From Streptomyces sp. GQFP (GTDB lineage Bacteria > Actinomycetota > Actinomycetes > Streptomycetales > Streptomycetaceae): a DNA stretch of 64,000 nucleotides. Position numbers and translations under genes: made by a program. Below, one piece after another: positions 1 through 64,000 of this stretch (position 1 is the stretch's first letter; the number at the start of each line of letters is the position of its first letter). The notes beneath the pieces were generated by a model. The model was not told the DNA's origin. It made no database searches and saw only the letters and a list, made by a program, of their open reading frames with translations. The stretch is taken from assembly GCF_021545335.1 (NCBI RefSeq), contig NZ_CP089312.1, positions 6,758,001-6,822,000 of the forward strand, read 5' to 3'.

Positions 1-54
1 GTCACCATCAGAGGCTCCAAATGCGTTGTCGTGGACGGGGGTTGGGGAGAGAGG

Positions 55-1494
55 TCAGGGATGGCGGGGGCGTCGGTCGTGCAGGGTCATCACCATGCCG
101 TAGCGGGGGCGCAGGGTGATCGTCGCGTGGTCGACGACCCGGTGGGACGGGACGTGCCGGAACTCGTAGCGCTGCAGCAGCGCGGCGAGCAGGAGGTGCG
201 CCTCCATGAGCGCGAAGTGCTTGCCGATGCACAGGTGCGGGCCCGCGCCGAAGGGCATGTAGGCGAACCGGTGCCGTTTTCCTGGCGCCTTGCGCTCCAC
301 GGTGCGGAAGCGGTCGGGGTCGAAGCGTTCCGCGTCGGGCCAGTGCGCCGAATGGCGGTGGATGTTGTGCAGGTTGACCAGGACGCGCGAGCCCGCCGGC
401 ATCCGGTGGCCGCCCAACTCCGTGTCCTTCAGGGTCAGTCGGGGCACGATCGGCGCCGACGGGTACATCCGCAGCGACTCCTCGAAGACCTGGAGCGTGT
501 ACGGCATGGCGCGCAGGTCCTCGACGGTGGGCAGGCGTCCGCCGAGGGCCTCGTCGACCTCGCGCTGTACGGCCGCCAGGACGTCACGGTGCCGGGAGAG
601 GAGGTAGAAGGTCCAGCTGAGGGTGACCGCGGTCGTCTCGTGACCGGCGGCGAAGGTGGTGATCACCTCGTCGCGCAGCTGGCGGTCGTCCATGCCCTGG
701 CCGGTGTCCTCGTCCCGGGCGGCGAGAAGCATGTCCAGCAGGTCGTCGGACCGGACGTCCGCGCTCTCCGCCTCCGCCTCGGCCCGGCGTTCGCGGATGA
801 TGCGGCGGATCAGCGCGTCGATGCCGTCCATGACCTCCCGGAACCGGCGGTTGCGGGGGGTCGGCCAGTGCGTGGGCGGGCTGAAGGGGTTCTGGAGCCG
901 GTCGAAGGCGAAGTTGATCGCCACGTCCACGGCGTCCGGCCCGAGTTCGCCGAGCCCCTCGGTGATGTCGGTGCTGAACATGCACCGGCTCACGATGTCG
1001 AGCGTCACCCGCATCAGCTCGGTGTGCAGATCGACGGCGTCACCGGTGCGGTAGGTGGCCGCCATGTGGGTCAGCTGGTCCTCGACCGAGGCGGACATCG
1101 TACGGAACATCGAGGAGAGGGCCTGTTTGCCGTAGATCGGCTGCATCATGCGCCGGTTGGTCATCCAGCTCTCGTGGTCGCTGCTGGTCAGCAGGCCCTC
1201 GCCGAGCACCAGGCGCAGCGGGTTGTCGGGGCCGAGCTTGCCGTAGGCGGCGCTGTCGGTCAGCACCTCCCCGGCCAGCTCCGGGCTGGACACACCGTGC
1301 ACGGACACGGGCCCGAGCCGGTACCGCACGAGGTCACCGCCCTCGCGCCAGCCGTCGCGCATCGCGGCGAGGATGTCCCGCCGGAAGGCCGGCACGCTGC
1401 CGAGCAGGGGCAGTCCGCGCATCTCGGGAGCCATGCGGAGGCCCGTTTGGCCGTTCGCTTGATTGCTCACCCGACCGCTCACCTGGCTGCTCAT
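55..1494 (-). CDS. Cytochrome P450 monooxygenase
   Basis: Heme-thiolate monooxygenase of 479 residues. Visible are the I-helix oxygen-activation motif AGHETT (about 283-288), the K-helix EESLR (about 338-342) and the heme loop FGAGPHLCIG with the cysteine ligand near residue 422. The I-helix and heme-loop wording resembles the CYP4/CYP102-like bacterial group that acts on fatty acyl or terpenoid substrates more than the usual CYP105/107 type; that is an impression, not a classification. The ATG overlaps the TGA of the upstream methyltransferase by 4 bases, so the gene is probably translationally coupled and last in the operon. No ferredoxin gene is adjacent, so redox partners must come from elsewhere. 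The substrate is unknown. An internal ATG about 20 codons in is an alternative start. Confidence 0.93.
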   Translation of the reverse strand: MSSQVSGRVSNQANGQTGLRMAPEMRGLPLLGSVPAFRRDILAAMRDGWREGGDLVRYRLGPVSVHGVSSPELAGEVLTDSAAYGKLGPDNPLRLVLGEGLLTSSDHESWMTNRRMMQPIYGKQALSSMFRTMSASVEDQLTHMAATYRTGDAVDLHTELMRVTLDIVSRCMFSTDITEGLGELGPDAVDVAINFAFDRLQNPFSPPTHWPTPRNRRFREVMDGIDALIRRIIRERRAEAEAESADVRSDDLLDMLLAARDEDTGQGMDDRQLRDEVITTFAAGHETTAVTLSWTFYLLSRHRDVLAAVQREVDEALGGRLPTVEDLRAMPYTLQVFEESLRMYPSAPIVPRLTLKDTELGGHRMPAGSRVLVNLHNIHRHSAHWPDAERFDPDRFRTVERKAPGKRHRFAYMPFGAGPHLCIGKHFALMEAHLLLAALLQRYEFRHVPSHRVVDHATITLRPRYGMVMTLHDRRPRHP

Positions 1495-2177
1495 TTCCTG
1501 CCCAGGGCGCAGACCCAGCCCAGCGAACGGCGTGGCTCGGCGACGAACCGGGTGTCCTTGAAACCGGCGACATCGAGCAGCGCCACGAGCTCGGCGCCGG
1601 ACAGGATACGCAGCCCGTCCTGCTCGGACCGCTCGGTGAAGCGCCGCCCGAACAGCCGCTGGGTGAGCGTCGGTACGGTCGCCGCCTCCCGGCTCATCTC
1701 CAGGGTGATCGCCAACTGCCCACCGGGCTTGAGGACTCGGTACGCCTCGGCGAGTCCACGCAGCGGGTCGGGCCAGAAGTAGAAGGTCTCGATCGCGCTG
1801 ACCCGGTCGAACACACCGTCCTCGTAGGGCAGTTGACCCACATCCCCCTGCCGGATCGCTACCCGCCCCTGCCCGACGGCGGCGGCGTTGCGCCGTACGG
1901 CCTGCCGGACCATGGTGGCCGAGTAGTCGAGCCCCGCGACGAACCCCAACTCGGCCCGCCGGGCGAGCAGTTCGACGGCCATCCCGCTGCCGCAGCCGAG
2001 ATCGAGCACATGATGGGTACGGCGGACGTCCAGATGCTCGGCCGACCACCGGGTGAGCCCGCGATGCTGCACGGTCATCAGATGTCCGACCAGGGCACCC
2101 GGCGCACCTGCCGGGCGCCGGAAGTTCTCCTGCAGCAGACGGTAGGGACCTCTGGTCAGTGTGTTCGCACCAGGCAT
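1491..2177 (-). CDS. Class I SAM-dependent methyltransferase
   Basis: Small soluble methyltransferase of about 228 residues. It has the SAM-binding motif I LDLGCGSG, followed by the typical acidic end of strand 2 and a motif in which ubiE/arsM-like enzymes carry G-D-V. The C-terminal half contains the phrase RVLKPGGQLAITLEMS, as in UbiE/Coq5-like small-molecule methyltransferases. I prefer the ATG at 2177 because it has a strong GAGGGGGAG ribosome binding site 4 bases away; GTG at 2210 is an in-frame alternative. It lies between the FAD oxidoreductase and the P450 and overlaps the latter by 4 bases. The acceptor (O-, C- or N-) cannot be told from sequence. Confidence 0.9.
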   Translation of the reverse strand: MPGANTLTRGPYRLLQENFRRPAGAPGALVGHLMTVQHRGLTRWSAEHLDVRRTHHVLDLGCGSGMAVELLARRAELGFVAGLDYSATMVRQAVRRNAAAVGQGRVAIRQGDVGQLPYEDGVFDRVSAIETFYFWPDPLRGLAEAYRVLKPGGQLAITLEMSREAATVPTLTQRLFGRRFTERSEQDGLRILSGAELVALLDVAGFKDTRFVAEPRRSLGWVCALGRK

Positions 2178-2274
2178 GGGGCTCCCCCTCATTTCTCTCT
2201 CGGTCTCCACCAGGTTTTACGATCTCTCGCCGCGACGTCCCTCGCGTGGATTTGCGGGGAATTGAGGGCGAGTG

Positions 2275-3633
2275 TCAGTGCTCGCGCCGTACGTTCCGGT
2301 CCAGCCGGTCGAGGTACCGGCGCAGCACCACCCACCCCGCTCCACCGAACGGCAGCGTCGGAGCGGCCGACCGATGCCAGGGCAGAGCCGGCCCCCCGCC
2401 CTCCCCACCCCCCACCAACTGCCGTGCCACATAAGCCCCGTGGGCGATGGACAGCGCCAGCCCATGACCACCGCACCCCCCGATGAACCACATCCCCGGC
2501 GTCCCGACGAGCGGCCCCACGACAGGCAGATCGTCAAGAGTGACGCCGATCCGGCCGGTCCACCGGTGCGTGATGGCGGTGTCGGTGAGGAGCGGATGCA
2601 GACCGCGCATGCGCTCCGCGAGCCACTCCCAGGTTGCAAGGCGGGCCCTGTCGTCCTTCCCCGCCCCGCCAGTGCCAGGAGGCCGCCCCGGCAGCGAGGC
2701 CCGCCCGCCCCCCACCACCAGCCGCCCGTCAGGCGTCAGCCGGAAGTAGGGCGCCAGCCGCGCCGCGTCGACCAGCGCTGCCCCCGACCCCTCCCCGAGC
2801 GCCTCCCGCACCGCCGGCTTCAACGACTCGGTGGCGATGGCGTGCACCTCAAGCGGGGCGACCGTGCCCACCGGGAGCCCGAGGGCCCCAGCCCCGCCGT
2901 TGACCGCGAACACCCCGGCGCCCGTACGGAGTTCACCGCGCGGAAAGACCAGCCGCGTGCCGCCGTTACTGCTACCGGACCGGCCGACGACCGGTGAACG
3001 CCCGTACAGCCGGGCGCCCTTGGCCAAGCAGGCCCGCGCGAGGGCGGCGGTGAGAAGCGCGGGGTCAAGGGTGGCCGCCTGCCGGTGGAGCAGCCCGGCC
3101 TGGCAGGGCACGTCGATGCGCTCGCGCACCCCGGCCGCCGACAGGGGCGGTACGTCCAGGCCGAGGGCGCGACAGGCCGCCGACTGTCCGGACAGCCGGG
3201 CCAGTCCCTCCGGTGAGCGGGCGACGACCAGTTGCTCGCCGGTGCGCACGGGCACGTCCAGGGTGCGGCACAGCTCCAGGGCGTCGGCCACCGCGTCCTC
3301 GCTGGCCCGGTGCATACGACGGGCCGTGTCCGGGCCGAAGCGGCGGATCGCGCGGTCGACGGGCGGGCCTGCCCGGGGCCCGAGGAGACCGGTGCCGTGG
3401 CCGCTGGCACCGGCAGCCGGATGGCCCGCGTCGACGACGGCGACATCGGCGCCGGGTGCGTACCGCAGCAGGTGGTACGCGGTGGAGAGGCCGGCCAGAC
3501 CGGCGCCGACGACAGTGAAGTCGGCGCTCACCAGGCCCCGTACAGAAGGGAGTTGATGATCCTCGGGACGCCCGCCCCGCCACGGCGGAGCCGCCACCAC
3601 GGGCACCCCCGGGTACGACTGCCGCTCACCCAT
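2275..3633 (-). CDS. FAD-dependent oxidoreductase, DAO family
   Basis: About 452 residues with an N-terminal Rossmann dinucleotide motif (VVGAGLAGLSTAYHL) and a C-terminal stretch (TGRIGVTLDDLPVVGP, then GGCGGHGLALS) characteristic of the D-amino-acid oxidase/glycine oxidase/sarcosine oxidase superfamily. These enzymes oxidise C-N bonds in amines or amino acids and donate electrons to oxygen. The ATG at 3633 overlaps the end of the flavin reductase gene by 8 bases; ATG 3654 is a longer alternative. Occurring with a DUF2156 aminoacyltransferase-like gene in the same operon, it could act on an amine or aminoacyl adduct; this is inference. The local DNA is unusually rich in CCC/GGG runs. Confidence 0.88.
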   Translation of the reverse strand: MGERQSYPGVPVVAAPPWRGGRPEDHQLPSVRGLVSADFTVVGAGLAGLSTAYHLLRYAPGADVAVVDAGHPAAGASGHGTGLLGPRAGPPVDRAIRRFGPDTARRMHRASEDAVADALELCRTLDVPVRTGEQLVVARSPEGLARLSGQSAACRALGLDVPPLSAAGVRERIDVPCQAGLLHRQAATLDPALLTAALARACLAKGARLYGRSPVVGRSGSSNGGTRLVFPRGELRTGAGVFAVNGGAGALGLPVGTVAPLEVHAIATESLKPAVREALGEGSGAALVDAARLAPYFRLTPDGRLVVGGGRASLPGRPPGTGGAGKDDRARLATWEWLAERMRGLHPLLTDTAITHRWTGRIGVTLDDLPVVGPLVGTPGMWFIGGCGGHGLALSIAHGAYVARQLVGGGEGGGPALPWHRSAAPTLPFGGAGWVVLRRYLDRLDRNVRREH

Positions 3634-4165
3634 GCCGTGCCCCGCTCCGCCCATGGAAGCCGCGGTCGTACCAGAGCAGCGGATGCCCGGTGCCGGTGTG
3701 GGCGGCGAGGACCTCGCCGACGACCAAGTGGTGGTCGCCGTACGCCCGTACGTCCGTCACCGCGCACACGGACCAGGCGAGGGCGTCGGTGCGGACGGGC
3801 ACGCCATGGACGTACTCCGCCTGTTCCTCACCGAAACGCTCGGCGGCCGTGGCGAGGGGGTCGGCGCAGCGCTCGGCCCAGGGGCGGTGCCGTTCGTCGA
3901 GGACGTGCAGGGCGAAGGAGCCGTGGTCGCGGAGGGCGGCGAGGGTGCGGGAGGCGTTGGCCAGGCAGAGGGACATCAGGGGCGGTGCCGCCGAGACGGC
4001 CGCCGCCGAGGAGACCGTCGCGCAGGCCGGCCGCCCGTCGGCACCCCGGGTGGTCACGACGCACACGCCGGACGCCAACTTGGCGTACATGTCGAGGCAT
4101 TGCGCGACACCGGGCCGCGTCGCCAGGGACGGCAAGGAGGACAGGGACGACACCGGGTCAGCCAT
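3626..4165 (-). CDS. Flavin reductase (FMN-binding split-barrel) family protein
   Basis: A 179-residue protein with the flavin reductase-like domain: the signature around residues 33-60 (SGVCVVTTRGADGRPA followed by an SSAAAVSAAPPLMSLCL strand) and the closing L-W-Y-D-R-G-F. Such proteins use NAD(P)H to supply reduced FMN or FAD to a partner oxygenase. The neighbouring FAD oxidoreductase is not a classical two-component monooxygenase, so the partner is uncertain. Its start overlaps the end of the SRPBCC gene by 8 bases, supporting one transcript and translational coupling. Confidence 0.88.
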   Translation of the reverse strand: MADPVSSLSSLPSLATRPGVAQCLDMYAKLASGVCVVTTRGADGRPACATVSSAAAVSAAPPLMSLCLANASRTLAALRDHGSFALHVLDERHRPWAERCADPLATAAERFGEEQAEYVHGVPVRTDALAWSVCAVTDVRAYGDHHLVVGEVLAAHTGTGHPLLWYDRGFHGRSGARHG

Positions 4166-4637
4166 GCCGGGACGCGGCGAGGTCCAGGGGGCTCATCGGG
4201 GTCACCCGGCCCATGAGCCCTTCGAGAATGCGCAGGATGTTGTCCCGCAGTGTGCTCTCGGCGACGGGATCGAGGATCTCCGCGAGGGAGGGGATGCCGA
4301 GGTCGAAGTCGGACCGGAAGGTGACCACCGTGCCCTCCTCCTCCCGCTCCTCGCACACCCAGGAGCCCTGGAAGACCTCGAAGTCGCCCTTGATCTGCTC
4401 GAACTCGACGGTCAGCGTCTCCGGGACGAACCGGTCGCGTTCGCTCCACCGCATCAGCCCGTTGCGGAAGATGACACTCCAGTCCGACCGGAGCGACCCG
4501 TCGGCCTCCGGCGGATGCACCACGACCTCGTTCACCTTGTCGGTCAGCTCGGGATAGCGGCGGAAGTCGCAGATCAGCTCGTACGCCTGCCGGGCCGTGC
4601 GCTCCTCGACGACCACCTGGACGATTACTTCGCGCAT
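4158..4637 (-). CDS. SRPBCC family cyclase/aromatase-like protein
   Basis: 159-residue START-fold (SRPBCC) protein similar to polyketide cyclase/aromatase and coenzyme Q10-binding proteins (phrases LICDFRRYPELTDKVNEVVV, then WSERDRF, then the C-terminal amphipathic helix). Family members bind hydrophobic polyketide or isoprenoid ligands, and some catalyse ring closure. There is no polyketide synthase in view, so ligand binding or cyclisation of an unknown intermediate is as likely as true aromatase activity. I chose the ATG at 4637; the open frame extends further upstream but codes in the wrong frame for the preceding gene. It ends inside the flavin reductase start (8-base overlap). Confidence 0.85.
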   Translation of the reverse strand: MREVIVQVVVEERTARQAYELICDFRRYPELTDKVNEVVVHPPEADGSLRSDWSVIFRNGLMRWSERDRFVPETLTVEFEQIKGDFEVFQGSWVCEEREEEGTVVTFRSDFDLGIPSLAEILDPVAESTLRDNILRILEGLMGRVTPMSPLDLAASRHG

Positions 4638-4686
4638 ACGGGATGCACTCCTTGTTCGTTGAGTACGTGGCTGACTGCCGGGATGA

Positions 4687-5658
4687 TCAGAGGGCGTTGG
4701 TCTCCCGCCCGAGCCGCCACAACGCGCCCGGCCGGACTCGCCCCTGGAAAGCGATGTACTCGGGCAGCACGACATGCGGCGCCCATTTCTCCTTGTATTC
4801 GAGCTGGGCGGCGGCGGGATAAACACGCTCACCACGCTCACCGAGAAAACGCACGACGCGCGCCACCATGCCGCTGGCGCCCGGCACTTCGAGCGCCGGA
4901 TCGAGCCCGACGAAGGGAGTGAATCCGAAATGCAGCCACTCGCCACCCTCCCCGACGAACCGCTCGATGGCGGTCGAGTTGAGGAGTTCCATGGTGCCGG
5001 GCGGGGCGTCGACGCGACGACGGCTGAGATCGTGCAGCCAGCCCGGACGGCTGCCGAAAGCGGGGGAGTAGCTGATGTATCCCACGACGCGCCCGTCGAC
5101 GGTGCCGGTGAAGACCCGCTGATGTTTCTGCTCGGGCCCACCGCGCTCCCCGACGAGAAACCGGAGTTCTTTCGCGTGCTTCCCTTTCCCGAGCAGCCAT
5201 TCACGGTCGATGAGATCGAGTTCACCTGAAACTTCCGAGAGGCCGACCTCGGTGACCTCCACCCCCGCCCGCCGGGCCCGGGAGATCTTGTTCCGCAGCC
5301 GTACGAACGGCGACCCGCGCAGGGTGAACCGCGCCAGATCGACGGCGTACGAGGCCCCCATCTGGTTCACGGTGAACCCGTGGGCCGCGTACAACCGGGC
5401 GTCCTCGGCCTGGAGTTGTACGGCGATGACGCGCCGCCGCCCGCCCGCGGCCCGGTCGAGGAAGGCGTCCAGCAGCCCGGCGCGATCACCGGGGGCGGCG
5501 AAGGGCCCGCCGAGCTGCAGCAGATGCCGTCCCGCCGGACGGAAGGCGCAGACTCCGTCGTACCGATCGTCGACAAAGAACTCGTTCCCGCTGTTGAGGG
5601 CGAGAAAAGCACTGGGATTGTCGGCATGGGCCGACACCAGGTCAAACGCGGACGGCAT
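4687..5658 (-). CDS. DUF2156 protein, phosphatidylglycerol lysyltransferase-like catalytic domain
   Basis: Soluble protein of about 323 residues corresponding to the C-terminal catalytic (double-GNAT) domain of MprF/LysX-type aminoacyl-tRNA:phospholipid transferases, without the membrane flippase half. Recognisable are the end of the first GNAT lobe and the linker SPFVRLRNKISRARRAG, and a late W-L-H-F-G-F-T-P-F in the second lobe. Full MprF proteins transfer lysine or alanine from tRNA to phosphatidylglycerol; stand-alone forms have diverse acceptors. The start ATG lies inside the end of the upstream membrane-protein gene (17-base overlap), so the two are probably co-translated. In this operon it may add an aminoacyl group to the pathway product or to a lipid (inference). 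Confidence 0.85.
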   Translation of the reverse strand: MPSAFDLVSAHADNPSAFLALNSGNEFFVDDRYDGVCAFRPAGRHLLQLGGPFAAPGDRAGLLDAFLDRAAGGRRRVIAVQLQAEDARLYAAHGFTVNQMGASYAVDLARFTLRGSPFVRLRNKISRARRAGVEVTEVGLSEVSGELDLIDREWLLGKGKHAKELRFLVGERGGPEQKHQRVFTGTVDGRVVGYISYSPAFGSRPGWLHDLSRRRVDAPPGTMELLNSTAIERFVGEGGEWLHFGFTPFVGLDPALEVPGASGMVARVVRFLGERGERVYPAAAQLEYKEKWAPHVVLPEYIAFQGRVRPGALWRLGRETNAL

Positions 5659-6148
5659 CGCTCCCCTTCCCGTCGTAGGCCCGCGCGTAGGCCTGCTGGA
5701 ATGCTGCGAAATCCGGATGGATGGACGGCTCGAAAGGCACCCCGAAGGGTTTGAGGGAGTTCCCGAACAGGGCCCGGTCACCCATGAGATGGATCGGCAG
5801 CGCGAGCAACGCCCATTCCGCACCCACCAACCAGCTCCACAGCCCCGCGAACACGGCCCAGGTGACCAGTGAGTGCATCAGGTTGTAGGCGACGTAGTAT
5901 CCGCGCCCGACCCGCCCGTCCGGACTTCTTCGATAGGCGATGGCGCCCGGGATGTACCCGATGAGATCGATGACGAGAAACAGGGAGACGAAAAGCCACC
6001 AGCGGATCTCGGAAAGATGCGTCAGAGCGGCGACGGAGGAAACGGCGAGAGCGACCGACCACTCAAGTCGGGCGAGCCGAGACGTGGTTCTGGTGTAGAA
6101 GAGATTCCTGGCATCCACAAAGGCCCCCGTGCACCCGGAGTGAGACAT
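5642..6148 (-). CDS. Small integral membrane protein, first gene of the tailoring operon
   Basis: About 168 residues with roughly four hydrophobic segments (around residues 28-45, 50-68, 90-115, 118-135) and the polar motifs YNLMHS and HLMGDRALFG between and after them. Those motifs loosely recall the DUF4260 family of small membrane proteins; I am not certain of the assignment and give no function. It heads the seven-gene minus-strand operon and overlaps the DUF2156 gene. GTG at 6154 is an alternative start. The upstream gap to the divergent ATPase gene is about 97 bases and must hold both promoters. Confidence 0.75.
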   Translation of the reverse strand: MSHSGCTGAFVDARNLFYTRTTSRLARLEWSVALAVSSVAALTHLSEIRWWLFVSLFLVIDLIGYIPGAIAYRRSPDGRVGRGYYVAYNLMHSLVTWAVFAGLWSWLVGAEWALLALPIHLMGDRALFGNSLKPFGVPFEPSIHPDFAAFQQAYARAYDGKGSDAVRV

Positions 6149-6245
6149 TCTCACCTGTCTTACGGCCGGGTACGGGGCGTCCCTCGCGGGAATATCTCAC
6201 CCGTAGGATCGGGCCAACCCTCGCAGAGCCGAACGAACGGACATC

Positions 6246-7655
6246 GTGCCCATGTACGTCAGCCGGATCTCCGTACAGGACATCAAGTCGTTCCACGGCT
6301 CGCGCCAGGTCGAGCTGACCCTGACCCGCCCCGACGGAAGCCACGCAGGCTGGACGGTTCTGGCGGGCCGCAACGGCTCGGGCAAGACGACCCTGCTGCG
6401 GGCGCTGGCCCTCGCGCTGAGCGGACCGGTCGCGGCGCGCGGTCTCGTCCAGGGGTTCGAGAACTGGCTCGCGCGGGGCTCGGACTCCGGCACCGCCTGG
6501 GCGGAGATCGTCAAGGACAGGGGCTTCGACAGGTTCACCGGCTCGGGGAGCACGCGGAACAAGTTCTGGGCGGGACTGCGGTGGACGGCGCCCGCCGAGG
6601 GGTCCGGTGGCCGCAGGAGCGCGCGGCCCGCGCTGGAGGAGATCAGGACCAGGCCCAAGTCGACGAGCGCCAGCCTGGCGAGGCGGGGACCGTGGGCGGA
6701 CAACCCGGTCGGCTGGTTCTGTGCCGCGTACGGCCCGTTCCGTCGTATGGCGGGCGGCTCCGGCGAGGTGCAGCGGCTGATGCTGGCCTCCGGCCCGGTC
6801 GCCCGGCAGGCCAGCCTGTTCCACGAGGACGCCTCCCTGGCCGAAGGCGTCGCCTGGCTGATCGAACAGCACCTGCGCGCGCTGGAGGGCAGGGAGGGCG
6901 CGGTGGCGCTCAAGGAGGCGGCACTGGCCGTCCTCGGCGACGGACTGCTGCCCGACGGCTACCGGGTGGAGGAGGTCGACTCCGAGGGCCTGTGGGTCAG
7001 CCGCGACGGACAGCGCTTCCCCCTGCGCGAGATGAGCGACGGCTTCCGTACGGTCGCGGCCCTCGTCGTCGACCTGCTGAAGCAGATCCACGACACGTTC
7101 GGCGACGCGGCGTTCAGCCGAGGGGGCGGCAGTCCGGGCGTCCTTCCGGTCCCGGGTGTCGTGATCATCGACGAGATCGACGCGCATCTCCACGTCACCT
7201 GGCAGCGCCGTATCGGCCCCTGGCTGACCGCCCACTTCCCCCGCATCCAGTTCATCGTCACCACGCACAGCCCGTACATCTGCCAGGCCGCCGACCCCGG
7301 CGGGCTGATCCGGCTGCCCGGGGTCGGCGAGGACGTGCCGCCCGAGGTCGTCGACCAGGAGCTGTACGAGCGTGTGGTGTACGGCAGTGGCGACGACGCC
7401 GTGCTCTCCGAACTGTTCGGCCTGGACACGCCGTACTCGGAACGGGCCGAGCAAGTCCGCTCCGAGTTCGTGGAGTTGGAGGCGCAGATCTACGAGGGCG
7501 AGACCGAGCCCGAGTCGTTGGCCCGCTACCAGGAACTCAAGAGCCTGCTCACCAGCTCCCCGACGGCCCGCCTCGACGAGATGACCGCCCATCTGCAGCG
7601 GCTCGCGGAGGAGATCGAGGACGGGGACGCGGTCGAGGAGGGCGAGGCCGGGTGA
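6246..7655 (+). CDS. ptuA: AAA/ABC-type ATPase, PtuA-like (Septu defence)
   Basis: 469-residue ATPase of the SMC/OLD-like AAA_21 type. The Walker A motif GRNGSGKTT is at about residues 40-48, a Q-loop region follows, and the C-terminal half has the Walker B block VVIIDEIDAHLH with the switch FIVTTHSPYI. No TOPRIM nuclease domain follows, which argues against OLD or GajA proteins. The stop codon overlaps the start of an HNH endonuclease gene (GTGA), giving the two-gene ATPase-plus-HNH architecture of Septu (PtuA-PtuB). In that system PtuA is thought to sense infection and control the nuclease. GTG 6246 has a GGA 5-6 bases upstream; ATG 6252 is an alternative. No reverse transcriptase is nearby, so it is not the retron-linked form. 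Confidence 0.82.
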   Translation: MPMYVSRISVQDIKSFHGSRQVELTLTRPDGSHAGWTVLAGRNGSGKTTLLRALALALSGPVAARGLVQGFENWLARGSDSGTAWAEIVKDRGFDRFTGSGSTRNKFWAGLRWTAPAEGSGGRRSARPALEEIRTRPKSTSASLARRGPWADNPVGWFCAAYGPFRRMAGGSGEVQRLMLASGPVARQASLFHEDASLAEGVAWLIEQHLRALEGREGAVALKEAALAVLGDGLLPDGYRVEEVDSEGLWVSRDGQRFPLREMSDGFRTVAALVVDLLKQIHDTFGDAAFSRGGGSPGVLPVPGVVIIDEIDAHLHVTWQRRIGPWLTAHFPRIQFIVTTHSPYICQAADPGGLIRLPGVGEDVPPEVVDQELYERVVYGSGDDAVLSELFGLDTPYSERAEQVRSEFVELEAQIYEGETEPESLARYQELKSLLTSSPTARLDEMTAHLQRLAEEIEDGDAVEEGEAG

Positions 7656-8422
7656 TCCGGCTGCGGCGCGTGCCCCTGCCGCCGGCCACGGTGGTCCGGC
7701 TGGGGGAGTACACCGAGGACATCCGGCAGCAGGCCGCGGGCCCGGACCGTCGGGCCAGAGCGAAGAACCTCTGGGCGAGCAGCTCGGCCCGTCGCCAGGT
7801 CCGCCCGGCGCTCGTCGCCGGACTGGCGGAGATGGCGCCGGGCCATGAGCGGTGCATGTACTGCGGTGACAGCCAGGGCACGGACGTTGACCACTTCGAG
7901 CCGAAGAGCCGTACTCCGCTCCGCACCTTCGACTGGCTCAACCACCTCCTCGCCTGCTCGTACTGCAACAGCAACCAGAAGCGCGACCTCTTCCCGACCG
8001 CCCCCGACGGCACCCCGCTCCTCGTCGACCCGACGGCCGAGGACCCCCTGGACCACCTCCGTCTGGTGCTCCCGCTCGGCACGTACAGGGGGCTGACCGA
8101 CCGGGGCCGCGCCTGTATCGAGATCTTCGGCCTGAATCGCCGACCGGTCCTGGTCAAGGGGCGCAGGGACGCGTACGCGACCGCCAGGCACTCGATCGAG
8201 CTGTGGCGGATAGCGATGGACCGGGGGCAGGGCGACAAGGCGCGGGAGATCGTCAAGGTCGCCTGGAACCGTCCGCTCGCCGATGTGCTCGTGGCGATGT
8301 TCCACCAGTCCGAACACCCGGCGGCCGACGCGCTGTTCGTGGGGGAGGAGGACGTCCTGGCCCTCCTCCGGGACCCCGGACTGCGCGCCGGATTCCTGAG
8401 GGGAGCGCGGCTCGCGCGGTAG
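7652..8422 (+). CDS. ptuB: HNH endonuclease, PtuB-like (Septu defence)
   Basis: 256-residue protein with an HNH nuclease core: CMYCG (about residue 69), DVDHFEPKS supplying the catalytic histidine, then NHLLACSYCNSNQK with the second zinc-binding CxxC pair, followed by a C-terminal helical region. PtuB of Septu systems is a stand-alone HNH nuclease partnered with PtuA. It starts at GTG overlapping the ATPase stop by 4 bases and ends before a strong hairpin terminator, so the pair forms a closed bicistronic cassette, as defence modules often do. The effector role in phage defence is inferred from family and pairing only. Confidence 0.83.
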   Translation: MIRLRRVPLPPATVVRLGEYTEDIRQQAAGPDRRARAKNLWASSSARRQVRPALVAGLAEMAPGHERCMYCGDSQGTDVDHFEPKSRTPLRTFDWLNHLLACSYCNSNQKRDLFPTAPDGTPLLVDPTAEDPLDHLRLVLPLGTYRGLTDRGRACIEIFGLNRRPVLVKGRRDAYATARHSIELWRIAMDRGQGDKAREIVKVAWNRPLADVLVAMFHQSEHPAADALFVGEEDVLALLRDPGLRAGFLRGARLAR

Positions 8423-8566
8423 CCGAAAAGATCGCTCACAAAGACCGCCGAAAAAATCTTGGTCCGCCGTACAACCCTCCCCCCACCTCGCCGGTCGTAC
8501 ATGGCATCAGGACTTCTGGAGGGGGATCTGGGGGGATCGCTGGGGTTCTGATACGGGAGGGGAAGC

Positions 8567-8600
8567 CGAGGGGGCCCGGTCGACGGACCGGGCCCCCTCG
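8567..8600 (+). terminator. Strong hairpin terminator downstream of the ptuAB pair
   Basis: A perfect 15-bp inverted repeat (8567-8581 with 8586-8600) encloses a 4-base loop. It lies between ptuB and the DHFR-fold reductase gene. There is no U-tract, as is usual in Streptomyces. Confidence 0.8.
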
Positions 8601-8701
8601 AAGCTGTTTCCGGCCTCCCGGCCCTATCCCGTTCCGGTGGCGCATGACCCGGCGGTCCGAGGAGACTGGAGCGGCAGCGGCCAGCCAGGGAGGCGTCAGC
8701 C

Positions 8702-9349
8702 ATGTCACTCGCCCGCGTCCACAACTTCACGATCTCGCTCGACGGCTTCGGTACCGGTGAGGGGCTCAGCCGTGACGCGCCGTTCGGCCACGCCGGCGAG
8801 AGGCTCCACCAGTGGATGTTCACCACCAGGTTCTGGCACGAGATGACCGGTCAGTCCGGCGGGACCGGCGGCACCGACGACGCCTTCGCACAGCAGTTCG
8901 CACCCGGGATCGGTGCCGAGATCATGGGCGCCGGGAAGTTCGGCCCGCCCGGCTGGCACGAGGACCCGGACTGGAAGGGGTGGTGGGGGCCCAACCCGCC
9001 CTTCCACACACCGACCTTCGTCCTCACCCATCACACACGCCCGCCGATCGAGATGGAGGGCGGTACGACCTTCCACTTCCTCGACACGTCACCCGCCGAG
9101 GCGCTCGAAACGGCCCGCAAGGCCGCGGACGGCCAGGACGTACGCATCGGCGGCGGGCCCACCGTCGTCCGCGACTTCCTCGCCGCCGGACTCGTCGACC
9201 ACCTGCACGTCGTGGTGGCCCCGGTGCTGCTGGGCCGGGGCGTACGCCTCTGGGACGGCCTGGAGGGCGTCGAGAAGGACTACGAGGTCGAGGCCACGTC
9301 CTCGCCCACCGGGGTCACGCATGTGACGTTCACCCGCGCGAGCAACTGA
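8702..9349 (+). CDS. Dihydrofolate reductase / RibD C-terminal domain family protein
   Basis: 215-residue stand-alone protein of the DHFR/RibD_C fold. It opens with the typical strand (NFTISLDGFGTG) and later has the NADPH-site phrase RIGGGPTVVRDFL and the closing LLGRGVRLWDGL. Family members are NADPH reductases of pterin-like or riboflavin precursors, but many stand-alone actinobacterial copies have no known substrate. The start has a good AGGGAGG ribosome site 8 bases upstream. It converges on the ribose operon with about 20 bases between the stops, and no partner gene is apparent. Confidence 0.85.
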   Translation: MSLARVHNFTISLDGFGTGEGLSRDAPFGHAGERLHQWMFTTRFWHEMTGQSGGTGGTDDAFAQQFAPGIGAEIMGAGKFGPPGWHEDPDWKGWWGPNPPFHTPTFVLTHHTRPPIEMEGGTTFHFLDTSPAEALETARKAADGQDVRIGGGPTVVRDFLAAGLVDHLHVVVAPVLLGRGVRLWDGLEGVEKDYEVEATSSPTGVTHVTFTRASN

Positions 9350-9370
9350 ACACAACGGATCCAGCTCACC

Positions 9371-9766
9371 TCAGAAGAAGACCCCGCACCGCAGCAGCAC
9401 ATTCGCGTACGGCCGAGCCTCCCCCGTCCGTACGACCAGCCGCGCCCCCGCCGACAGCTCCTTGAGCCGCTCGTGCGAGACGAGCGTGAGGTCGCCGTCG
9501 GGAAAGTGCCCGTCCAGCAGCTTCGCGGCCCCCGGATTCGCTCCCCGTACCTCCGCCGCAGCCGTCGCGCCCTCCACCACCAGCTCTGTCAGCAACCCGT
9601 CGAGCACCTCCGCGAAGGACGGCACCCCGGCCCGGAAGGCCAGGTCGACGACGCGCGGCCCGGCCGGGATCGGCATACCGGCGTCGCACACCAGCACCCC
9701 GTCCCCGTGCCCCAACTCGGCGAGCGCGCCCGCGAGATGACGGTTCAGGATTCCGCCGCGCTTCAT
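9371..9766 (-). CDS. rbsD: D-ribose pyranase
   Basis: 131-residue RbsD/FucU family mutarotase that interconverts beta-pyranose and beta-furanose ribose for ribokinase. Diagnostic are the N-terminal MKRGGILNRHLAGALAELGHGD, the metal/sugar-site D-A-G-M-P-I-P and the terminal Y-A-N-V-L-L. It is the last gene of the ribose operon, with an ATGA overlap to rbsK. Confidence 0.95.
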   Translation of the reverse strand: MKRGGILNRHLAGALAELGHGDGVLVCDAGMPIPAGPRVVDLAFRAGVPSFAEVLDGLLTELVVEGATAAAEVRGANPGAAKLLDGHFPDGDLTLVSHERLKELSAGARLVVRTGEARPYANVLLRCGVFF

Positions 9767-10671
9767 AGAGCCTCGACCTCCTCAGCCGTGGGAAAGGAGT
9801 CCTGAGCCCCGGCCCGCGTCACCGCGACCGCGCCCACCCGGGCCGCGTACGCCGCCGCCTCCGTCAACGACTCGCCCGCGCCCAGCCGCCAGGCCAGCGC
9901 CGCCGTGAACGCGTCACCCGCCCCCGTCGTGTCCACGGCCTCCACCGGCACCGACGGCACCCGCACCCGCTCCCCGGCCCGTACGGCGACCAACGCGCCC
10001 TCCGCGCCCAGGGTGATGACGACCGAGCGCGGCCCGAGCGCGAGCAGCGTCTTCGCCCAGTCCTCCGGCGAGTCGCCCAACTCGGCGTCCGCACCGGCGA
10101 TCACCCGGGCCTCGTGCTCGTTCACGATCAACGGGTCGCAGGCGGCCAGGACTTCACGCGGCAGCGGGCGCGGCGGGGAGGGATTCAGTACGAACCGGCC
10201 CTCGGGAGCCAGGTTCCGTACGACCTCCACCACCGACTCCAGCGGAATCTCCAGCTGCGCCGACACCACCCGCGAGGCCTGGAACAGGCTCCCCGCGGCC
10301 CGGATGTCCTCGGCCGCCAGCCGCCCGTTGGCCCCCGGCGACACCACGATGCTGTTGTCGCCGGACGGATCCACCGTGATCAGCGCGACCCCCGTCGGCG
10401 CCCCGCCGACCAGCACGCCCACCGTGTCGACACCGGCACCCCGCATCGAGTCCAGCAGCAGCCGGCCGTGACCGTCGTTGCCGACCCGCGCCAGGAGCGC
10501 CGTACGGGCCCCCAACCGGGCCGCTGCGACTGCCTGGTTGGCGCCCTTGCCGCCCGGGTGGACCACCAGGTCGGAACCGAGCACCGTCTCACCGGCCGCG
10601 GGCCGCCGCTCCACCACGGTCACCAGATCGGCGTTGGCCGACCCCACGACCAGCAGGTCGTAGTCGTACAT
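9763..10671 (-). CDS. rbsK: Ribokinase
   Basis: 302-residue PfkB-family kinase. The first PfkB signature GGKGANQAVAAARLG is near residue 42, and the catalytic second signature DTTGAGDAFTAAL, containing the base Asp, is near 243. It phosphorylates ribose to ribose-5-phosphate in the cytoplasm. I chose ATG 10671 because GGGGAG sits at an optimal distance; in-frame starts up to 10692 exist. Position after the transporter fusion and before rbsD confirms the ribose assignment. Confidence 0.95.
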   Translation of the reverse strand: MYDYDLLVVGSANADLVTVVERRPAAGETVLGSDLVVHPGGKGANQAVAAARLGARTALLARVGNDGHGRLLLDSMRGAGVDTVGVLVGGAPTGVALITVDPSGDNSIVVSPGANGRLAAEDIRAAGSLFQASRVVSAQLEIPLESVVEVVRNLAPEGRFVLNPSPPRPLPREVLAACDPLIVNEHEARVIAGADAELGDSPEDWAKTLLALGPRSVVITLGAEGALVAVRAGERVRVPSVPVEAVDTTGAGDAFTAALAWRLGAGESLTEAAAYAARVGAVAVTRAGAQDSFPTAEEVEAL

Positions 10672-10737
10672 GAACATTCTCCCCATACACATCAGTTGTA
10701 CCGGCCGACCACTGCCTTCGGCGCCCAGCCGCCGAAC

Positions 10738-12699
10738 TCAGCCGCCGAACTCCGCCACGTTCTCCTTCGTGACGACCTTCACCGGCACCATCACCGTCTT
10801 CTCGACACTCTCGTCCTCGGCGACCCGCAGCGCGTTCTCCACCGCGATCTTCCCCAACTCCTCGGGCTGCTGGGCGACCGACGCGTACAGCGAGCCGTTC
10901 GCGACCGCCTTCAGCCCGTCCGTCGTACCGTCGAAGCCGATCACCGACACCGACTTGCCCGCCTTGCTGCCGAGCGCCTTGATCGCGCCGAGCGCCATCT
11001 CGTCGTTCTCGGCGAAGACACCGCCGATGTCGGGGTTGGCCTGGAGGAGGTTGGTCATGACGTCCAGGCCCTTGGTGCGGTCCCAGTCGGCGGTCTGCCT
11101 GGCGACGACCTGGATGCCCGGGTAGGCCTTCAGCCCCTCCGCGAAACCGGCGCCGCGCTCCCGGCTCGCGGAGGTGCCCGCCATGCCCTGCAGGATCACG
11201 ATCTTGCCCCGGCCGCCCAGCTTCTCGGCGAGTTCCTTCGCGGCGAGCTTGCCGCCGGTGACGTTGTCGGAGGCGACGAACGACGCGCTGTCGGCGTTGT
11301 TCACCGAGCGGTCGACGGCGATCAGCGGGATGCCTGTCCTGTTCACGGCCTTCGCCGCCGGAGTGACGGCGTCCGAGTCGACGGCGTTGACGACGATCAC
11401 GTCGAGCCCCGAACTGGTGAAGTTCTGGAGTTGGTTGGCCTGCTGCGAGGCGTCGTTCTGAGCGTCGGTGACGGTGAGGTCCACGCCGAGCTTCTCCGCC
11501 TCGGCCTGGGCGCCCGCCCGCAGCGACACGTAGAAGGGGTTGTTCAGGGTGGAGATGGCCAGGCCCACCTTCGGGGTCGCCGAGGCCGAGCCGCCGTTGT
11601 GCAGCAGCGAGGTCGCGCCGATGACGGCCACGGTCACCACGGCCGCCAGCCCGTACGTCGCCGCCTGCCTGCCCCGGCCGCCCCCGGCACCGCCGATGCC
11701 CGAGGCCACCGGGGTCGTCGCGCCCGCCTTGCGGCGCACCGTGTCCAGCAGCACCGCCAGCGCGATGACGACACCGATCACGACCTGCTGCCAGAAGGCG
11801 GACACGTTCAGCAGGTTGAGTCCGTTGCGCAGCACCGCCAGGATCAGCGCGCCGATGAGCGTGCCGGACGCCTTGCCGGTGCCGCCCGCGAGCGAGGCAC
11901 CGCCGATGACGACCGCGGCGATCGCGTCCAGCTCGTAGCCGCTGGCGGCCTGCGGCTGCGCGGAGGAGAGCCGGGACGCCAGCACGATGCCCGCGACCGC
12001 CGCGAACAGACCCGACAGGGCGTAGATGGCGAGCTTCTGCTTCTTCACCCGCAGCCCGGACAGCCGCGCGGCTTCCTCGTTGCCGCCGATCGCGTACATG
12101 GAGCGCCCCAGGTACGTACGGGCGAGGACGAACGCAGTGATGAGCCCCATGGCCACCATCACCAGCACGGGCACCGGCAGCCAGCCGCCCAGCGTGTCAC
12201 CGAGGTGCGAGACCGACCCGGGGAACGCGATCGGCGAACCCTGCGAGATCACCAGCGACAGCCCGCGCCCCACGGACAGCATGGCGAGCGTCGCGATGAA
12301 CGGCGGCAGTTTGCCGTACGAGATCAGGAAGCCGTTGACCAGACCGCACACGATGCCGGTGACGACGGCCAGGAGCACGGCTATCGCGACCGGTACGCCC
12401 TCCGAAGTCGCCGCCCAGGCAAGGACGGTGGCCGAAAGCGCGGCGACCGAACCGACCGAGAGGTCGATGCCCGCCGAGACGATCACGAAGGTCACGCCGA
12501 AGGCGAGAACGGCGGTCACGGCCGCCTGGACGCCCACGTTGAGCAGGTTGTCCGTCGTCAGGAAGTCGCCGGACAGCGCCGACATCGCGATGACCAGGAC
12601 GATGAGCGCGGTCAGCGCGCCGTTGTCGAGCAGGACGCGGCGCAGGCCGCTCGTGGCGCCACTCGCGCCCGTCGTGCTCTTGAGCGTGTCAGTGGCCAC
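10738..12699 (-). CDS. rbsC: Ribose ABC transporter permease fused to substrate-binding protein (RbsC-RbsB)
   Basis: 653-residue bifunctional transporter subunit. Residues 1 to about 330 are an RbsC/BPD_transp_2 permease with many membrane segments and the cytoplasmic EAA-like loop (GGNEEAARLSGLRV). After a glycine-rich linker, a further hydrophobic segment (about 350-367) anchors a periplasmic-binding domain of the RbsB type (KVGLAISTLNNPFYVSLR, then VNAVDSDAV, VIGFDGTTDGL). Most bacteria encode these separately; the fusion tethers the binding protein to its pore, an obvious solution for a cell without a periplasm. GTG 12699 with GGAGGG upstream overlaps the end of rbsA by 11 bases. Confidence 0.93.
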   Translation of the reverse strand: MATDTLKSTTGASGATSGLRRVLLDNGALTALIVLVIAMSALSGDFLTTDNLLNVGVQAAVTAVLAFGVTFVIVSAGIDLSVGSVAALSATVLAWAATSEGVPVAIAVLLAVVTGIVCGLVNGFLISYGKLPPFIATLAMLSVGRGLSLVISQGSPIAFPGSVSHLGDTLGGWLPVPVLVMVAMGLITAFVLARTYLGRSMYAIGGNEEAARLSGLRVKKQKLAIYALSGLFAAVAGIVLASRLSSAQPQAASGYELDAIAAVVIGGASLAGGTGKASGTLIGALILAVLRNGLNLLNVSAFWQQVVIGVVIALAVLLDTVRRKAGATTPVASGIGGAGGGRGRQAATYGLAAVVTVAVIGATSLLHNGGSASATPKVGLAISTLNNPFYVSLRAGAQAEAEKLGVDLTVTDAQNDASQQANQLQNFTSSGLDVIVVNAVDSDAVTPAAKAVNRTGIPLIAVDRSVNNADSASFVASDNVTGGKLAAKELAEKLGGRGKIVILQGMAGTSASRERGAGFAEGLKAYPGIQVVARQTADWDRTKGLDVMTNLLQANPDIGGVFAENDEMALGAIKALGSKAGKSVSVIGFDGTTDGLKAVANGSLYASVAQQPEELGKIAVENALRVAEDESVEKTVMVPVKVVTKENVAEFGG

Positions 12700-14215
12700 G
12701 GGAGCCCTCCACAGCAGTAGTTCCATTGTCAGTACTGACGGCGAGAGCCATCACGGAGTCCTGGGTGGCCTCGGCGGCCGTGAGTTCACCGGCGATCCGG
12801 CCCTGCGCCATCACCAGCACCCGGTCGCTCATCCCGAGCACCTCGGGCAGATCGCTGGAGATCATCAGTACGGCGGCACCGGCGGCCGTCAGCTCGTTGA
12901 TCAGCTGGTAGATCTCGACCTTGGCGCCGACGTCGATCCCGCGCGTCGGCTCGTCGAGGATCAGCACCTTGGTGTTCGCGAGCAGCCACTTGCCGATGAC
13001 GACCTTCTGCTGGTTGCCGCCGGACAACGTCCGCACATGCTGGCCGAGTCCGGCCATCCGCACGCCCAGCTGCCCGGCGACCTTCGCGGCGGCGGCGCGC
13101 TGCCCCTTGAGGTCGACAAGACCGCCCTTGGACGAGGACCGCAGGGTGACCAGGCCGAGGTTCTCCTCGACGGAGGCGTCGAGCACCAGCCCCTGCCCCT
13201 TGCGGTCCTCCGGTACGAGCCCGATCCCGGCGGCCATGGCGGCCCCGACATCGCTCCCGCGCACGGCGGCACCCGCGACGGACACGGACCCCTTGTCGTA
13301 CGGATCGGCGCCGAACACGGCACGCGCGACCTCCGTACGCCCGGCCCCGACCAGCCCCGCGATGCCGACGACCTCACCGGCCCGCACCTCGAAGCCGATG
13401 TCGTGGAAGACACCGTCCCTGGTGAGCCCCTCCACCTTGAGAAGGGCGGCGCCGGCGTCGGTGGCCTCACGCGGGTACTGCTGTTCGATGGACCGCCCGA
13501 CCATCAGCCGTACGAGTTCGTCCTCGGGTGTATCGGCAGCAACCTGCCCGACACTCTTGCCGTCGCGGATGACGGTCACCCGATCCCCCAGAGCGGCGAT
13601 CTCCTCCAGGTGATGGGTGATGAAGACGATTCCGACGCTGTCCTCGCGCAGGGTGCGCACGATCGCGAACAGTTTCTCGACCTCCTCGGAGGTGAGCACG
13701 GCGGTCGGCTCGTCCATGATCAGCACGCGGGCGTTCAGACTCAGCGCCTTCGCGATCTCGACCATCTGGAGCCGCGCGATCCCGAGTTCACGCACCCGCG
13801 CGCGTGGGGACACGTTTACGCCGACCCGCTCCAGCAGGACGGCGGCCTCGGCCTCCATCCGCTTGCGGTCGATCATCCCGTAGCGGCGCGGCTGCCGCCC
13901 CAGGAAGATGTTCTCGGCGACCGTCAGATCGGGAACGAGGTTGAACTCCTGGTAGATGGTGGCGATCCCGAGGCGCTCGGAGTCCTGCGCGCCATGGATG
14001 CGCACCTCCTCGCCGCCGACCAGGATCCGGCCGGAGTCGGGGGTGTAGGCGCCCGAGAGCATCTTGATGAGCGTGCTCTTGCCGGCACCGTTCTCGCCGA
14101 GCAGCACGTGCACCTCACCGCGGCGCAGACCGAAGTCGACGCCGTCGAGCGCCACCACGCCGGGGAAGGCCTTCCGTATGCCCTCGATGCGCAGCAACTC
14201 GTCCGGGTTGCTCAC
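12689..14215 (-). CDS. rbsA: Ribose ABC transporter ATP-binding protein
   Basis: 508-residue double ABC ATPase. The first cassette has Walker A GENGAGKSTLIK near residue 37 and Walker B VLIMDEPTA. The second half has a degenerate A-motif (GLVGAGRTEVAR) but an intact signature LSGGNQQK and VLILDEPTRGID, as normal for RbsA/MglA/XylG proteins. It energises pentose import with the downstream RbsC-RbsB fusion. GTG start overlapping the rbsR stop by 4 bases. Confidence 0.95.
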   Translation of the reverse strand: MSNPDELLRIEGIRKAFPGVVALDGVDFGLRRGEVHVLLGENGAGKSTLIKMLSGAYTPDSGRILVGGEEVRIHGAQDSERLGIATIYQEFNLVPDLTVAENIFLGRQPRRYGMIDRKRMEAEAAVLLERVGVNVSPRARVRELGIARLQMVEIAKALSLNARVLIMDEPTAVLTSEEVEKLFAIVRTLREDSVGIVFITHHLEEIAALGDRVTVIRDGKSVGQVAADTPEDELVRLMVGRSIEQQYPREATDAGAALLKVEGLTRDGVFHDIGFEVRAGEVVGIAGLVGAGRTEVARAVFGADPYDKGSVSVAGAAVRGSDVGAAMAAGIGLVPEDRKGQGLVLDASVEENLGLVTLRSSSKGGLVDLKGQRAAAAKVAGQLGVRMAGLGQHVRTLSGGNQQKVVIGKWLLANTKVLILDEPTRGIDVGAKVEIYQLINELTAAGAAVLMISSDLPEVLGMSDRVLVMAQGRIAGELTAAEATQDSVMALAVSTDNGTTAVEGSRGH

Positions 14216-15261
14216 GACTGGCTCCTGTTCGTTACGGGGGGCGCTTCCAGGGGAGTGGGTTCCAGAGGCGGCGGCTCACCGCACGACCGCCGCACGACGA
14301 GCCGCGCGGCCAGCGTCACGGACTGCGGGGGCCGCCCCTCGATCACGTCGACCAGCGCCCGGACGGCGGCCCGCCCCAGCTCACCGGTGGGCTGCGCGAC
14401 GGCCGTGACCGGCGGATCGGTGTGCACGAACCACGGGATGTCGTCGAAGGCCGCGAGCGCGATGTCCCGCGGAACACGCATCCCGCGCGCGCGTACGGCG
14501 TCCAGCGCGCCCAGCGCCATCAGGTTGTCGGCCGCGAACACGACCTCGGGCGGCTCGGCCAGATCGAGGAAGGCGTCGGTCACCCGGCGGCCGCTCTCGG
14601 CCTGGAAGTCGCCCTGCCCGATGTAGGCGTCGGGGAGTGGCAGTCCGTACTCCGCCAGGGCCTCCCTGAAGGCCTCGACGCGCTCACTGCCGGTCGTGGT
14701 GGCCGCAGGGCCCGCGACGATCGCGAGCCGCCGGTGACCGAGCCCGTGCAGGTGCGAGACGAGATCCCGCACCGCGGGGCGCCCGTCCGCCCGTACGACC
14801 GGTACGTCCACCCCCGGGATCCACCGGTCGACGAACACCATCGGCGTCCCCCCGCGCGCGGCGTCCAGCATCAGCGGGGAGCCGCCGTCGGTGGGGGAGA
14901 CCAGGAGGCCGTCGATACGGCGGTCCAGGAGGTTGCGTACGTGGTGGTCCTGGAGGTCGGGCCGCTCGTCGGCGTTGCCGATGATGACGCTGTAGCCCAG
15001 CGCGCGGGCCTCCTCCTCGACGGAGCGGGCCAGTTCGGTGAAGTAGGGGTTCATCACGTCGCTGATGACCAGGCCGAGGGTGCGGGTCTGGTCGGTGCGC
15101 AGCGACCGGGCGACGGCGTTCGGGCGGTAGCCCAGCGCCTCGACGGCGGCCAGCACGCGCGTGCGTGCGTCGACGCTGACCGACGGATGGTCGTTCAGGA
15201 CCCGCGACACCGTGGCGACGGACACCCCCGCCTCGGCAGCGACGTCCTTGATGCTCGCCAT
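14212..15261 (-). CDS. rbsR: LacI-family transcriptional regulator of the ribose operon
   Basis: 349 residues. N-terminal LacI helix-turn-helix (SIKDVAAEAGVSVATVSRVLN) with hinge YRPNAVARSL, followed by a periplasmic-binding-like effector domain. ATG 15261 has an excellent AAGGAGGTGG site. It is the first gene of the operon and runs into rbsA with a GTGA overlap, so a repressor controlling its own operon is the simplest model. Two operator-like repeats lie just upstream. Ribose as inducer is inferred from context. Confidence 0.92.
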   Translation of the reverse strand: MASIKDVAAEAGVSVATVSRVLNDHPSVSVDARTRVLAAVEALGYRPNAVARSLRTDQTRTLGLVISDVMNPYFTELARSVEEEARALGYSVIIGNADERPDLQDHHVRNLLDRRIDGLLVSPTDGGSPLMLDAARGGTPMVFVDRWIPGVDVPVVRADGRPAVRDLVSHLHGLGHRRLAIVAGPAATTTGSERVEAFREALAEYGLPLPDAYIGQGDFQAESGRRVTDAFLDLAEPPEVVFAADNLMALGALDAVRARGMRVPRDIALAAFDDIPWFVHTDPPVTAVAQPTGELGRAAVRALVDVIEGRPPQSVTLAARLVVRRSCGEPPPLEPTPLEAPPVTNRSQS

Positions 15262-15288
15262 CGCCGGACCACCTCCTTGTGGTTCCGT

Positions 15289-15337
15289 GGAATCGTTTAC
15301 ACGACTCGCTGGAGACCGATTGGAATCGATTACACGC
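15289..15337. promoter_or_regulatory. Pair of LacI-type operator-like sites before rbsR
   Basis: Two near-identical sequences, GGAATCGTTTACACGA at 15289-15304 and GGAATCGATTACACGC at 15322-15337, are spaced 33 bp apart, about three helical turns on one face. Each contains an A/T-flanked central CG and an imperfect dyad (TTGGAATC against GTGTAATC in the distal copy), as in LacI-family operators. They sit 28-76 bases upstream of the rbsR start. Confidence 0.7.
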
Positions 15338-15511
15338 GGGTAAATCAAGCCCCTGGCCGATTCCCGATACCGGATCGTGATACGCGACGCTCAGGTGAGC
15401 GCGGCCTCCGGGCGTCTTGGGTGTGCGGTCGCGGGCTCGGGCGGGGCGATTCAGGCTGGACGTACGGAGTAGTTCCCTCTAGGCCCGTGAGCGGACCGGA
15501 GTGGAGGAGTC

Positions 15512-15877
15512 ATGACAGCGGCGACCCGAAGCGACGTCCCCGTCGCGCTCGAAGGCGGTGGCGTGGAGTTGCGTACGCAGGTGATCGGAGGGGGCTTCTC
15601 GGTCGGCTACGTGACCCTGCCGCAGGGCACGGACATGGGCCCGGCGTTCAAGGGCCTGCCCGGCGACGCCTGCCAGTGCCCGCACTGGGGATATCTGCTC
15701 AAGGGCAGGATCCTGATGCACACGGACGAGGGCGACGAGACGTACGAGGCGGGGCAGGCGTACTACTGGGCGCCCGGCCATGTCCCGGAGGCCCTGGAGG
15801 ACAGCGAGCTGGTGGAGTTCTCGCCGACGGAGGATTTCGGGAGGGTGATCGACCACGTCAAGTCCGCCATGGGGTGA
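15512..15877 (+). CDS. Small cupin-domain protein
   Basis: 121-residue single cupin barrel. Visible are the first cupin motif region (CPHWGYLLKGRILMHTDEG) and an E/H-poor second motif (YYWAPGHVPEALEDSELVEF). The usual metal ligands are partly kept (H at the first motif, H near the P-G-H-V). Stand-alone cupins can be isomerases, dioxygenases or binding proteins; the substrate is not predictable. GGAGGAGTC directly precedes the ATG. Monocistronic, between divergent rbsR and recD. Confidence 0.75.
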   Translation: MTAATRSDVPVALEGGGVELRTQVIGGGFSVGYVTLPQGTDMGPAFKGLPGDACQCPHWGYLLKGRILMHTDEGDETYEAGQAYYWAPGHVPEALEDSELVEFSPTEDFGRVIDHVKSAMG

Positions 15878-15944
15878 CGGCCTTCGGGTGGGCGTCGTCT
15901 ACAGCCCCCGGCCGACTGTCGGTGCCTGGCGGTAGCGTCGGATC

Positions 15945-18218
15945 ATGTCGAATCAGGCGGGCGGCGGTCCGAAGCAGACGGCGCAGGGGGAACGGCGCCT
16001 GGCCGTCCTCGAAGGTGTGCTCGAACGCATCACGTACGCCAACGAGGAGAACGGCTACACGGTCGCCCGTGTCGACACAGGCCGGGGCGCGGGCGACCTC
16101 CTCACCGTCGTGGGCGCGCTGCTCGGCGCCCAGGCCGGCGAGTCCCTGCGCATGGAGGGCCGTTGGGGCTCCCATCCGCAGTACGGCAAGCAGTTCACCG
16201 TCGAGAACTACACGACCGTCCTGCCCGCCACCATCCAGGGCATCCGCCGCTATCTGGGCTCGGGCCTGGTCAAGGGCATCGGCCCGGTCTTCGCCGACCG
16301 GATCACCCAGCACTTCGGCCTGGACACCCTCCGGATCATCGAGGAGGAGCCCAAGCGGCTCGTCGAGGTGCCGGGGCTCGGCCCCAAGCGCACGAAGAAG
16401 ATCGCCGACGCCTGGGAGGAACAGAAGGCGATCAAGGAGGTCATGCTCTTCCTCCAGAGCGTCGAGGTGTCCACGTCCATCGCCGTGCGCATCTACAAGA
16501 AGTACGGCGACGCCTCGATCTCCGTCGTCAAGAACCAGCCCTACCGCCTCGCCTCCGACGTCTGGGGCATCGGCTTCCTCACCGCCGACAAGATCGCCCA
16601 GTCCGTCGGCATCCCGCACGACAGCCCCGAGCGAGTCAAGGCGGGCCTGCAGTACGCCCTTTCGCAGGCCACCGACCAGGGCAACTGCTATCTCCCCGAG
16701 GAACGCCTGATCGCGGACGCGGTGAAGCTCCTCCAGGTCGACACGGGCCTCGTCATCGAGTGCCTCGCCGAACTCGCGGCACCCCCGGAGGAGGGCGAGG
16801 ACCCGGGCGTCGTACGGGAGAAGGTGCCCGGCCCCGACGGCGACTCGGAGCCCGTGACGGCCGTCTACCTGGTCCCCTTCCACCGCGCCGAACTCTCCCT
16901 CTCCGCCCAGCTGTTGCGCCTCCTGCGCACCCGGGAGGACCGGATGCCCGCCTTCCACGACGTGGCCTGGGACAAGGCCCTGTCCTGGCTCCAGGGGCGT
17001 ACGGGGGCCGATCTCGCCCCCGAGCAGGAGGCGGCCGTCCGGCTCGCGCTGACCGAGAAGGTCGCCGTCCTCACCGGCGGCCCCGGCTGCGGCAAGTCCT
17101 TCACGGTCCGCTCGATCGTGGAGCTGGCGAAGGCCAAGAAGGCCAAGGTCGTCCTCGCCGCCCCGACAGGGCGTGCCGCCAAGCGCCTCGCCGAACTCAC
17201 CGGCGCCGAGGCCTCCACCGTCCACCGCCTCCTGGAACTGAAACCCGGCGGCGACGCGGCCTACGACAAGGACCGCCCGCTCGACGCCGACCTGGTGGTC
17301 GTGGACGAGGCCTCGATGCTCGACCTGCTCCTCGCCAACAAGCTGGTGAAGGCGGTCCCGCCGGGAGCACACCTGCTGTTCGTCGGAGACGTGGACCAAC
17401 TCCCCAGCGTCGGCGCGGGCGAGGTGCTCCGCGACCTGCTGGCCGACGGCAGCCCGGTCCCCGCCGTCCGGCTCACCAAGGTCTTCCGGCAGGCCCAGCA
17501 GTCGGGCGTCGTGACCAACGCGCACCGGATCAACTCCGGGCAGCATCCGGTCACCGACGGCATGAAGGACTTCTTCCTCTTCGTCGAGGACGACACGGAG
17601 GAGGCCGGCCGCCTCACCGTGGATGTGGCCGCACGGCGAATTCCGGCGAAGTTCGGCCTCGATCCCCGACGGGACGTCCAGGTGCTCGCGCCGATGCACC
17701 GGGGCCCGGCGGGCGCCGGCAACCTCAACGGGCTGCTCCAGCAGGCGATCACACCGGGCCGCCCGGACCTCCCGGAGAAGCGGTTCGGCGGCCGGGTCTT
17801 CCGGATCGGCGACAAGGTCACGCAGATCCGCAACAACTACGACAAGGGCGAGAACGGTGTCTTCAACGGCACGGTCGGCGTCGTGACTTCGTTGGACGAG
17901 GTGGAACAGCGCCTCACGGTGCTGACGGACGAGGACGAGGAGGTGCCGTACGACTTCGACGAACTGGACGAACTCGCCCACGCCTACGCCGTGACCATCC
18001 ACCGCTCCCAGGGCAGCGAGTACCCGGCGGTGGTCATCCCGGTCACCACGGGCGCGTGGATGATGCTCCAGCGCAACCTTCTGTATACGGCCGTCACCCG
18101 GGCGAAGAAGCTGGTCGTCCTGGTCGGATCGCGCAAGGCGATCGGCCAGGCGGTGCGCACGGTTTCGGCGGGACGGCGTTGTACGGCACTGGATTTCAGA
18201 CTGCGGTCGCAGGGGTAA
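15945..18218 (+). CDS. recD2: RecD-like ATP-dependent DNA helicase (RecD2 type)
   Basis: 757-residue SF1B 5'-3' helicase. An N-terminal OB/HhH region (LVEVPGLGPKRTKKIADAW about 139-157) typical of RecD2 precedes the motor. Motif I GGPGCGKSFT is at about 378-387, motif II DEAS near 454, motif III GDVDQLPSVG near 480, and a C-terminal UvrD-like 2B/SH3 block with TIHRSQGSEYP near 680. No recB or recC genes are nearby, which fits a stand-alone RecD2 acting in DNA repair rather than a RecBCD subunit. Confidence 0.93.
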   Translation: MSNQAGGGPKQTAQGERRLAVLEGVLERITYANEENGYTVARVDTGRGAGDLLTVVGALLGAQAGESLRMEGRWGSHPQYGKQFTVENYTTVLPATIQGIRRYLGSGLVKGIGPVFADRITQHFGLDTLRIIEEEPKRLVEVPGLGPKRTKKIADAWEEQKAIKEVMLFLQSVEVSTSIAVRIYKKYGDASISVVKNQPYRLASDVWGIGFLTADKIAQSVGIPHDSPERVKAGLQYALSQATDQGNCYLPEERLIADAVKLLQVDTGLVIECLAELAAPPEEGEDPGVVREKVPGPDGDSEPVTAVYLVPFHRAELSLSAQLLRLLRTREDRMPAFHDVAWDKALSWLQGRTGADLAPEQEAAVRLALTEKVAVLTGGPGCGKSFTVRSIVELAKAKKAKVVLAAPTGRAAKRLAELTGAEASTVHRLLELKPGGDAAYDKDRPLDADLVVVDEASMLDLLLANKLVKAVPPGAHLLFVGDVDQLPSVGAGEVLRDLLADGSPVPAVRLTKVFRQAQQSGVVTNAHRINSGQHPVTDGMKDFFLFVEDDTEEAGRLTVDVAARRIPAKFGLDPRRDVQVLAPMHRGPAGAGNLNGLLQQAITPGRPDLPEKRFGGRVFRIGDKVTQIRNNYDKGENGVFNGTVGVVTSLDEVEQRLTVLTDEDEEVPYDFDELDELAHAYAVTIHRSQGSEYPAVVIPVTTGAWMMLQRNLLYTAVTRAKKLVVLVGSRKAIGQAVRTVSAGRRCTALDFRLRSQG

Positions 18219-18460
18219 CGGGACCGGTACGGGACCGGTGTCGGAGCGATCGCGAAAAATGATCGATCAAATGAGTCACAAAGGTCACAGGGGACTTCCG
18301 GAACCAGGGCGAAGGGGGGCAGGATGAGTAGGTTGGCGGCACTGAGTGCCGCCAATAGGCCCAATGGTCGACCCCGAGTGCACTCTCCTGCGCCAAATGG
18401 GGGATGGTAGAGACAGTCAGGGCACCTCGAAGAAGAGGCACTACGTCGGTGAGGGATGAC

Positions 18461-19759
<1,299 letters not shown>

Positions 19760-19795
19760 GAGCTCCGCAGGAAGTGCGGTACTGAAGCCGCGGGT

Positions 19796-19840
19796 CCGTC
19801 GTGGCTGGTCGCGCAGTTCCCCGCGCCCCTTTGGGGCGCG
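19796..19840 (-). repeat. Dispersed intergenic element, copy A
   Basis: Reverse complement of the motif GGGGAACTGCGCGACCAGCC followed by CACGACGG. It abuts an 8-bp hairpin (arms 19822-19829 and 19833-19840). Copies B, C and D of the same element occur at 24853, 38161 and 44948. Confidence 0.75.
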
Positions 19841-19884
19841 GGTGAACCGCGCCTGACTTCGCGCGGACCCTGTTTTGCCAAAGC

Positions 19885-19937
19885 GGAAGGCGCCCTGCCG
19901 ACGGTCCCCCCACGGGCCGGCGTACAGGGCGCCTTCC
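19885..19937 (+). terminator. Inverted repeat downstream of citA
   Basis: Perfect 13-bp arms (19885-19897 and 19925-19937) around a 27-base loop. It lies about 125 bases past the citA stop and is a plausible transcription terminator. Confidence 0.55.
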
Positions 19938-20454
19938 CATGTCCCGGTGCGGATTCCCCCCACGGGATCCGGCCGGGCGTTCGAGAGGACAGCGCCTGAA
20001 TTCGCTATCACTGGTATGCAGGCTGCCGAAGCTGCCGTTGTGTTGAGCAGAACGAGCAAAACTCGTCGCACTCCTGCTGTGTGCGGTCTGCCGGGACGCG
20101 CACGCTGGGGTGGGCCGCTCAAGCTTCCCGGTGTACGTGTCCCGGCAACGCATTTCCGAGGACGTCCCCCAAGACATCCTCAGACGTCAGCCAACGCCCC
20201 CCAAGACGCTGTCTGACATCGCCAACTTAGACCTTCGAAGCCCTTCGATGGTTACCTTCACAGCACTGTGATCTGCGTCTCTCGCATTTGTCCTTCGGAT
20301 ACGCCAGATCCCGGTTGTCGCGACCGGGACCCCAGCGTAAGGATGATGCGGGAGCCTTGTGAAGAGCTTATGTGAGGCTCGCGTTGGACTCCATAGGCTC
20401 TTTGACAACGACTTGGGCATACTCACGGTAACTTCGGGCAGATCCCGGCTGCCC

Positions 20455-22749
20455 TCAGCGGAACGTACGCAGTCGGAGGCTGTTCGTCACCACGAACACC
20501 GACGAGAACGCCATCGCGGCCCCCGCGATCATCGGATTGAGCAGTCCGGCGGCGGCCAGCGGCAGCGCGGCCACGTTGTAGCCGAAGGCCCACAGCAGGT
20601 TGCCCTTGATGGTCGTGAGCGTCTTCCGGGACAGCCGGATGGCGTCGGCGGCCACCCGCAGATCCCCGCGCACGAGTGTCAGATCGCTCGCCTCGATCGC
20701 CGCGTCCGTGCCCGTACCCATCGCCAGGCCCAGATCTGCGGTCGCCAGCGCCGCCGCGTCGTTGACCCCGTCGCCGACCATCGCGACGGCGCGCCCCTCG
20801 TCCTGCAGCCGCCGTACGACGTCGACCTTCTCCTCGGGCAGCACCTCGGCGATGACATCCGCGGAGTCGATCCCGACGGCCTTCGCGACCGCCTCCGCGA
20901 CCGCCCGGTTGTCCCCGGTCAGCAGCACCGGCGTGAGCCCCAGAGCGCGCAGCTCGCGCACGGCCTCGGCGCTGGTCTCCTTGACCGCGTCGGCGACGGT
21001 GAGGACACCGCGTGCCACCCCGTCCCAGGCCACCACGACGGCCGTACGTCCGCCGCTCTCGGCCTCGGCCTTCGCGCGGGCCAATTCCTCCGGGAGCGGC
21101 TCCGACAGCCCGTCCACGAGCCGCCCCACGGCCACCTCGTGGCCGTCCACCCGCCCTCGTACGCCCCGCCCCGGCACGTTCTCGAAGGACGCGACCTCCG
21201 GCAGCGCCCCGACCCGTTCCTCCGCCCCCGCCGCGATCGCCCGCGCGACCGGATGCTCGGAGGCGTGTTCGAGGGCGCCCGCGAGTCGCAGTACCTGCTT
21301 CTCGTCGGCGCCCTCGGCGACGTACACCTCCTGGAGAGTCATACGTCCCGTCGTCACCGTGCCCGTCTTGTCCAGGACGATCGTGTCGACGCGGCGCGTG
21401 GACTCCAGGACCTCGGGGCCCCTGATGAGGATGCCGAGCTGCGCCCCGCGCCCGGTGCCGACCATGAGCGCGGTCGGCGTGGCGAGCCCCAGCGCACAGG
21501 GGCAGGCGATGATCAGCACGGCGACGGCGGCGGTGAAGGCGGAGACGGTCTCGCCCGTGACCCCGAGCCAGACCCCGAACGTACCGACGGCGATCAGCAG
21601 CACCACCGGGACGAAGATCCCGGAGATCCGGTCGGTGAGCCGCTGCACCTCGGCCTTGCCGTTCTGCGCGTCCTCCACCAGCCGGGCCATCCGCGCGAGT
21701 TGGGTGTCCGCGCCGACCCGGGTGGCCTCGACGACCAGCCGGCCCCCGACGTTCACGGTCGCACCGGTGACGGCGTCCCCGGCACCGACATCGACCGGCA
21801 CGGACTCGCCGGTCAGCATCGAGGCGTCGACCGCAGAGACACCCTCGACGACGGTGCCGTCGGTGGCGACCTTCTCGCCGGGCCGTACGACGAACCGGTC
21901 CCCGATCGCCAACTCACCCACGGGAACGCGCACTTCACGCCCACCGCGCAGCACGGAGACGTCCTTGGCACCGAGTTGCATCAGCGCACGCAATGCAGCA
22001 CCCGAACGCCGCTTGGCGCGGGCTTCCAGATAACGCCCGAGAAGGATGAACGCGACGACTCCGGCGGCGACTTCGAGATAGATCTCGGAGGCACCACCGG
22101 CGCCGGCCCGGGAGGCGGTGAACGAAAAACTCTCCCGCACCCCCATCCCGTCCATGCCGTCCATCCCGGGCATCGCGGCTCTGCCCGCGTCGCCCCAGAA
22201 CAGTGCCCACAGGGACCAGCCGAAAGCGGCGAGCGTACCGACCGACACCAGGGTGTCCATCGTGGCCGCGCCGTGCCGCGCGTTGGTGAACGCGGCCCGG
22301 TGGAACGGCAGTCCGCCCCAGACGACGACCGGCGAGGCGAGCGTCAGCGCGAGCCATCGCCAGTTGTCGAACTGGAGCGCGGGAATCATGGACATCAGGA
22401 CGACGGGCGCGGCGAGCAGGGCGGAGACGAGGAGCCGCTGCCGGAGCGCGCCCAACTCGGGGTCGTCGTCACGCTCGGCAGGAGCCGCCGCCACCGGTAC
22501 CGGTGGCGGCGGCTCCTCGGCGGTGTACCCCGTCTTCACGACGGTGGCGATCAGATCGCCGACCCCGACCCCGTCGGCGTACGAGACCTTGGCCTTCTCC
22601 GTCGCGTAGTTGACCGTCGCGGAGACGCCCTCCATACGGTTGAGCTTCTTCTCGACGCGGGCCGCGCACGAGGCGCAGGTCATCCCGCCGATGGCCAGCT
22701 CGACCTCGTAGGGAGTGGCTATAGGGGTGCCGGTGCCGGTGCTGATCAT
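20455..22749 (-). CDS. copA: Copper-translocating P-type ATPase
   Basis: 764-residue P1B-type ATPase exporting Cu(I). There is one N-terminal heavy-metal-associated domain with [12 protein letters not shown] (about 22-33), eight predicted membrane segments, the transmembrane copper site A-C-P-C-A-L, the phosphatase T-G-E-S, the phosphorylated aspartate in DKTGT and the hinge [13 protein letters not shown] short methionine-rich loop (about [11 protein letters not shown]) between early membrane helices may bind copper. It is 27 bases downstream of copZ, in one operon that also carries a CsoR-type palindrome at its head. Confidence 0.95.
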
Positions 22750-22776
22750 GGTGGCCGCGCCCGTCCGTCCGTACGG

Positions 22777-23016
22777 TCAGACCCGGCCGGCCAGCTCGAA
22801 GCCCGCCTCGTCCACCGCGGCGCGGACGGCGGCCTCGTCGAGCGGGGCCTCGGACACGACGGTGACCTCACCGGTGGCGGCGACGGCCTGCACGGAGGTC
22901 ACCCCGGCCAGCTCCGAGATCTCGCTCGACACCGAGCCCTCGCAGTGCCCGCAGCTCATTCCGGTCACCTGGTAGACGGCGGTGACGGAACCCTGGGTGT
23001 CGGTCTGAGCGGTCAT
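22777..23016 (-). CDS. copZ: Copper chaperone, heavy-metal-associated domain
   Basis: 79-residue HMA-domain protein with the metal motif M-S-C-G-H-C (about 19-24) in a ferredoxin-like fold. The His in the middle of the CxxC is typical for actinobacterial CopZ. It shuttles Cu(I) to CopA. I prefer ATG 23016, preceded by AGAGGAG, over upstream in-frame starts. It lies immediately upstream of copA. Confidence 0.93.
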   Translation of the reverse strand: MTAQTDTQGSVTAVYQVTGMSCGHCEGSVSSEISELAGVTSVQAVAATGEVTVVSEAPLDEAAVRAAVDEAGFELAGRV

Positions 23017-23108
23017 GTCGTTGCTCCTCTGCGAAGTGTCGTCGGGGGCGTCATCGTGGCGCACAAGCCCTGTGACCCCACTGGCCCCTTGTGAGTCTCA
23101 CCCTACTA

Positions 23109-23123
23109 TACCCCTGGGGGGTA
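23109..23123. promoter_or_regulatory. CsoR-type copper operator in the copZ/alcohol dehydrogenase divergent region
   Basis: TACCCCTGGGGGGTA is a GC-arm palindrome of the form TACCCC-N3-GGGGTA, matching the pseudo-dyads bound by the copper sensor CsoR in Streptomyces and Mycobacterium. It is about 93 bases before the copZ start and 65 before the divergent dehydrogenase start. No csoR gene is in the window. Confidence 0.7.
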
Positions 23124-23187
23124 CTTCACTCGTGACAGTGGCAAGATCTCCGGTACGAGAGACGGCGACTGCGAAGGCGAGGGGCCC

Positions 23188-24231
23188 ATGCGTGCGGTGG
23201 TGTTCGAGCGGTACGGGGAGTCGGCCGAGGTACGGGAGGTGCCGGACCCGGTGCCCGCGCCGCACGGCGTCGTGGTGCGCGTCGAGGCCACCGGGCTGTG
23301 CCGCAGCGACTGGCACGGCTGGATGGGCCACGACTCCGACATCGCGCTGCCGCACGTGCCGGGCCATGAACTCGCGGGTGTCGTCGAGGCGGTCGGCGCC
23401 GGAGTGACCGGCTGGCGTTCCGGCGACCGGGTGACGGTCCCCTTCGTCTGCGCCTGCGGAAGCTGCCCGTCGTGCGCGGCCGGGGACCAGCAGGTGTGCG
23501 AGCGGCAGACCCAGCCGGGGTTCACGCACTGGGGTTCGTTCGCGGAGTTCGTGGCGCTGGACCACGCCGACGTGAACCTGGTCGCCGTACCGGAGGGCAT
23601 GTCCTACGCCACGGCGGCCTCACTGGGCTGCCGGTTCGCGACGGCGTACCGCGCGGTCGTCCAGCAGGGCCGGGTGGCGGCGGGGGAGTGGGTCGCGGTG
23701 CACGGGTGCGGCGGGGTTGGCCTGTCGGCGGTGATGATCGCGGCGGCGGCCGGGGCGAGGGTGGTCGCGGTGGACGTGTCACCCGGGGCCCTGGAGTTGG
23801 CGCGGAAGTTCGGCGCGGTGGAGTGCGTGAACGCGGCGACGACGGGCGACACGGCAGCGGCGGTACGCGACCTGACGGGCGGCGGCGCCCACGTGTCCCT
23901 GGACGCACTCGGCTCACCGGTAACCTGCGCGTCCTCGGTGAACAGCCTGCGCCGCAGAGGCCGCCACGTCCAGGTGGGCCTGCTGCCGTCTTCCGAGGGC
24001 ACGACCCCGGTCCCGATGGCCCGCGCGATCGCCCTGGAACTCGAACTCCTGGGCAGCCACGGCATGGCGGCCCACACCTACCCGCCGATGCTGGAACTGG
24101 TCCGGGCGGGTGTACTACGCCCGGACCTCCTGGTCACGTCCACGATCCCCCTGACGGAATCCCCGACGGCCCTGGCGGAGATGGGCACGGCGTCGGGGGC
24201 GGGGGCGACGGTGATCGAGCCGTGGCGCTGA
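23188..24231 (+). CDS. Zinc-dependent alcohol dehydrogenase, MDR family
   Basis: 347-residue medium-chain dehydrogenase. Catalytic zinc ligands are visible as C in [13 protein letters not shown] in GHELAG, and the structural-zinc cysteine lobe [17 protein letters not shown]. The Rossmann motif [10 protein letters not shown] follows near residue 172, and the aspartate after VVAVDVS suggests NAD preference. Substrate unknown. It is divergent from copZ, and its promoter region shares the CsoR-like palindrome. The short spacing after GGCGAGGGG favours the ATG at 23188. Confidence 0.9.
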
Positions 24232-24250
24232 ACCAGATTCACCTCGCCCC

Positions 24251-24340
24251 CGCCGGACGGGCTGGGTATTTCAGCCCGTCCGGCGTTTGAGGACGAGCGC
24301 GTTCAGCGCGACAAGGGGGGTCTGGGGGCGCAGCCCCCAG
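24251..24340 (+). terminator. Tandem hairpins downstream of the alcohol dehydrogenase, common Streptomyces intergenic unit
   Basis: A perfect 14-bp inverted repeat (24251-24264 and 24272-24285, loop GGTATTT) is followed by a TTTGAGGACGAG stretch and a second 8-bp hairpin (24322-24329 and 24333-24340). This composite (GCCGGACGGGCTG..., then GGGGTCTGGGGGCGCAGCCCCC) is a very frequent intergenic motif in Streptomyces genomes, from memory. It probably terminates both convergent transcripts. Confidence 0.65.
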
Positions 24341-24383
24341 GGATGGGAACGGGTAGGGGCGGCGGGGGCGAAAGAAACCCTGC

Positions 24384-24584
24384 TCAGTCGTCTCTTCGGC
24401 CCCGGTTCCCCGGCCGCGCCGCGACCCACGCCCGCACAGTATCCGCGTACCAGAAGGGCTTCCCGCTCTCCACATGGTCGGGCGGGGGCAGCAGGCCGTG
24501 CTTGCGGTACGAGCGGACGGTGTCCGGCTGGACGCGGATGTGTGCGGCGATCTCTTTGTACGACCAGAGCCGTCGGTCGGTCAT
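24384..24584 (-). CDS. Small helix-turn-helix (MerR/excisionase-like) protein
   Basis: 66-residue protein that is almost entirely a winged HTH: W-S-Y-K-E-I-A-A-H-I-R-V-Q-P-D-T-V-R-S-Y-R-K-H-G-L-L-P-P-P, then an F-W-Y wing. This is the DNA-binding half of MerR/BldC-like or excisionase proteins without an effector domain. ATG 24584 has GGGAGG 8 bases upstream. Target unknown; no phage or integrase genes are adjacent, so a role as an excisionase is unlikely. Confidence 0.82.
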   Translation of the reverse strand: MTDRRLWSYKEIAAHIRVQPDTVRSYRKHGLLPPPDHVESGKPFWYADTVRAWVAARPGNRGRRDD

Positions 24585-24927
24585 CGGTGCACCTCCCTGC
24601 GCGCGTCACGGGGTCGGCCAGGGTCGGCCGTCGGGGGAGCCGGACGCGGCGCTTGGCGATCACAAGGCCTTTGCCCGGTGAACACCCTGCGGTGACCCTG
24701 GGTAATCGACTGTTGACGTGGCGTAGCGAAGAACCCGCGTACGCGCGACATGTGTGACGAGAGGGGGTTGTTTGTGACGCGAGTGCCACAAAGGCGCACG
24801 CCCGCAGACCGGAGTGGTGAGTTGACCTGCGGGTGTACGCCCAGTAGGAGGAGCGGGGAACTGCGCGACCAGCCACGACGGGCCCCGCAGCCGCCCGACT
24901 ACCCCTTACCGTCCCGCCCGTGGAGCG
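24585..24927. other. Intergenic region with repeat element copy B
   Basis: No gene seen. It contains the promoter side of the HTH gene, the ATGTGTGACG/GTTTGTGACGCG direct-repeat-like stretch around 24748-24785, and repeat copy B at 24853-24881. Confidence 0.5.
24853..24881 (+). repeat. Dispersed intergenic element, copy B
   Basis: Contains GCGGGGAACTGCGCGACC followed by AGCCACGACGG. It is identical over 29 bases to the reverse complement of copy A. Unlike copies A and C it has no strong flanking hairpin. Confidence 0.75.
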
Positions 24928-25866
24928 TTACGCCCCGCAAGATCGAAGAAACGCCCGAGTCCGCTGCGCGATAGGCAGCGGAGCGTCCGGCTCGCACGGA
25001 TACATGTCCTGCTCGACGATCGCGAACAGCTCCACGTCCAGCTTCTGCGCGGCAGCCAGCACCGGACCCAACTCCGGTACGCCGGCCGGCGGCTCGCACA
25101 TCACGCCGCGGGCGACCGCCGGACCGAACGGGACCTCGTTCGCCCGTACGTCCGCGAGGATCTCAGGGTCGACCTGCTTGAGGTGGAGGTACCCGATCCG
25201 CTCGCCGTAGGTCTCGATCAGCTTGACGCTGTCGCCGCCGCAGTAGGCGTAGTGGCCCGTGTCCAGGCACAGCGAGACGAGCGACGAGTCGGTGCCGTCG
25301 AGGAAGCGTGTGACGTTCGCCTCGCTGTCGATGTGGGTGTCGGCGTGCGGGTGGACGACGATCTGCAGGCCGTACCGCTCCCGCACCTCGTGGCCCAGCC
25401 GCTCGGTCAGCGAGGTGAGGTTTCGCCACTGCTCGGGCGTCAGCGTGTCCGGCTCCAGCACCTCGCCGGTCTTGTCGTCCCGCCAGAAGGACGGGATGAC
25501 CACCAGGTGGGACGCCTCCATGGCCTGCGCGAGCACCGCGTTGTCCGCGACGTGCGCCCAGGTCTTCTCCCAGACGGACTCGCCGTGGTGCAGCCCGGTG
25601 AAGACCGTGCCGGCGGACACCTTCAGGCCGCGCTTGGCCGTCTCCTCGGTGAGGACGGCGGGGTCGGTCGGCAGGTACCCGTACGGGCCCAGCTCGATCC
25701 ACTCGTACCCGGACTGCGAGACCTCGTCGAGGAAGCGCTGCCAGGGAACCTGCTTGGGGTCGTCCGGGAACCACACGCCCCAGGAGTCGGGCGCCGAGCC
25801 GATCCTGATGCGCGACAGCGGGGATCCCGACGGGGAGGAAGGGGACTGAGGCGACAACGTAGTCAT
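24928..25866 (-). CDS. Sugar phosphate isomerase/epimerase, IolE-like (inosose dehydratase family)
   Basis: 312-residue AP-endonuclease-2-type TIM barrel. Characteristic phrases are IGSAPDSWGVWFPDD near the start, YEWIELGPYGYLP, and the metal-site stretches VHPHADTH, CLDTGHYAYCGGD and YLHLKQV. The family dehydrates scyllo-inosose or isomerises related sugars. It is divergent from iolC with the shared 169-base control region, so it belongs to the inositol catabolic set. IolE versus IolH/IolI cannot be settled by eye. Confidence 0.85.
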   Translation of the reverse strand: MTTLSPQSPSSPSGSPLSRIRIGSAPDSWGVWFPDDPKQVPWQRFLDEVSQSGYEWIELGPYGYLPTDPAVLTEETAKRGLKVSAGTVFTGLHHGESVWEKTWAHVADNAVLAQAMEASHLVVIPSFWRDDKTGEVLEPDTLTPEQWRNLTSLTERLGHEVRERYGLQIVVHPHADTHIDSEANVTRFLDGTDSSLVSLCLDTGHYAYCGGDSVKLIETYGERIGYLHLKQVDPEILADVRANEVPFGPAVARGVMCEPPAGVPELGPVLAAAQKLDVELFAIVEQDMYPCEPDAPLPIAQRTRAFLRSCGA

Positions 25867-25916
25867 GGGCGCCAGCTTCAGCCGATGCCGGGACGCGTGT
25901 CAAGGTCTGGTCCGAA

Positions 25917-25961
25917 TGTCCGGACAAAGTATTGACAGGGCTCCGGGAGGCGGGCTAGACC
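25917..25961 (+). promoter_or_regulatory. Promoter and palindrome for the iol operon
   Basis: The perfect 10-bp palindrome TGTCCGGACA (25917-25926) is directly followed by TTGACA (25932-25937), an 18-base spacer and TAGACC (25956-25961). This is a consensus-like vegetative promoter with a potential repressor site abutting the -35. The regulator is not encoded in the window. Confidence 0.6.
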
Positions 25962-25980
25962 TGACTGCGAGCCGCTGTGT

Positions 25981-26020
25981 CGCGAAGTGATGCGAAGAGA
26001 CACGAAGAGACGCGAAGAGA
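25981..26020 (+). repeat. Four 10-bp repeats in the iolC leader
   Basis: CGCGAAGTGA, TGCGAAGAGA, CACGAAGAGA and CGCGAAGAGA follow head to tail. They lie just before the iolC ribosome binding site and are purine-rich on the coding strand. Confidence 0.7.
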
Positions 26021-26035
26021 ACCGAGGGGAAGTCG

Positions 26036-26986
26036 ATGGCGTACGACCTGATCACCATGGGGCGGATCGGAGTGGACCTGTATCCACTGCAGACCGGTGT
26101 GCCGCTCGCCCAGGTGACGTCCTTCGGAAAGTTCCTCGGCGGATCGGCGACGAACGTCGCGGTCGCCGCGTCCCGCCTCGGGCGGAGCACCGCGGTGATC
26201 ACGCGGACCGGCGACGACGCCTTCGGCCGGTATCTGCACGACGCCCTGCGCGACTTCGGCGTCGACGACCGCTGGGTCACGTCGGTCCCCGGGCTCAACA
26301 CCCCGGTCACGTTCTGCGAGGTGTTCCCGCCGGACGACTTCCCGCTGTACTTCTACCGCCAGCCCAAGGCGCCGGACCTCGAGATCGACGCCCACGAGCT
26401 GGACCTGGACGCGGTCCGCGAGGCGAAGATCTTCTGGGTGACGGGCACCGGCCTGAGCGAGGAGCCCAGCCGCACGGCGACCCTGGCCGCCCTCAGCCAC
26501 CGCGCCAAGTCCGGTACGACGGTCTTCGACCTCGACTGGCGCCCCATGTTTTGGAAGAACCCGGAAGAAGCCCGACCGTTCTACGTCGAGGCCCTCCGCC
26601 ACACCACCGTCGCCGTCGGCAACCTGGACGAGGTCGAGGTGGCGACCGGTGTACGCGAGCCGCACGCCGCCGCCCGCGCCCTCCTCGACGCCGGGGTCGA
26701 ACTGGCGGTCGTCAAGCAGGGCCCGAAGGGTGTTCTCGCGGTCAACAGCAAGGGTGAGAGCGCCGAGGTGCCCCCGCTCCCGGTGACCGTCCTCAACGGC
26801 CTCGGCGCCGGCGACGCCTTCGGCGGCTCCCTCTGTCACGGCCTCCTCGAAGGCTGGGAGCTGGAACGCATCATGCGCCACGCCAACGCGGCCGGCGCGA
26901 TCGTCGCCTCCCGCCTGGAGTGCTCGTCGGCGATGCCCACCCCGACCGAGGTCGAGGCGGCACTGGCGGCGGGGGCGGTTCTGTGA
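26036..26986 (+). CDS. iolC: 5-dehydro-2-deoxygluconokinase
   Basis: 316-residue PfkB-family kinase phosphorylating 5-dehydro-2-deoxygluconate in inositol catabolism. The first PfkB block is GGSATNVAVAASRLGR (about 40-55), and the catalytic region N-G-L-G-A-G-D-A-F-G-G-S-L is near 255-267. The N-terminal MGRIGVDLYP is typical of IolC rather than ribokinase. Its stop overlaps the next gene's GTG (GTGA). Start chosen at ATG with GAGGGGAAG upstream. Confidence 0.93.
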   Translation: MAYDLITMGRIGVDLYPLQTGVPLAQVTSFGKFLGGSATNVAVAASRLGRSTAVITRTGDDAFGRYLHDALRDFGVDDRWVTSVPGLNTPVTFCEVFPPDDFPLYFYRQPKAPDLEIDAHELDLDAVREAKIFWVTGTGLSEEPSRTATLAALSHRAKSGTTVFDLDWRPMFWKNPEEARPFYVEALRHTTVAVGNLDEVEVATGVREPHAAARALLDAGVELAVVKQGPKGVLAVNSKGESAEVPPLPVTVLNGLGAGDAFGGSLCHGLLEGWELERIMRHANAAGAIVASRLECSSAMPTPTEVEAALAAGAVL

Positions 26987-27933
26987 GCGCCACCGCACCG
27001 GCCGGCAACGGCACCAACCCCCTTGCCACTCCTGCCCCCCTCACCCCGCTCGCCCCCGTCGACATCTCCGCCCTCGCCACCACCCGCGCCCGTCACCCCG
27101 AGGCCATCGCGGAAGCCGCCGCCCGCCGGACCCGGCGCCCCCTCCTCGGCGACTCCGGCCGGCTGATGATCGTCGCCGCCGACCACCCGGCCCGTGGCGC
27201 CCTCGGGGTCGGCAACCGCAAGCTGGCCATGGCCAACCGGGCCGACCTGCTCGAACGCCTGTGCCTCGCCCTGTCCCGCCCCGGTGTCGACGGTGTCCTC
27301 GCGACCGCCGACATCCTGGACGACCTGCTGCTCCTCGGCGCGCTCGACGGCAAGGTCGTCATGGGGTCGATGAACCGCGGCGGCCTCTCCGGCGCCACCT
27401 TCGAGCTCGACGACCGCTTCACCGGCCACCGCCCCGAGGACATGGCCCGCCTCGGCTTCGACGCCGGCAAGCTCCTCGTACGCATCGACTACGACGACCC
27501 GGGCTCCCTCACCACCCTGGAGTCCACGGCCCACGCGATCGACGCGATGGCGGAACGCCAACTCCCGCTCTTCGTCGAGCCGTTCATCAGCAGGCGCGGC
27601 CCCGACGGCAAGGTCCGCAACGACCTCTCCGCCGAGGCCGTCACCAAGTCCATCGCCATCGCCTCGGGCCTGGGCGGCAGTTCGGCGTACACCTGGCTGA
27701 AGGTGCCCGTCACGGAGAACCCGGACGACATGGCCGAGGTCATGCAGACCTCCGCTCTGCCCGCCGTGCTCCTCGGCGGCGAGGTCGGGGACGACCAGGA
27801 GGGCGCGTACGAGAAGTGGCGCGGCGCGCTCCAACTCCCCACCGTCCAGGGCCTGGTGGTCGGCCGCTCGCTGCTGTACCCGGCGGACGGCGATGTCACC
27901 GCAGCCGTGGACACCGCCGTCGGACTTCTGTGA
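26983..27933 (+). CDS. Cgl0159-family (beta/alpha)8 protein, probable DKGP aldolase of the inositol pathway
   Basis: About 316 residues, GTG start overlapping iolC. The pattern MIVAADHPARGALGVG, VMGSMNRGGL, and a lysine-containing WLKVPV strand matches the actinobacterial Cgl0159-type TIM-barrel proteins that replace IolJ in iol operons. A Lys near residue 243 could form the Schiff base of a class I aldolase splitting 2-deoxy-5-keto-gluconate-6-phosphate to dihydroxyacetone phosphate and malonate semialdehyde. The assignment rests on operon position and family resemblance; the activity is inferred. Confidence 0.75.
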   Translation: MSATAPAGNGTNPLATPAPLTPLAPVDISALATTRARHPEAIAEAAARRTRRPLLGDSGRLMIVAADHPARGALGVGNRKLAMANRADLLERLCLALSRPGVDGVLATADILDDLLLLGALDGKVVMGSMNRGGLSGATFELDDRFTGHRPEDMARLGFDAGKLLVRIDYDDPGSLTTLESTAHAIDAMAERQLPLFVEPFISRRGPDGKVRNDLSAEAVTKSIAIASGLGGSSAYTWLKVPVTENPDDMAEVMQTSALPAVLLGGEVGDDQEGAYEKWRGALQLPTVQGLVVGRSLLYPADGDVTAAVDTAVGLL

Positions 27934-27941
27934 GGCGCGCG

Positions 27942-28778
27942 ATGACCGGCGGCAGCGACAACAGCCTTTACGTCGGACGCGGCACCTCCGCGAACGCGCA
28001 GTACGCCGTCGACATCGACCCCAAGCGGGCCGGCTGGACCCACAGCAGTCTGCGCGTCGTCGAGTTGGCGCCCGGCGGTACGCATATGTTCACCACCGGT
28101 GACAGCGAGTGGATCGTACTGCCGCTCAATGGCGGCTGTACGGTGCAAGTAGAGGACGGCACGGCGCACGACGAGTTCCAACTCCTGGGCAGGGAAAGCG
28201 TGTTCGCGTCGGTCTCCGACTTCGCGTACGTACCCCGCGACGCCCGGGCACAGATCGCCTCCGGCGCGGGAGGCCGCTTCGCCCTGGCAGGAGCGAAGTG
28301 CGGGCGACGACTCCCCGCTCGCTACGGCCCCGCGCCGGAGGTCCCCGTCGAAGAGCGCGGCAGCGGCAGCCAGTTGAGGCACGTCCGCAACTTCGCCTCG
28401 GCCGACGCCTTCGACTGCGACAAGCTGATCGCGGTCGAGGTCATCACTCCCGGCGGCAACTGGTCCTCGTACCCGCCGCACAAGCACGACGAGCAAGTGC
28501 CGGGCGTGGAAGCGGAGTTGGAGGAGATCTACTACTTCGAGATCGACGGCCCGAACGGTTTCGGCTATCAGCGCGTATCCCCTTCCCGTGAGGGCGGATC
28601 CGACGTCCTCGCGGAGGTCCGCTCCGGCGACGCCGTCCTCGTACCCGACGGATGGCACGGTCCGTCCATCGCCCAGCCCGGTCACGACATGTACTACCTC
28701 AACGTCATGGCGGGGCCGGGTGAGACGAGGGAATGGCGGATCTGCTTCCACCCGGACCATACGGAGGGATACCGATGA
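27942..28778 (+). CDS. iolB: 5-deoxy-glucuronate isomerase
   Basis: 278-residue cupin-type isomerase converting 5-deoxyglucuronate to 5-dehydro-2-deoxygluconate. Diagnostic text: ITPGGNWSSYPPHKHD with the metal-binding H-K-H, then E-E-I-Y-Y-F-E, and PDGWHGPS near the end. ATG 27942 is 9 bases after the previous stop; an in-frame GTG at 27930 is possible. Stop and iolD start overlap (ATGA). Confidence 0.94.
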   Translation: MTGGSDNSLYVGRGTSANAQYAVDIDPKRAGWTHSSLRVVELAPGGTHMFTTGDSEWIVLPLNGGCTVQVEDGTAHDEFQLLGRESVFASVSDFAYVPRDARAQIASGAGGRFALAGAKCGRRLPARYGPAPEVPVEERGSGSQLRHVRNFASADAFDCDKLIAVEVITPGGNWSSYPPHKHDEQVPGVEAELEEIYYFEIDGPNGFGYQRVSPSREGGSDVLAEVRSGDAVLVPDGWHGPSIAQPGHDMYYLNVMAGPGETREWRICFHPDHTEGYR

Positions 28779-30667
28779 CGGTGCAGACCTCGACGACGAG
28801 GCTCACGGTCGCGCAGGCGCTCGTACGCTTCCTGGCCGCCCAGTACACCGAACGGGACGGCGTCCGCCGCCGGTTGATCGAGTCCACCTGGGGCATCTTC
28901 GGCCACGGGAACGTCGCCGGCCTCGGCCAGGCGCTCATCGAGTACGGCGCCGAGATGCCGTTCCACCAGGGCCGCAACGAACAGTCCATGGTGCACGCGG
29001 CAGTTGGCTACGCGCGTCAGTCCAACCGCCTCTCCACGCAAGCCGTGACGACGTCGATCGGCCCCGGCGCGACCAACCTGGTCACCGGCGCCGCGCTCGC
29101 CACGATCAACCACCTCCCGGTCCTGCTCCTCCCCGGCGACGCCTTCGCGACCCGCCCGGCGGACCCGGTCCTCCAGCAGCTCGAAGTCCCGTACGCCGGC
29201 GATGTGTCGGTCAACGACTGCCTGCGCCCGGTGTCGAGGTACTTCGACCGCGTGACGCGCCCCGAGGCGCTGATCCCGGCCGCGCTGCAAGCAATGCGCG
29301 TGCTGTCGGACCCCGTCGAAACGGGTGCCGTAACTCTCGCTCTCCCGCAGGACGTTCAGGCCGAGGCGTACGACTGGCCGGACGAGTTCTTCGCCGACCG
29401 CGTGTGGCACGTACGCCGTCCGGCCGCCGACCCCGACGAACTGACGGAGGCGGTACGGGCGATCCGCGCCGCCCGCCGCCCCCTGATCGTCGCGGGCGGC
29501 GGAGTCCACCACAGCCGCGCCGAGGACGTGCTGGCGGAGTTCGCCGCCGCGACCCGCATCCCCGTCGCCTCCACCCAGGCCGGCAAGGGCTCCCTCCACT
29601 ACCTCCACCCCCAGGACGTGGGCGGCATCGGCCACACGGGAACGGCGACGGCGGACGAACTCGCGCGCCTGGCAGACCTGGTGATAGGCGTGGGCACCCG
29701 CTACACGGACTTCACCACGGCGTCCAACACCCTGTTCGCGTCGCCGGACGTCCGCTTCCTGAACCTCAACATCGCCCCGTACGACGGCCACAAGCTGTCC
29801 GCCACCACGCTGATCGCGGACGCCCGCAGCGGCCTGCAGCAGCTGACGGAGGCGCTGGCGCTGCACGAGCACCGCGTCGCGGACGGGTACGTGAGCGAGT
29901 ACACCGAGGACAAGGACCGCTGGGAACAGCGCGTCGACGCCGCCTACGAGGCCGACGAGCCGGACGTACGACCGACGCAGTCGCAGGTCCTGGGCGCGCT
30001 GGACGAGATCGCCGACGAGTCGGACGTGATCATCAACGCGGCCGGCTCGCTCCCCGGTGACCTGCACAAACTCTGGCGCGCCCGATCGAGGGACCAGTAC
30101 CACCTGGAATACGGCTACTCCTGCATGGGGTACGAGATTCCGGCCGCGATCGGTGTGAAGCTGGCGGCGCCCGAGCGTCCCGTATGGGCGCTGGTGGGCG
30201 ACGGCACGTACCTGATGATGCCGACGGAGATCGTGACGGCCGTACAGGAGGGGATCGCGATCAAGCTCCTCCTGGTCCAGAACCACGGCTACGCGTCCAT
30301 CGGCGGACTGTCGGAGTCGGTGGGCGGCGAGCGCTTCGGCACCGCCTACCGCTACCAGTCGGACGACGGTACGTACACGGGTGCTCCGCTGCCCGTGGAC
30401 CTGGCCGCCAACGTGGCGAGCCTGGGCATGCGCGTCCTGCGCGCGAAGACGGTACGGGGGCTGCGGGCGGCGCTCGCCGAGGCCCGTGCCGCCGACACTC
30501 CCACTTGTGTCTACGTCGAGACGGAAACGGCAGACACAGTGTCGGGCCCGCCTCCGGCGCAGGCCTGGTGGGATGTTCCTGTGGCCGAGACCGCGACCCG
30601 CCCGTCGGCGGTCAAGGCACGTGAGCTGTACGAACGGCACGTCTCCAACCGACGCCGCCATCTGTGA
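28775..30667 (+). CDS. iolD: 3D-(3,5/4)-trihydroxycyclohexane-1,2-dione hydrolase
   Basis: 630-residue thiamine-diphosphate enzyme. The TPP-binding fold is shown by the conserved catalytic-like region GIFGHGNVAG near residue 32, the middle Rossmann domain, and the C-terminal pyrophosphate site L-V-G-D-G-T-Y-L-M-M with the Asn downstream. It opens the cyclohexane ring in inositol catabolism. It is the largest gene of the set, with iolA following 14 bases after the stop. Confidence 0.94.
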   Translation: MTVQTSTTRLTVAQALVRFLAAQYTERDGVRRRLIESTWGIFGHGNVAGLGQALIEYGAEMPFHQGRNEQSMVHAAVGYARQSNRLSTQAVTTSIGPGATNLVTGAALATINHLPVLLLPGDAFATRPADPVLQQLEVPYAGDVSVNDCLRPVSRYFDRVTRPEALIPAALQAMRVLSDPVETGAVTLALPQDVQAEAYDWPDEFFADRVWHVRRPAADPDELTEAVRAIRAARRPLIVAGGGVHHSRAEDVLAEFAAATRIPVASTQAGKGSLHYLHPQDVGGIGHTGTATADELARLADLVIGVGTRYTDFTTASNTLFASPDVRFLNLNIAPYDGHKLSATTLIADARSGLQQLTEALALHEHRVADGYVSEYTEDKDRWEQRVDAAYEADEPDVRPTQSQVLGALDEIADESDVIINAAGSLPGDLHKLWRARSRDQYHLEYGYSCMGYEIPAAIGVKLAAPERPVWALVGDGTYLMMPTEIVTAVQEGIAIKLLLVQNHGYASIGGLSESVGGERFGTAYRYQSDDGTYTGAPLPVDLAANVASLGMRVLRAKTVRGLRAALAEARAADTPTCVYVETETADTVSGPPPAQAWWDVPVAETATRPSAVKARELYERHVSNRRRHL

Positions 30668-30681
30668 AGGAGAACCTGGGC

Positions 30682-32184
<1,503 letters not shown>

Positions 32185-32195
32185 GCCCGACCCGC

Positions 32196-32244
32196 TGTAC
32201 GCCGGTGCCCCGTCTCCCTTCCGGAGGCGGGGCACCGGCGTACA
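32196..32244 (+). terminator. Terminator of the iol operon
   Basis: A 22-bp stem (32196-32217 and 32223-32244) with one G:U-type position and a 5-base loop. It lies between iolA and the convergent GNAT gene, so it probably serves both strands. Confidence 0.85.
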
Positions 32245-32248
32245 CGCG

Positions 32249-32683
32249 TCACCGTCCGAACTCCCAGCTCACCACCGCACACACCCCGTCGTCCTTCCCA
32301 CCCGCACTCCGATAGGTCGCGAGGGCGACGTCGTTGTCGGTGTCGACGAGCACCCACATCCCATAGCAGCCGAGTTCGCGGCTCTGCCCCGCCAGCCGCC
32401 GGACCAGGGCCCGCCCGATCCCCCTGCGCCGGTACGGCTCGGCCACGCCCAGCTCGTACAGGAGCATCTCCGCCCCCTTGTCCGGGTGGATCGTCTCGAT
32501 GCCGCTCACAAAGCCGACGGGGGCGGATTCGGCCATCTCGTAGGCCAGATACAGGTGATGGCCGGCGGACATCAGGAAGCGTTCCGCCCACTCCGTGCGG
32601 ACCGGGTGGTCGAAGAGGTGTTCGGCGGCGGCCACCTCGGCGACCGTCATAGCGCGGCGAATCTCCGCAGACCGATTCTGCAT
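32249..32683 (-). CDS. GNAT acetyltransferase, AAC(3)-I-like
   Basis: 144 residues with the acetyl-CoA pyrophosphate loop YRRRGIGRALVRRL near residue 84. The surrounding text (LYELGVAEPYRRRGIG, then VDTDNDVALATYRSAGG) looks like AAC(3)-I aminoglycoside acetyltransferases. Streptomyces carry many such enzymes of unknown substrate, so the resistance role is unproven. ATG 32683; MTVAEVA at 32650 is an alternative. Monocistronic, divergent from the transporter fusion. Confidence 0.78.
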   Translation of the reverse strand: MQNRSAEIRRAMTVAEVAAAEHLFDHPVRTEWAERFLMSAGHHLYLAYEMAESAPVGFVSGIETIHPDKGAEMLLYELGVAEPYRRRGIGRALVRRLAGQSRELGCYGMWVLVDTDNDVALATYRSAGGKDDGVCAVVSWEFGR

Positions 32684-32800
32684 GTGCCCGTTCGTACCAC
32701 GGCTGGTGTACGCGAGGCATGTGTCGTACGCCTCCAGGATGGCCGGAGGTTCCGACCGGTGGTTGCCCCGGATGTCAGTGGAGGCCCGTACCGTTGACGC

Positions 32801-35458
32801 ATGGATCTTCGAATGCCCGGACTGCGAGGAGCGCGGCCCCGGCGGCCGCGACGGCTGATCGCCGTCGCGGCCGCCGCCGTCGTCCTGCTCGCCGGTGCCG
32901 GTACGTGGACGGCCGTCGCCTCCGACGACGCGCCCGCGGTGCACCGCGCCGACCGGGTCATGGACGTCAGCGGCGGGGTGCGCATCGACACGTCGTACTT
33001 CACGGCGGGGTCGAGCAAGGACCGCCGCCCCGCCGTCCTGCTCGCGCACGGCTTCGGCGGCAGCAAGGACGACCTGCGCGACCAGGCCCAGGACCTCGCC
33101 CGTGACGGGTACGCGGTACTGACCTGGTCCGCGCGCGGCTTCGGCAGAAGCACCGGCAAGATCGGGCTGAACGACCCGAAGGCCGAGGTCGCCGACGTGT
33201 CGAAGCTCATCGACTGGCTGGCCGCGCGGCCGGAGGTCCAGCTCGACAAGAAGGGCGACCCGCGCGTCGGCATGGCCGGCGGGTCCTACGGCGGCGCCAT
33301 CTCGCTGCTCGCCGCCGGGTACGACCAACGGGTCGACGCCATCGCCCCGGCCATCACCTACTGGAACCTCTCGGACGCCCTCTTCCCGAACGGCGTCTTC
33401 AAGAAGCTGTGGGCCGGCATCTTCTTCAACACCGGCGGCGGCTGCGCCAAGTTCGAGACGCAGCTCTGCGAGATGTACCAGCGGGTCGCCGAGTCAGGGC
33501 AGCCCGACGCCGCAGCGGTGAAGCTCCTCGACGAGCGCAGCCCCGAAGCCGTCGGCGACCGCATCAAGGTGCCCACCCTGCTGATCCAGGGCCAGACCGA
33601 CTCCCTCTTCCCGCTCGGCCAGGCCGACGCCGCCGCCAAGGCGATCAAGGCCAACGGCGCACCCGTGGACGTCGACTGGATCTCCGGCGGCCACGACGGC
33701 GGCGACATGGAGTCCTCCCGCGTCCAGTCCCGGGTCGAGTCCTGGTTCGACCGCTACCTCAAGGACGACAAGGGCGCCGACACCGGCTCCGCGTTCCGCG
33801 TCACCCGTACCCTCGGCTCCGGCTCGGGCGACGGCGAGACCCGCCTCGCCGGTACGACCGACGACACCTACCCGGGCCTGGAGAGCGACCCGCGGTCGAT
33901 CGCCCTCACCGGACGCGAGCAGACCTTCGAGAACCCGGCCGGCGCCAGCCCGCCCGCCGTGTCGGCCCTGCCCGGCCTCGGCGCCGGCGGCGGCCTCTCC
34001 CAGCTGTCCTCGCTCGGCGTCAGCATCTCCCTCGACTTCCCCGGCCAGTACGCCGCGTTCGAGTCGAAGCCCGTCGCGGACGACCTGCAGATCACCGGCT
34101 CGCCCACGGCCACGGTCCATGTGAAGTCGACCAGCGAGGACGCCGTCCTGTTCGCCAAGGTGTACGACGTCGGCGCGGACGGTCGCTCCCAGGTCCTGCC
34201 CTCCCAGCTCGTCGAGCCCATCCGGGTCGAGGGCGCCAAGGCCGGCAAGGACGTGAAGCTCACCCTCCCGGCCATCGACTACGAACTCGACGACGGCCAC
34301 CGCCTCCGCCTGGTCCTCGCCTCCACCGACCTCGGCTACGCCTCCCCGCTGACCCCGGCGACGTACACCGTCTCCCTCAAGGGCGACCTGGAGGTGCCCA
34401 CGCCGCTCGGCCGCGCCGACCGCACGGACGTCCTGCCCGCCTGGGTCTGGTACCTGCCGATCGCCGGCGCCCTGATCGCGGCTCTCCTGCTCATCACCGG
34501 CCGCCGCCGGATCGTCACCCCGGCCCCCGACCCCGCGCTCGCCGAGGTCCCGCTCCAGATCACCGACCTGAGCAAGAGGTACAAGAACGGCGACCGCTAC
34601 AGCGTCCGCGATCTCACCTTCACCGTGGAGAAGGGCCAGGTCCTGGGCCTGCTCGGGCCGAACGGCGCGGGCAAGACCACGACCCTGCGCATGCTGATGG
34701 GCCTGATCCAGCCGGACGCCGGCCAGATCCGCGTCTTCGGCCACACGATCGTGCCGGGCGCCCCGGTACTCTCCCGCGTCGGCGCCTTCGTCGAGGGCGC
34801 GGGCTTCCTCCCGCACCTGTCCGGCCGGGAGAACCTGGAGCTGTACTGGGCGGCCACCGGCCGCCCGACCGAGGACGCCCACCTGGACGAGGCCCTGGAG
34901 ATCGCCGGCCTCGGCGACGCCCTGGCCCGCGCGGTCCGCACCTACTCCCAGGGCATGCGCCAGCGCCTCGCCATCGCCCAGGCCATGCTCGGCCTGCCCG
35001 ACCTCCTCATCCTCGACGAACCGACCAACGGCCTCGACCCGCCGCAGATCCGCGAGATGCGCGAGGTGATGATCCGGTACGCGGAGGCCGGCCGTACGGT
35101 CATCGTCTCCAGCCACCTCCTCGCGGAGGTCGAGCAGACCTGCACGCACCTGGTCGTCATGGACCACGGCAAGCTCGTCCAGGCGGGCCCCGTCAGCGAG
35201 ATCGTCGGCTCCGGCGACACGCTGCTGGTCGGCACGTCCGAGCCCGTGGACGAACCCCTCGTCGAGAAGATCGCCGCCCTGCCCGGCGTCGACTCGGCCG
35301 TCCGCGCCGACGGCGGCCTGGTGGTCCGCCTCGACACCGACGGCAACGCCCGCCGGCTGGTCGCCGAACTCGTCCGGCTGGAGGTCCCCGTGGAGTCGGT
35401 CGGCCCGCACCGCCGCCTCGAAGACGCCTTCCTCACCCTGATCGGAGAGTCCGCATGA
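32801..35458 (+). CDS. Extracellular alpha/beta-hydrolase (S15/CocE-type) fused to an ABC ATPase
   Basis: 885-residue chimera. Basic N-terminus and membrane anchor (about 17-40), then an X-Pro dipeptidyl-peptidase/CocE-like hydrolase with the nucleophile in GGSYGG (Ser about 162), acid and GHDGG histidine later, plus the jelly-roll C-terminal part. A second membrane segment (about 546-566, AWVWYLPIAGALIAALLLITG-like) crosses back, so residues 580-885 are cytoplasmic: Walker A LLGPNGAGKTT (about 617), signature S-Q-G-M-R-Q-R (about 715), Walker B LLILDEPTNGLDP (about 735). The stop overlaps the permease start (ATGA). ATG 32813 is an alternative start. The hydrolase is outside while the motor is inside. 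Confidence 0.85.
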   Translation: MDLRMPGLRGARPRRPRRLIAVAAAAVVLLAGAGTWTAVASDDAPAVHRADRVMDVSGGVRIDTSYFTAGSSKDRRPAVLLAHGFGGSKDDLRDQAQDLARDGYAVLTWSARGFGRSTGKIGLNDPKAEVADVSKLIDWLAARPEVQLDKKGDPRVGMAGGSYGGAISLLAAGYDQRVDAIAPAITYWNLSDALFPNGVFKKLWAGIFFNTGGGCAKFETQLCEMYQRVAESGQPDAAAVKLLDERSPEAVGDRIKVPTLLIQGQTDSLFPLGQADAAAKAIKANGAPVDVDWISGGHDGGDMESSRVQSRVESWFDRYLKDDKGADTGSAFRVTRTLGSGSGDGETRLAGTTDDTYPGLESDPRSIALTGREQTFENPAGASPPAVSALPGLGAGGGLSQLSSLGVSISLDFPGQYAAFESKPVADDLQITGSPTATVHVKSTSEDAVLFAKVYDVGADGRSQVLPSQLVEPIRVEGAKAGKDVKLTLPAIDYELDDGHRLRLVLASTDLGYASPLTPATYTVSLKGDLEVPTPLGRADRTDVLPAWVWYLPIAGALIAALLLITGRRRIVTPAPDPALAEVPLQITDLSKRYKNGDRYSVRDLTFTVEKGQVLGLLGPNGAGKTTTLRMLMGLIQPDAGQIRVFGHTIVPGAPVLSRVGAFVEGAGFLPHLSGRENLELYWAATGRPTEDAHLDEALEIAGLGDALARAVRTYSQGMRQRLAIAQAMLGLPDLLILDEPTNGLDPPQIREMREVMIRYAEAGRTVIVSSHLLAEVEQTCTHLVVMDHGKLVQAGPVSEIVGSGDTLLVGTSEPVDEPLVEKIAALPGVDSAVRADGGLVVRLDTDGNARRLVAELVRLEVPVESVGPHRRLEDAFLTLIGESA

Positions 35459-36369
35459 GCACGCTGGCCGAGCGTGCCGAGCACGCAGAACCCGCACAGC
35501 CCGCAGACCCCGCGGGACCTGGACCCGTAGAGGTCGCCGACGGCTACCGCGCGGGCCGTACCCTGCCCTTCCGGGTCGAGCTGGTCCGGCAGCTGAAGCG
35601 CCGCCGCACCATGGTCATGGGCGGCATCCTGTTCGCCCTGCCGTTCGTGCTGCTGATCGCCTTCCAGGTCGGCGGCACGCCCGGCGAGGGCGGCAACCGG
35701 GTGAACCTGATGGACACGGCCACCGCGTCCGGCGCGAACTTCGCCGCGGTGAACCTGTTCGCCGCGGCGGGCTTCCTGCTCGTCATCCCCGTCGCGCTGT
35801 TCTGCGGCGACACGGTCGCCTCGGAGGCCAGCTGGTCCTCCCTGCGCTACCTCCTCGCCGCTCCCGTGCCACGCGCCCGGCTGCTGTGGTCCAAGCTCGC
35901 CGTCGGACTCAGCCTCAGCCTGGCGGCGCTCGTGCTGCTGCCGGTCGTCGCGCTCGCCGTCGGCTCGGCGGCGTACGGCTGGGGACCGCTGGAGCTGCCC
36001 ACCGGCGGTGAGATCGCCCCGGGCACCGCCGCGCAGGCCCTGCTGATCACCGTGGCGTACATCTTCGTGTCCCAACTGGTCACCGCCGCCCTGGCGTTCT
36101 GGCTCTCCACGAAGACCGACGCCCCGCTCGGCGCGGTCGGCGGCGCCGTCGGCCTCACCATCGTCGGCAGCGTCCTCGACGAGGTCACCGCCCTCGGCGA
36201 CTGGCGCCACTTCCTGCCCACGCACTGGCAGTACGCCTGGCTGGACGTCGTCAACCCGAACCCCGACTACACCGACATGATCCAGGGCGTCTCCATCTCG
36301 GTAACGTACGCCCTGGTCCTGTTCGCCCTGGCCTTCCGGGGTTTCGCCCGCAAGGACGTCGTCTCCTAG
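35455..36369 (+). CDS. ABC transporter permease, ABC-2 type
   Basis: 304 residues with an acidic/proline-rich N-terminal tail and six or so hydrophobic segments (around 55-72, 95-120, 135-165, 180-205, 215-235, 270-295). This is the ABC-2 permease of the hydrolase-ATPase fusion: 4-base overlap, same strand, and no other ATPase nearby. Probably exports a small molecule, lipid or peptide; substrate unknown. Confidence 0.87.
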   Translation: MSTLAERAEHAEPAQPADPAGPGPVEVADGYRAGRTLPFRVELVRQLKRRRTMVMGGILFALPFVLLIAFQVGGTPGEGGNRVNLMDTATASGANFAAVNLFAAAGFLLVIPVALFCGDTVASEASWSSLRYLLAAPVPRARLLWSKLAVGLSLSLAALVLLPVVALAVGSAAYGWGPLELPTGGEIAPGTAAQALLITVAYIFVSQLVTAALAFWLSTKTDAPLGAVGGAVGLTIVGSVLDEVTALGDWRHFLPTHWQYAWLDVVNPNPDYTDMIQGVSISVTYALVLFALAFRGFARKDVVS

Positions 36370-36526
36370 GTCACCGGAGGATCACCCACCGGTCTCGGAG
36401 GCCGCCCCTCGTGGCCACTTCGAGATCCATCCGCAACACCCCGTACCGCACATTCCGGCCCCCTTCGCCGTCACAGTCACAGAAGTTGACGTCGGCCGAC
36501 GTCAACCGACGGAGGGGGCACGGCAG

Positions 36527-38131
36527 ATGGAGCGGAACCGAATACGGAAACTGCACAGTGCGCTGATCGCGCTGACAGCCGCGAGCGGCCTGCTGCTCAC
36601 CGGATGCAGCGGGGGTGTCGGCGAGAGCAGCGGCGACAGCGGCCAGGGCTACGGCCAGAGCGGAAAGCAGGACTCCGGCGGCGGCTCGGGAGGCTACGCG
36701 CCCTCCGTCCCCGACGGCTCCGGCGAGCAGCAGGACGGCGACGGGAGCGCACGCGAAGGCGCCACGGAAGGGGAGACGGAGGGCGAGACAGAAGGCGAGT
36801 TCGCCCCGTCCCCCGACTACCTCTCCACCTTCGCCCTCGACGTCGACACCGCCTCGTACGGCTACGCGCGCCGCACCCTCGCCGACGGCCGCCTCCCCGA
36901 CCCGTCGACGGTCCGGCCGGAGGAGTTCGTCAACAGCTTCCGCCAGGACTACGAACGCCCCGACGGCAACGGCTTCTCGGTCACCGTCGACGGCGCCCGC
37001 ACCGAGCGCGAGGACTGGTCCCTGGTCCGCGTGGGCCTGGCCACCCGCACCTCCGGCCGCGAGGGCGAACGCCCGCCCGCAGCGCTCACGTTCGTCATCG
37101 ACATCTCCGGTTCCATGGCCGAGCCCGGCCGCCTCGACCTCGCCAAGGACTCCCTCGGCGTGATGACGGACCAACTGCGCGACGACGACTCCGTCGCGAT
37201 CGTCACCTTCAGCGACGAGGCCGAGACGGTCCTGCCGATGACCCGCCTCGACGAGAACCGGGACCAAGTCCACGACGCGATCGACGACTTGGAGCCCACC
37301 GAGTCGACCAACCTCGGCGCAGGAGTCCGCACGGGTTACGCCACAGCGGTGGAGGGCCTCCGAGAGAACGCCACCAACCGCGTAGTACTGGTCTCGGACG
37401 CACTGGCCAACACAGGCGACACAGACGCGGACAGCATCCTCGACCGCATCTCCGACGCCCGCCGCGAACACGGCATCACCCTCTTCGGCGTGGGCGTCGG
37501 CAGCGACTACGGCGACGCCCTGATGGAACAGCTCGCCGACAAGGGCGACGGCCACACCACCTACGTCTCGAACGAGACCGACGCCCGCAAGGTGTTCTGC
37601 GAGCAACTCCCGCGCAACATCGACCTCACGGCCCGCGACGCCAAGGCCCAGGTCGCCTTCGACCCGGAGACGGTCGCCGAGTTCCGCCTGATCGGCTACG
37701 ACAACCGCCGCGTCGCCGACGACGACTTCCGCGACGACAGCGTGGACGGCGGAGAGGTGGGCCCCGGCCACACGGTCACCGCCCTGTACGCCGTCCGCAC
37801 CAAGCAGTCCGCCTCGGGCCACCTCGCCACAGCAACGGTCCGCTGGCAGGACCCCGAAACCCGCGAACCCCACGAGGAATCAGGCCAGTTGGAGTCCAAC
37901 ACCCTGAACGACACCCTCTGGGACGCCCCGCCCCGCTTCCAGGTAACAGCGCTGGCCGCATACTTCGCCGACGCCCTACGCAGGGGCGACGACCGCTGGC
38001 CCACCCTCCCAGCAGCCCCAACCCTGGGCGAACTGTCCGAGAGGGCCCACGATGTGGCGGACACAACAGAGGACAAGGCGGTACACCAACTGGCAGAGGC
38101 CATAGACCAGGCGAGGCGATACAAGGACTGA
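36527..38131 (+). CDS. von Willebrand factor type A lipoprotein, YfbK family
   Basis: 534 residues. Lipoprotein signal with lipobox LLLTGC (Cys about 26), a disordered Gly/Ser/Glu-rich linker, a YfbK N-terminal domain (DYLSTFALDVDTASYGYARR), then a vWA fold with the MIDAS motif F-V-I-D-I-S-G-S-M and a late L-S-D-A-L-A-N. Such proteins sit outside the membrane and bind ligands through a divalent metal; function in Streptomyces is unknown. A 157-base gap and GGAGGGGGCACGGCAG site precede the ATG. Linker contains E-G-E-T-E-G-E-T repeats. Confidence 0.9.
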   Translation: MERNRIRKLHSALIALTAASGLLLTGCSGGVGESSGDSGQGYGQSGKQDSGGGSGGYAPSVPDGSGEQQDGDGSAREGATEGETEGETEGEFAPSPDYLSTFALDVDTASYGYARRTLADGRLPDPSTVRPEEFVNSFRQDYERPDGNGFSVTVDGARTEREDWSLVRVGLATRTSGREGERPPAALTFVIDISGSMAEPGRLDLAKDSLGVMTDQLRDDDSVAIVTFSDEAETVLPMTRLDENRDQVHDAIDDLEPTESTNLGAGVRTGYATAVEGLRENATNRVVLVSDALANTGDTDADSILDRISDARREHGITLFGVGVGSDYGDALMEQLADKGDGHTTYVSNETDARKVFCEQLPRNIDLTARDAKAQVAFDPETVAEFRLIGYDNRRVADDDFRDDSVDGGEVGPGHTVTALYAVRTKQSASGHLATATVRWQDPETREPHEESGQLESNTLNDTLWDAPPRFQVTALAAYFADALRRGDDRWPTLPAAPTLGELSERAHDVADTTEDKAVHQLAEAIDQARRYKD

Positions 38132-38602
38132 ACGGTGCTGGTGAACTCCGGGTGCGACCGGCGCCCCTTCAGGGGCGCGGGGAACTGCGCGACCAGCCCC
38201 CACCGGCCCGCAGCCAAACAACCACCCCCCGACCGAACCTCCGTGACCAGATCAGGCCGCTCGACAGGCCGCAGCTCAGGATGCGCGTCCCAACGCGCAT
38301 ACAACCGTTCCTGTGGACTGGGCGGAAGTGCGTCCGTTCAGCCGCGCGCCCCGAACGGTCTTGGGCGAGCTGGTCCCCGGCGTTCTCGACCCCGGGGCGG
38401 CGACACGCATCGTGTGCGTGGTCCGGGCCCGGGAGGCCAGCCTGATGCCGTACCCGGTGTCCCAGGTCGCACGACCACGTTAGCTAATTCGACCTCGTAC
38501 GTACTCCCTGTCTGTTCCTGCACAACCCATTGAACTTCCGCTACGCCCAAGTAACTTGACTCGAACTCAGGAGGACCAAGACCACCACCGGGAGCCGGCG
38601 AC
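38132..38602. other. Intergenic region between the vWA gene and the acyl-CoA ligase
   Basis: Holds repeat copy C and no secure gene. A 57-codon frame beginning GTG at 38313 and ending TAG near 38483 (start VDWAEVRPFSRAPRT, end SQVARPR) looks protein-like but I recognise nothing; it may be a remnant. The region just before the ligase is relatively A/T-rich and may carry its promoter. Confidence 0.45.
38161..38213 (+). repeat. Dispersed intergenic element, copy C, with hairpin
   Basis: Begins with a 7-bp hairpin (38161-38167 and 38172-38178, loop TTCA) and continues GGGGAACTGCGCGACCAGCC then CCCACCGGCCCGCAG. Over about 39 bases it matches copy D except near the end. The hairpin probably acts as terminator of the vWA gene. 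Confidence 0.78.
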
Positions 38603-40543
38603 ATGGGCGTACGCAAGGACCTGAAGCAGGCGAAGCGCCGCACCGATCTGGCGGCCCGCCACCGGATCGACTTGGTCCGCGACGAGCGGACCGGCACCGT
38701 CCGCGAGGCGAGTGCCGCCCCGATGGTGGCAGCCCCCACCACGGGCAGCACCGCCGACCTGCCCTACACCAACGCAGCCGAGACCCCCGACGAGGTGATC
38801 CTGCGCCGCCGCGCCGAAGACGGAACCTGGCACCCGATCACAGCAGCCGCCTTCGCCGCCGAAGTCACCGCCACCGCAAAGGGGTTGATCGCGGCGGGCC
38901 TCGAACAGGGCGGCCGGGTCGCGGTGATGTCCCGTACCCGCTACGAGTGGACGGTCCTGGACTTCGCGATCTGGGCGGCCGGCGGCCAGACCGTCCCCGT
39001 CTACGCCACCTCGTCCGCAGCCCAAGTGGACTGGATCGTAAGGGACTCGGGGGCCCGTCTGGTCGTCACGGAAACGCCCGACAACACGGCCACCGTCACC
39101 ACCGGCACGGCAGCCCACCCCCAACCCCCGCGCATCCTCACCCTGGACGAGGGCGCGATGGCCCAACTCGCCGCCCTGGGCCGGGACTTGCCGGACGAGG
39201 AGGTGACCAAACGACGCACCGCCCTCACCCCCGACACCACCGCCACCATCTGCTACACCTCCGGCACCACCGGCCGGCCGAAGGGTTGCGTCCTCACCCA
39301 CGCCAACCTGCACAACGAGGCCGCGAACGTAGTCGAGTTGCTGCACCCGATCTTCAAGGAGGTCACCGGCCAGACCGCCTCCACCCTCCTTTTCCTCCCC
39401 CTCGCCCACATCATGGGCCGGGCCCTTCAGATCGGCTGTCTGATGGCCCGTATCGAGATCGGCCACTTCCCGAGCATCAGGCCCGACGAACTCCGCCCGG
39501 TACTGCGGGAGTTCAGGCCGACCTTCCTGGTCGGCGTCCCGTACCTCTTCGAGCGCATCCACGCCACCGGCCGAGCGACCGCCGAGAAGATGGGCCGCGC
39601 GGCCTCCTTCGACCGCGCCCATCGCATCGGCGTCCGCTTCGCCGAGGCGTACCTGGAGAAGTTCCTCGCGGCAGGCGGCAAAGCAGCCAAGGGCCCCGGG
39701 CCGTCCCTCTACGCGGCCTGGGCCCTGTACGACCTGCTCGTGTACCGCCGTATCCGCAAGGAGCTGGGCGGACGCATGCGGTACGCCATCAGCGGCGGCT
39801 CCCCGCTCGACCGCGACCTCAGCCTCTTCTTCTACGCCGCCGGAATCATCGTCTACGAGGGCTACGGCCTCACCGAGACGACCTCCGCCGCCACCCTCGT
39901 CCCACCCCTGGCCCCTCGCCCCGGCACGGTCGGCCTCCCCGTCCCCGGCACCGCCGTCCGGATCGCCGACGACGGAGAGGTCCTCGTCAAGGGCGGGGTC
40001 GTCTTCGGCGCCTACTGGAACAACCCGGCGGCGACGGAAGCGGTACTGAGCAGCGACGACTGGTTCGCGACCGGCGACCTCGGCGCCCTCGACGACGACG
40101 GTTACCTCACCATCACGGGCCGCAAGAAGGACATCATCGTCACCTCGGGAGGCAAGAACGTCGCCCCGTCCGTCCTGGAGGACCGGCTGCGCAGCCGAGC
40201 CCCGGTCGGCCAGTGCATGGTCGTCGGCGACAACCGCCCCTTCGTCGCCGCCCTGATCACCCTCGCCCCCGACTCCGTCGCCCACTGGCTGGCGGTACGG
40301 GGGATGCCCGCCGACACCCCCATGTCCGAGGTGATCGGCGACCCCCGGATGCGCGCCGACGTTCAGCGGGCCGTGGACCACGCCAACGCGGCGGTCTCCA
40401 GGGCCGAGTCGATCCGCGCCTTCACCCTGGTCGAGGGCGAGTTCACCGAGGACAACGGCCAGCTCACCCCGTCCCTCAAGGTCAAACGCCATGCGGTACG
40501 GGAGGCGTACGCGGCCGAGATCGAGGCCCTGTACAGCAAGTGA
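38603..40543 (+). CDS. Long-chain fatty acid-CoA ligase (AMP-forming)
   Basis: 646-residue adenylate-forming enzyme. P-loop-like YTSGTTGRPKGC near residue 216, the GYGLTETTSAATL motif near 424, the adenylate-binding TGDLG and the hinge R-K-K-D, and a C-terminal domain closing with the essential Lys in TPSLKVKRH. It activates fatty acids to acyl-CoA via acyl-AMP. ATG after AGGAGGACCAAGACC; monocistronic with a hairpin after the stop. Confidence 0.92.
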   Translation: MGVRKDLKQAKRRTDLAARHRIDLVRDERTGTVREASAAPMVAAPTTGSTADLPYTNAAETPDEVILRRRAEDGTWHPITAAAFAAEVTATAKGLIAAGLEQGGRVAVMSRTRYEWTVLDFAIWAAGGQTVPVYATSSAAQVDWIVRDSGARLVVTETPDNTATVTTGTAAHPQPPRILTLDEGAMAQLAALGRDLPDEEVTKRRTALTPDTTATICYTSGTTGRPKGCVLTHANLHNEAANVVELLHPIFKEVTGQTASTLLFLPLAHIMGRALQIGCLMARIEIGHFPSIRPDELRPVLREFRPTFLVGVPYLFERIHATGRATAEKMGRAASFDRAHRIGVRFAEAYLEKFLAAGGKAAKGPGPSLYAAWALYDLLVYRRIRKELGGRMRYAISGGSPLDRDLSLFFYAAGIIVYEGYGLTETTSAATLVPPLAPRPGTVGLPVPGTAVRIADDGEVLVKGGVVFGAYWNNPAATEAVLSSDDWFATGDLGALDDDGYLTITGRKKDIIVTSGGKNVAPSVLEDRLRSRAPVGQCMVVGDNRPFVAALITLAPDSVAHWLAVRGMPADTPMSEVIGDPRMRADVQRAVDHANAAVSRAESIRAFTLVEGEFTEDNGQLTPSLKVKRHAVREAYAAEIEALYSK

Positions 40544-40571
40544 CTGACATGGCCCCGTAGAAAGGCCGAAC

Positions 40572-40601
40572 GGCGGGCCACCGGAGAACCGGTGACCCGC
40601 C
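40572..40601. terminator. Bidirectional hairpin between the CoA ligase and rodlin genes
   Basis: 13-bp arms with one mismatch around an AGAA loop. It sits between the convergent stops at 40543 and 40623. Confidence 0.7.
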
Positions 40602-40622
40602 GCCGCAACTGAGCGGGGAGGC

Positions 40623-41030
40623 TCAGTGGTTGCCGGCGCCGTTGCCGGACAGCACGGGGATGTCGCTGAGGATGTGCGACAGCGGCTCGTCGCCCTTGGC
40701 CTGCGTCGAGTTCTCGACACACTGCTGGTTCTGCGGAGCCGACAGGATCGGGATGTCCTGGACGGCGATCGGAACCACGCCGAGGACGGAACCGACGTTG
40801 AGCTTGGCCGGGAGGCCGATGCAAGGCTTGTTCAGCGAACCCTGGACCAGCGAGAGCTGCGGGCTCATGTCACCGAACGTGGCCGAGTTGCCGAACTCCT
40901 GCTCGGCGCCGTTGCCGCTGATGGACTTGGTGCCACCGTCATCGGCGATCGCCAGGGCCTGGGGCGCTGCCGTGGCCGAGATACCGGCGACGGAGGCGGC
41001 GAGGGCCGCGGTTGCCCACAGCTTCTTCAT
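40623..41030 (-). CDS. rdl: Rodlin
   Basis: 135-residue secreted protein of the rodlin family, which organises chaplin fibrils into the rodlet layer on aerial hyphae and spores. Signal peptide M-K-K-L-W to about A27, then the family pattern [29 protein letters not shown], two cysteines separated by about 40 residues, and the highly conserved tail [22 protein letters not shown] 41030 has AAAGGG at a good distance (ATG 41036 is too close). One of three paralogues here. Confidence 0.94.
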
Positions 41031-41078
41031 GTTCATTCCCTTTCGAAAAGCGGACTCCGGTGAGGAGCTGCGTGATCG

Positions 41079-41107
41079 TCAACGGCCGAACCCCGGCCGG
41101 GGTTGCG
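41079..41107 (-). promoter_or_regulatory. BldN-like promoter motif upstream of rodlin 1
   Basis: On the minus strand, CGCAAC (41102-41107) is followed after 17 bases by CGTTGA (41079-41084), close to the sigma-BldN consensus as I remember it (CGTAAC, about 16, CGTTGA). It is about 50 bases before the start codon. Confidence 0.6.
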
Positions 41108-41208
41108 GTGAATGCCCCGATTGGCCCAGCGTGCGAGGTGTACGAGCGGCCGTCCGGGGGAACGGGGGCCGCCTCCCTCCCGACGGGAACGAGAACGACC
41201 GGACCTGC

Positions 41209-42297
41209 TCAGGGGCACGCCAGCCGGTGCCCGCGCACCGGCACGTCCTTCCCGAACACCGGCGGATCGGCGGGCCGGGGATCCGTGCCCGCCGCGATCA
41301 GCGGCCGGTCCTCGCGCACCTTGGTGAACATCGCCTTCGCCTTCGCGTCGTGCCAGCGCAGCGTCGAACCGATGCCGTCCCTCGGCGGGTTGAACCCGGC
41401 GACCGGCACGGTGGCGAACTCCGTCCGCGTGGCAGGCACCTTGCTCAGCGTCGACGCGAGCGTGACCAGCGCCTTCACGCCGTCCTTCCCGAAGCCCTGT
41501 TCGACCTTGGCCGGACCGAGCAGCGTCCGGGCGACCCGGCCCATGAGGACGGGGTCGGTGAGCACCTTCCGGGCGGTCAGCTGCTCCAGCGCCGCGACCA
41601 GGAACCGCTGCTGGCGCTGGATCCGTCCCAGGTCGGCACTCCGGTCGACCTTCCGCGAGCGGACGTACTGCAAGGACTGCCCGCCCTTGAGCAGATGCCG
41701 TCCCGGCGCCAGATTCAGCTTGGTCTTGGGGTCCTTGAGCCGCCGCGCGGTGCACACCTCGACCCCGCCGACCTGGTCGACGGCGTCGATGAACCGCCGG
41801 AAGTCGAGCTGCAGATACTGCTCGACACTCACCCCGGTCGCCGCCTCCACCGTACGCTCGACGAGGCTCGCACCACCCTCCGCGTACGCGCCGTTGAGCT
41901 TCGCGGGATGCGCGGGGCGCTGCCGTCCGGACGGCGTGGCCCGGTACGCGGGAATCGTGGCGAAGGAGTCGCGCGGCAGACCGATCACGCTGACGCGGTC
42001 GCGCCCCGCGGACACATGGATGAGCATCATCACGTCCGCGCAGTTACAGGGGACGCCGCCCGCGTGGAACTTGCGGCGCTCCTTCTCGGTGATGGTGCTG
42101 CGGCCGTCCGTACCCAGCAGCAGGATGTCGGTGCCCTTGGCCGGGGCGGCACCGCCCACGGGGGTCAGCGGCGGCTGCTCGGGCGTACCGCAGCCGATGG
42201 CGGTCGCCGCGCACAGCACCGCGACACCGCACAGCCGGGACAACCGGGATGGCTGGGCAGGACGGGAAAACCGGAACAAAGGGTGTCTCGTCGTCAC
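41209..42297 (-). CDS. LytR-CpsA-Psr (LCP) family protein
   Basis: About 362-residue LCP protein that transfers glycopolymers from undecaprenyl phosphate to cell-wall peptidoglycan. Visible: a hydrophobic start with a Cys (GVAVLCAATAIGC) that could serve as a signal or a weak lipobox, then DILLLGTDGR, VSVIGLPRDS and the RIQRQQRFL motif of the LCP core. GTG 42297 or TTG 42306 start. It lies between two rodlin genes facing the same way but shares no obvious promoter with them. It may attach the exopolysaccharide or another glycan (inference). Confidence 0.9.
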   Translation of the reverse strand: MTTRHPLFRFSRPAQPSRLSRLCGVAVLCAATAIGCGTPEQPPLTPVGGAAPAKGTDILLLGTDGRSTITEKERRKFHAGGVPCNCADVMMLIHVSAGRDRVSVIGLPRDSFATIPAYRATPSGRQRPAHPAKLNGAYAEGGASLVERTVEAATGVSVEQYLQLDFRRFIDAVDQVGGVEVCTARRLKDPKTKLNLAPGRHLLKGGQSLQYVRSRKVDRSADLGRIQRQQRFLVAALEQLTARKVLTDPVLMGRVARTLLGPAKVEQGFGKDGVKALVTLASTLSKVPATRTEFATVPVAGFNPPRDGIGSTLRWHDAKAKAMFTKVREDRPLIAAGTDPRPADPPVFGKDVPVRGHRLACP

Positions 42298-42413
42298 CTG
42301 ACGCAACGTAGGCCAGCGGGCCGCCGAGAATTCGGCGGCCCGCTGGTGGAGGCTCGAAGAGAGCCCGGACGTACGTCCGGCTCAGTTGTCGCCGGTGGTA
42401 CTGGTGTTGCCGG

Positions 42414-42824
42414 TCACTTGTTGCCCACGCCGTTGCCGGACAGGACCGGGATGTCGCTGAGGATGTGCGACAGGGGCTCGTCGCCCTTGGCCTGCGTCGA
42501 GTTCTCGACACACTGCTGGTTCTGCGGGGCCGACAGAACGTTGATGTCCTGGACGGCGATCGGCACCAGGCCGATGAGGGAACCGGCGTTGACCTTGGCG
42601 GGCAGACCGATGCAGGGCTTGTTGAGGGAGCCCTGGATGAGCGCCATCTGGGGGCTCATGTTGCCGTACGTGGCGGAGTTGCCGTACTTCTGGATGGCGC
42701 CGTTGCCGCTGGTGGACGTCGTGCCACCGTCGTTCGCGATCGCCATCGCCGGGGTCGCCACCGCAGCGGAGGCACCGACGACGGAAGCGGCGATCGCCGC
42801 AGCAGCCATAACCTTCTTGATCAC
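42414..42824 (-). CDS. rdl: Rodlin
   Basis: 136 residues with a signal peptide to about residue 29 and the rodlin core [21 protein letters not shown], then identical tail [22 protein letters not shown] 42824 with AAGGGA seven bases upstream. It is divergent from rodlin 3, with a 191-base control region between them. The last 130 bases of coding sequence are nearly identical to rodlin 1, indicating recent duplication or conversion. Confidence 0.94.
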   Translation of the reverse strand: MIKKVMAAAAIAASVVGASAAVATPAMAIANDGGTTSTSGNGAIQKYGNSATYGNMSPQMALIQGSLNKPCIGLPAKVNAGSLIGLVPIAVQDINVLSAPQNQQCVENSTQAKGDEPLSHILSDIPVLSGNGVGNK

Positions 42825-42870
42825 TTGCAAGTCCCTTCTGAAGAAACCCCGTCCACCGGAGCCGTTCTGA

Positions 42871-42899
42871 TCAACTGCCCTTCGACGCGCATGGTTGCT
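42871..42899 (-). promoter_or_regulatory. BldN-like promoter motif upstream of rodlin 2
   Basis: Minus strand AGCAAC (42894-42899), 17-base spacer, AGTTGA (42871-42876). Weaker match than the others (4/6 and 5/6 to the recalled consensus), but at the expected distance before the GTG at 42824. Confidence 0.45.
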
Positions 42900-42943
42900 G
42901 CCATTCACTCGGATGGCCCATAACGGCCAACCGGGTGAAGCGG

Positions 42944-42971
42944 CGAAACCAATCCCCGCCCATCCGGTTGA
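42944..42971 (+). promoter_or_regulatory. BldN-like promoter motif upstream of rodlin 3
   Basis: CGAAAC (42944-42949), 16-base spacer, GGTTGA (42966-42971). Matches 5/6 in each box with the expected spacing; the transcription start would fall near 42979, about 37 bases before the ATG. Confidence 0.55.
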
Positions 42972-43015
42972 AGCGGGAGCAGGAACGTGTGTCTCTGCCA
43001 GGAAAGGAAAGCGAA

Positions 43016-43429
43016 ATGCTGAAGAAGGCAATGGCCGCGGCGGCGGTAGCCGCATCCGTCGTCGGAGTCTCGGCGGCGACCGCCCCCCAGGCGCTTGCCA
43101 CAGCGGACGACGGCGGCACCACGTCCGTCAGCGGGAACGGGGCGGTCTCGAAGTTCGGCAACTCCCTGACCAAGGGCGACATGAGCCCCCAGATGAGCCT
43201 CGCGCAGGGTTCCCTCAACAAGCTCTGCGTCGGTCTGCCCGTCAAGGGCAACGTGGGCTCCCTCGTGGGCATTCTCGTCCCGGTCGCCGTCCAGGACATC
43301 CCGATCCTGTCGGCCCCGCAGAACCAGCAGTGCGCCGAGAACTCGACGCAGGCCAAGGGTGACGAGCCGCTGTCGCACGTCCTCAGCGACATCCCGGTCC
43401 TGTCCGGCAACGGCATCGCCAACAGCTGA
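43016..43429 (+). CDS. rdl: Rodlin
   Basis: 137 residues. Signal peptide M-L-K-K-A-M to about A28, core [24 protein letters not shown] with the cysteine, tail [19 protein letters not shown]. It differs from the other two in the central loop ([20 protein letters not shown]), including an extra hydrophobic residue or two. GGAAAGG precedes the ATG by about 5 bases. Followed by a strong hairpin. Confidence 0.94.
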
Positions 43430-43490
43430 TCTGTCGCCCTCGGCTGACCGGTCGTCAACGGTCGTCCGGTCGGCCGCGGAAGCGACCCGA

Positions 43491-43519
43491 GCAGCCCCCG
43501 CACCGTGTGCGGGGGCTGC
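43491..43519 (+). terminator. Terminator after rodlin 3
   Basis: Perfect 13-bp stem (43491-43503 and 43507-43519) with a 3-base CGT loop, about 62 bases after the stop. Confidence 0.85.
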
Positions 43520-43747
43520 CCGCGTTTTCCGCGTCTCCCCGAGTCCCGAATTTCTTCAGCCTTTCGTGTGGACCGTGTTTTCCGCTGCTTCGGGGCGTTC
43601 GAGTGAATTACCCGCCGGATCACGTTCCGTAGTTTCTTCGGCTGTCTATCTCTCGTTTTACAACTGCCGGTCATGGTGCGAGCCGTTCATGTGTGCTCGC
43701 TCGGTTTCGGCCGACATAAGGGCATGACCGCAGAGAAGGGAAACTTC

Positions 43748-43975
43748 ATGAAGAAGAGCGTTGCTGTCATCGCCGGCGCGATCATGGCGCTCGGAATGGC
43801 CTCCCCGGCGTTCGCGGACGCCGAGGCCGAGGGCTTCGCCGCCCACTCCCCGGGGGTGCTCTCCGGCAACGTGATCCAGGTTCCCGTCCACGTTCCGATC
43901 AACGTGTGCGGCAACTCGATCAACATCATCGCGCTGCTGAACCCGGCGTTCGGCAACACCTGCGTCAACAACTGA
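43748..43975 (+). CDS. chp: Short chaplin
   Basis: 75-residue short chaplin: signal peptide M-K-K-S-V-A-V-I to about A23, then one chaplin domain of about 50 residues beginning A-H-S-P-G-V-L-S-G-N-V, with V-C-G-N and N-T-C-V providing the two conserved cysteines and a strongly hydrophobic, beta-prone centre (VPVHVPINVCGNSINIIALL). It self-assembles at air-water interfaces to coat aerial hyphae. Short form without sortase signal. Beside rodlins, as in S. coelicolor where chpD neighbours rdlA/rdlB. Confidence 0.95.
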   Translation: MKKSVAVIAGAIMALGMASPAFADAEAEGFAAHSPGVLSGNVIQVPVHVPINVCGNSINIIALLNPAFGNTCVNN

Positions 43976-44007
43976 GGTCGTCGCACCTGCCGTTCGGCGG
44001 TGTCTGG

Positions 44008-44048
44008 GCCGGTCTTGGATTGCCTCTCGGTGCCAAGGCCGGCTTTTT
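44008..44048 (+). terminator. Intrinsic terminator after chaplin 1
   Basis: 11-bp stem (44008-44018 and 44033-44043) with one G:U position followed by a TTTTT run (44044-44048), a true rho-independent form that is uncommon in Streptomyces. Confidence 0.85.
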
Positions 44049-44078
44049 CTCACCTCTCCCATTAGAAAGATAATCAGA

Positions 44079-44882
44079 ATGCGACCGACTCTGAGCAGGG
44101 GGATGGTCGTGGCGGCCGCCGCGACGAGCCTCTTGACCCTGTACGGCATTCCGGCCCTCGCCGACGTGAACACCTGCGGCACCTCGTGCACCAACCCCCC
44201 GGCAGCGCACGGAGCCCCGTACGACGACCCCGCGAAGGGCAACGGCAGCAGCAACGGCTACGGCCAAGAGGACGACAACGGCCACGAGGAGCCGAACACC
44301 CCAGGCGGCTACGGCGACACCCCTCCGACGAAGCCTCCGACGAAGCCTCCGACGAAGCCTCCGACGAAGCCTCCGACGAAGCCTCCGACGAAGCCTCCGA
44401 CGAAGCCTCCGACGAAGCCTCCGACGAAGCCTCCGACGAAGCCTCCGACGAAGCCGCCCACGAAGCCTCCGACGAAGCCGCCCACCAAGCCCCCGACGAA
44501 GCCTCCGACGAAGCCGCCCACGAAGCCTCCGACGAAGCCGCCCACGAAGCCTCCGACGAAGCCGCCCACCAAGCCCCCGACGAAGCCTCCGACGAAGCCG
44601 CCCACCAAGCCCCCGACGAAGCCTCCGACGAAGCCGCCCACCAAGCCCCCGACGAAGCCGCCCACGAAACCGCCGACCAAGCCCCCCACACACCCGCCGA
44701 CGACAACAACGCCCCCCATCACCACCCCGCCGACCACCCCGCCGACGAAGCCGCCCCACCTGCCGCCGACCGGCAGCCGGGAGGAGTTGCTCGCGGCATC
44801 GGCGGTCAGTGTCGCGATGATCGCGGGTGGAATCGTCCTGTACAGACGAGGCCGACGCGGCGGCCCAGGCGCCCACGAGTGA
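44079..44882 (+). CDS. Sortase-anchored surface protein with PPTK repeats
   Basis: 267 residues. Signal peptide to about A31, a short linker with two cysteines (NTCGTSC), a Gly/Asn/Asp/Glu-rich segment, then 30 copies of Pro-Pro-Thr-Lys, a threonine/proline tail, and a sorting signal L-P-P-T-G near residue 231 with hydrophobic helix and basic end. Presumably an extended positively charged stalk on the wall. It stands where S. coelicolor has the long chaplin chpA, as I remember, but carries no chaplin domain. The ribosome site (AGAAAG) is weak. Confidence 0.85.
   Translation: MRPTLSRGMVVAAAATSLLTLYGIPALADVNTCGTSCTNPPAAHGAPYDDPAKGNGSSNGYGQEDDNGHEEPNTPGGYGDTPPTKPPTKPPTKPPTKPPTKPPTKPPTKPPTKPPTKPPTKPPTKPPTKPPTKPPTKPPTKPPTKPPTKPPTKPPTKPPTKPPTKPPTKPPTKPPTKPPTKPPTKPPTKPPTKPPTKPPTKPPTHPPTTTTPPITTPPTTPPTKPPHLPPTGSREELLAASAVSVAMIAGGIVLYRRGRRGGPGAHE
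44322..44681 (+). repeat. Perfect-periodicity 12-bp tandem repeat coding PPTK x30
   Basis: Thirty consecutive 12-base units (CCTCCGACGAAG and synonymous variants CCGCCCACGAAG, CCGCCCACCAAG, CCCCCGACGAAG). The first ten are nearly identical CCTCCGACGAAG and the later ones mix codons, so expansion was recent at the 5' end. The repeat is out of reach of short-read assembly. Confidence 0.95.
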
Positions 44883-44907
44883 GACACGGGTAAGCCCTCG
44901 CAACTCG

Positions 44908-44949
44908 AACGAGCCCCGCAAGCCCCGTAAGGGGCGCGCGGGGCTCGTT
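44908..44949 (+). terminator. Terminator after the PPTK-repeat gene
   Basis: A 12-bp stem (44908-44919 and 44938-44949) around an 18-base loop, itself with a small hairpin. It runs directly into repeat copy D. Confidence 0.65.
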
Positions 44950-44990
44950 CAGGGGCGCGGGGAACTGCGCGACCAGCCCCCACCGGGCCG
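44948..44990 (+). repeat. Dispersed intergenic element, copy D
   Basis: TTCAGGGGCGCGGGGAACTG continuing with CGCGACCAGCCCCCACCGGG. Virtually identical to copy C over 39 bases. Confidence 0.75.
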
Positions 44991-44992
44991 CG

Positions 44993-46258
44993 CTAGACGA
45001 ACTGCCCATCCAGCGGAGCGCGCTGCACGGTCACGTCACCACCCCCCACCCCCGCCCGCAACCGCCGCCGCACCCCCCGCACAAGCGTCTCCGCCGTGAA
45101 CGTCGCCCCATGCACGAACCGCATCGCAGGCCCGAAGCCCGACGCCGTCACCAGCCCCGCCAGGAACAGGCCGGGGTACGAGGACTCGAAGTGCCGCCCG
45201 ACCGCCGGTGACCCGTCCGCCAACGCGCCCAAGCCATCGGCCAGTCGCGCGTCCAGCAGACCCAGCCGGTCGGCCGTCGCCCTGAACCCCGTCGCCGCGA
45301 TGACATGTTCGGTCTCCACAGAGCACCGCTCGCCGGACCGGGTGACCGTGTCCAGCCGTACGCCACCCGCCCCGCCCGCCAACTCTCGCGTCTCCACCAC
45401 CTCCTGACCCAGCAGCACCTCCACCGCCGGTTCGACGCGGGCGCGTACCCACCACGCTCCCGCCGGGCCCAGCGCCGTCGCGGCGATGCGGGCCCGGGTC
45501 GGTCCGGGGAGGCGGTGGAAGAGGCCGGGGCGTTCGGCGTAGAACCAGTTGCGCCAGCCGCAGCCCAGGCCGCTGTGCGGTGCGCGGGCCGACCGCCACC
45601 AGGGGCGTTCCCATGCGGGCGGCACGTCGTTCCAGGTCAGCTGCTCCGCCCGCGCCAACACCCGTACCCGCGTGCCCTGTTCGGCGAGCAGCGCCGCCGT
45701 CTCCAGGGCCGCCTGGCCGCCGCCGATCACCGTGACGTCCCGGCCCCGGAAGCGGTCGAGGTCGCCGTGGTGGCTGCTGTGCGAGACGAGGTCGGGGTCG
45801 AGACTGCGGAGGGTGGCCGGGATCTCTACGAAGGGGAGGACACCGACGGCCAGGGCGACCGTCCGGGCGCGTACCGTCTCGCCGTCCTCCGTCACCACCT
45901 CGAAGCCCCCGCCCCCGGCGACGGGCGCCACCCGCGTCACTGTCCGCTCGTCGACCTCGGGCACGGCGTTGCGGGCGAACCACTGGCCGTACGCGGCGAA
46001 CATCTCCAGCGGGATCGGCTCCCCGTGCCGTGCCTCGACGCCCCGGGCGGCGCAGTACGTGTCCAGGCGCCAGCGGCCGTCGGGGTCGGACAGGTTCGAC
46101 GCCCACGGCTCCGACTTGAGGTACATGCCCCGGGGCATGTGGTCCCGCCAGGACGCCATGGGCCGGCCGAGGACGCGCAGCCGGAGCCCGGCGCCCGCGG
46201 CGTGTGAGGCGATGGACAGACCGTACGGGCCCGCGCCCACCACCAGCAGGTCGTACAT
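44993..46258 (-). CDS. FAD/NAD(P)-binding oxidoreductase, lysine N-hydroxylase-like fold
   Basis: 421 residues. Two Rossmann motifs, VVGAGPYGLSIASHA at the start and VIGGGQAALETAALLA near residue 174, with A-T-G-F near 350 resembling SidA/flavin monooxygenase-type N-hydroxylases (the family resemblance is not strong enough to fix a reaction). ATG 46258 shares one base with the stop of the ATP-grasp gene. It may modify an amino-acid or sugar substituent linked to the polysaccharide (inference). Confidence 0.85.
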   Translation of the reverse strand: MYDLLVVGAGPYGLSIASHAAGAGLRLRVLGRPMASWRDHMPRGMYLKSEPWASNLSDPDGRWRLDTYCAARGVEARHGEPIPLEMFAAYGQWFARNAVPEVDERTVTRVAPVAGGGGFEVVTEDGETVRARTVALAVGVLPFVEIPATLRSLDPDLVSHSSHHGDLDRFRGRDVTVIGGGQAALETAALLAEQGTRVRVLARAEQLTWNDVPPAWERPWWRSARAPHSGLGCGWRNWFYAERPGLFHRLPGPTRARIAATALGPAGAWWVRARVEPAVEVLLGQEVVETRELAGGAGGVRLDTVTRSGERCSVETEHVIAATGFRATADRLGLLDARLADGLGALADGSPAVGRHFESSYPGLFLAGLVTASGFGPAMRFVHGATFTAETLVRGVRRRLRAGVGGGDVTVQRAPLDGQFV

Positions 46259-47556
46259 CAGCAACTGCTCGCTTTCTCGTCGTCGGACAGGGAGTCGTCG
46301 GTCAGGGGCCCCGGCGGGCTCGCCGCCTGCCGGACCACGCGGGCCCGCGTGTCGTCCGGCCCGGCCCGCTCGCACAGCCGGCGCAGCCGGGACGGCAGCC
46401 GGCGGCCGACGTGCCGCGCCCACAGGGCCCACATCGCCCAGCCGGGCGCGAGGTCGTCCGGGGCGTGCCAGGCCAGTTCGCGGCCGGCCGGCGCCGGACG
46501 CAGCGCGCTGAGCGGCGCGTAGTTCTCGACCACGAACGCCCGCCCCGGCCGGGGCGCCCCCTCCGGCATCGGACGGTGGGTCAGATCGAGGTGCTGGGCG
46601 CGTACGACGTCCAATCCGGCCGTGTCGGTGAAGAGCCGGAACTGGGCGCCGGGGCGCGGGTTGAAGTCGAGCAGGTGGTAGCCGCCGGTCGTGGCGCAGC
46701 GGCGGAAGTCGAGGTCGAAGATGCCCCGGTAGCCCAGTTCACCGATCAGGCGTTCGGTGAGCGCCCGTACCGGCGCGTTCGGGGTCCAGTGGCCCACCGC
46801 GGTCAGTCCGGCGCCGCGCGGCCAGGCGTGCAGCTTGCGGCCGGGGCCGCCACCGCGCACGGTCCCGGTGCGGTCGGCGTACCCGTGGCTGAACCAGTCG
46901 AGGTCGGGCCCGGGCGGCAGGAACTCCTGGAGCAGCAGCCGGCTGCCCGCCTCCTCCGTGCGCAGATACAGCTCCCGCGCCTGCCGGGCGGAGCGGATCA
47001 CGACCGTGCTGCGCAGGCCGCTGCCCGCCGGGAGCAGCCAGGGCCGGCTCCACTTCGCCATCGTCGGAAGCCCGAGCCGCCAGGCCGCGGCGGCGGCCTC
47101 GGCCGCGCTGTCCGGAATCAGCGTCAGTGGATGCGGCACGCCCACGGCCGCGCACAAGGCGGCCAGTTCGGCCTTGTCGGCGACCCGTTCGGCCAGCGCG
47201 CCGGGCTGCTGCGGCAGCAGATAGGCGGGCGCCAGCTCCGCCCGCGCCCGGCCCACCGCGACGGCGCTCGCGTCGTCGAGCGGGATCAGTACGGCGGGCC
47301 GCGCGACCTGTGCGGCCACCCGCAGCAGCGTGCGGGCGATGTCGTCGGGGGCGGCGCCGGGCGGCGGCGGGGGATGCAGCCGGCGTACGAAACGGGATCT
47401 GCGTACGGGACTTCCGCTCACGTCGGCGATCAGGTGGACGTCGATGCCGGCCCGGCCGAGGGAGCGTACGGCGCCGAGCGTTCCGTGGTGAAAGGGATTC
47501 CTGTCGGTCCGTACCAGGACGGCGGGGACGCGGGTGTCGAGGAGCGACACGGACAT
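46258..47556 (-). CDS. ATP-grasp family ligase
   Basis: 432-residue ATP-grasp enzyme, like carbamoyl-phosphate-synthase-type and D-aspartate ligase proteins. Evidence: an N-terminal pre-ATP-grasp fold, the ATP-binding loop region around ADKAELAALCAAVGVPHP, and the metal site with D-F-N-P-R-P-G-A-Q-F. It forms an amide or ester bond at the cost of ATP; partner acid and amine unknown. First gene of a bicistronic unit with the FAD enzyme, divergent from the glycosidase at 47681. Confidence 0.85.
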   Translation of the reverse strand: MSVSLLDTRVPAVLVRTDRNPFHHGTLGAVRSLGRAGIDVHLIADVSGSPVRRSRFVRRLHPPPPPGAAPDDIARTLLRVAAQVARPAVLIPLDDASAVAVGRARAELAPAYLLPQQPGALAERVADKAELAALCAAVGVPHPLTLIPDSAAEAAAAAWRLGLPTMAKWSRPWLLPAGSGLRSTVVIRSARQARELYLRTEEAGSRLLLQEFLPPGPDLDWFSHGYADRTGTVRGGGPGRKLHAWPRGAGLTAVGHWTPNAPVRALTERLIGELGYRGIFDLDFRRCATTGGYHLLDFNPRPGAQFRLFTDTAGLDVVRAQHLDLTHRPMPEGAPRPGRAFVVENYAPLSALRPAPAGRELAWHAPDDLAPGWAMWALWARHVGRRLPSRLRRLCERAGPDDTRARVVRQAASPPGPLTDDSLSDDEKASSC

Positions 47557-47680
47557 GTGTTTTCGGGTTTCCTTCGGGTCGGTTCACTCGAAAGTCTTAG
47601 GCGCGGTGGCGGAATTCGCATTTGTATGACTGAGTGTCAGTAGGTGAAAAGCAGGAGAAGGAGCAGAAGAAGGAGCAGGA

Positions 47681-48985
47681 ATGGCCGCACACAAGCGACG
47701 GGCCCGATCCGGACGGCTGGCGTTCATGACGGCGGCGGTCGCCGCGTCGGCTGTCCTGGCGTCGGGTCCGGGCTACGCCGTGGGCGCGGGGGTGGCCGAT
47801 CCTCCCGTGCCCGTACCACCGACCGGGACGGTGGGCCCGGTCGCGCCCGTGGCCCCCGAACCCCCGGTGCCGCCCGAGCCGCCCAAACCCGAGCCCCCCG
47901 ACCCTCCCGAGCCCCCGAAGCTGCCCGCGTTCGGCGCGTACGTCGACTACGACGGCGCCCGTGGCACGGCCAGGATCGCCGAGCTGAGCCGCTGGCTGGG
48001 CGGCGCCGATCTCACCGTCGGGCACACCTACCTGCCGGGTGACCTGTGGAGCAACATCGAGGGGCTGCCCGGGTTCCTCGACGTGTGGGCGGACTGGCGG
48101 CGGGCCGAGGAGGACCGGCTGTTCGTCCTCAACGTGCCCATGCAGGAGCGCAACGAGGAGGGTGTCTCCGACCGCGAGGTCCGCAAGTTGCTGCGGCGCG
48201 GCGCGGCCGGTCTCTACGATCACCACTTCCGCGCCCTCGCCGAGCGGCTGGTCGCGCTGAAGATCCCGGACACCGTGATCGTGCTCGGCTGGGAGATGAA
48301 CGGCATTACCTACACCTCTCGCTGCGGGCCGGACCCGGAGGCCTGGAAGAAGTACTGGAACAGGATCGTCACCACCATGCGGTCGGTGCCGGGCCAGAAA
48401 TTCCGGTTCGATTTCAATCCGACCCGGGGCCGTGACGCCATTCCCTGGACGCAGTGTTATCCGGGGGACGACACGGTCGACATCATCGGTATGGACTCGT
48501 ACGACCAGCCGCGCGGGATCTCATTCGACGAGCAGATCAGCGAGCCGTACGGACTTCAGGCGCATGTGGATTTCGCCAAGGCGCACGGAAAGCCCATTTC
48601 CTATCCGGAATGGGGGCTGTTCCGCAACGGCGACAACCCGGAGTACATGCGGCGCATGCTCGCGTGGATGGACGAGCACAAGCCGCTGTACAACACGCTG
48701 ACCGACTACTGTCCGCACGGCGTGTGGCAGTGCGGCAGCAATCCGAAGGCGTCCGAGGTGTACCGCCAGATCCTGACGGGCCGTAAGGACCCGGAGCCGA
48801 CGGTGCCGACCCCGGTCCCGACGCCCGACCCGACCCCGGAGCCGCCGAAGCCGACGGACCCGGTCACGCCGCCCGTGCCGCTGCCGCCGGACAACTGTTC
48901 GCCGCTGGAGCTGGGCGACTGGGTGGAGTACTGGCTCGGCGGGAAGCTGTGCCTGAAGTTCGACTGGTGGTCGCGCAACCGGTGA
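47681..48985 (+). CDS. Secreted GH26-like glycoside hydrolase
   Basis: 434 residues. Signal peptide to about A36, a proline-rich linker (EPPVPPEPPKPEPPDPPEPP-like), a catalytic TIM barrel (about 85-370) with acid/base Glu in L-G-W-E-M-N-G (about 205) and nucleophile Glu in S-Y-P-E-W-G (about 310), then a second Pro-rich linker and a short C-terminal module with two cysteines (NCSPLELGDWVEYW...LCLKFDW). Arrangement fits GH26-like endo-acting enzymes. Located inside the exopolysaccharide locus, so it probably trims or releases that polymer. Confidence 0.85.
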   Translation: MAAHKRRARSGRLAFMTAAVAASAVLASGPGYAVGAGVADPPVPVPPTGTVGPVAPVAPEPPVPPEPPKPEPPDPPEPPKLPAFGAYVDYDGARGTARIAELSRWLGGADLTVGHTYLPGDLWSNIEGLPGFLDVWADWRRAEEDRLFVLNVPMQERNEEGVSDREVRKLLRRGAAGLYDHHFRALAERLVALKIPDTVIVLGWEMNGITYTSRCGPDPEAWKKYWNRIVTTMRSVPGQKFRFDFNPTRGRDAIPWTQCYPGDDTVDIIGMDSYDQPRGISFDEQISEPYGLQAHVDFAKAHGKPISYPEWGLFRNGDNPEYMRRMLAWMDEHKPLYNTLTDYCPHGVWQCGSNPKASEVYRQILTGRKDPEPTVPTPVPTPDPTPEPPKPTDPVTPPVPLPPDNCSPLELGDWVEYWLGGKLCLKFDWWSRNR

Positions 48986-49007
48986 CCGCCCGGTGGCGGC
49001 GGGTCGT

Positions 49008-50159
49008 TCACGATCCGCCGCCACCGTTCCCGTTCTCCGCTCCACCGCCGCTTCCCTCGCGGTCCCGCAGCCGGCGCAGGAGTTCCTTGCCCCGGCTGCG
49101 GGCGGCGACATCGCACACGACCGCCGACATCAGCGGCGCCGTCAGCCGCCGGGCCAGCAACAGCCGCTGGTTGACGACGGGTTCGGGCCGCCAGTGGTGC
49201 TTGTACGGCTCGTCGCCGCGCAGCAGGCTCAGCGTGTCGTGCCCGCCGGCCCCGGTGTGCTCGGCGCACGCGTCGAGCAGCATCACGGCGACGTCCGCCT
49301 TCCGTTTCCGCAGGCCCGGATGGGCGCCGTACAGATAGCCGCCCGCGAGGCGTCCCGACAGCAGGGTCAGATCGACGGCGACCACGCTGTCGTCGAGGCG
49401 GAACTCGGTGACCACGGCGTCCCCGGAGCGCACCATCGGCCCGACCGAGCGGGCGAGGTGTTCGCGGAACCGGGGCTGGAGGTGTTCCGACGTCACCTTC
49501 CGCCCCTGCCACTGGAGTTGGTGCAGTTCGAGCAGCCGGACCAGGGCCGCGTCGACGTCGTCGGGCTGGACGACGCGCCGCTCGACGCCGAGCGCGGTCA
49601 GCTTGCGCAGCTTGGCGCGGACCCGCTGGGCCTTGGAGGAGGGGAGCCGGGAGACCAGGCCGTCCATGGAGACGGCGGGGAGTTCCAGGCACAGGGAGTC
49701 CCTGACCTGGCGTCGGGGGCCACGCCAGCGCTCGTACACACGTTCCGCGGCGCCGCCCGGACGGACCTCGCGGAGGTCGATCAGCGCGGTGCGGGCGGCG
49801 TCGGAGAGGCCCTCGGCGAGGGCGGCGGCGGCCTCGTCGGCCGTGTCGTCGTCGAGGAGGACGTCACCGTAGTCGGAGATCGCGCCGCCGAGCGGCACCA
49901 GGGCGGGCAGCGGGCGGTGTACGCGCATCAGCGGGGCGGCGGCGAGGAGTTCGCCCTCCGGATCGCGGACCACGACGATCCGCAGCCGGCCCGGGACGCC
50001 GTACGACAGCCACCACGAGTGCAGCCAGGCATGGCTCTGGAACGGGGTCGCCGCGCCGCACCGCTTGTACAACCGGCCCCAGGCCGGGGCGAGTTCGGCG
50101 AAGGCGGTCTCGTCGCTGACGACTTCGGCGCGCAGGGCGCCCGTGGCCGTGACCGTCAC
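49008..50159 (-). CDS. GNAT-fold acyltransferase, CelD/BcsL family
   Basis: 383 residues, double GNAT of the CelD/BcsL type (FemAB-like): PFQSHAWLHSWWLSYG near 45, then AVDLTLLSGRLAGGYLYGAH near 265. Such enzymes acylate extracellular polysaccharides or lipids. GTG start overlaps the Wzz-like gene (GTGA). Glycine/Asn/Ser-rich C-terminus. Convergent on the glycosidase with 22 bases between the stops. Confidence 0.83.
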   Translation of the reverse strand: MTVTATGALRAEVVSDETAFAELAPAWGRLYKRCGAATPFQSHAWLHSWWLSYGVPGRLRIVVVRDPEGELLAAAPLMRVHRPLPALVPLGGAISDYGDVLLDDDTADEAAAALAEGLSDAARTALIDLREVRPGGAAERVYERWRGPRRQVRDSLCLELPAVSMDGLVSRLPSSKAQRVRAKLRKLTALGVERRVVQPDDVDAALVRLLELHQLQWQGRKVTSEHLQPRFREHLARSVGPMVRSGDAVVTEFRLDDSVVAVDLTLLSGRLAGGYLYGAHPGLRKRKADVAVMLLDACAEHTGAGGHDTLSLLRGDEPYKHHWRPEPVVNQRLLLARRLTAPLMSAVVCDVAARSRGKELLRRLRDREGSGGGAENGNGGGGS

Positions 50160-50803
50160 AGCTGTCCGTGCACATCGGCGGCGGTGGCAGGGCCCGGTAC
50201 GGAGGCCGCGGGCGCCGGTTCCTCCGTACCGCGCCGGGGTCGCACCAGCAGCGCCAGCCCGCCGAGCAGCCCGCCCGCGCTCGCGCCGACCAGCCCGGTC
50301 ACCGTGCGCGAGGCTGACGACGGCTCGGTCGGCTTGACCGCGCGCGAGAACTGGAGCAGCTCGACGTGGGTGGAGCCCTTGGTGTCGTTGGCGTGCCGGG
50401 TGAGGGAGCGGGCCACGGCGTTGGCCATGTCGGTGGCGAGGTCGCGGCGTGAGGAGGTGGCCGAGACGGCGATCATGGGCGCGTCCGGCGAGGTCGCCGT
50501 CTGCACGCTCTTCCGCAGCGTCGACACCGGTACGCCCGCCCACACCTGGGCGTCCCCGAGCACCGCGAGCTGCGTGGCGACCCGCCCGTACGCCTGCGCG
50601 AAGCCGAGCGCGGACGCCGGGTCGGACTGCTCGGTCGGTACGGCGACGACGTAGCTGGTGGCCGTGTAGGTAGGGGGCTTGAGGGTGCCGTACGCGCCGC
50701 CGAGGAGGCCGCCGAGGACGGCGCCGGCCGCGAGGAGGGTCCATGGGCGGAGGGTGCGGGTGCGGGGCGTGAGGTGGGGGGCTCTGCTGGGGTTGTCGGT
50801 CAT
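50156..50803 (-). CDS. Wzz-like chain-length/capsule assembly protein
   Basis: 215 residues with two membrane helices (about 22-40 and 173-192) framing an extracytoplasmic loop: Y-T-A-T-S-Y-V-V-A-V near 45 and S-A-T-S-S-R-R-D-L-A-T near 110 match the Wzz/capsule polysaccharide co-polymerase fold. No tyrosine-kinase domain. It regulates polymer length with Wzy. ATGA overlap with the glycosyltransferase upstream. Confidence 0.8.
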   Translation of the reverse strand: MTDNPSRAPHLTPRTRTLRPWTLLAAGAVLGGLLGGAYGTLKPPTYTATSYVVAVPTEQSDPASALGFAQAYGRVATQLAVLGDAQVWAGVPVSTLRKSVQTATSPDAPMIAVSATSSRRDLATDMANAVARSLTRHANDTKGSTHVELLQFSRAVKPTEPSSASRTVTGLVGASAGGLLGGLALLVRPRRGTEEPAPAASVPGPATAADVHGQL

Positions 50804-51963
50804 GAGGAGGGGACTCCCTGGGGTGACGGGGACGGGGTCATGGCGGGGGTGGTGGCCGCGTACACGTCCATGAGCTGCGCGGCGCTGCGGGTGATGTCGT
50901 AGTGGTGGGCGGCGGCGGGGGGCGTGCGGTCCCGCGGGCCCAGCGCGCGGGCCTCGGCGAGGGCGCGCGCGAAGGAGTCCGCGCCGCCGGGTACGCGCCG
51001 GGCGCCCTCGGCGGACTCCGGGGGCAGGTCCTCGATCGCCGGGCAGGAGACGTACCGGACGGGCAGCCCGGCGGCCAGGCCCTCCACGACCGCGAGGCCG
51101 AAGGCCTCCTCCGGGCAGGGGGAGGCGAGCAGGTCCATCGCGGAGGTGAGGGAGGGCAGGTCGGGGCCGGGGGTGCCGTCCGGCACGTACGGCCGTTCGC
51201 CGGTGAACAGCACCCGGTCGGCGACGCCCGCCTCGTGCGCCGTGCGCCGCAGGGTGTGCTCCTCGGGGCCGCCGCCGACGAGCAACAGCCAGTAGTCGTC
51301 GGGGAGTTGGGCGAGCGCGTCGATGAGGTCGCCGAAGCGCTTGCCGGGCGCCAGGCGTCCGATGCCGCCGACGACGTACGCGCCCTCGGGCAGTCCGAGA
51401 CGCTCTCGGGTGCGGTGCCGGGCGACCGGGTCGAAGCGGAACCGGGCCAGGTCGATGCCGTTGGGGACGACCTCGATCCGGGGCGCGGGCACGCCCCAGC
51501 GGCGGAGCCGGGCGGCGACCGTGGGGGAGACGGCGACGGTGGCGCGGCCGAGGCGTTCGCTGGCGAGATACAGCGCGCGGACCCCGGTGGTCAGCGGGCG
51601 CCCCTCCATCTGTGAGTCGCCGAGGGAGTGTTCGGTGGCGACGATCGCCCGTACGCCCGCGAGCCGCGCGGCGATCCTGCCGTACACGCAGGCCCGGTAG
51701 AGGTGGGTGTGCACGAGGTCGTAGCCGCCTGAGCGGATGACGTCGACCAGGCGGGGCAGGGCGGCGAGATCCCGGTTGCCGGCCATGCCGAGGTGGACGA
51801 CCCGGACGCCGTCGGCGACCAGACCGTCGGCGACCGAGCCCGGGTTGGTGAGCGTCACGACATCGCAGTCGACCGGCAAGTGCCGCAGCAGCAGCCGCAG
51901 TTGCTGCTCGGCGCCGCCGACCCCGAGCCCGGTGATGACATGCAGGGCCTTCACCGCGCTCAC
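50800..51963 (-). CDS. Glycosyltransferase family 4
   Basis: 387-residue GT-B enzyme. N-terminal G-L-G-V-G-G-A-E-Q-Q-L-R, then NGIDLARFRF near 173, GIGRLAPGKR near 207, and the retaining-GT glutamate in CPEEAFGLAVVEGLA near 300. Adds a sugar to the lipid-linked repeat. GTG 51963 overlaps the deacetylase stop (GTGA); GTG 51954 is also in frame. Confidence 0.9.
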   Translation of the reverse strand: MSAVKALHVITGLGVGGAEQQLRLLLRHLPVDCDVVTLTNPGSVADGLVADGVRVVHLGMAGNRDLAALPRLVDVIRSGGYDLVHTHLYRACVYGRIAARLAGVRAIVATEHSLGDSQMEGRPLTTGVRALYLASERLGRATVAVSPTVAARLRRWGVPAPRIEVVPNGIDLARFRFDPVARHRTRERLGLPEGAYVVGGIGRLAPGKRFGDLIDALAQLPDDYWLLLVGGGPEEHTLRRTAHEAGVADRVLFTGERPYVPDGTPGPDLPSLTSAMDLLASPCPEEAFGLAVVEGLAAGLPVRYVSCPAIEDLPPESAEGARRVPGGADSFARALAEARALGPRDRTPPAAAHHYDITRSAAQLMDVYAATTPAMTPSPSPQGVPSS

Positions 51964-52766
51964 ACCCCCTCGACCGGCCGGCGCCGCAGCCGGTGCAGCC
52001 GGTACTTGAGATGCAGGCGTACGGCGGTGTCGTTCTCGCCGATGTGGACGCGGGGGAGGACGTGGACGCCGTTGAGCTGCCCGGGGTCGATGGCGACGCC
52101 GTATCCGTATCCGGCGTCCCGCACGGCGTCGACGGCCCGCTGGTCGACGGTCCCGTACGGATAGCAGAACCCCGCCACCGGAGCACCGCTCAACTCCGAG
52201 AGCAGTGCTCTGCTTTCGGCGACCTCGGCACGCAGCAGCTCGTCGTCCGCCTTCGTCAGGTCGACGTGCGTCAGTCCGTGCGACCCGATCTCGATGCCGG
52301 CCTCGGCGACGGCCCGGATGCCGTCCGCCGTGAGCAGCGGCTTGCGCGGGCCCAGCGGATCCCAGGCGTTCTCCCCGCCGAGCCGCCCCGGCAGCACGAA
52401 GAGGGTCGCGCCGCAGTCCCAACGCTCAAGCACCGGAAGGGCGCCCGTGAGGAAGTCGGCGTACCCGTCGTCGAAGGTCAGCCCGACCAGGCCGCGCCCC
52501 TCGCCCCGGGCACGGGCGGCGAGCAGCTCGGCCACCCCGACGCCCCGCAGCCCGCGCCGGTGCAGCCACCGCAGCTGGGCGTCGAGGCGGTCGGGCGTGA
52601 CCGTGATGCGGTAAGGGTCGTCCGAGCAGTCGCCCACGGAGTGGTACATCGCCACCCAGGGGACGGAACCGGGGCGGGCGGCTCTTCGGCGCCGGTCAGC
52701 GGACGCGGTCGCGGCGGCGGGGACGGGGGCGGGCGTGGGCGTGGGTGCGGGTGCGCTTGCGGGCAT
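51960..52766 (-). CDS. Polysaccharide deacetylase
   Basis: 268 residues with the NodB domain: MYHSVGD, the catalytic TFDDGY near 97-102, metal histidines in SHGLTHVDL near 161, and the GFCYPYG near 192. The Pro/Ala-rich N-terminus lacks a clear signal peptide or membrane helix. ATG 52766 gives a 71-base overlap with the flippase gene; a shorter start near 52640 would remove it but lose no conserved motif. Deacetylates the amino-sugar residues of the polymer. Confidence 0.88.
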   Translation of the reverse strand: MPASAPAPTPTPAPVPAAATASADRRRRAARPGSVPWVAMYHSVGDCSDDPYRITVTPDRLDAQLRWLHRRGLRGVGVAELLAARARGEGRGLVGLTFDDGYADFLTGALPVLERWDCGATLFVLPGRLGGENAWDPLGPRKPLLTADGIRAVAEAGIEIGSHGLTHVDLTKADDELLRAEVAESRALLSELSGAPVAGFCYPYGTVDQRAVDAVRDAGYGYGVAIDPGQLNGVHVLPRVHIGENDTAVRLHLKYRLHRLRRRPVEGV

Positions 52767-54588
52767 GCGGCAGCCTTCGGGTCAGGGAGCGTACGGAACG
52801 GAGGGCGAGGACGAAGCTCTGCACGGCCTGGGCCCGCATGAGCCGGCCCAGCAGGAAGAAGACGACGGTCACGGTCGCCGTACCGGCGGCGAGCCCCGCC
52901 ACCGGCCCGTCGATCCGGCTGGTCACGAACGCCCCCGCGGCCGTCGCGCACACCGCCGCGCGCACCGGCTTGCTCAGCTCGGCCAGCACCCGCCGGGTCC
53001 GGATCGGCACACTGCGCGGAACTCTTCTCACAAGCGCTCGCCTACGGGATGCCACAGCCGGTGTCGAGGGCACGACCGTGCTCAGCCCTTCGGGCCTCCG
53101 CGCGCTCGCACCCTCGACACCGGCGCATCCCTTCGGCTCACGTGCCCCGTACAGCAGCAGGACGGCCGACAGTGTGATCCCGGCCGCGTTGGCGGCGGCG
53201 ATCCCGGAGACCCCCCACGGGCCGACGGCCCACACGCCGATCCAGGTGGTCGCGACGATGCCCGCGGTCATCGAGGCCAGCGGGTACCAGGTGGGCCGGT
53301 TCGAGGAGAAGTACGAGCGGATGAGCGCGCCGACCAGCGTGTGCCCGAGCAGCCCGACCGCGTACACGCGCATCACGGTGGCCGTCGCCTCGGTGTCCCG
53401 GGCGGTGAACGCGCCCCGCTGGAAGAGGAGTTCGATGATCTGCGGCGCACACGCGACCACCGCCGCCGCGCCGAGCAGCACGACCCAGGCGGCCAGAGCG
53501 AGATCCCGCTCCACGCGGTCGCGGGCCCGCTCGGTGTCGCCCTCCGCGATCGCCTGCGCGACCACCGGGAAGGTGACCGTGCACAGCATCAGCGACAGCG
53601 TCATCGGGATCTGCGCGACCTTCTGCGCGTAGTTCAGGTGCGAGATGGCCCCGGCGGGCAGCGTGGAGGCGAGGAACCGCTCGATGAGCACCTGCGACTG
53701 CCGGGTCAGCGCGAACAGCAGCACCGGCGCGACGAGCGCGAACGCCATCGGCGCCCCGGACGTCTCCTCCACCACGATCTCTTCCGGTACCGCCGACCGG
53801 CGCCGCCGCAACTGCCGCAGCACGGAAGGCAGTTGGGTGACGACCATCAGGGCGCCGCCCACCGCCACCCCGACCGCCGCCGAGCGCACCCCCCAGTGCC
53901 CGCCCAGCACGAACATCGCCGTGATGATGCCGACGTTGTAGGCCACGTAGATCGCCGCGGGGGCCAGGAACCGCCGGTGCGCGCGCAGGGCCGCGCTGCA
54001 GTACCCGGCGAGCCCGAAGCTGAACACGCAGGTGGCGGTGAGGCGGGTGCAGTCCACGGCGAGCGACGGGTCGGGCAGCCCGGGGGCGAGCGCCTCGACC
54101 AGGTAGGGAGCGCTGGCGATCAGCAGCGCGCCGACCCCCGCGCAGGCCAGCGCCAGCCGGGGCAGCGTCGACGCGACCAGCGCCCGCACCGGATCACCGG
54201 GGGCACCCTGGGCGCGCCGGGCCAGCGCCATGCTGAACGCCGGGATCAGGACGAAGGCCAGCCCGTCCTCGATGAGCAGCGTCGCCGCGAACTCCGGCAC
54301 GGTCCACGCGACGAGGAAGGCGTCCGTGTCACTGCCGGCCCCGAACAGCCGGGCCAGCGACTGGTCCCGGACCAGCCCGAGCAGCGCCCCCGCGACCGAG
54401 AGGACGGCCGTGATGAGCGTGGCCTGGGCGAGGAACTTCCGGGAGACGGGGGCGAGTTCGGCAGCGGCACTACCCCCCTCGTCCCCCTCCTCGCCGCTTC
54501 CCTTCGTTGTCGGCGAAGCGGCGGCGCGTGCCGCGGGCAGCGTCACCCTGGTCTCTCCCTCGGGCCGAGGAGGCGTCACGTTCGTCAC
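52696..54588 (-). CDS. MurJ/MviN-like lipid flippase
   Basis: 630 residues with about 14 hydrophobic segments, including FLAQATLITAVLSVAGALLG at the first and the NYAQKVAQIPMTLSL motif typical of MVF-superfamily flippases, then a basic C-terminal tail. In polysaccharide clusters such proteins flip undecaprenyl-linked repeats. GTG overlaps the O-antigen-ligase-like gene (GTGA). The cytoplasmic N- and C-termini carry long acidic and basic extensions, respectively. Confidence 0.88.
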   Translation of the reverse strand: MTNVTPPRPEGETRVTLPAARAAASPTTKGSGEEGDEGGSAAAELAPVSRKFLAQATLITAVLSVAGALLGLVRDQSLARLFGAGSDTDAFLVAWTVPEFAATLLIEDGLAFVLIPAFSMALARRAQGAPGDPVRALVASTLPRLALACAGVGALLIASAPYLVEALAPGLPDPSLAVDCTRLTATCVFSFGLAGYCSAALRAHRRFLAPAAIYVAYNVGIITAMFVLGGHWGVRSAAVGVAVGGALMVVTQLPSVLRQLRRRRSAVPEEIVVEETSGAPMAFALVAPVLLFALTRQSQVLIERFLASTLPAGAISHLNYAQKVAQIPMTLSLMLCTVTFPVVAQAIAEGDTERARDRVERDLALAAWVVLLGAAAVVACAPQIIELLFQRGAFTARDTEATATVMRVYAVGLLGHTLVGALIRSYFSSNRPTWYPLASMTAGIVATTWIGVWAVGPWGVSGIAAANAAGITLSAVLLLYGAREPKGCAGVEGASARRPEGLSTVVPSTPAVASRRRALVRRVPRSVPIRTRRVLAELSKPVRAAVCATAAGAFVTSRIDGPVAGLAAGTATVTVVFFLLGRLMRAQAVQSFVLALRSVRSLTRRLPHARKRTRTHAHARPRPRRRDRVR

Positions 54589-55916
54589 GCCGAGGCCTCG
54601 GCCTCGGGCACGCAGTCGCCGCCGACGAGGGCCCACCAGGCGACGAGCCCGAAGGCGAGGGCGGTCAGCACGGTCGCGGGCCCGCCGATGTCGGCGTACA
54701 GGAAGTCGATCAACTGCCAGAGCAGCAGCCCGCAGGCGACGAGCGCGCAGTCGAGTCCGGACGTACGGCTTCGGCGCACCCGCACGAGCCCGCGCAGACC
54801 GCACACGAGCAGCGCCAGCCAACTGCCGCCGAGGGCGAGGAGCCCGATGAGCCCCTGCTCACTCAGCACCAGCAGGTACATGTTGTGCGGGGACAGCAGT
54901 GGCTGTTTGCGGTAGGCAGCGCCCGCGCCCTCCGTGTCGCTGCCCGAGGACAGGGCCAACGAGGCGTGTCCGTCGCGGTGTTCGGGGAAGCCCTTCAACC
55001 CGACGCCGGTGAGCGGGTGTTCGCTCCACATGTCGGTCGCCGCCGCCCACATCGTGTACCGGTCGGTGACCGACTGGTCGGGGGCGTCGGCGACTTGGGT
55101 GATGCTGCTGATCCGCTCCTGCAGCATCGCCGTACCGACACCGAGCCCGCCGACCAGGATCACCGCCGACGCGGCCACCACCGCGCCCACCTTCAGCGCG
55201 CGCCGCATCCCGGCCAGCGCCACCTGGATCGCGCAGGCCGCCGCCGTGGCGATCCAGGCGCCGCGGCTGAAGGAGACGGCGAGCGGGGCGAGCAGCACCA
55301 GGGCGCAGCCGGTGGCAACGGCCCGCTGGCGCGCGGCAGTTGACCCGAGGGCGAGCCCCACCGCGCACATCAGCCCGAACGACACCACGGTCGCCATGCC
55401 CATCACGTCGGCGGGCCCGAAGGTGCCCACCGCCCGGATCTCCTCGCCCTGGTAGGAGGCGCCGGTCCCGGTCGCGTACTGGTGCACCCCGACCGCCCCC
55501 TGGAACAGGGCGAAGGCGACGAACGCCCAGGCCAGCACCCGGAAGTCGCGCCGGTCCCGGACGAGCAGCACCACGGACGCCGGGACCAGCACGAAGATCT
55601 GGAGGTAGCGTCCAAGGCCTCCGATCCCGGCCCCCGGCGAGGACGCCCCGACGGCCGCGACCGCGAGCCCGACCACGGGCATCCCGAGCACCACGGCGGC
55701 CGTACGGGACAGGGGGCGCCGCCGCTCCCGTACGAGCCGGATCGCGCAGTAGAGGACCACGAGCCCGGAGACGGCGTCGGCCGGGGTCGCCCCGCCGTCG
55801 GAGCCCTGCGCGGCCGGCAGCGCGAGCAGGGCGATCACCAGCATGACCGGCAGCAGTGGGGCGAAGGAGGCGAGGGGCACTCTGTACGGCAACGTCAGCG
55901 CGGGGCTGTGGCTCAC
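54585..55916 (-). CDS. Wzy/O-antigen ligase-like polymerase
   Basis: 443 residues with about 11 hydrophobic segments and one large extracytoplasmic loop (about 260-330) carrying H-P-L-T-G-V-G-L-K-G-F-P, followed by H-N-M-Y-L-L-V-L-S-E-Q-G-L-I-G, the conserved O-antigen ligase/polymerase pattern. It polymerises repeats on the outer face of the membrane. GTG 55916 starts 6 bases after the upstream stop, whose terminal codons supply the AGGAAG ribosome site. Confidence 0.87.
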   Translation of the reverse strand: MSHSPALTLPYRVPLASFAPLLPVMLVIALLALPAAQGSDGGATPADAVSGLVVLYCAIRLVRERRRPLSRTAAVVLGMPVVGLAVAAVGASSPGAGIGGLGRYLQIFVLVPASVVLLVRDRRDFRVLAWAFVAFALFQGAVGVHQYATGTGASYQGEEIRAVGTFGPADVMGMATVVSFGLMCAVGLALGSTAARQRAVATGCALVLLAPLAVSFSRGAWIATAAACAIQVALAGMRRALKVGAVVAASAVILVGGLGVGTAMLQERISSITQVADAPDQSVTDRYTMWAAATDMWSEHPLTGVGLKGFPEHRDGHASLALSSGSDTEGAGAAYRKQPLLSPHNMYLLVLSEQGLIGLLALGGSWLALLVCGLRGLVRVRRSRTSGLDCALVACGLLLWQLIDFLYADIGGPATVLTALAFGLVAWWALVGGDCVPEAEASA

Positions 55917-55921
55917 CGCTC

Positions 55922-57385
55922 TCAACTTCCTGTCGGTCGGACGAGCGCGGCGGCGGTGCGCAGCAGGATGCAGATGTCCTGCCACAGCGACCAGTTGTCG
56001 ATGTAGGCGTTGTCGAACCGGCAGCGGTCCTCGATCGAGGTGTCACCGCGCAGACCGTGGATCTGGGCGAGCCCGGTGATCCCGGTCTGCATCCGGTGGC
56101 GGGCTGCGTAGCCGGGGTAGGTCTGGCTGAACTGCCCGACGAAGTACGGGCGTTCGGGCCGCGGACCGACCAGGCTCATGTCGCCCCAGAGGACGTTCCA
56201 CAGCTGGAGCAGTTCGTCGAGCGAGGTCCGGCGCAGGAAGCGGCAGAACCAGTTCATGCGCCGCTCGTCGGCGACGCTCCAGCGGGTCGCCGCCTCCATC
56301 TCGTCGACCGGGCGGTGGGTACGGAACTTGAGGAGGGTGAAGGGCCGCCCGTCCATGCCGATGCGCTCCTGCCGGAAGACCACACCGGGCCCGCCGGTCA
56401 GCCGCAGCACGACCGCGCAGAGCAGCAGCAGAGGCGAGACCATCAGGAGCAGCGCGCCCGAGACCACGACATCGAGCATGCGCTTGCCGATGCTGCCCGG
56501 CCGGTCCGGCACCATCGCGAGCCGCCGGCAGGAGAACCCGGCGAGCCGTTCGGCGCTCTCGTACGAGGGGGACTCGGCGTCGATCTCCCACACCGTGCAG
56601 CCCGACTCGGCCAACGCCCGCAGCAGCGGCCCCTGTTCGGCCCGTACGGAGGGATGGACGGCGAGCACGGCCCGGACGCCGTTCTGGATCAGCGCCCGCT
56701 CGACCTCCTCGCCGGTGGTCAGCACGGGCAGGCCCGCCACACCGTCCGGGTGGTCGGTGACGAGCCCCACCGGCCGTACCCCGCACGCCGGGTGGCGCAG
56801 GAAGGCGGCGGCCACGCGCCGGGCGGTGCCGGCCGGGCCGATGACGAGGGCCGTGTGCGGGCGGCGCAGCCGCGCCCGGCGCCGCACCCGGTGGACGGTC
56901 CCGCGGCCCACCGCACTCGCCGTCGCCTGTACCGCGCAGCCCAGGACGAGGGTCCGTGCGGACAGCGCGTCGGCGGGTGCGTACGCCCCGACCACGGCGG
57001 CCAGCGCCAGCCAGCCCATCGCGATCCGGCCGCAGACGGCGGGCAGTTCGTCGAGGAACGCGGGCACGGACTCGGGCCGGTAGAGCGAGGCGCGTGTGTT
57101 CAGTACGACCACACCGAGCAGCAGCGCGCCGACGAGGAGGGGGTGGCGCAGGGGCTCGGTCAGCGCCAGGACGCCGAGCAGGGCGGCGCTGCTGTCGACG
57201 GCGAGCAGCGGCAGCGGGGAGGCCGGCCGGGGCGCGGGACGCCGGCCGGCCGGGAATCTGAAGCCGCCGGCCGACCCGCGGGGCGGGATGACCGAGACGG
57301 CGGACGCAGATACGGCGGACACGGTCGAGAATCCGTGCTCCCGCGGCCCTCCGCCGGGGGAGGGGACGGTACTTTCCGCAGTCAC
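55922..57385 (-). CDS. Undecaprenyl-phosphate sugar phosphotransferase (initiating)
   Basis: 487-residue polyprenyl phosphoglycosyltransferase of the WbaP/Cps type. N-terminal four-helix membrane part, a CoA-binding-like domain, then the C-terminal catalytic domain with KRMLDVVVSGALLLMVSPLL, F-R-T-H, R-R-T-S-L-D-E-L-L-Q-L-W-N-V and G-D-M-S-L-V-G-P-R-P-E. It loads the first sugar-1-phosphate on undecaprenyl phosphate. GTG start overlaps the glycosyltransferase stop. Confidence 0.93.
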   Translation of the reverse strand: MTAESTVPSPGGGPREHGFSTVSAVSASAVSVIPPRGSAGGFRFPAGRRPAPRPASPLPLLAVDSSAALLGVLALTEPLRHPLLVGALLLGVVVLNTRASLYRPESVPAFLDELPAVCGRIAMGWLALAAVVGAYAPADALSARTLVLGCAVQATASAVGRGTVHRVRRRARLRRPHTALVIGPAGTARRVAAAFLRHPACGVRPVGLVTDHPDGVAGLPVLTTGEEVERALIQNGVRAVLAVHPSVRAEQGPLLRALAESGCTVWEIDAESPSYESAERLAGFSCRRLAMVPDRPGSIGKRMLDVVVSGALLLMVSPLLLLCAVVLRLTGGPGVVFRQERIGMDGRPFTLLKFRTHRPVDEMEAATRWSVADERRMNWFCRFLRRTSLDELLQLWNVLWGDMSLVGPRPERPYFVGQFSQTYPGYAARHRMQTGITGLAQIHGLRGDTSIEDRCRFDNAYIDNWSLWQDICILLRTAAALVRPTGS

Positions 57386-58563
57386 GAGTGGATGGACTCC
57401 CTGTACTCGGCGCGCACGGGCGGCACGGCGTGCGCGGTGATCAGCTCGCGGTACACGCCCGCGACGGCCTCGGCGGTGTGCCGTACGTCGTGCGCGGACA
57501 GGACGTGCCGACGCCCCAGTTGCCCCAGCGACTCACGCAGCGGCGGGTCGAGCAGCAGTTCGGTGACGGCTCCGGCCAGCGCGGCGGGGTGCTCGGCCGG
57601 CACCAGACAGCGCGGTGCGAGAGCGGCGGGCAGACTCTCGCGCCCGCCGTCCACATCGGTGACGACCACCGGCCGCCCGCAGGACATCGCCTCCAGCGGC
57701 GCCAGCGCCATGCCCTCCCAGCGCGAGGGCAGGACGACCAGATCGGCGGCCCGGTACCAGGGGACGGCATCGGCGACGGCCCCCGCGAACAGCACGGAGT
57801 CCGGGGCGAGCGCCCGCAGCCGCCCGGCGTCCGGGCCGTCCCCGACGAGCACGAGCCGCGCCCCCGGCACCCGTTCCGCGATCTCGCCCCACGCCCGGAG
57901 CAGCACGTCCTGCCCCTTCTGCCGGCACAGCCGCCCCACGCACACGACCAGCGGAGCACCCGGATCGACCTCGGCGAGCAGCGGAATCCCGGCCCGTACG
58001 GGGTTCTGGGCCGCGGGCCGGAAGCGCTCGGTGTCGATCCCGTTCGGGATCACCCGCCACTGCCCGGTGATCCCGGCGCGTACGCCGGTCGCCCGCTCGG
58101 CGTCGCTCACGCACACCACGCGGGAGGCCCAACGCGCCCCCCACCGCTCCCACTTGAGCGCCAGGGCCGCGGTGGACCCGCCGACCGCCTCGAACGACCA
58201 GGCGTGCGGCTGGAACACCGTCGCCACCCGGCCCCGTACCGCCAGCCGGGCGGCGAGCCCGGCCTTCGCGCTGTGCGCGTGCACGACATCCGGCCGCACC
58301 GCCCCGATCAGCCGTCCGAGCCGCCGTACCTCCCCGGCGAGCGAGGGGCCCGGGGCGCGCGTCGCGTGCCAGGGGCGTACGCCGGCGCCGAGCGCCCGCA
58401 GTCGCGCCGGGAGTTCACCGCCGTCCGGGCAGGCGACCGTGACGTCAAGACCGGCGGCGAGCTGTGCCCGCGCCAGGTCCGTGACGACCCGGGCCACCCC
58501 GCCGTCCACCGGCTGGGTGATGTGCAGGACCCGGGGCCGGGGGTCGGGTGCTGACAGTTGCAT
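57382..58563 (-). CDS. Glycosyltransferase family 4
   Basis: 393-residue GT-B enzyme: ITQPVDGGVARVVTDLARA at the start, the H-A-H-S-A-K-A-G-L motif near 95, VIPNGIDTERFRP near 177, GRLCRQKGQD near 208, and the terminal E in MALAPLEAMSCGRP. Similar to EpsF/Cap-type enzymes. Follows the DUF3344 gene by 45 bases and overlaps the phosphotransferase by 4. Confidence 0.91.
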   Translation of the reverse strand: MQLSAPDPRPRVLHITQPVDGGVARVVTDLARAQLAAGLDVTVACPDGGELPARLRALGAGVRPWHATRAPGPSLAGEVRRLGRLIGAVRPDVVHAHSAKAGLAARLAVRGRVATVFQPHAWSFEAVGGSTAALALKWERWGARWASRVVCVSDAERATGVRAGITGQWRVIPNGIDTERFRPAAQNPVRAGIPLLAEVDPGAPLVVCVGRLCRQKGQDVLLRAWGEIAERVPGARLVLVGDGPDAGRLRALAPDSVLFAGAVADAVPWYRAADLVVLPSRWEGMALAPLEAMSCGRPVVVTDVDGGRESLPAALAPRCLVPAEHPAALAGAVTELLLDPPLRESLGQLGRRHVLSAHDVRHTAEAVAGVYRELITAHAVPPVRAEYRESIHS

Positions 58564-58608
58564 GCGCGGTTTCCTCGCTCACGGGTGGCGGCGTTGGACG
58601 CGCCTCGG

Positions 58609-59712
58609 CTACTGCCGGGCGTCGACGGCCACGAAAAGTGCGCCGGCCCACGCCGCGTCCCGCTGGGAAACGAGCCGGAAGGCCAGCTGGTCACCACCGC
58701 GCCGCAGCGCCGTACCCAGTTCGAACACGTCGGAGTCGTAGCCGAGGGTGTTCGCGTACGCCGGAACGCGCTCCGAGGCGGCGCCGCCGATCGTGGAATT
58801 CAGCACGTCGTCGCGGGGGTTGGCCGCGTCCCCGAGCACGGTCGTGCGCCCCGCGACGGACACCGTCAGGGAGTCGCCGGGGCTGCCGCGGTCCCCGTTG
58901 TAGGCGACCAGACCCGCCCGCCCGTTCGCGCCCACCGGGAACCCCAGTTCGGCCAACCGGACCAACGGAACGTCACCCTCACGGGCTTCCAGCGTGTCGA
59001 ACCCGTCCCACACGGCGAGGTGCCGCAGCGGCTCCGCGGCCTTCTCGTACGCCACGACCAGCGTCCAGCCGCCCCACGCGCCGACCGCCGACCTCCCCAT
59101 CGCCACATTGACCTGCGCGACCGTGTACAGCCCCGAACCGCTCTCCCGGACCAGCTTCGTGACATCGGCGGAGGCCTGGAACGCGTCGGCACCGCGCGCC
59201 ACCCGGTGCCCGACGACCGAGTCCGCGAGCAGCTCCTTGTACTCCCCGCCGGGCTCGGCGATCAGCACCCGCCCGTTGTCCTCCGGCGGCTTCTGCTCAC
59301 CGACCTTGAGATTGCCGCCCCAGTACAGCCGCGCGTACGAGACCCGCCCGCCCTGCGGCACCCGGACCTCCGCACGGCTGGAGTTGTACGTGTTCGGATC
59401 GCTGTCGACATCGACGTAGAACATGTCGAAGTCACCGTTGACCGCCGCCTTCGCGCCGCCGGTCCCGCTCGCGAGCTGCTCGCCCCTGCGGACGCCCGCG
59501 CAGGTCCCGAGGGTGGCGCGGCAGCTGATGGACGTGTTGGCCGCGCGGACGATCCCGCCGTGCTGGAGGGCTTGGTAGCGCGGGGCGAACGCGAGGCGCG
59601 CGGCCTCCTTGCCGGGCTCGGCCGTCGCCGTACCTCCCGGAGTGCAGATCGCGGCGAGGGCAAAGACGCCCACCATCGCACGGCGCAGCGGAAGACCCGG
59701 GGAAATACGCAT
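58609..59712 (-). CDS. Secreted DUF3344 protein
   Basis: 367 residues. Signal peptide M-R-I-S-P-G to about A35, then a DUF3344-like beta-rich region (NTSISCRATLGTCAGV, YARLYWGGNL, TGAWGGWTLVVAYEK-like). DUF3344 proteins are extracellular, of unknown function, often with repeats in other actinomycetes. I chose ATG 59712 over the longer frame starting at 59874. It stands at the head of the polysaccharide operon and may be structural or adhesive. Confidence 0.8.
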   Translation of the reverse strand: MRISPGLPLRRAMVGVFALAAICTPGGTATAEPGKEAARLAFAPRYQALQHGGIVRAANTSISCRATLGTCAGVRRGEQLASGTGGAKAAVNGDFDMFYVDVDSDPNTYNSSRAEVRVPQGGRVSYARLYWGGNLKVGEQKPPEDNGRVLIAEPGGEYKELLADSVVGHRVARGADAFQASADVTKLVRESGSGLYTVAQVNVAMGRSAVGAWGGWTLVVAYEKAAEPLRHLAVWDGFDTLEAREGDVPLVRLAELGFPVGANGRAGLVAYNGDRGSPGDSLTVSVAGRTTVLGDAANPRDDVLNSTIGGAASERVPAYANTLGYDSDVFELGTALRRGGDQLAFRLVSQRDAAWAGALFVAVDARQ

Positions 59713-59963
59713 GACCGGCGTTGCCCTTTCGGGGAAAAGGTCGTGGACCGACGGACAGAAAATGTGGACATCACTTATGTGCCGCATCCGCTCCCGGTCT
59801 GTTTCACGCGACGGATTCCGGGTGGCGGTCGACCTTTTGGGTGGCTTTGGGGCTGCTGGCGGAAGGTGAGTCACTCTAGTCGCTATGCGTATTTATTGGT
59901 GATTCATGACGACTGTGTCGGAATCGTGTGCCCGGGCGGCCCGAGAGATCACCCCATTGGCGG

Positions 59964-59991
59964 CACAACCCGGGCGCGCGCCACGCGTTGA
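59964..59991 (+). promoter_or_regulatory. BldN-like promoter of chaplin 2
   Basis: CACAAC (59964-59969), exactly 16 bases, then CGTTGA (59986-59991): 4/6 and 6/6 to the recalled sigma-BldN consensus. Predicted start near 59998, about 53 bases before the chaplin ATG. Confidence 0.65.
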
Positions 59992-60050
59992 CACGGCGTC
60001 GGGCATCCCCGCCCGGATGTTTGTGAACAACTCCCAAGGAGCACTTCTCC

Positions 60051-60290
60051 ATGTCGCGTATCGCGAAGGGCCTCGCCCTTTCCTCCGTTGCCGTCGCCGC
60101 TGTGGCGGGTACCGCCGGTGTCGCCGCCGCCGACAGCGACGCGCACGGCGTCGCTGCCCACTCCCCGGGCGTCCTGTCGGGCAACGTCCTGCAGGTTCCG
60201 GTCCACGTGCCGGTCAACGTCTGCGGTAACACCATCAACGTCATCGGTCTGCTGAACCCGGCGTTCGGCAACACCTGCGTCAACGACTGA
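60051..60290 (+). CDS. chp: Short chaplin
   Basis: 79-residue short chaplin. Signal peptide M-S-R-I-A-K-G to about A27, then the chaplin domain beginning AAHSPGVLSGNVLQVPVHV with V-C-G-N and N-T-C-V cysteines. It is 75-80% identical to chaplin 1 in the domain but not in the signal peptide. AAGGAG with 9-base spacing. Separate locus about 16 kb from the first. Confidence 0.96.
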   Translation: MSRIAKGLALSSVAVAAVAGTAGVAAADSDAHGVAAHSPGVLSGNVLQVPVHVPVNVCGNTINVIGLLNPAFGNTCVND

Positions 60291-60314
60291 CGTAAGTCGG
60301 CGCGGACCCTTCTG

Positions 60315-60347
60315 CCGGCCGCTCTCCCTTCAGGGGAGGGCGGCCGG
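60315..60347 (+). terminator. Terminator after chaplin 2
   Basis: 14-bp arms (60315-60328 and 60334-60347) with one G:U position and a 5-base loop. Confidence 0.8.
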
Positions 60348-60360
60348 TTCGCGTTCCGGG

Positions 60361-60402
60361 CGTTCCCTCCGAGGCGTTCGCTCCGAGGTGTTTGCTCCGA
60401 AT
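60361..60402 (+). repeat. Three 14-bp tandem repeats before the secreted-protein gene
   Basis: CGTTCCCTCCGAGG, CGTTCGCTCCGAGG, TGTTTGCTCCGAAT in tandem, directly after the chaplin terminator and about 107 bases before the next start codon. Confidence 0.7.
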
Positions 60403-60508
60403 GGCGGCGGTGAATGCCGGACCGGTTGCAGGTGGCAACGGTGGATCTGACGGTGGACACATCTGTCCGGCACGTCACGGCTCCACCGCACCACCGAAAG
60501 GAACTTCC

Positions 60509-61276
60509 ATGCGCGCTCTGCCCGCACGGCGTATCGCGTCCACCGCTCTCTGCGCCACCCTCCTGCTCGGAATAGGCGCACCGGCCGCCCTGGCGGACGA
60601 CGGCGACGCGGCCCGCGAGCGCGGCCACGCGGCTTCCCAGGCTCCCGTCCCCAACGCCGACGCGCTGCTCGCGCAGGTCAAGTCGCTGGGCGACCTGGGC
60701 GGCGTGGTCAAACCCGTCACCGATCTGCTGAACGCCGTCCTCAAGGCGGACAACGGCCAACTGCCGCTGGACGAGGCGACGAAGCTGGGCGACGCGGTGA
60801 AGGCGGCCATCGCCGAGGCCACGGCGGCTGCCCCGGCAGCACCGGTCACTCCGCCGGCGGACGTCCCGGCGACGCCGGCCCTTCCCACGACTCCTGCCCT
60901 GCCGACCACTCCCGCCCTGCCGACGGCCCCGGCGCTTCCGACGACGCCCTCGCTGCCGGTCTACTCCACGCTTCCGGCGCCCCTCACCGACGGCAAGGCG
61001 GTCAAGGGGCCGCTCGACATCAAGGGCGACGCGCTCACCGCGCTGCAGAAGGCGGTCGACACGCTGCTCACGGCGGTCACGTCCGGCGATGTCGCGAACG
61101 TCGTCCCGGCCGTCACCGGGGTGGTGACGAGCCTCGTCGGTCTCGTCGCCGCCACGCTGCTCGGCAGCGGTCTGCCGGCGCCCGATCTGGCCGGACTGCC
61201 GTCGCTGCCCAAGCTGCCGGCGGAGGTGCCGCAGCTGCCGGTCCCGGTACCGCCCCTGCGACTGCCGGCCAGCTAG
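60509..61276 (+). CDS. Secreted low-complexity protein with ALPTTP repeats
   Basis: 255 residues. Signal peptide M-R-A-L-P-A-R-R to about A29, then an alpha-helical region, five or so A-L-P-T-[TA]-P repeats (about 130-155), a helical hydrophobic half and a Leu/Pro-rich tail ending L-R-L-P-A-S. No enzyme motif. GAAAGGAAC precedes the ATG. Family unknown; context with chaplins suggests a surface-layer role. GTG/ATG upstream frames are shadow. Confidence 0.75.
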   Translation: MRALPARRIASTALCATLLLGIGAPAALADDGDAARERGHAASQAPVPNADALLAQVKSLGDLGGVVKPVTDLLNAVLKADNGQLPLDEATKLGDAVKAAIAEATAAAPAAPVTPPADVPATPALPTTPALPTTPALPTAPALPTTPSLPVYSTLPAPLTDGKAVKGPLDIKGDALTALQKAVDTLLTAVTSGDVANVVPAVTGVVTSLVGLVAATLLGSGLPAPDLAGLPSLPKLPAEVPQLPVPVPPLRLPAS

Positions 61277-61443
61277 GGGTCTCGTCCCGGCCGTCGCGTC
61301 GACCTCACCGGTCGGCGCGGCGGCTGTTCTTCTGCCCGGGCGCCAATTCCTTTTGTGCGTCAATCCAATTTCTGCATACAGGGTTTCCGCCGTGACCGGG
61401 GCTCGTTAGGCACGGCGACAGAATTCCCGAAGAAAGGAACATG

Positions 61444-61734
61444 ATGAAGTCCCTGAAGGCTGCCGCTGTTGTTGCCGGGTCCCTGGTCATCGCCGGAGCT
61501 GCCGCCCCCGCGTTCGCCTACGACACCGCCGACCTCACGCCCACCAGCCTCAACGGCGCTGTGAACACGCTCACCAAGGGCCCCCTCGACGTGGACCAGT
61601 TGCAGCCGCTCCAGCACCAGTCGAACGCGCTGGACACCGAGAACAAGGAGTCGGTGCTCAGCACGGTGAAGGGCGCGACGACCGCCCTCAACTCGAACGG
61701 CGGGCTGCTCGGCGGGCTCCCCCTCCAGGGCTGA
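61444..61734 (+). CDS. Small secreted protein, function unknown
   Basis: 96 residues. Signal peptide M-K-S-L-K-A-A-A-V to about A27 (A-F-A), then a mature part of about 70 residues rich in Asn, Gln, Leu, without cysteines (TLTKGPLDVDQLQPLQHQSN). ATG 61444 keeps a proper 5-base gap to AAGGA; the first ATG (61441) is closer than usual. Followed by a hairpin. Confidence 0.78.
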   Translation: MKSLKAAAVVAGSLVIAGAAAPAFAYDTADLTPTSLNGAVNTLTKGPLDVDQLQPLQHQSNALDTENKESVLSTVKGATTALNSNGGLLGGLPLQG

Positions 61735-61746
61735 CGCACGTCTTGA

Positions 61747-61779
61747 AAGGACCGGTTCCGGCGCGCGGAATCGGTCCTT
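61747..61779 (+). terminator. Terminator after the small secreted protein gene
   Basis: 14-bp arms (61747-61760 and 61766-61779) with one G:U pair and a 5-base loop. Confidence 0.75.
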
Positions 61780-61886
61780 CGCGCTGTTCGAGCCCCGTCC
61801 CTCTTTCGTGTGGATACCGGCGGGAAATCCCCCGGTCGAGTGAGAACACGGCCGGCCGCGCCAATTCCCGTCGATAGGGTTCCGCG

Positions 61887-62384
61887 GTGACCTCAACCTC
61901 AAGCGAAACGCGCCCTTTCCGCATCGCCGACCTGGGCACGCTCGTCGTCATGGCCTGGAGCGGTGACGCCCCCGACGGCGACATGCCCTACCTCCTCGCC
62001 TACTCCCTCGGGGACGGCGAGGGCGGTCCGGAGGCCTCGGCCGTCGCCGTCGAGCAGCTCCTCGCCAACACCGGTCTGCCGGTCGGCGGCGACATCGTCG
62101 ACGGCTCGACCCGGCCGAGCCTGCCGGTCAGCCTGCTCGTCGAGGCCGGTACGGCCGTCGTCAACATGCCGCAGCTCAACGCCCAGTGCACCCCGCCCCC
62201 GGAGTGGCTCACCGCGGTCGGTGAACGGGGCTTCGCCTACCTGGTGTTCACCACCCGCCCCTGGCCCGAGGCCCAGCCCGGCAAGACCGTCGAGCCGGAG
62301 GCCCTGGCCGCCTTCGCGGGCGCCGAGGAGACCCTCACCGCCGCGGCCCATGTCATCCTCCCGGCCCGCAGCCTGCGCAGCTGA
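61887..62384 (+). CDS. DUF5949-like protein
   Basis: 165-residue cytoplasmic-looking protein from a GTG start. Distinctive phrases (GTLVVMAWSGDAPDGDMPYL, PSLPVSLLVEAG, YLVFTTRPWPEAQPG) match the actinobacterial DUF5949 family as I recall it. No catalytic motif; function unknown. It has no signal peptide although flanked by secreted-protein genes. Confidence 0.72.
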   Translation: MTSTSSETRPFRIADLGTLVVMAWSGDAPDGDMPYLLAYSLGDGEGGPEASAVAVEQLLANTGLPVGGDIVDGSTRPSLPVSLLVEAGTAVVNMPQLNAQCTPPPEWLTAVGERGFAYLVFTTRPWPEAQPGKTVEPEALAAFAGAEETLTAAAHVILPARSLRS

Positions 62385-62536
62385 CGGCCTGAGTCCGGAG
62401 CGGCGGACGGGGCCGCTCTCCGGGCTGATCTGACGACTAATGCACCACTCGGGGGAATCTTGAGCTGATGCGGTTCTCAGGATCGTTACGCGGTACGGAC
62501 GAACTCCCCCGATTCCTGTAAAGGACCGTACTTGCC

Positions 62537-63046
62537 ATGAAGTCGACCACTCGAACCCTTGCCGCCGCCGTCCTCACCGGCGTGGCGGCGGCGGTGGGCG
62601 CCGCGGCCCCCGCCGTCGCGGCCGACACGGTCCCCGTACCCGTACCGCTGGACGGCGTCGAGAAGTCCCTCAACGTGAACCTGCCCAAGGTCGGCGGCGA
62701 ACTGCCGCTGCTGATGCCGGGCGTGCCCGAGGGGCCGCGCTATGTCGAGGGCCAGATGATCCCGGCCAGCGCGCTGCCGCAGGTGCCGCTCGGTGCCGCG
62801 CTGCCCGGGCTGTCGGCCGAGACGCCGCTGCCGCAGGTGCTCGGGAAGGGCTTCGACGAGGCCGCCGTCAGCCTCCCCGCGGCCGACCTGCGGACCCTGA
62901 CCCCCGGTCTGTCCGTGGAGACCCCGCTGACCGCGCCCAACCCCGAGGTGTTCGGCCTGCCGACGCTCAAGGAGCCCCAGGCCGCCGTACTCACCCCGCT
63001 GCTGCAGACGGCCCCGACGGGCGCCCTGGGACTCGGCTCGCTGTAG
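62537..63046 (+). CDS. Secreted hydrophobic protein, unknown function
   Basis: 169 residues. Signal peptide to about A29 (A-V-A-A-D), then a region with repeated P-L-P-Q-V-L / L-G-A-A-L-P / S-A-E-T-P-L-P and L-S-V-E-T-P-L segments, two about 50 residues apart and similar (GLSAETPL, GLSVETPL). It ends in L-G-S-L. No cysteines. AAAGGA lies nine bases before the ATG. May belong to the same surface set. Confidence 0.72.
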   Translation: MKSTTRTLAAAVLTGVAAAVGAAAPAVAADTVPVPVPLDGVEKSLNVNLPKVGGELPLLMPGVPEGPRYVEGQMIPASALPQVPLGAALPGLSAETPLPQVLGKGFDEAAVSLPAADLRTLTPGLSVETPLTAPNPEVFGLPTLKEPQAAVLTPLLQTAPTGALGLGSL

Positions 63047-63128
63047 TCCACAGGCTGACGAACCGGACGCGCTGGCCACCGGGCGGTCGCATCACCGAAC
63101 GAACGGAACCAGGAGAGAGGCGAGAGTC

Positions 63129-63581
63129 TTGTTCGTCAGCAGAGTGCCCCGGGGCCCGGCGGGTCCCCCCGCCCGCTCCGGAACGCGGCGGGACGCGCTG
63201 CGCGCCCTGTGCGTGTCGGCCCTCGCCCTGGCCGTGGTCCCGGTCGTCGCCGCCGCGTGGCCCCGACGGGAGCCCGGCGACGAGGCGTCGTCCTTCGACG
63301 AGACGTACCGGGGCCGTCGGCTGCGGGGCATGAGGGCAGACGCCGGCCACATGACGCACGCCATGAGCACGCCCGGCGGCGGGCGGTGGCACGTCACCGT
63401 GGACGGGCGGCCCCTGCATCTGATGCGGCGCGCGGACGGGACGTATCTGAGCATGGTCGACCACTACCGCTCGTACCCCACGCCCCTGGAGGCGGCCCGC
63501 GCCGCCGTCGACGAGCTGGGCCCCGGGCGGCGGTTGACGGTCGAGGGCGGGGGAGGGGGCGGTCGTGGCGTACACGCGTAA
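63129..63581 (+). CDS. melC1: Tyrosinase copper chaperone
   Basis: 150-residue MelC1: twin-arginine-like N-terminus with R-R-D-A-L-R-A-L and a hydrophobic segment, then E-T-Y-R-G-R-R-L-R-G, HVTVDGRPLHLM and the C-terminal YPTPLEAARAAV. It delivers copper to and assists secretion of MelC2. TTG start at 63129 with GGAGAGAGG 8 bases upstream; GTG at 63142 is not in frame. Overlaps melC2 by 17 bases. Confidence 0.9.
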   Translation: MFVSRVPRGPAGPPARSGTRRDALRALCVSALALAVVPVVAAAWPRREPGDEASSFDETYRGRRLRGMRADAGHMTHAMSTPGGGRWHVTVDGRPLHLMRRADGTYLSMVDHYRSYPTPLEAARAAVDELGPGRRLTVEGGGGGGRGVHA

Positions 63582-64000
63582 GGACGTCAGCACGCTGACG
63601 CGGAGCGAGCGGCGGAGGTTCGTCGGGGCGCTGATGGAGATCAAACGGCGGGGCGAGTACGACGAGTTCGTCCGCACGCACATCGAGTACTACGTCTCCG
63701 ACGGCGAGGACGGGCTGCGTACGGCGCACATGGCGCCCTCCTTCCTGCCCTGGCACCGGCGGTTCCTGCTGGACCTGGAGGGGGCCCTGCAGCGCGTGGA
63801 CCCGTCGGTGACGTTGCCGTACTGGGACTGGACCCGGGACCGTACGGCGGCGGGGGTGCCCTGGAGCGAGGATCTGCTCGGCGGGACCGGGCGGGCCTCC
63901 GACCAGCGGGTCATGAGCGGGCCGTTCGCCTACGACCACGGCGACTGGACCATCAGGGAGAGCGTCACCGACGGTGAGTTCCTCACCCGGGACCTCGGCC
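63565..64000 (+). CDS. melC2: Tyrosinase, 5' part (truncated by window edge)
   Basis: At least 145 residues of tyrosinase (monophenol monooxygenase making melanin). First copper-A histidine in T-H-I-E-Y-Y, second and third in H-M-A-P-S-F-L-P-W-H-R-R-F, then L-P-Y-W-D-W-T. GTG start within melC1. The C-terminal copper-B site lies outside the window. Confidence 0.92.
   Translation, partial: MAYTRKDVSTLTRSERRRFVGALMEIKRRGEYDEFVRTHIEYYVSDGEDGLRTAHMAPSFLPWHRRFLLDLEGALQRVDPSVTLPYWDWTRDRTAAGVPWSEDLLGGTGRASDQRVMSGPFAYDHGDWTIRESVTDGEFLTRDLG

Follow-up and report, generated by a model that had tools for sequence, protein, structure and literature searches.

A conserved Streptomyces locus beside chaplin genes that probably encodes a secreted Wzx/Wzy heteropolysaccharide with holdfast-like tailoring

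Caulobacter makes its holdfast through a Wzx/Wzy pathway; according to the cited sections, the deacetylase HfsH and the FemX-like tandem GNAT transferase HfsK are considered to modify sugars on the lipid carrier or in the polymer (PMC5362036, PMC8449245, PMC6372794). The wps loci of Actinoplanes are actinomycete Wzx/Wzy loci that are expressed during development. Hereby, wps-1 carries a GH26 gene and is required for sporangia, and wps-3—whose deletion gave no phenotype—encodes a GT4 enzyme, a deacetylase, a BioF2-like acetyltransferase and an FAD monooxygenase. For Streptomyces, few matrix glycans are found in the literature surveyed: those of MatAB, CslA and the ebosin (ste) cluster. In the excerpts cited, the ste cluster of Streptomyces sp. 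139 directs a heteropolysaccharide and carries a Wzz gene alongside those for glycosyltransferases (PMC8902715, PMC11078827, PMC4347597), and MatAB (PNAG) and the CslA/GlxA glycans are matrix polymers for adhesion and pellets, with CslA working together with chaplins (PMC5972031).

Here, we describe a locus in a 64-kb window—the whole stretch of DNA analyzed—of Streptomyces sp. GQFP, which probably directs a secreted Wzx/Wzy heteropolysaccharide with holdfast-like tailoring by a deacetylase and a FemX-fold transferase, as judged from its genes (Table 1). A first-pass annotation had reported a contiguous run of polysaccharide genes, and all of these are present by Pfam and NCBIfam matches, those of the Wzz-like and DUF3344-like proteins staying below cut-off. 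On the minus strand, nine genes are packed tightly between 49008 and 59712 with gaps of at most 45 bp (gene calls of this analysis), in the order DUF3344-like protein, GT4a, phosphoglycosyltransferase, Wzy, MurJ-like flippase, deacetylase, GT4b, Wzz and GNAT-type transferase. A divergent GH26 gene and an ATP-grasp/FAD pair also belong to the locus, which is flanked by rodlins and chaplins.

Table 1. Features of the locus and its flanks, in coordinates of the 64-kb window
Feature	Coordinates	Strand	Match or remark
Rodlin (presumed)	40623-41036	-	the three rodlins are homologous to one another
Rodlin/chaplin-type promoter dyad	41106	-	
LCP protein	41209-42243 (or to 42306)	-	PF03816 7.5e-38; among rodlins
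Rodlin (presumed)	42414-about 42800	-	
Rodlin/chaplin-type promoter dyad	42898	-	
Rodlin/chaplin-type promoter dyad	42945	+	
Rodlin (presumed)	43016-43429	+	
Short chaplin	43724..43975	+	PF03777 6.3e-30
Wall protein, ~30 PPTK repeats and LPPTG sorting tail	44079..44882	+	
FAD/NAD(P)-dependent oxidoreductase	44993..46264	-	PF13738 7.5e-19, PF13434 6.7e-15
ATP-grasp ligase-like protein	46258..47556	-	profile match to ATP-grasp enzymes
Palindrome TGACTGAGTGTCA, fits BldD box TNAC-N5-GTNA	47627..47639	.	between GH26 and ATP-grasp
GH26-like glycosidase	47681..48985	+	PF02156 3.2e-6, 27.2 bits vs cut-off 20.2
PF13480 tandem-GNAT transferase, FemX fold	49008..50159	-	PF13480 2.9e-24
Wzz-like chain-length protein	50156..50803	-	PF02706 4.2e-4, 21 bits, below cut-off 25.5; TIGR01006 weak
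GT4 glycosyltransferase (GT4b)	50800..51963	-	PF13439/PF00534
Polysaccharide deacetylase	51960..52766	-	PF01522 6.8e-25
MurJ-like MOP flippase, presumed Wzx	52696..54546	-	PF03023 3.9e-62, 210.8 bits
Wzy-type polymerase	54585..55916	-	PF04932 3.2e-19, 69.6 bits vs cut-off 31.7
Polyprenyl-phosphate sugar-1-phosphate transferase (repeat-unit initiation)	55922..57385	-	PF02397 1.1e-58; start codon unsure
GT4 glycosyltransferase (GT4a)	57382..58563	-	PF13692/PF13439
DUF3344-like protein	58609..59712	-	PF11824 4.8e-5, below Pfam curated cut-off
Rodlin/chaplin-type promoter dyad	59965..59991	+	before right-hand chaplin
Short chaplin	60057..60290	+	PF03777 1e-29

Compared with the Caulobacter holdfast, the HfsE and HfsH models of NCBIfam match the phosphoglycosyltransferase and the deacetylase at 148 and 42 bits, far from the 750 and 400 bits that these equivalogs require, and the Streptomyces transferase is a FemX-like tandem GNAT by fold, HfsK being likened to it by description. 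Unlike the holdfast system, the Streptomyces locus has no outer membrane export and no polar adhesin, and it bears GH26, ATP-grasp and FAD genes and a MurJ-like flippase. By published description, neither Actinoplanes locus has the Streptomyces gene set: wps-1 differs by GT2/GT26 enzymes and sulfotransferases, wps-3 by an aminotransferase and a dioxygenase. The ebosin cluster, with 27 ORFs, a DasR/DasABC-like regulator-transporter and nucleotide-sugar genes, was set aside as a possible identity on the gene content given in the cited excerpts, which state no chaplin link. In the excerpt cited for them, MatAB is a PNAG-type synthase and CslA a cellulose-like synthase, with no Wzx/Wzy set described for either (PMC5972031).

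Of the hallmarks of a Wzx/Wzy system, the locus encodes an initiating transferase, a Wzy-type polymerase and a flippase of the MOP superfamily, plus a Wzz-like protein that matches its family below cut-off. For the phosphoglycosyltransferase, TIGR03025 scores 335.9 bits and exceeds its NCBIfam cut-off of 295.6, with WcaJ, HfsE and other models matching below theirs. At the family level, the PF04932 protein is predicted to be polymerase-type. It also matches NCBIfam families resembling O-glycosylation ligases below cut-off (putative O-glycosylation ligase 7.3e-16, TfpM 1.3e-4), which would fit a locus for surface-protein glycosylation, where the Wzy_C protein acts as ligase and passes a glycan to the DUF3344-like protein, the PPTK wall protein or a chaplin; that the first gene of the operon here encodes a secreted protein is consistent with this as well. 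We consider such a role quite improbable, as Wzz is kept in 79/80 loci, suggesting chain-length control, and the full DUF3344-like protein is missing from many Wzy loci (54 strong homologues vs 109 for Wzy in 150 genomes).

The flippase stays below the NCBIfam MurJ equivalog cut-off (218.4 vs 235.6 bits) and does not fit a typical Wzx model either. The deacetylase matches PgaB (2.8e-15), HfsH (6.6e-11) and NodB (6e-8) of NCBIfam, all below cut-off; the nearest of these models, PgaB and HfsH, act on exported hexosamine polymers. Neither a signal peptide nor a membrane helix is seen on inspection of its sequence by eye. In the PDB, it best matches the polysaccharide deacetylase entry 6dq3 (2.3e-12), which we take to be a streptococcal enzyme of the linkage-unit hexosamine kind that acts extracellularly. 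This resemblance, together with the MurJ-like flippase and the LCP protein among the rodlins of the window, would suit a wall-linked glycopolymer, which LCP-type ligases attach to peptidoglycan and for which the deacetylase acts on the linkage-unit hexosamine. Yet the window deacetylase has no visible export signal, and an LCP homologue lies in only 9/80 loci—a weak point, since LCPs elsewhere in the genome could serve. Overall, a wall-linked product appears unlikely, and a secreted heteropolysaccharide is the reading followed below.

The model of the GNAT-type transferase (pLDDT 87.4) finds aminoacyl-tRNA-dependent transferases, FemX and MprF, as top PDB matches in Foldseek, with an E value of 4.4e-11 and TM scores of 0.55/0.61 against FemX 1xe4, a likeness in fold only. 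The same list holds acyl-CoA users of the FemX fold, e.g., tandem GNATs. Aminoacylation by this enzyme is a guess because the fold also covers such acyl-CoA users.

The GH26 protein carries a signal-peptide-like N-terminus and Pro-rich linkers and matches β-mannanase chains in the PDB (best 4.7e-4). For the ATP-grasp protein, a Pfam search with the single sequence gave no match; a profile of 26 sequences reached ATP-grasp enzymes of the PDB at 6.6e-7. The FAD protein matches several generic pyridine-nucleotide/flavin families, which do not fix its reaction. These three genes had been described as lying beside the locus; present they are, and "merely beside" was wrong: they accompany the core in 11/13 loci of a second family and, hence, are parts of the system rather than neighbors. 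The DUF3344-like protein is accessory. Its N-terminus, included by a start at 59712, is signal-peptide-like, and strong homologues (E ≤ 1e-60) occur in 54/150 genus genomes, same-place remnants in seven and no homologue in the 13 second-family loci. Fold matches of its poor model (pLDDT 58.7) were discarded, and its profile gave a single irrelevant PDB match (0.81).

A Wzy homologue is present in 109/150 Streptomyces genomes. The seven genes for GT4a, phosphoglycosyltransferase, Wzy, MurJ-like flippase, deacetylase, GT4b and Wzz stand together in 79 of the 80 genus loci sampled, and most core genes recur in the second family, so that their grouping exceeds chance. Further members are GH26 (77/80), the GNAT-type transferase (74/80) and, in roughly half the loci of the genus, the ATP-grasp and FAD genes. 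Since the GNAT gene is missing from 6/80 genus and 7/13 second-family loci, this tailoring step is not universal. With GT4b as marker for distribution surveys, 161/200 genomes of the Streptomyces family in 6/17 genera are positive. The polymer is dispensable, as neither the Wzy nor the GT4b marker is found in 29/150 genus genomes and some loci are decayed or reduced. In S. coelicolor, the counterpart presumably spans about SCO2706-2715, going by the gene numbers of chpF (SCO2705) and chpA (SCO2716).

The position between two chaplin loci noted in the first-pass annotation stands, with both flanking chaplins passing PF03777. Pfam gave no match for any of the three genes next to the left-hand one, which we take to be rodlins by resemblance and mutual homology. 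The PPTK wall protein occupies the place of a long chaplin in other species and is a possible surface partner. Across the genus, a chaplin lies within the same 20 kb in 59/80 loci in several arrangements, and none in 21/80 across several clades; in 13/80, it follows the last operon gene by ~200-330 bp. In the one genome checked of those 13 (G005), the polymer locus lies away from the rodlin–chaplin region, which has no polymer genes. In the second family, chaplin-domain genes adjoin 3/13 loci; the chance of at least three is 0.00004-0.001, assuming 2-6 chaplin loci per 8 Mb and ignoring genome relatedness.

The nearness might also be inherited synteny without function around an ordinary EPS locus of the chromosomal core, a plausible contender that we nevertheless lean against. 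It would account for the 21 loci of several clades with no chaplin in 20 kb and for the chaplins found in all 41 wzy-negative genus genomes; it is less at ease with the several arrangements that retain a chaplin (195-326 bp behind the operon in 13/80 loci), the relocated locus of G005 and the second-family loci. The linkage is more than a local accident, as these arrangements, the relocated version that keeps its chaplin and the 3/13 second-family loci attest. It is not obligatory, each partner often occurring alone. Hence, of the proposal that the polymer acts with chaplins, the linkage held up, whereas co-expression found no support (see below) and the two systems separate freely, given the chaplins of wzy-negative genomes and the loci without a chaplin nearby. 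That the polymer genes commonly adjoin chaplins probably reflects a shared service at the hyphal surface.

Class-wide, chaplins occur in 40/42 GT4b-positive genomes, most of which are Streptomyces, where all sampled genomes have chaplins. The relation is inverted in the second family, where 13/22 GT4b-positive vs 81/98 GT4b-negative genomes have chaplins (p 0.02), which also suits synteny without function. The nine chaplin-less GT4b-positive genomes there show GT4b identities of 44-51%, and eight of their GT4b neighborhoods, some cut by contig ends, gave no Wzy or GH26 match. Dropping the nine post hoc from the GT4b-positives yields 13/13 vs 81/107 (p 0.07). A genome-wide association of either sign is therefore not claimed.

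The rodlin/chaplin dyad occurs at four sites in the window, each before a rodlin or chaplin and none before a polymer gene, so that the suggested co-expression of the locus with chaplins is not supported by the promoter sequences; a motif not common to both gene sets likewise agrees with mere synteny. Across loci, the dyad was found upstream of 0/35 DUF3344, 0/28 GH26 and 0/47 ATP-grasp genes and of GT4a in 2/81 loci (0.15 expected), by a scan of limited sensitivity that recovers 40/67 rodlin and 18/67 chaplin upstreams. The polymer is predicted to be neither under rodlin/chaplin promoter control nor chaplin-dependent. A BldD-box-like palindrome of the TGACTGAGTGTCA type is present in 29/47 ATP-grasp-bearing loci vs 3/31 other GH26 loci, the BldD box being TNAC-N5-GTNA (PMC4151990). 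Before the first operon gene, this box occurs in 2/81 loci (2.1 expected). The exact palindrome was rejected as a regulon motif: among five genomes, ATGACTGNNTGTCA has a single copy in four, at the locus, and two copies in the remaining one, and its reversed control pattern has one match in three of the same five. Control by bldA was rejected, too, with no TTA codon in the locus genes of the window and few in other loci (GT4a 5/81, MurJ-like 2/80, phosphoglycosyltransferase 2/81, Wzy 1/81). Scans for BldM, SigE, SigR, HrdB and WhiG sites before the first operon gene, with consensus patterns, gave counts close to shuffled sequence; SigE-like sites by such a pattern number 5 upstream of GH26 (1.4 expected).

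From the observed gene identities, conservation, linkage and fold, we infer sugar chemistry, step order and role as follows. The phosphoglycosyltransferase would load a first sugar—its kind is not readable from sequence—on the lipid carrier, and the two GT4 enzymes would lengthen it into a short repeat. The deacetylase, apparently without signal peptide, might expose an amine on an N-acetyl sugar, and the FemX-fold transferase might add an acyl group, perhaps an amino acid, at this amine or another site. The MurJ-like flippase would carry the repeat unit outward, where Wzy would polymerize it under Wzz. The secreted GH26 enzyme may trim or release the polymer, and the ATP-grasp and FAD enzymes may form an additional substituent or attach it. 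Such a pathway would yield a matrix polymer on the hyphal surface that is sticky and partly cationic. By analogy, one might go further and see in the locus a holdfast equivalent of actinobacteria. Its Wzy polysaccharide would be deacetylated, perhaps aminoacylated as well, and would stick to chaplin-domain amyloids or be attached through them, with the hydrolase and the ATP-grasp/FAD tailoring under c-di-GMP–BldD control. Chaplins would take the anchoring part that Hfa proteins play in Caulobacter, and polymer and chaplin genes would have stayed linked despite relocation in Streptomyces, and also in another family. We regard this extended picture as rather doubtful.

Literature searches found no account of the polymer, in line with the first-pass annotation, to which no description was known; the loci of ebosin, MatAB and CslA are distinct ones. 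The Actinoplanes study states that its own was the only characterized Wzx/Wzy cluster with GH26, and the Streptomyces locus is a second, conserved one. It is commoner than not in the sampled genus, its tailoring enzymes are of the kind that set stickiness in Caulobacter, and it adjoins the genes of the amyloid coat. Should polymer and chaplins come together at the surface, the locus would offer a genetic handle on coat anchoring and hyphal adhesion.

The window—64 kb of one 8.3-Mb contig of G000, the genome at hand (G000:C1:6758001-6822000; 71% G+C)—was annotated with gene calls from codon-position composition and names from Pfam and NCBIfam. The contiguous exopolysaccharide gene set of the first-pass annotation was recovered as nine genes on the same strand, encoding in order of transcription a DUF3344-like protein, a GT4 (GT4a), a polyprenyl-phosphate sugar transferase (PGT), Wzy, a MurJ-like flippase, a polysaccharide deacetylase, a second GT4 (GT4b), a Wzz-like protein, and a PF13480 (GNAT-type) transferase. 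They are separated by gaps of at most 45 bp, with 4-bp overlaps at several junctions, and hence likely form one operon. Its core, from GT4a to Wzz, is a standard Wzx/Wzy set, and the claimed placement between chaplins also held.

Features of the polymer region (positions within the window unless a contig is named)
Feature	Position	Strand	Remark
VWA/YfbK-like protein	36527-38131	+	lipoprotein-like N-terminus; left of rodlins
PPTK-repeat wall protein	44079-44882	+	left flank
Chaplin, three rodlins, LCP protein			left flank
ATP-grasp protein and FAD oxidoreductase		minus	beyond GH26; genes overlap by 7 bp
Palindrome TGACTGAGTGTCA	47627-47639		between GH26 and ATP-grasp; fits BldD box
GH26-like glycosidase	47681-48985	opposite to operon	Pfam/NCBIfam name
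Polymer gene run	59712 to 49008	minus	Pfam/NCBIfam names
GT4b	50800-51963	minus	marker for distribution
GT4a	57382-58563	minus
Chaplin			right flank
Small protein	60509-61276	+	signal-like N-terminus; right of chaplin
Small protein	61441-61734	+	signal-like N-terminus; right of chaplin
Third chaplin	G000:C1:6822556-6822723		just beyond window end

The polysaccharide locus is real and conserved. Of 150 genomes drawn from the genus, the window's own included, 109 encode a Wzy homologue, and in 80 of these 109 the 20 kb around wzy were read. Scored by tblastn at ≥40% identity over any length, the seven core genes occur together in 79 of the 80 loci, accompanied by GNAT in 74, GH26 in 77, ATP-grasp in 46, FAD in 37, DUF3344 in 39, and LCP in 9. 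Twelve of the remaining 41 genomes bear a GT4b match, some of which mark other or broken loci: three show GT4b alone in the 20-kb stretch, two have shrunk to DUF3344-PGT-GT4b plus FAD, one has decayed, and several end at contig ends. In the reduced loci L115 and L116 (genomes G064 and G136), DUF3344, PGT, GT4b, and FAD—plus Wzz in L116—adjoin a chaplin, and matches to Wzy, flippase, deacetylase, and GNAT were not found there. L118 (G147) displays a natural loss of the polymer core; what remains is the rodlins and chaplins together with ATP-grasp, DUF3344, and a fragment of MurJ. DUF3344 has a strong homologue in 54 of 150 genus genomes and a fragment at the same site in seven (counted from match rows); the gene is thus subject to decay. 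Across the Streptomyces family, 161 of 200 genomes carry GT4b, and so do 6 of 17 genera.

In a class-wide sample of 394 genomes, the GT4b marker occurs in 42, of which 33 belong to the genus and nine to a second family, f17. Thirteen f17 loci with GT4b above ~53% identity, some from a further search of f17, were compared; one ends at a contig end and another (L236) is rearranged. PGT and GT4b are present in all 13, Wzy and the MurJ-like flippase in 12, a deacetylase match at fair identity in all but one, GT4a, GH26, ATP-grasp, and FAD in 11, GNAT in six, and DUF3344 in none; GH26, ATP-grasp, and FAD are therefore members of the polymer system, and DUF3344 is an addition within the genus. The glycosidase and ATP-grasp/FAD genes, previously placed beside the locus, are hence present as described, but are not mere neighbors.

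The tailoring enzymes hint at the nature of the polymer. Reading of the deacetylase sequence revealed no export signal, and the enzyme's nearest NCBIfam models—PgaB, HfsH, and NodB—all score below cut-off. The model of the PF13480 protein (pLDDT 87.4, built from 25 sequences) best matches the aminoacyl-tRNA-dependent synthases 9wqx and 9wqy, FemX, and MprF. HfsK of the Caulobacter holdfast is likewise described as a tandem GNAT with FemX as its closest solved relative, and may acylate amines that HfsH frees (PMC5362036); both enzymes are reported to tune cohesion and anchoring (PMC8449245, PMC6372794). By analogy, the deacetylase would free an amine and the FemX-fold transferase would acylate it, and this match of tailoring pairs suggests a sticky, partly cationic polymer. 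The analogy is one of parts: tested for membership of the HfsE and HfsH families, the window's genes fail. As the PDB relatives of the GH26 are mannanases (best 4.7e-4), a beta-mannoside or related linkage might be guessed.

The chaplin–polymer link is real as a gene neighborhood. An HMM trained on the loci's own chaplins detects a chaplin inside the 20-kb stretch in 59 of the 80 genus loci, and on both sides in 30. Sorting by tblastn gave 30 loci with chaplins on both sides, 11 upstream only, four downstream only, and 13 with a same-strand chaplin 195–326 bp behind GNAT; the rest lack one. Among the 21 chaplin-less loci, that of G058 has a chaplin ~4 kb upstream of GT4a, just beyond the stretch read; G031, chaplin-less in 20 kb, bears chaplins farther downstream. 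L073 and L099 carry a rodlin and no chaplin. A three-protein FastTree covering 100 of 101 rows (L112 excluded) implies at least 11 changes between chaplin presence and absence, and the 13 behind-GNAT loci form one clade with L069 as single exception. These lie 0.13–1.29 Mb from a contig end in five long-contig genomes, as compared with 1.5–4.4 Mb for the other arrangements in nine genomes, some of the compared genomes (G066 and G052 among them) being multi-contig. In G005, the one genome examined for this, a region at 6.17 Mb with three rodlins and chaplins (L247) holds no polymer genes. In f17, a Pfam ChpA-C gene above cut-off lies within ~2 kb of polymer genes in 3 of 13 loci (L136, 3.5e-22; L236, 2.6e-12; L237, 1.8e-6), the other ten being screened with our HMM and tblastn only. 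The L136 protein (L136:16942-18363) contains repeated chaplin-like units and is encoded 0.9 kb away from the locus's FAD gene. G000, whose assembly is rated 78% complete, has only three chaplin matches genome-wide, all at the polymer locus, versus eight in its close relative G090.

As a function, the link is unproven. Of the earlier proposal that the polymer acts with chaplins at the hyphal surface, the neighborhood stands; a tight partnership is not borne out, with chaplins also in all 41 genus genomes that are wzy-negative. The f17 counts speak against it too: chaplins occur in 13 of 22 GT4b-positive versus 81 of 98 GT4b-negative genomes. In G005, the one genome examined for this, a region at 6.17 Mb with three rodlins and chaplins (L247) holds no polymer genes.

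Regulation was approached through two motifs. The dyad [ACG][CA]AAC-N16-18-GTTGA, which we take to be of the sigma-BldN type, is prominent upstream of rodlins (40/67) and chaplins (18/67), with 0.3 expected each. Chaplins and rodlins are reported to be driven by sigma-BldN (PMC4125116). Upstream of polymer genes, the dyad was found at 0 of 35 DUF3344, 0 of 28 GH26, 0 of 47 ATP-grasp, and 2 of 81 GT4a genes. It occurs four times in the whole window—upstream of the three rodlins and the right chaplin. Yet the dyad misses chaplins too, since the left chaplin has none and only one of the 13 relocated chaplins behind GNAT bears a relaxed form within the stretch tested. The palindrome TGACTGAGTGTCA fits the BldD box, given as TNAC-N5-GTNA (PMC4151990). 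This pattern, present six times in the window, recurs in the corresponding stretch of 29 of the 47 ATP-grasp-bearing loci and of 3 of 31 that have GH26 but lack ATP-grasp, against ~1–2 matches in shuffled sequences, the loci being related and hence not independent. The palindrome is a possible regulatory site; as its middle bases, which the BldD box leaves free, are also conserved, a regulator other than BldD might possibly bind.

The flanks bear further surface-type proteins. The wall protein carries ~30 PPTK repeats in tandem (30.2 copies of a 12-bp unit), is secreted, and ends in an LPPTG wall-sorting tail. At its site, L037, L044, and L075 encode a long chaplin with a similar sorting tail; in the window and L035, chaplin domains are absent and the repeat stalk is present. 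For the two small proteins, homologues lie close to chaplins at several loci, and a Pfam search gave no family above cut-off for either.

In line with the first-pass annotation, the polymer locus is apparently undescribed: open-access literature on chaplins, rodlins, exopolysaccharide, SCO2704-2715, Wzy/MurJ, glycosyltransferase, and deacetylase gave no account of this locus among the matches listed. Among these, the sole match for SCO2713 concerns a small RNA. SCO2704, which an argR mutant reportedly overexpresses (PMC5839063), lies outside the inferred S. coelicolor range of the locus. The nearest relevant work describes Actinoplanes Wzx/Wzy clusters that are transcribed in development, of which wps-1—sharing a GH26—is required for sporangia (PMC13390465). 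Hence, by analogy, a developmental role of the polymer locus is plausible.
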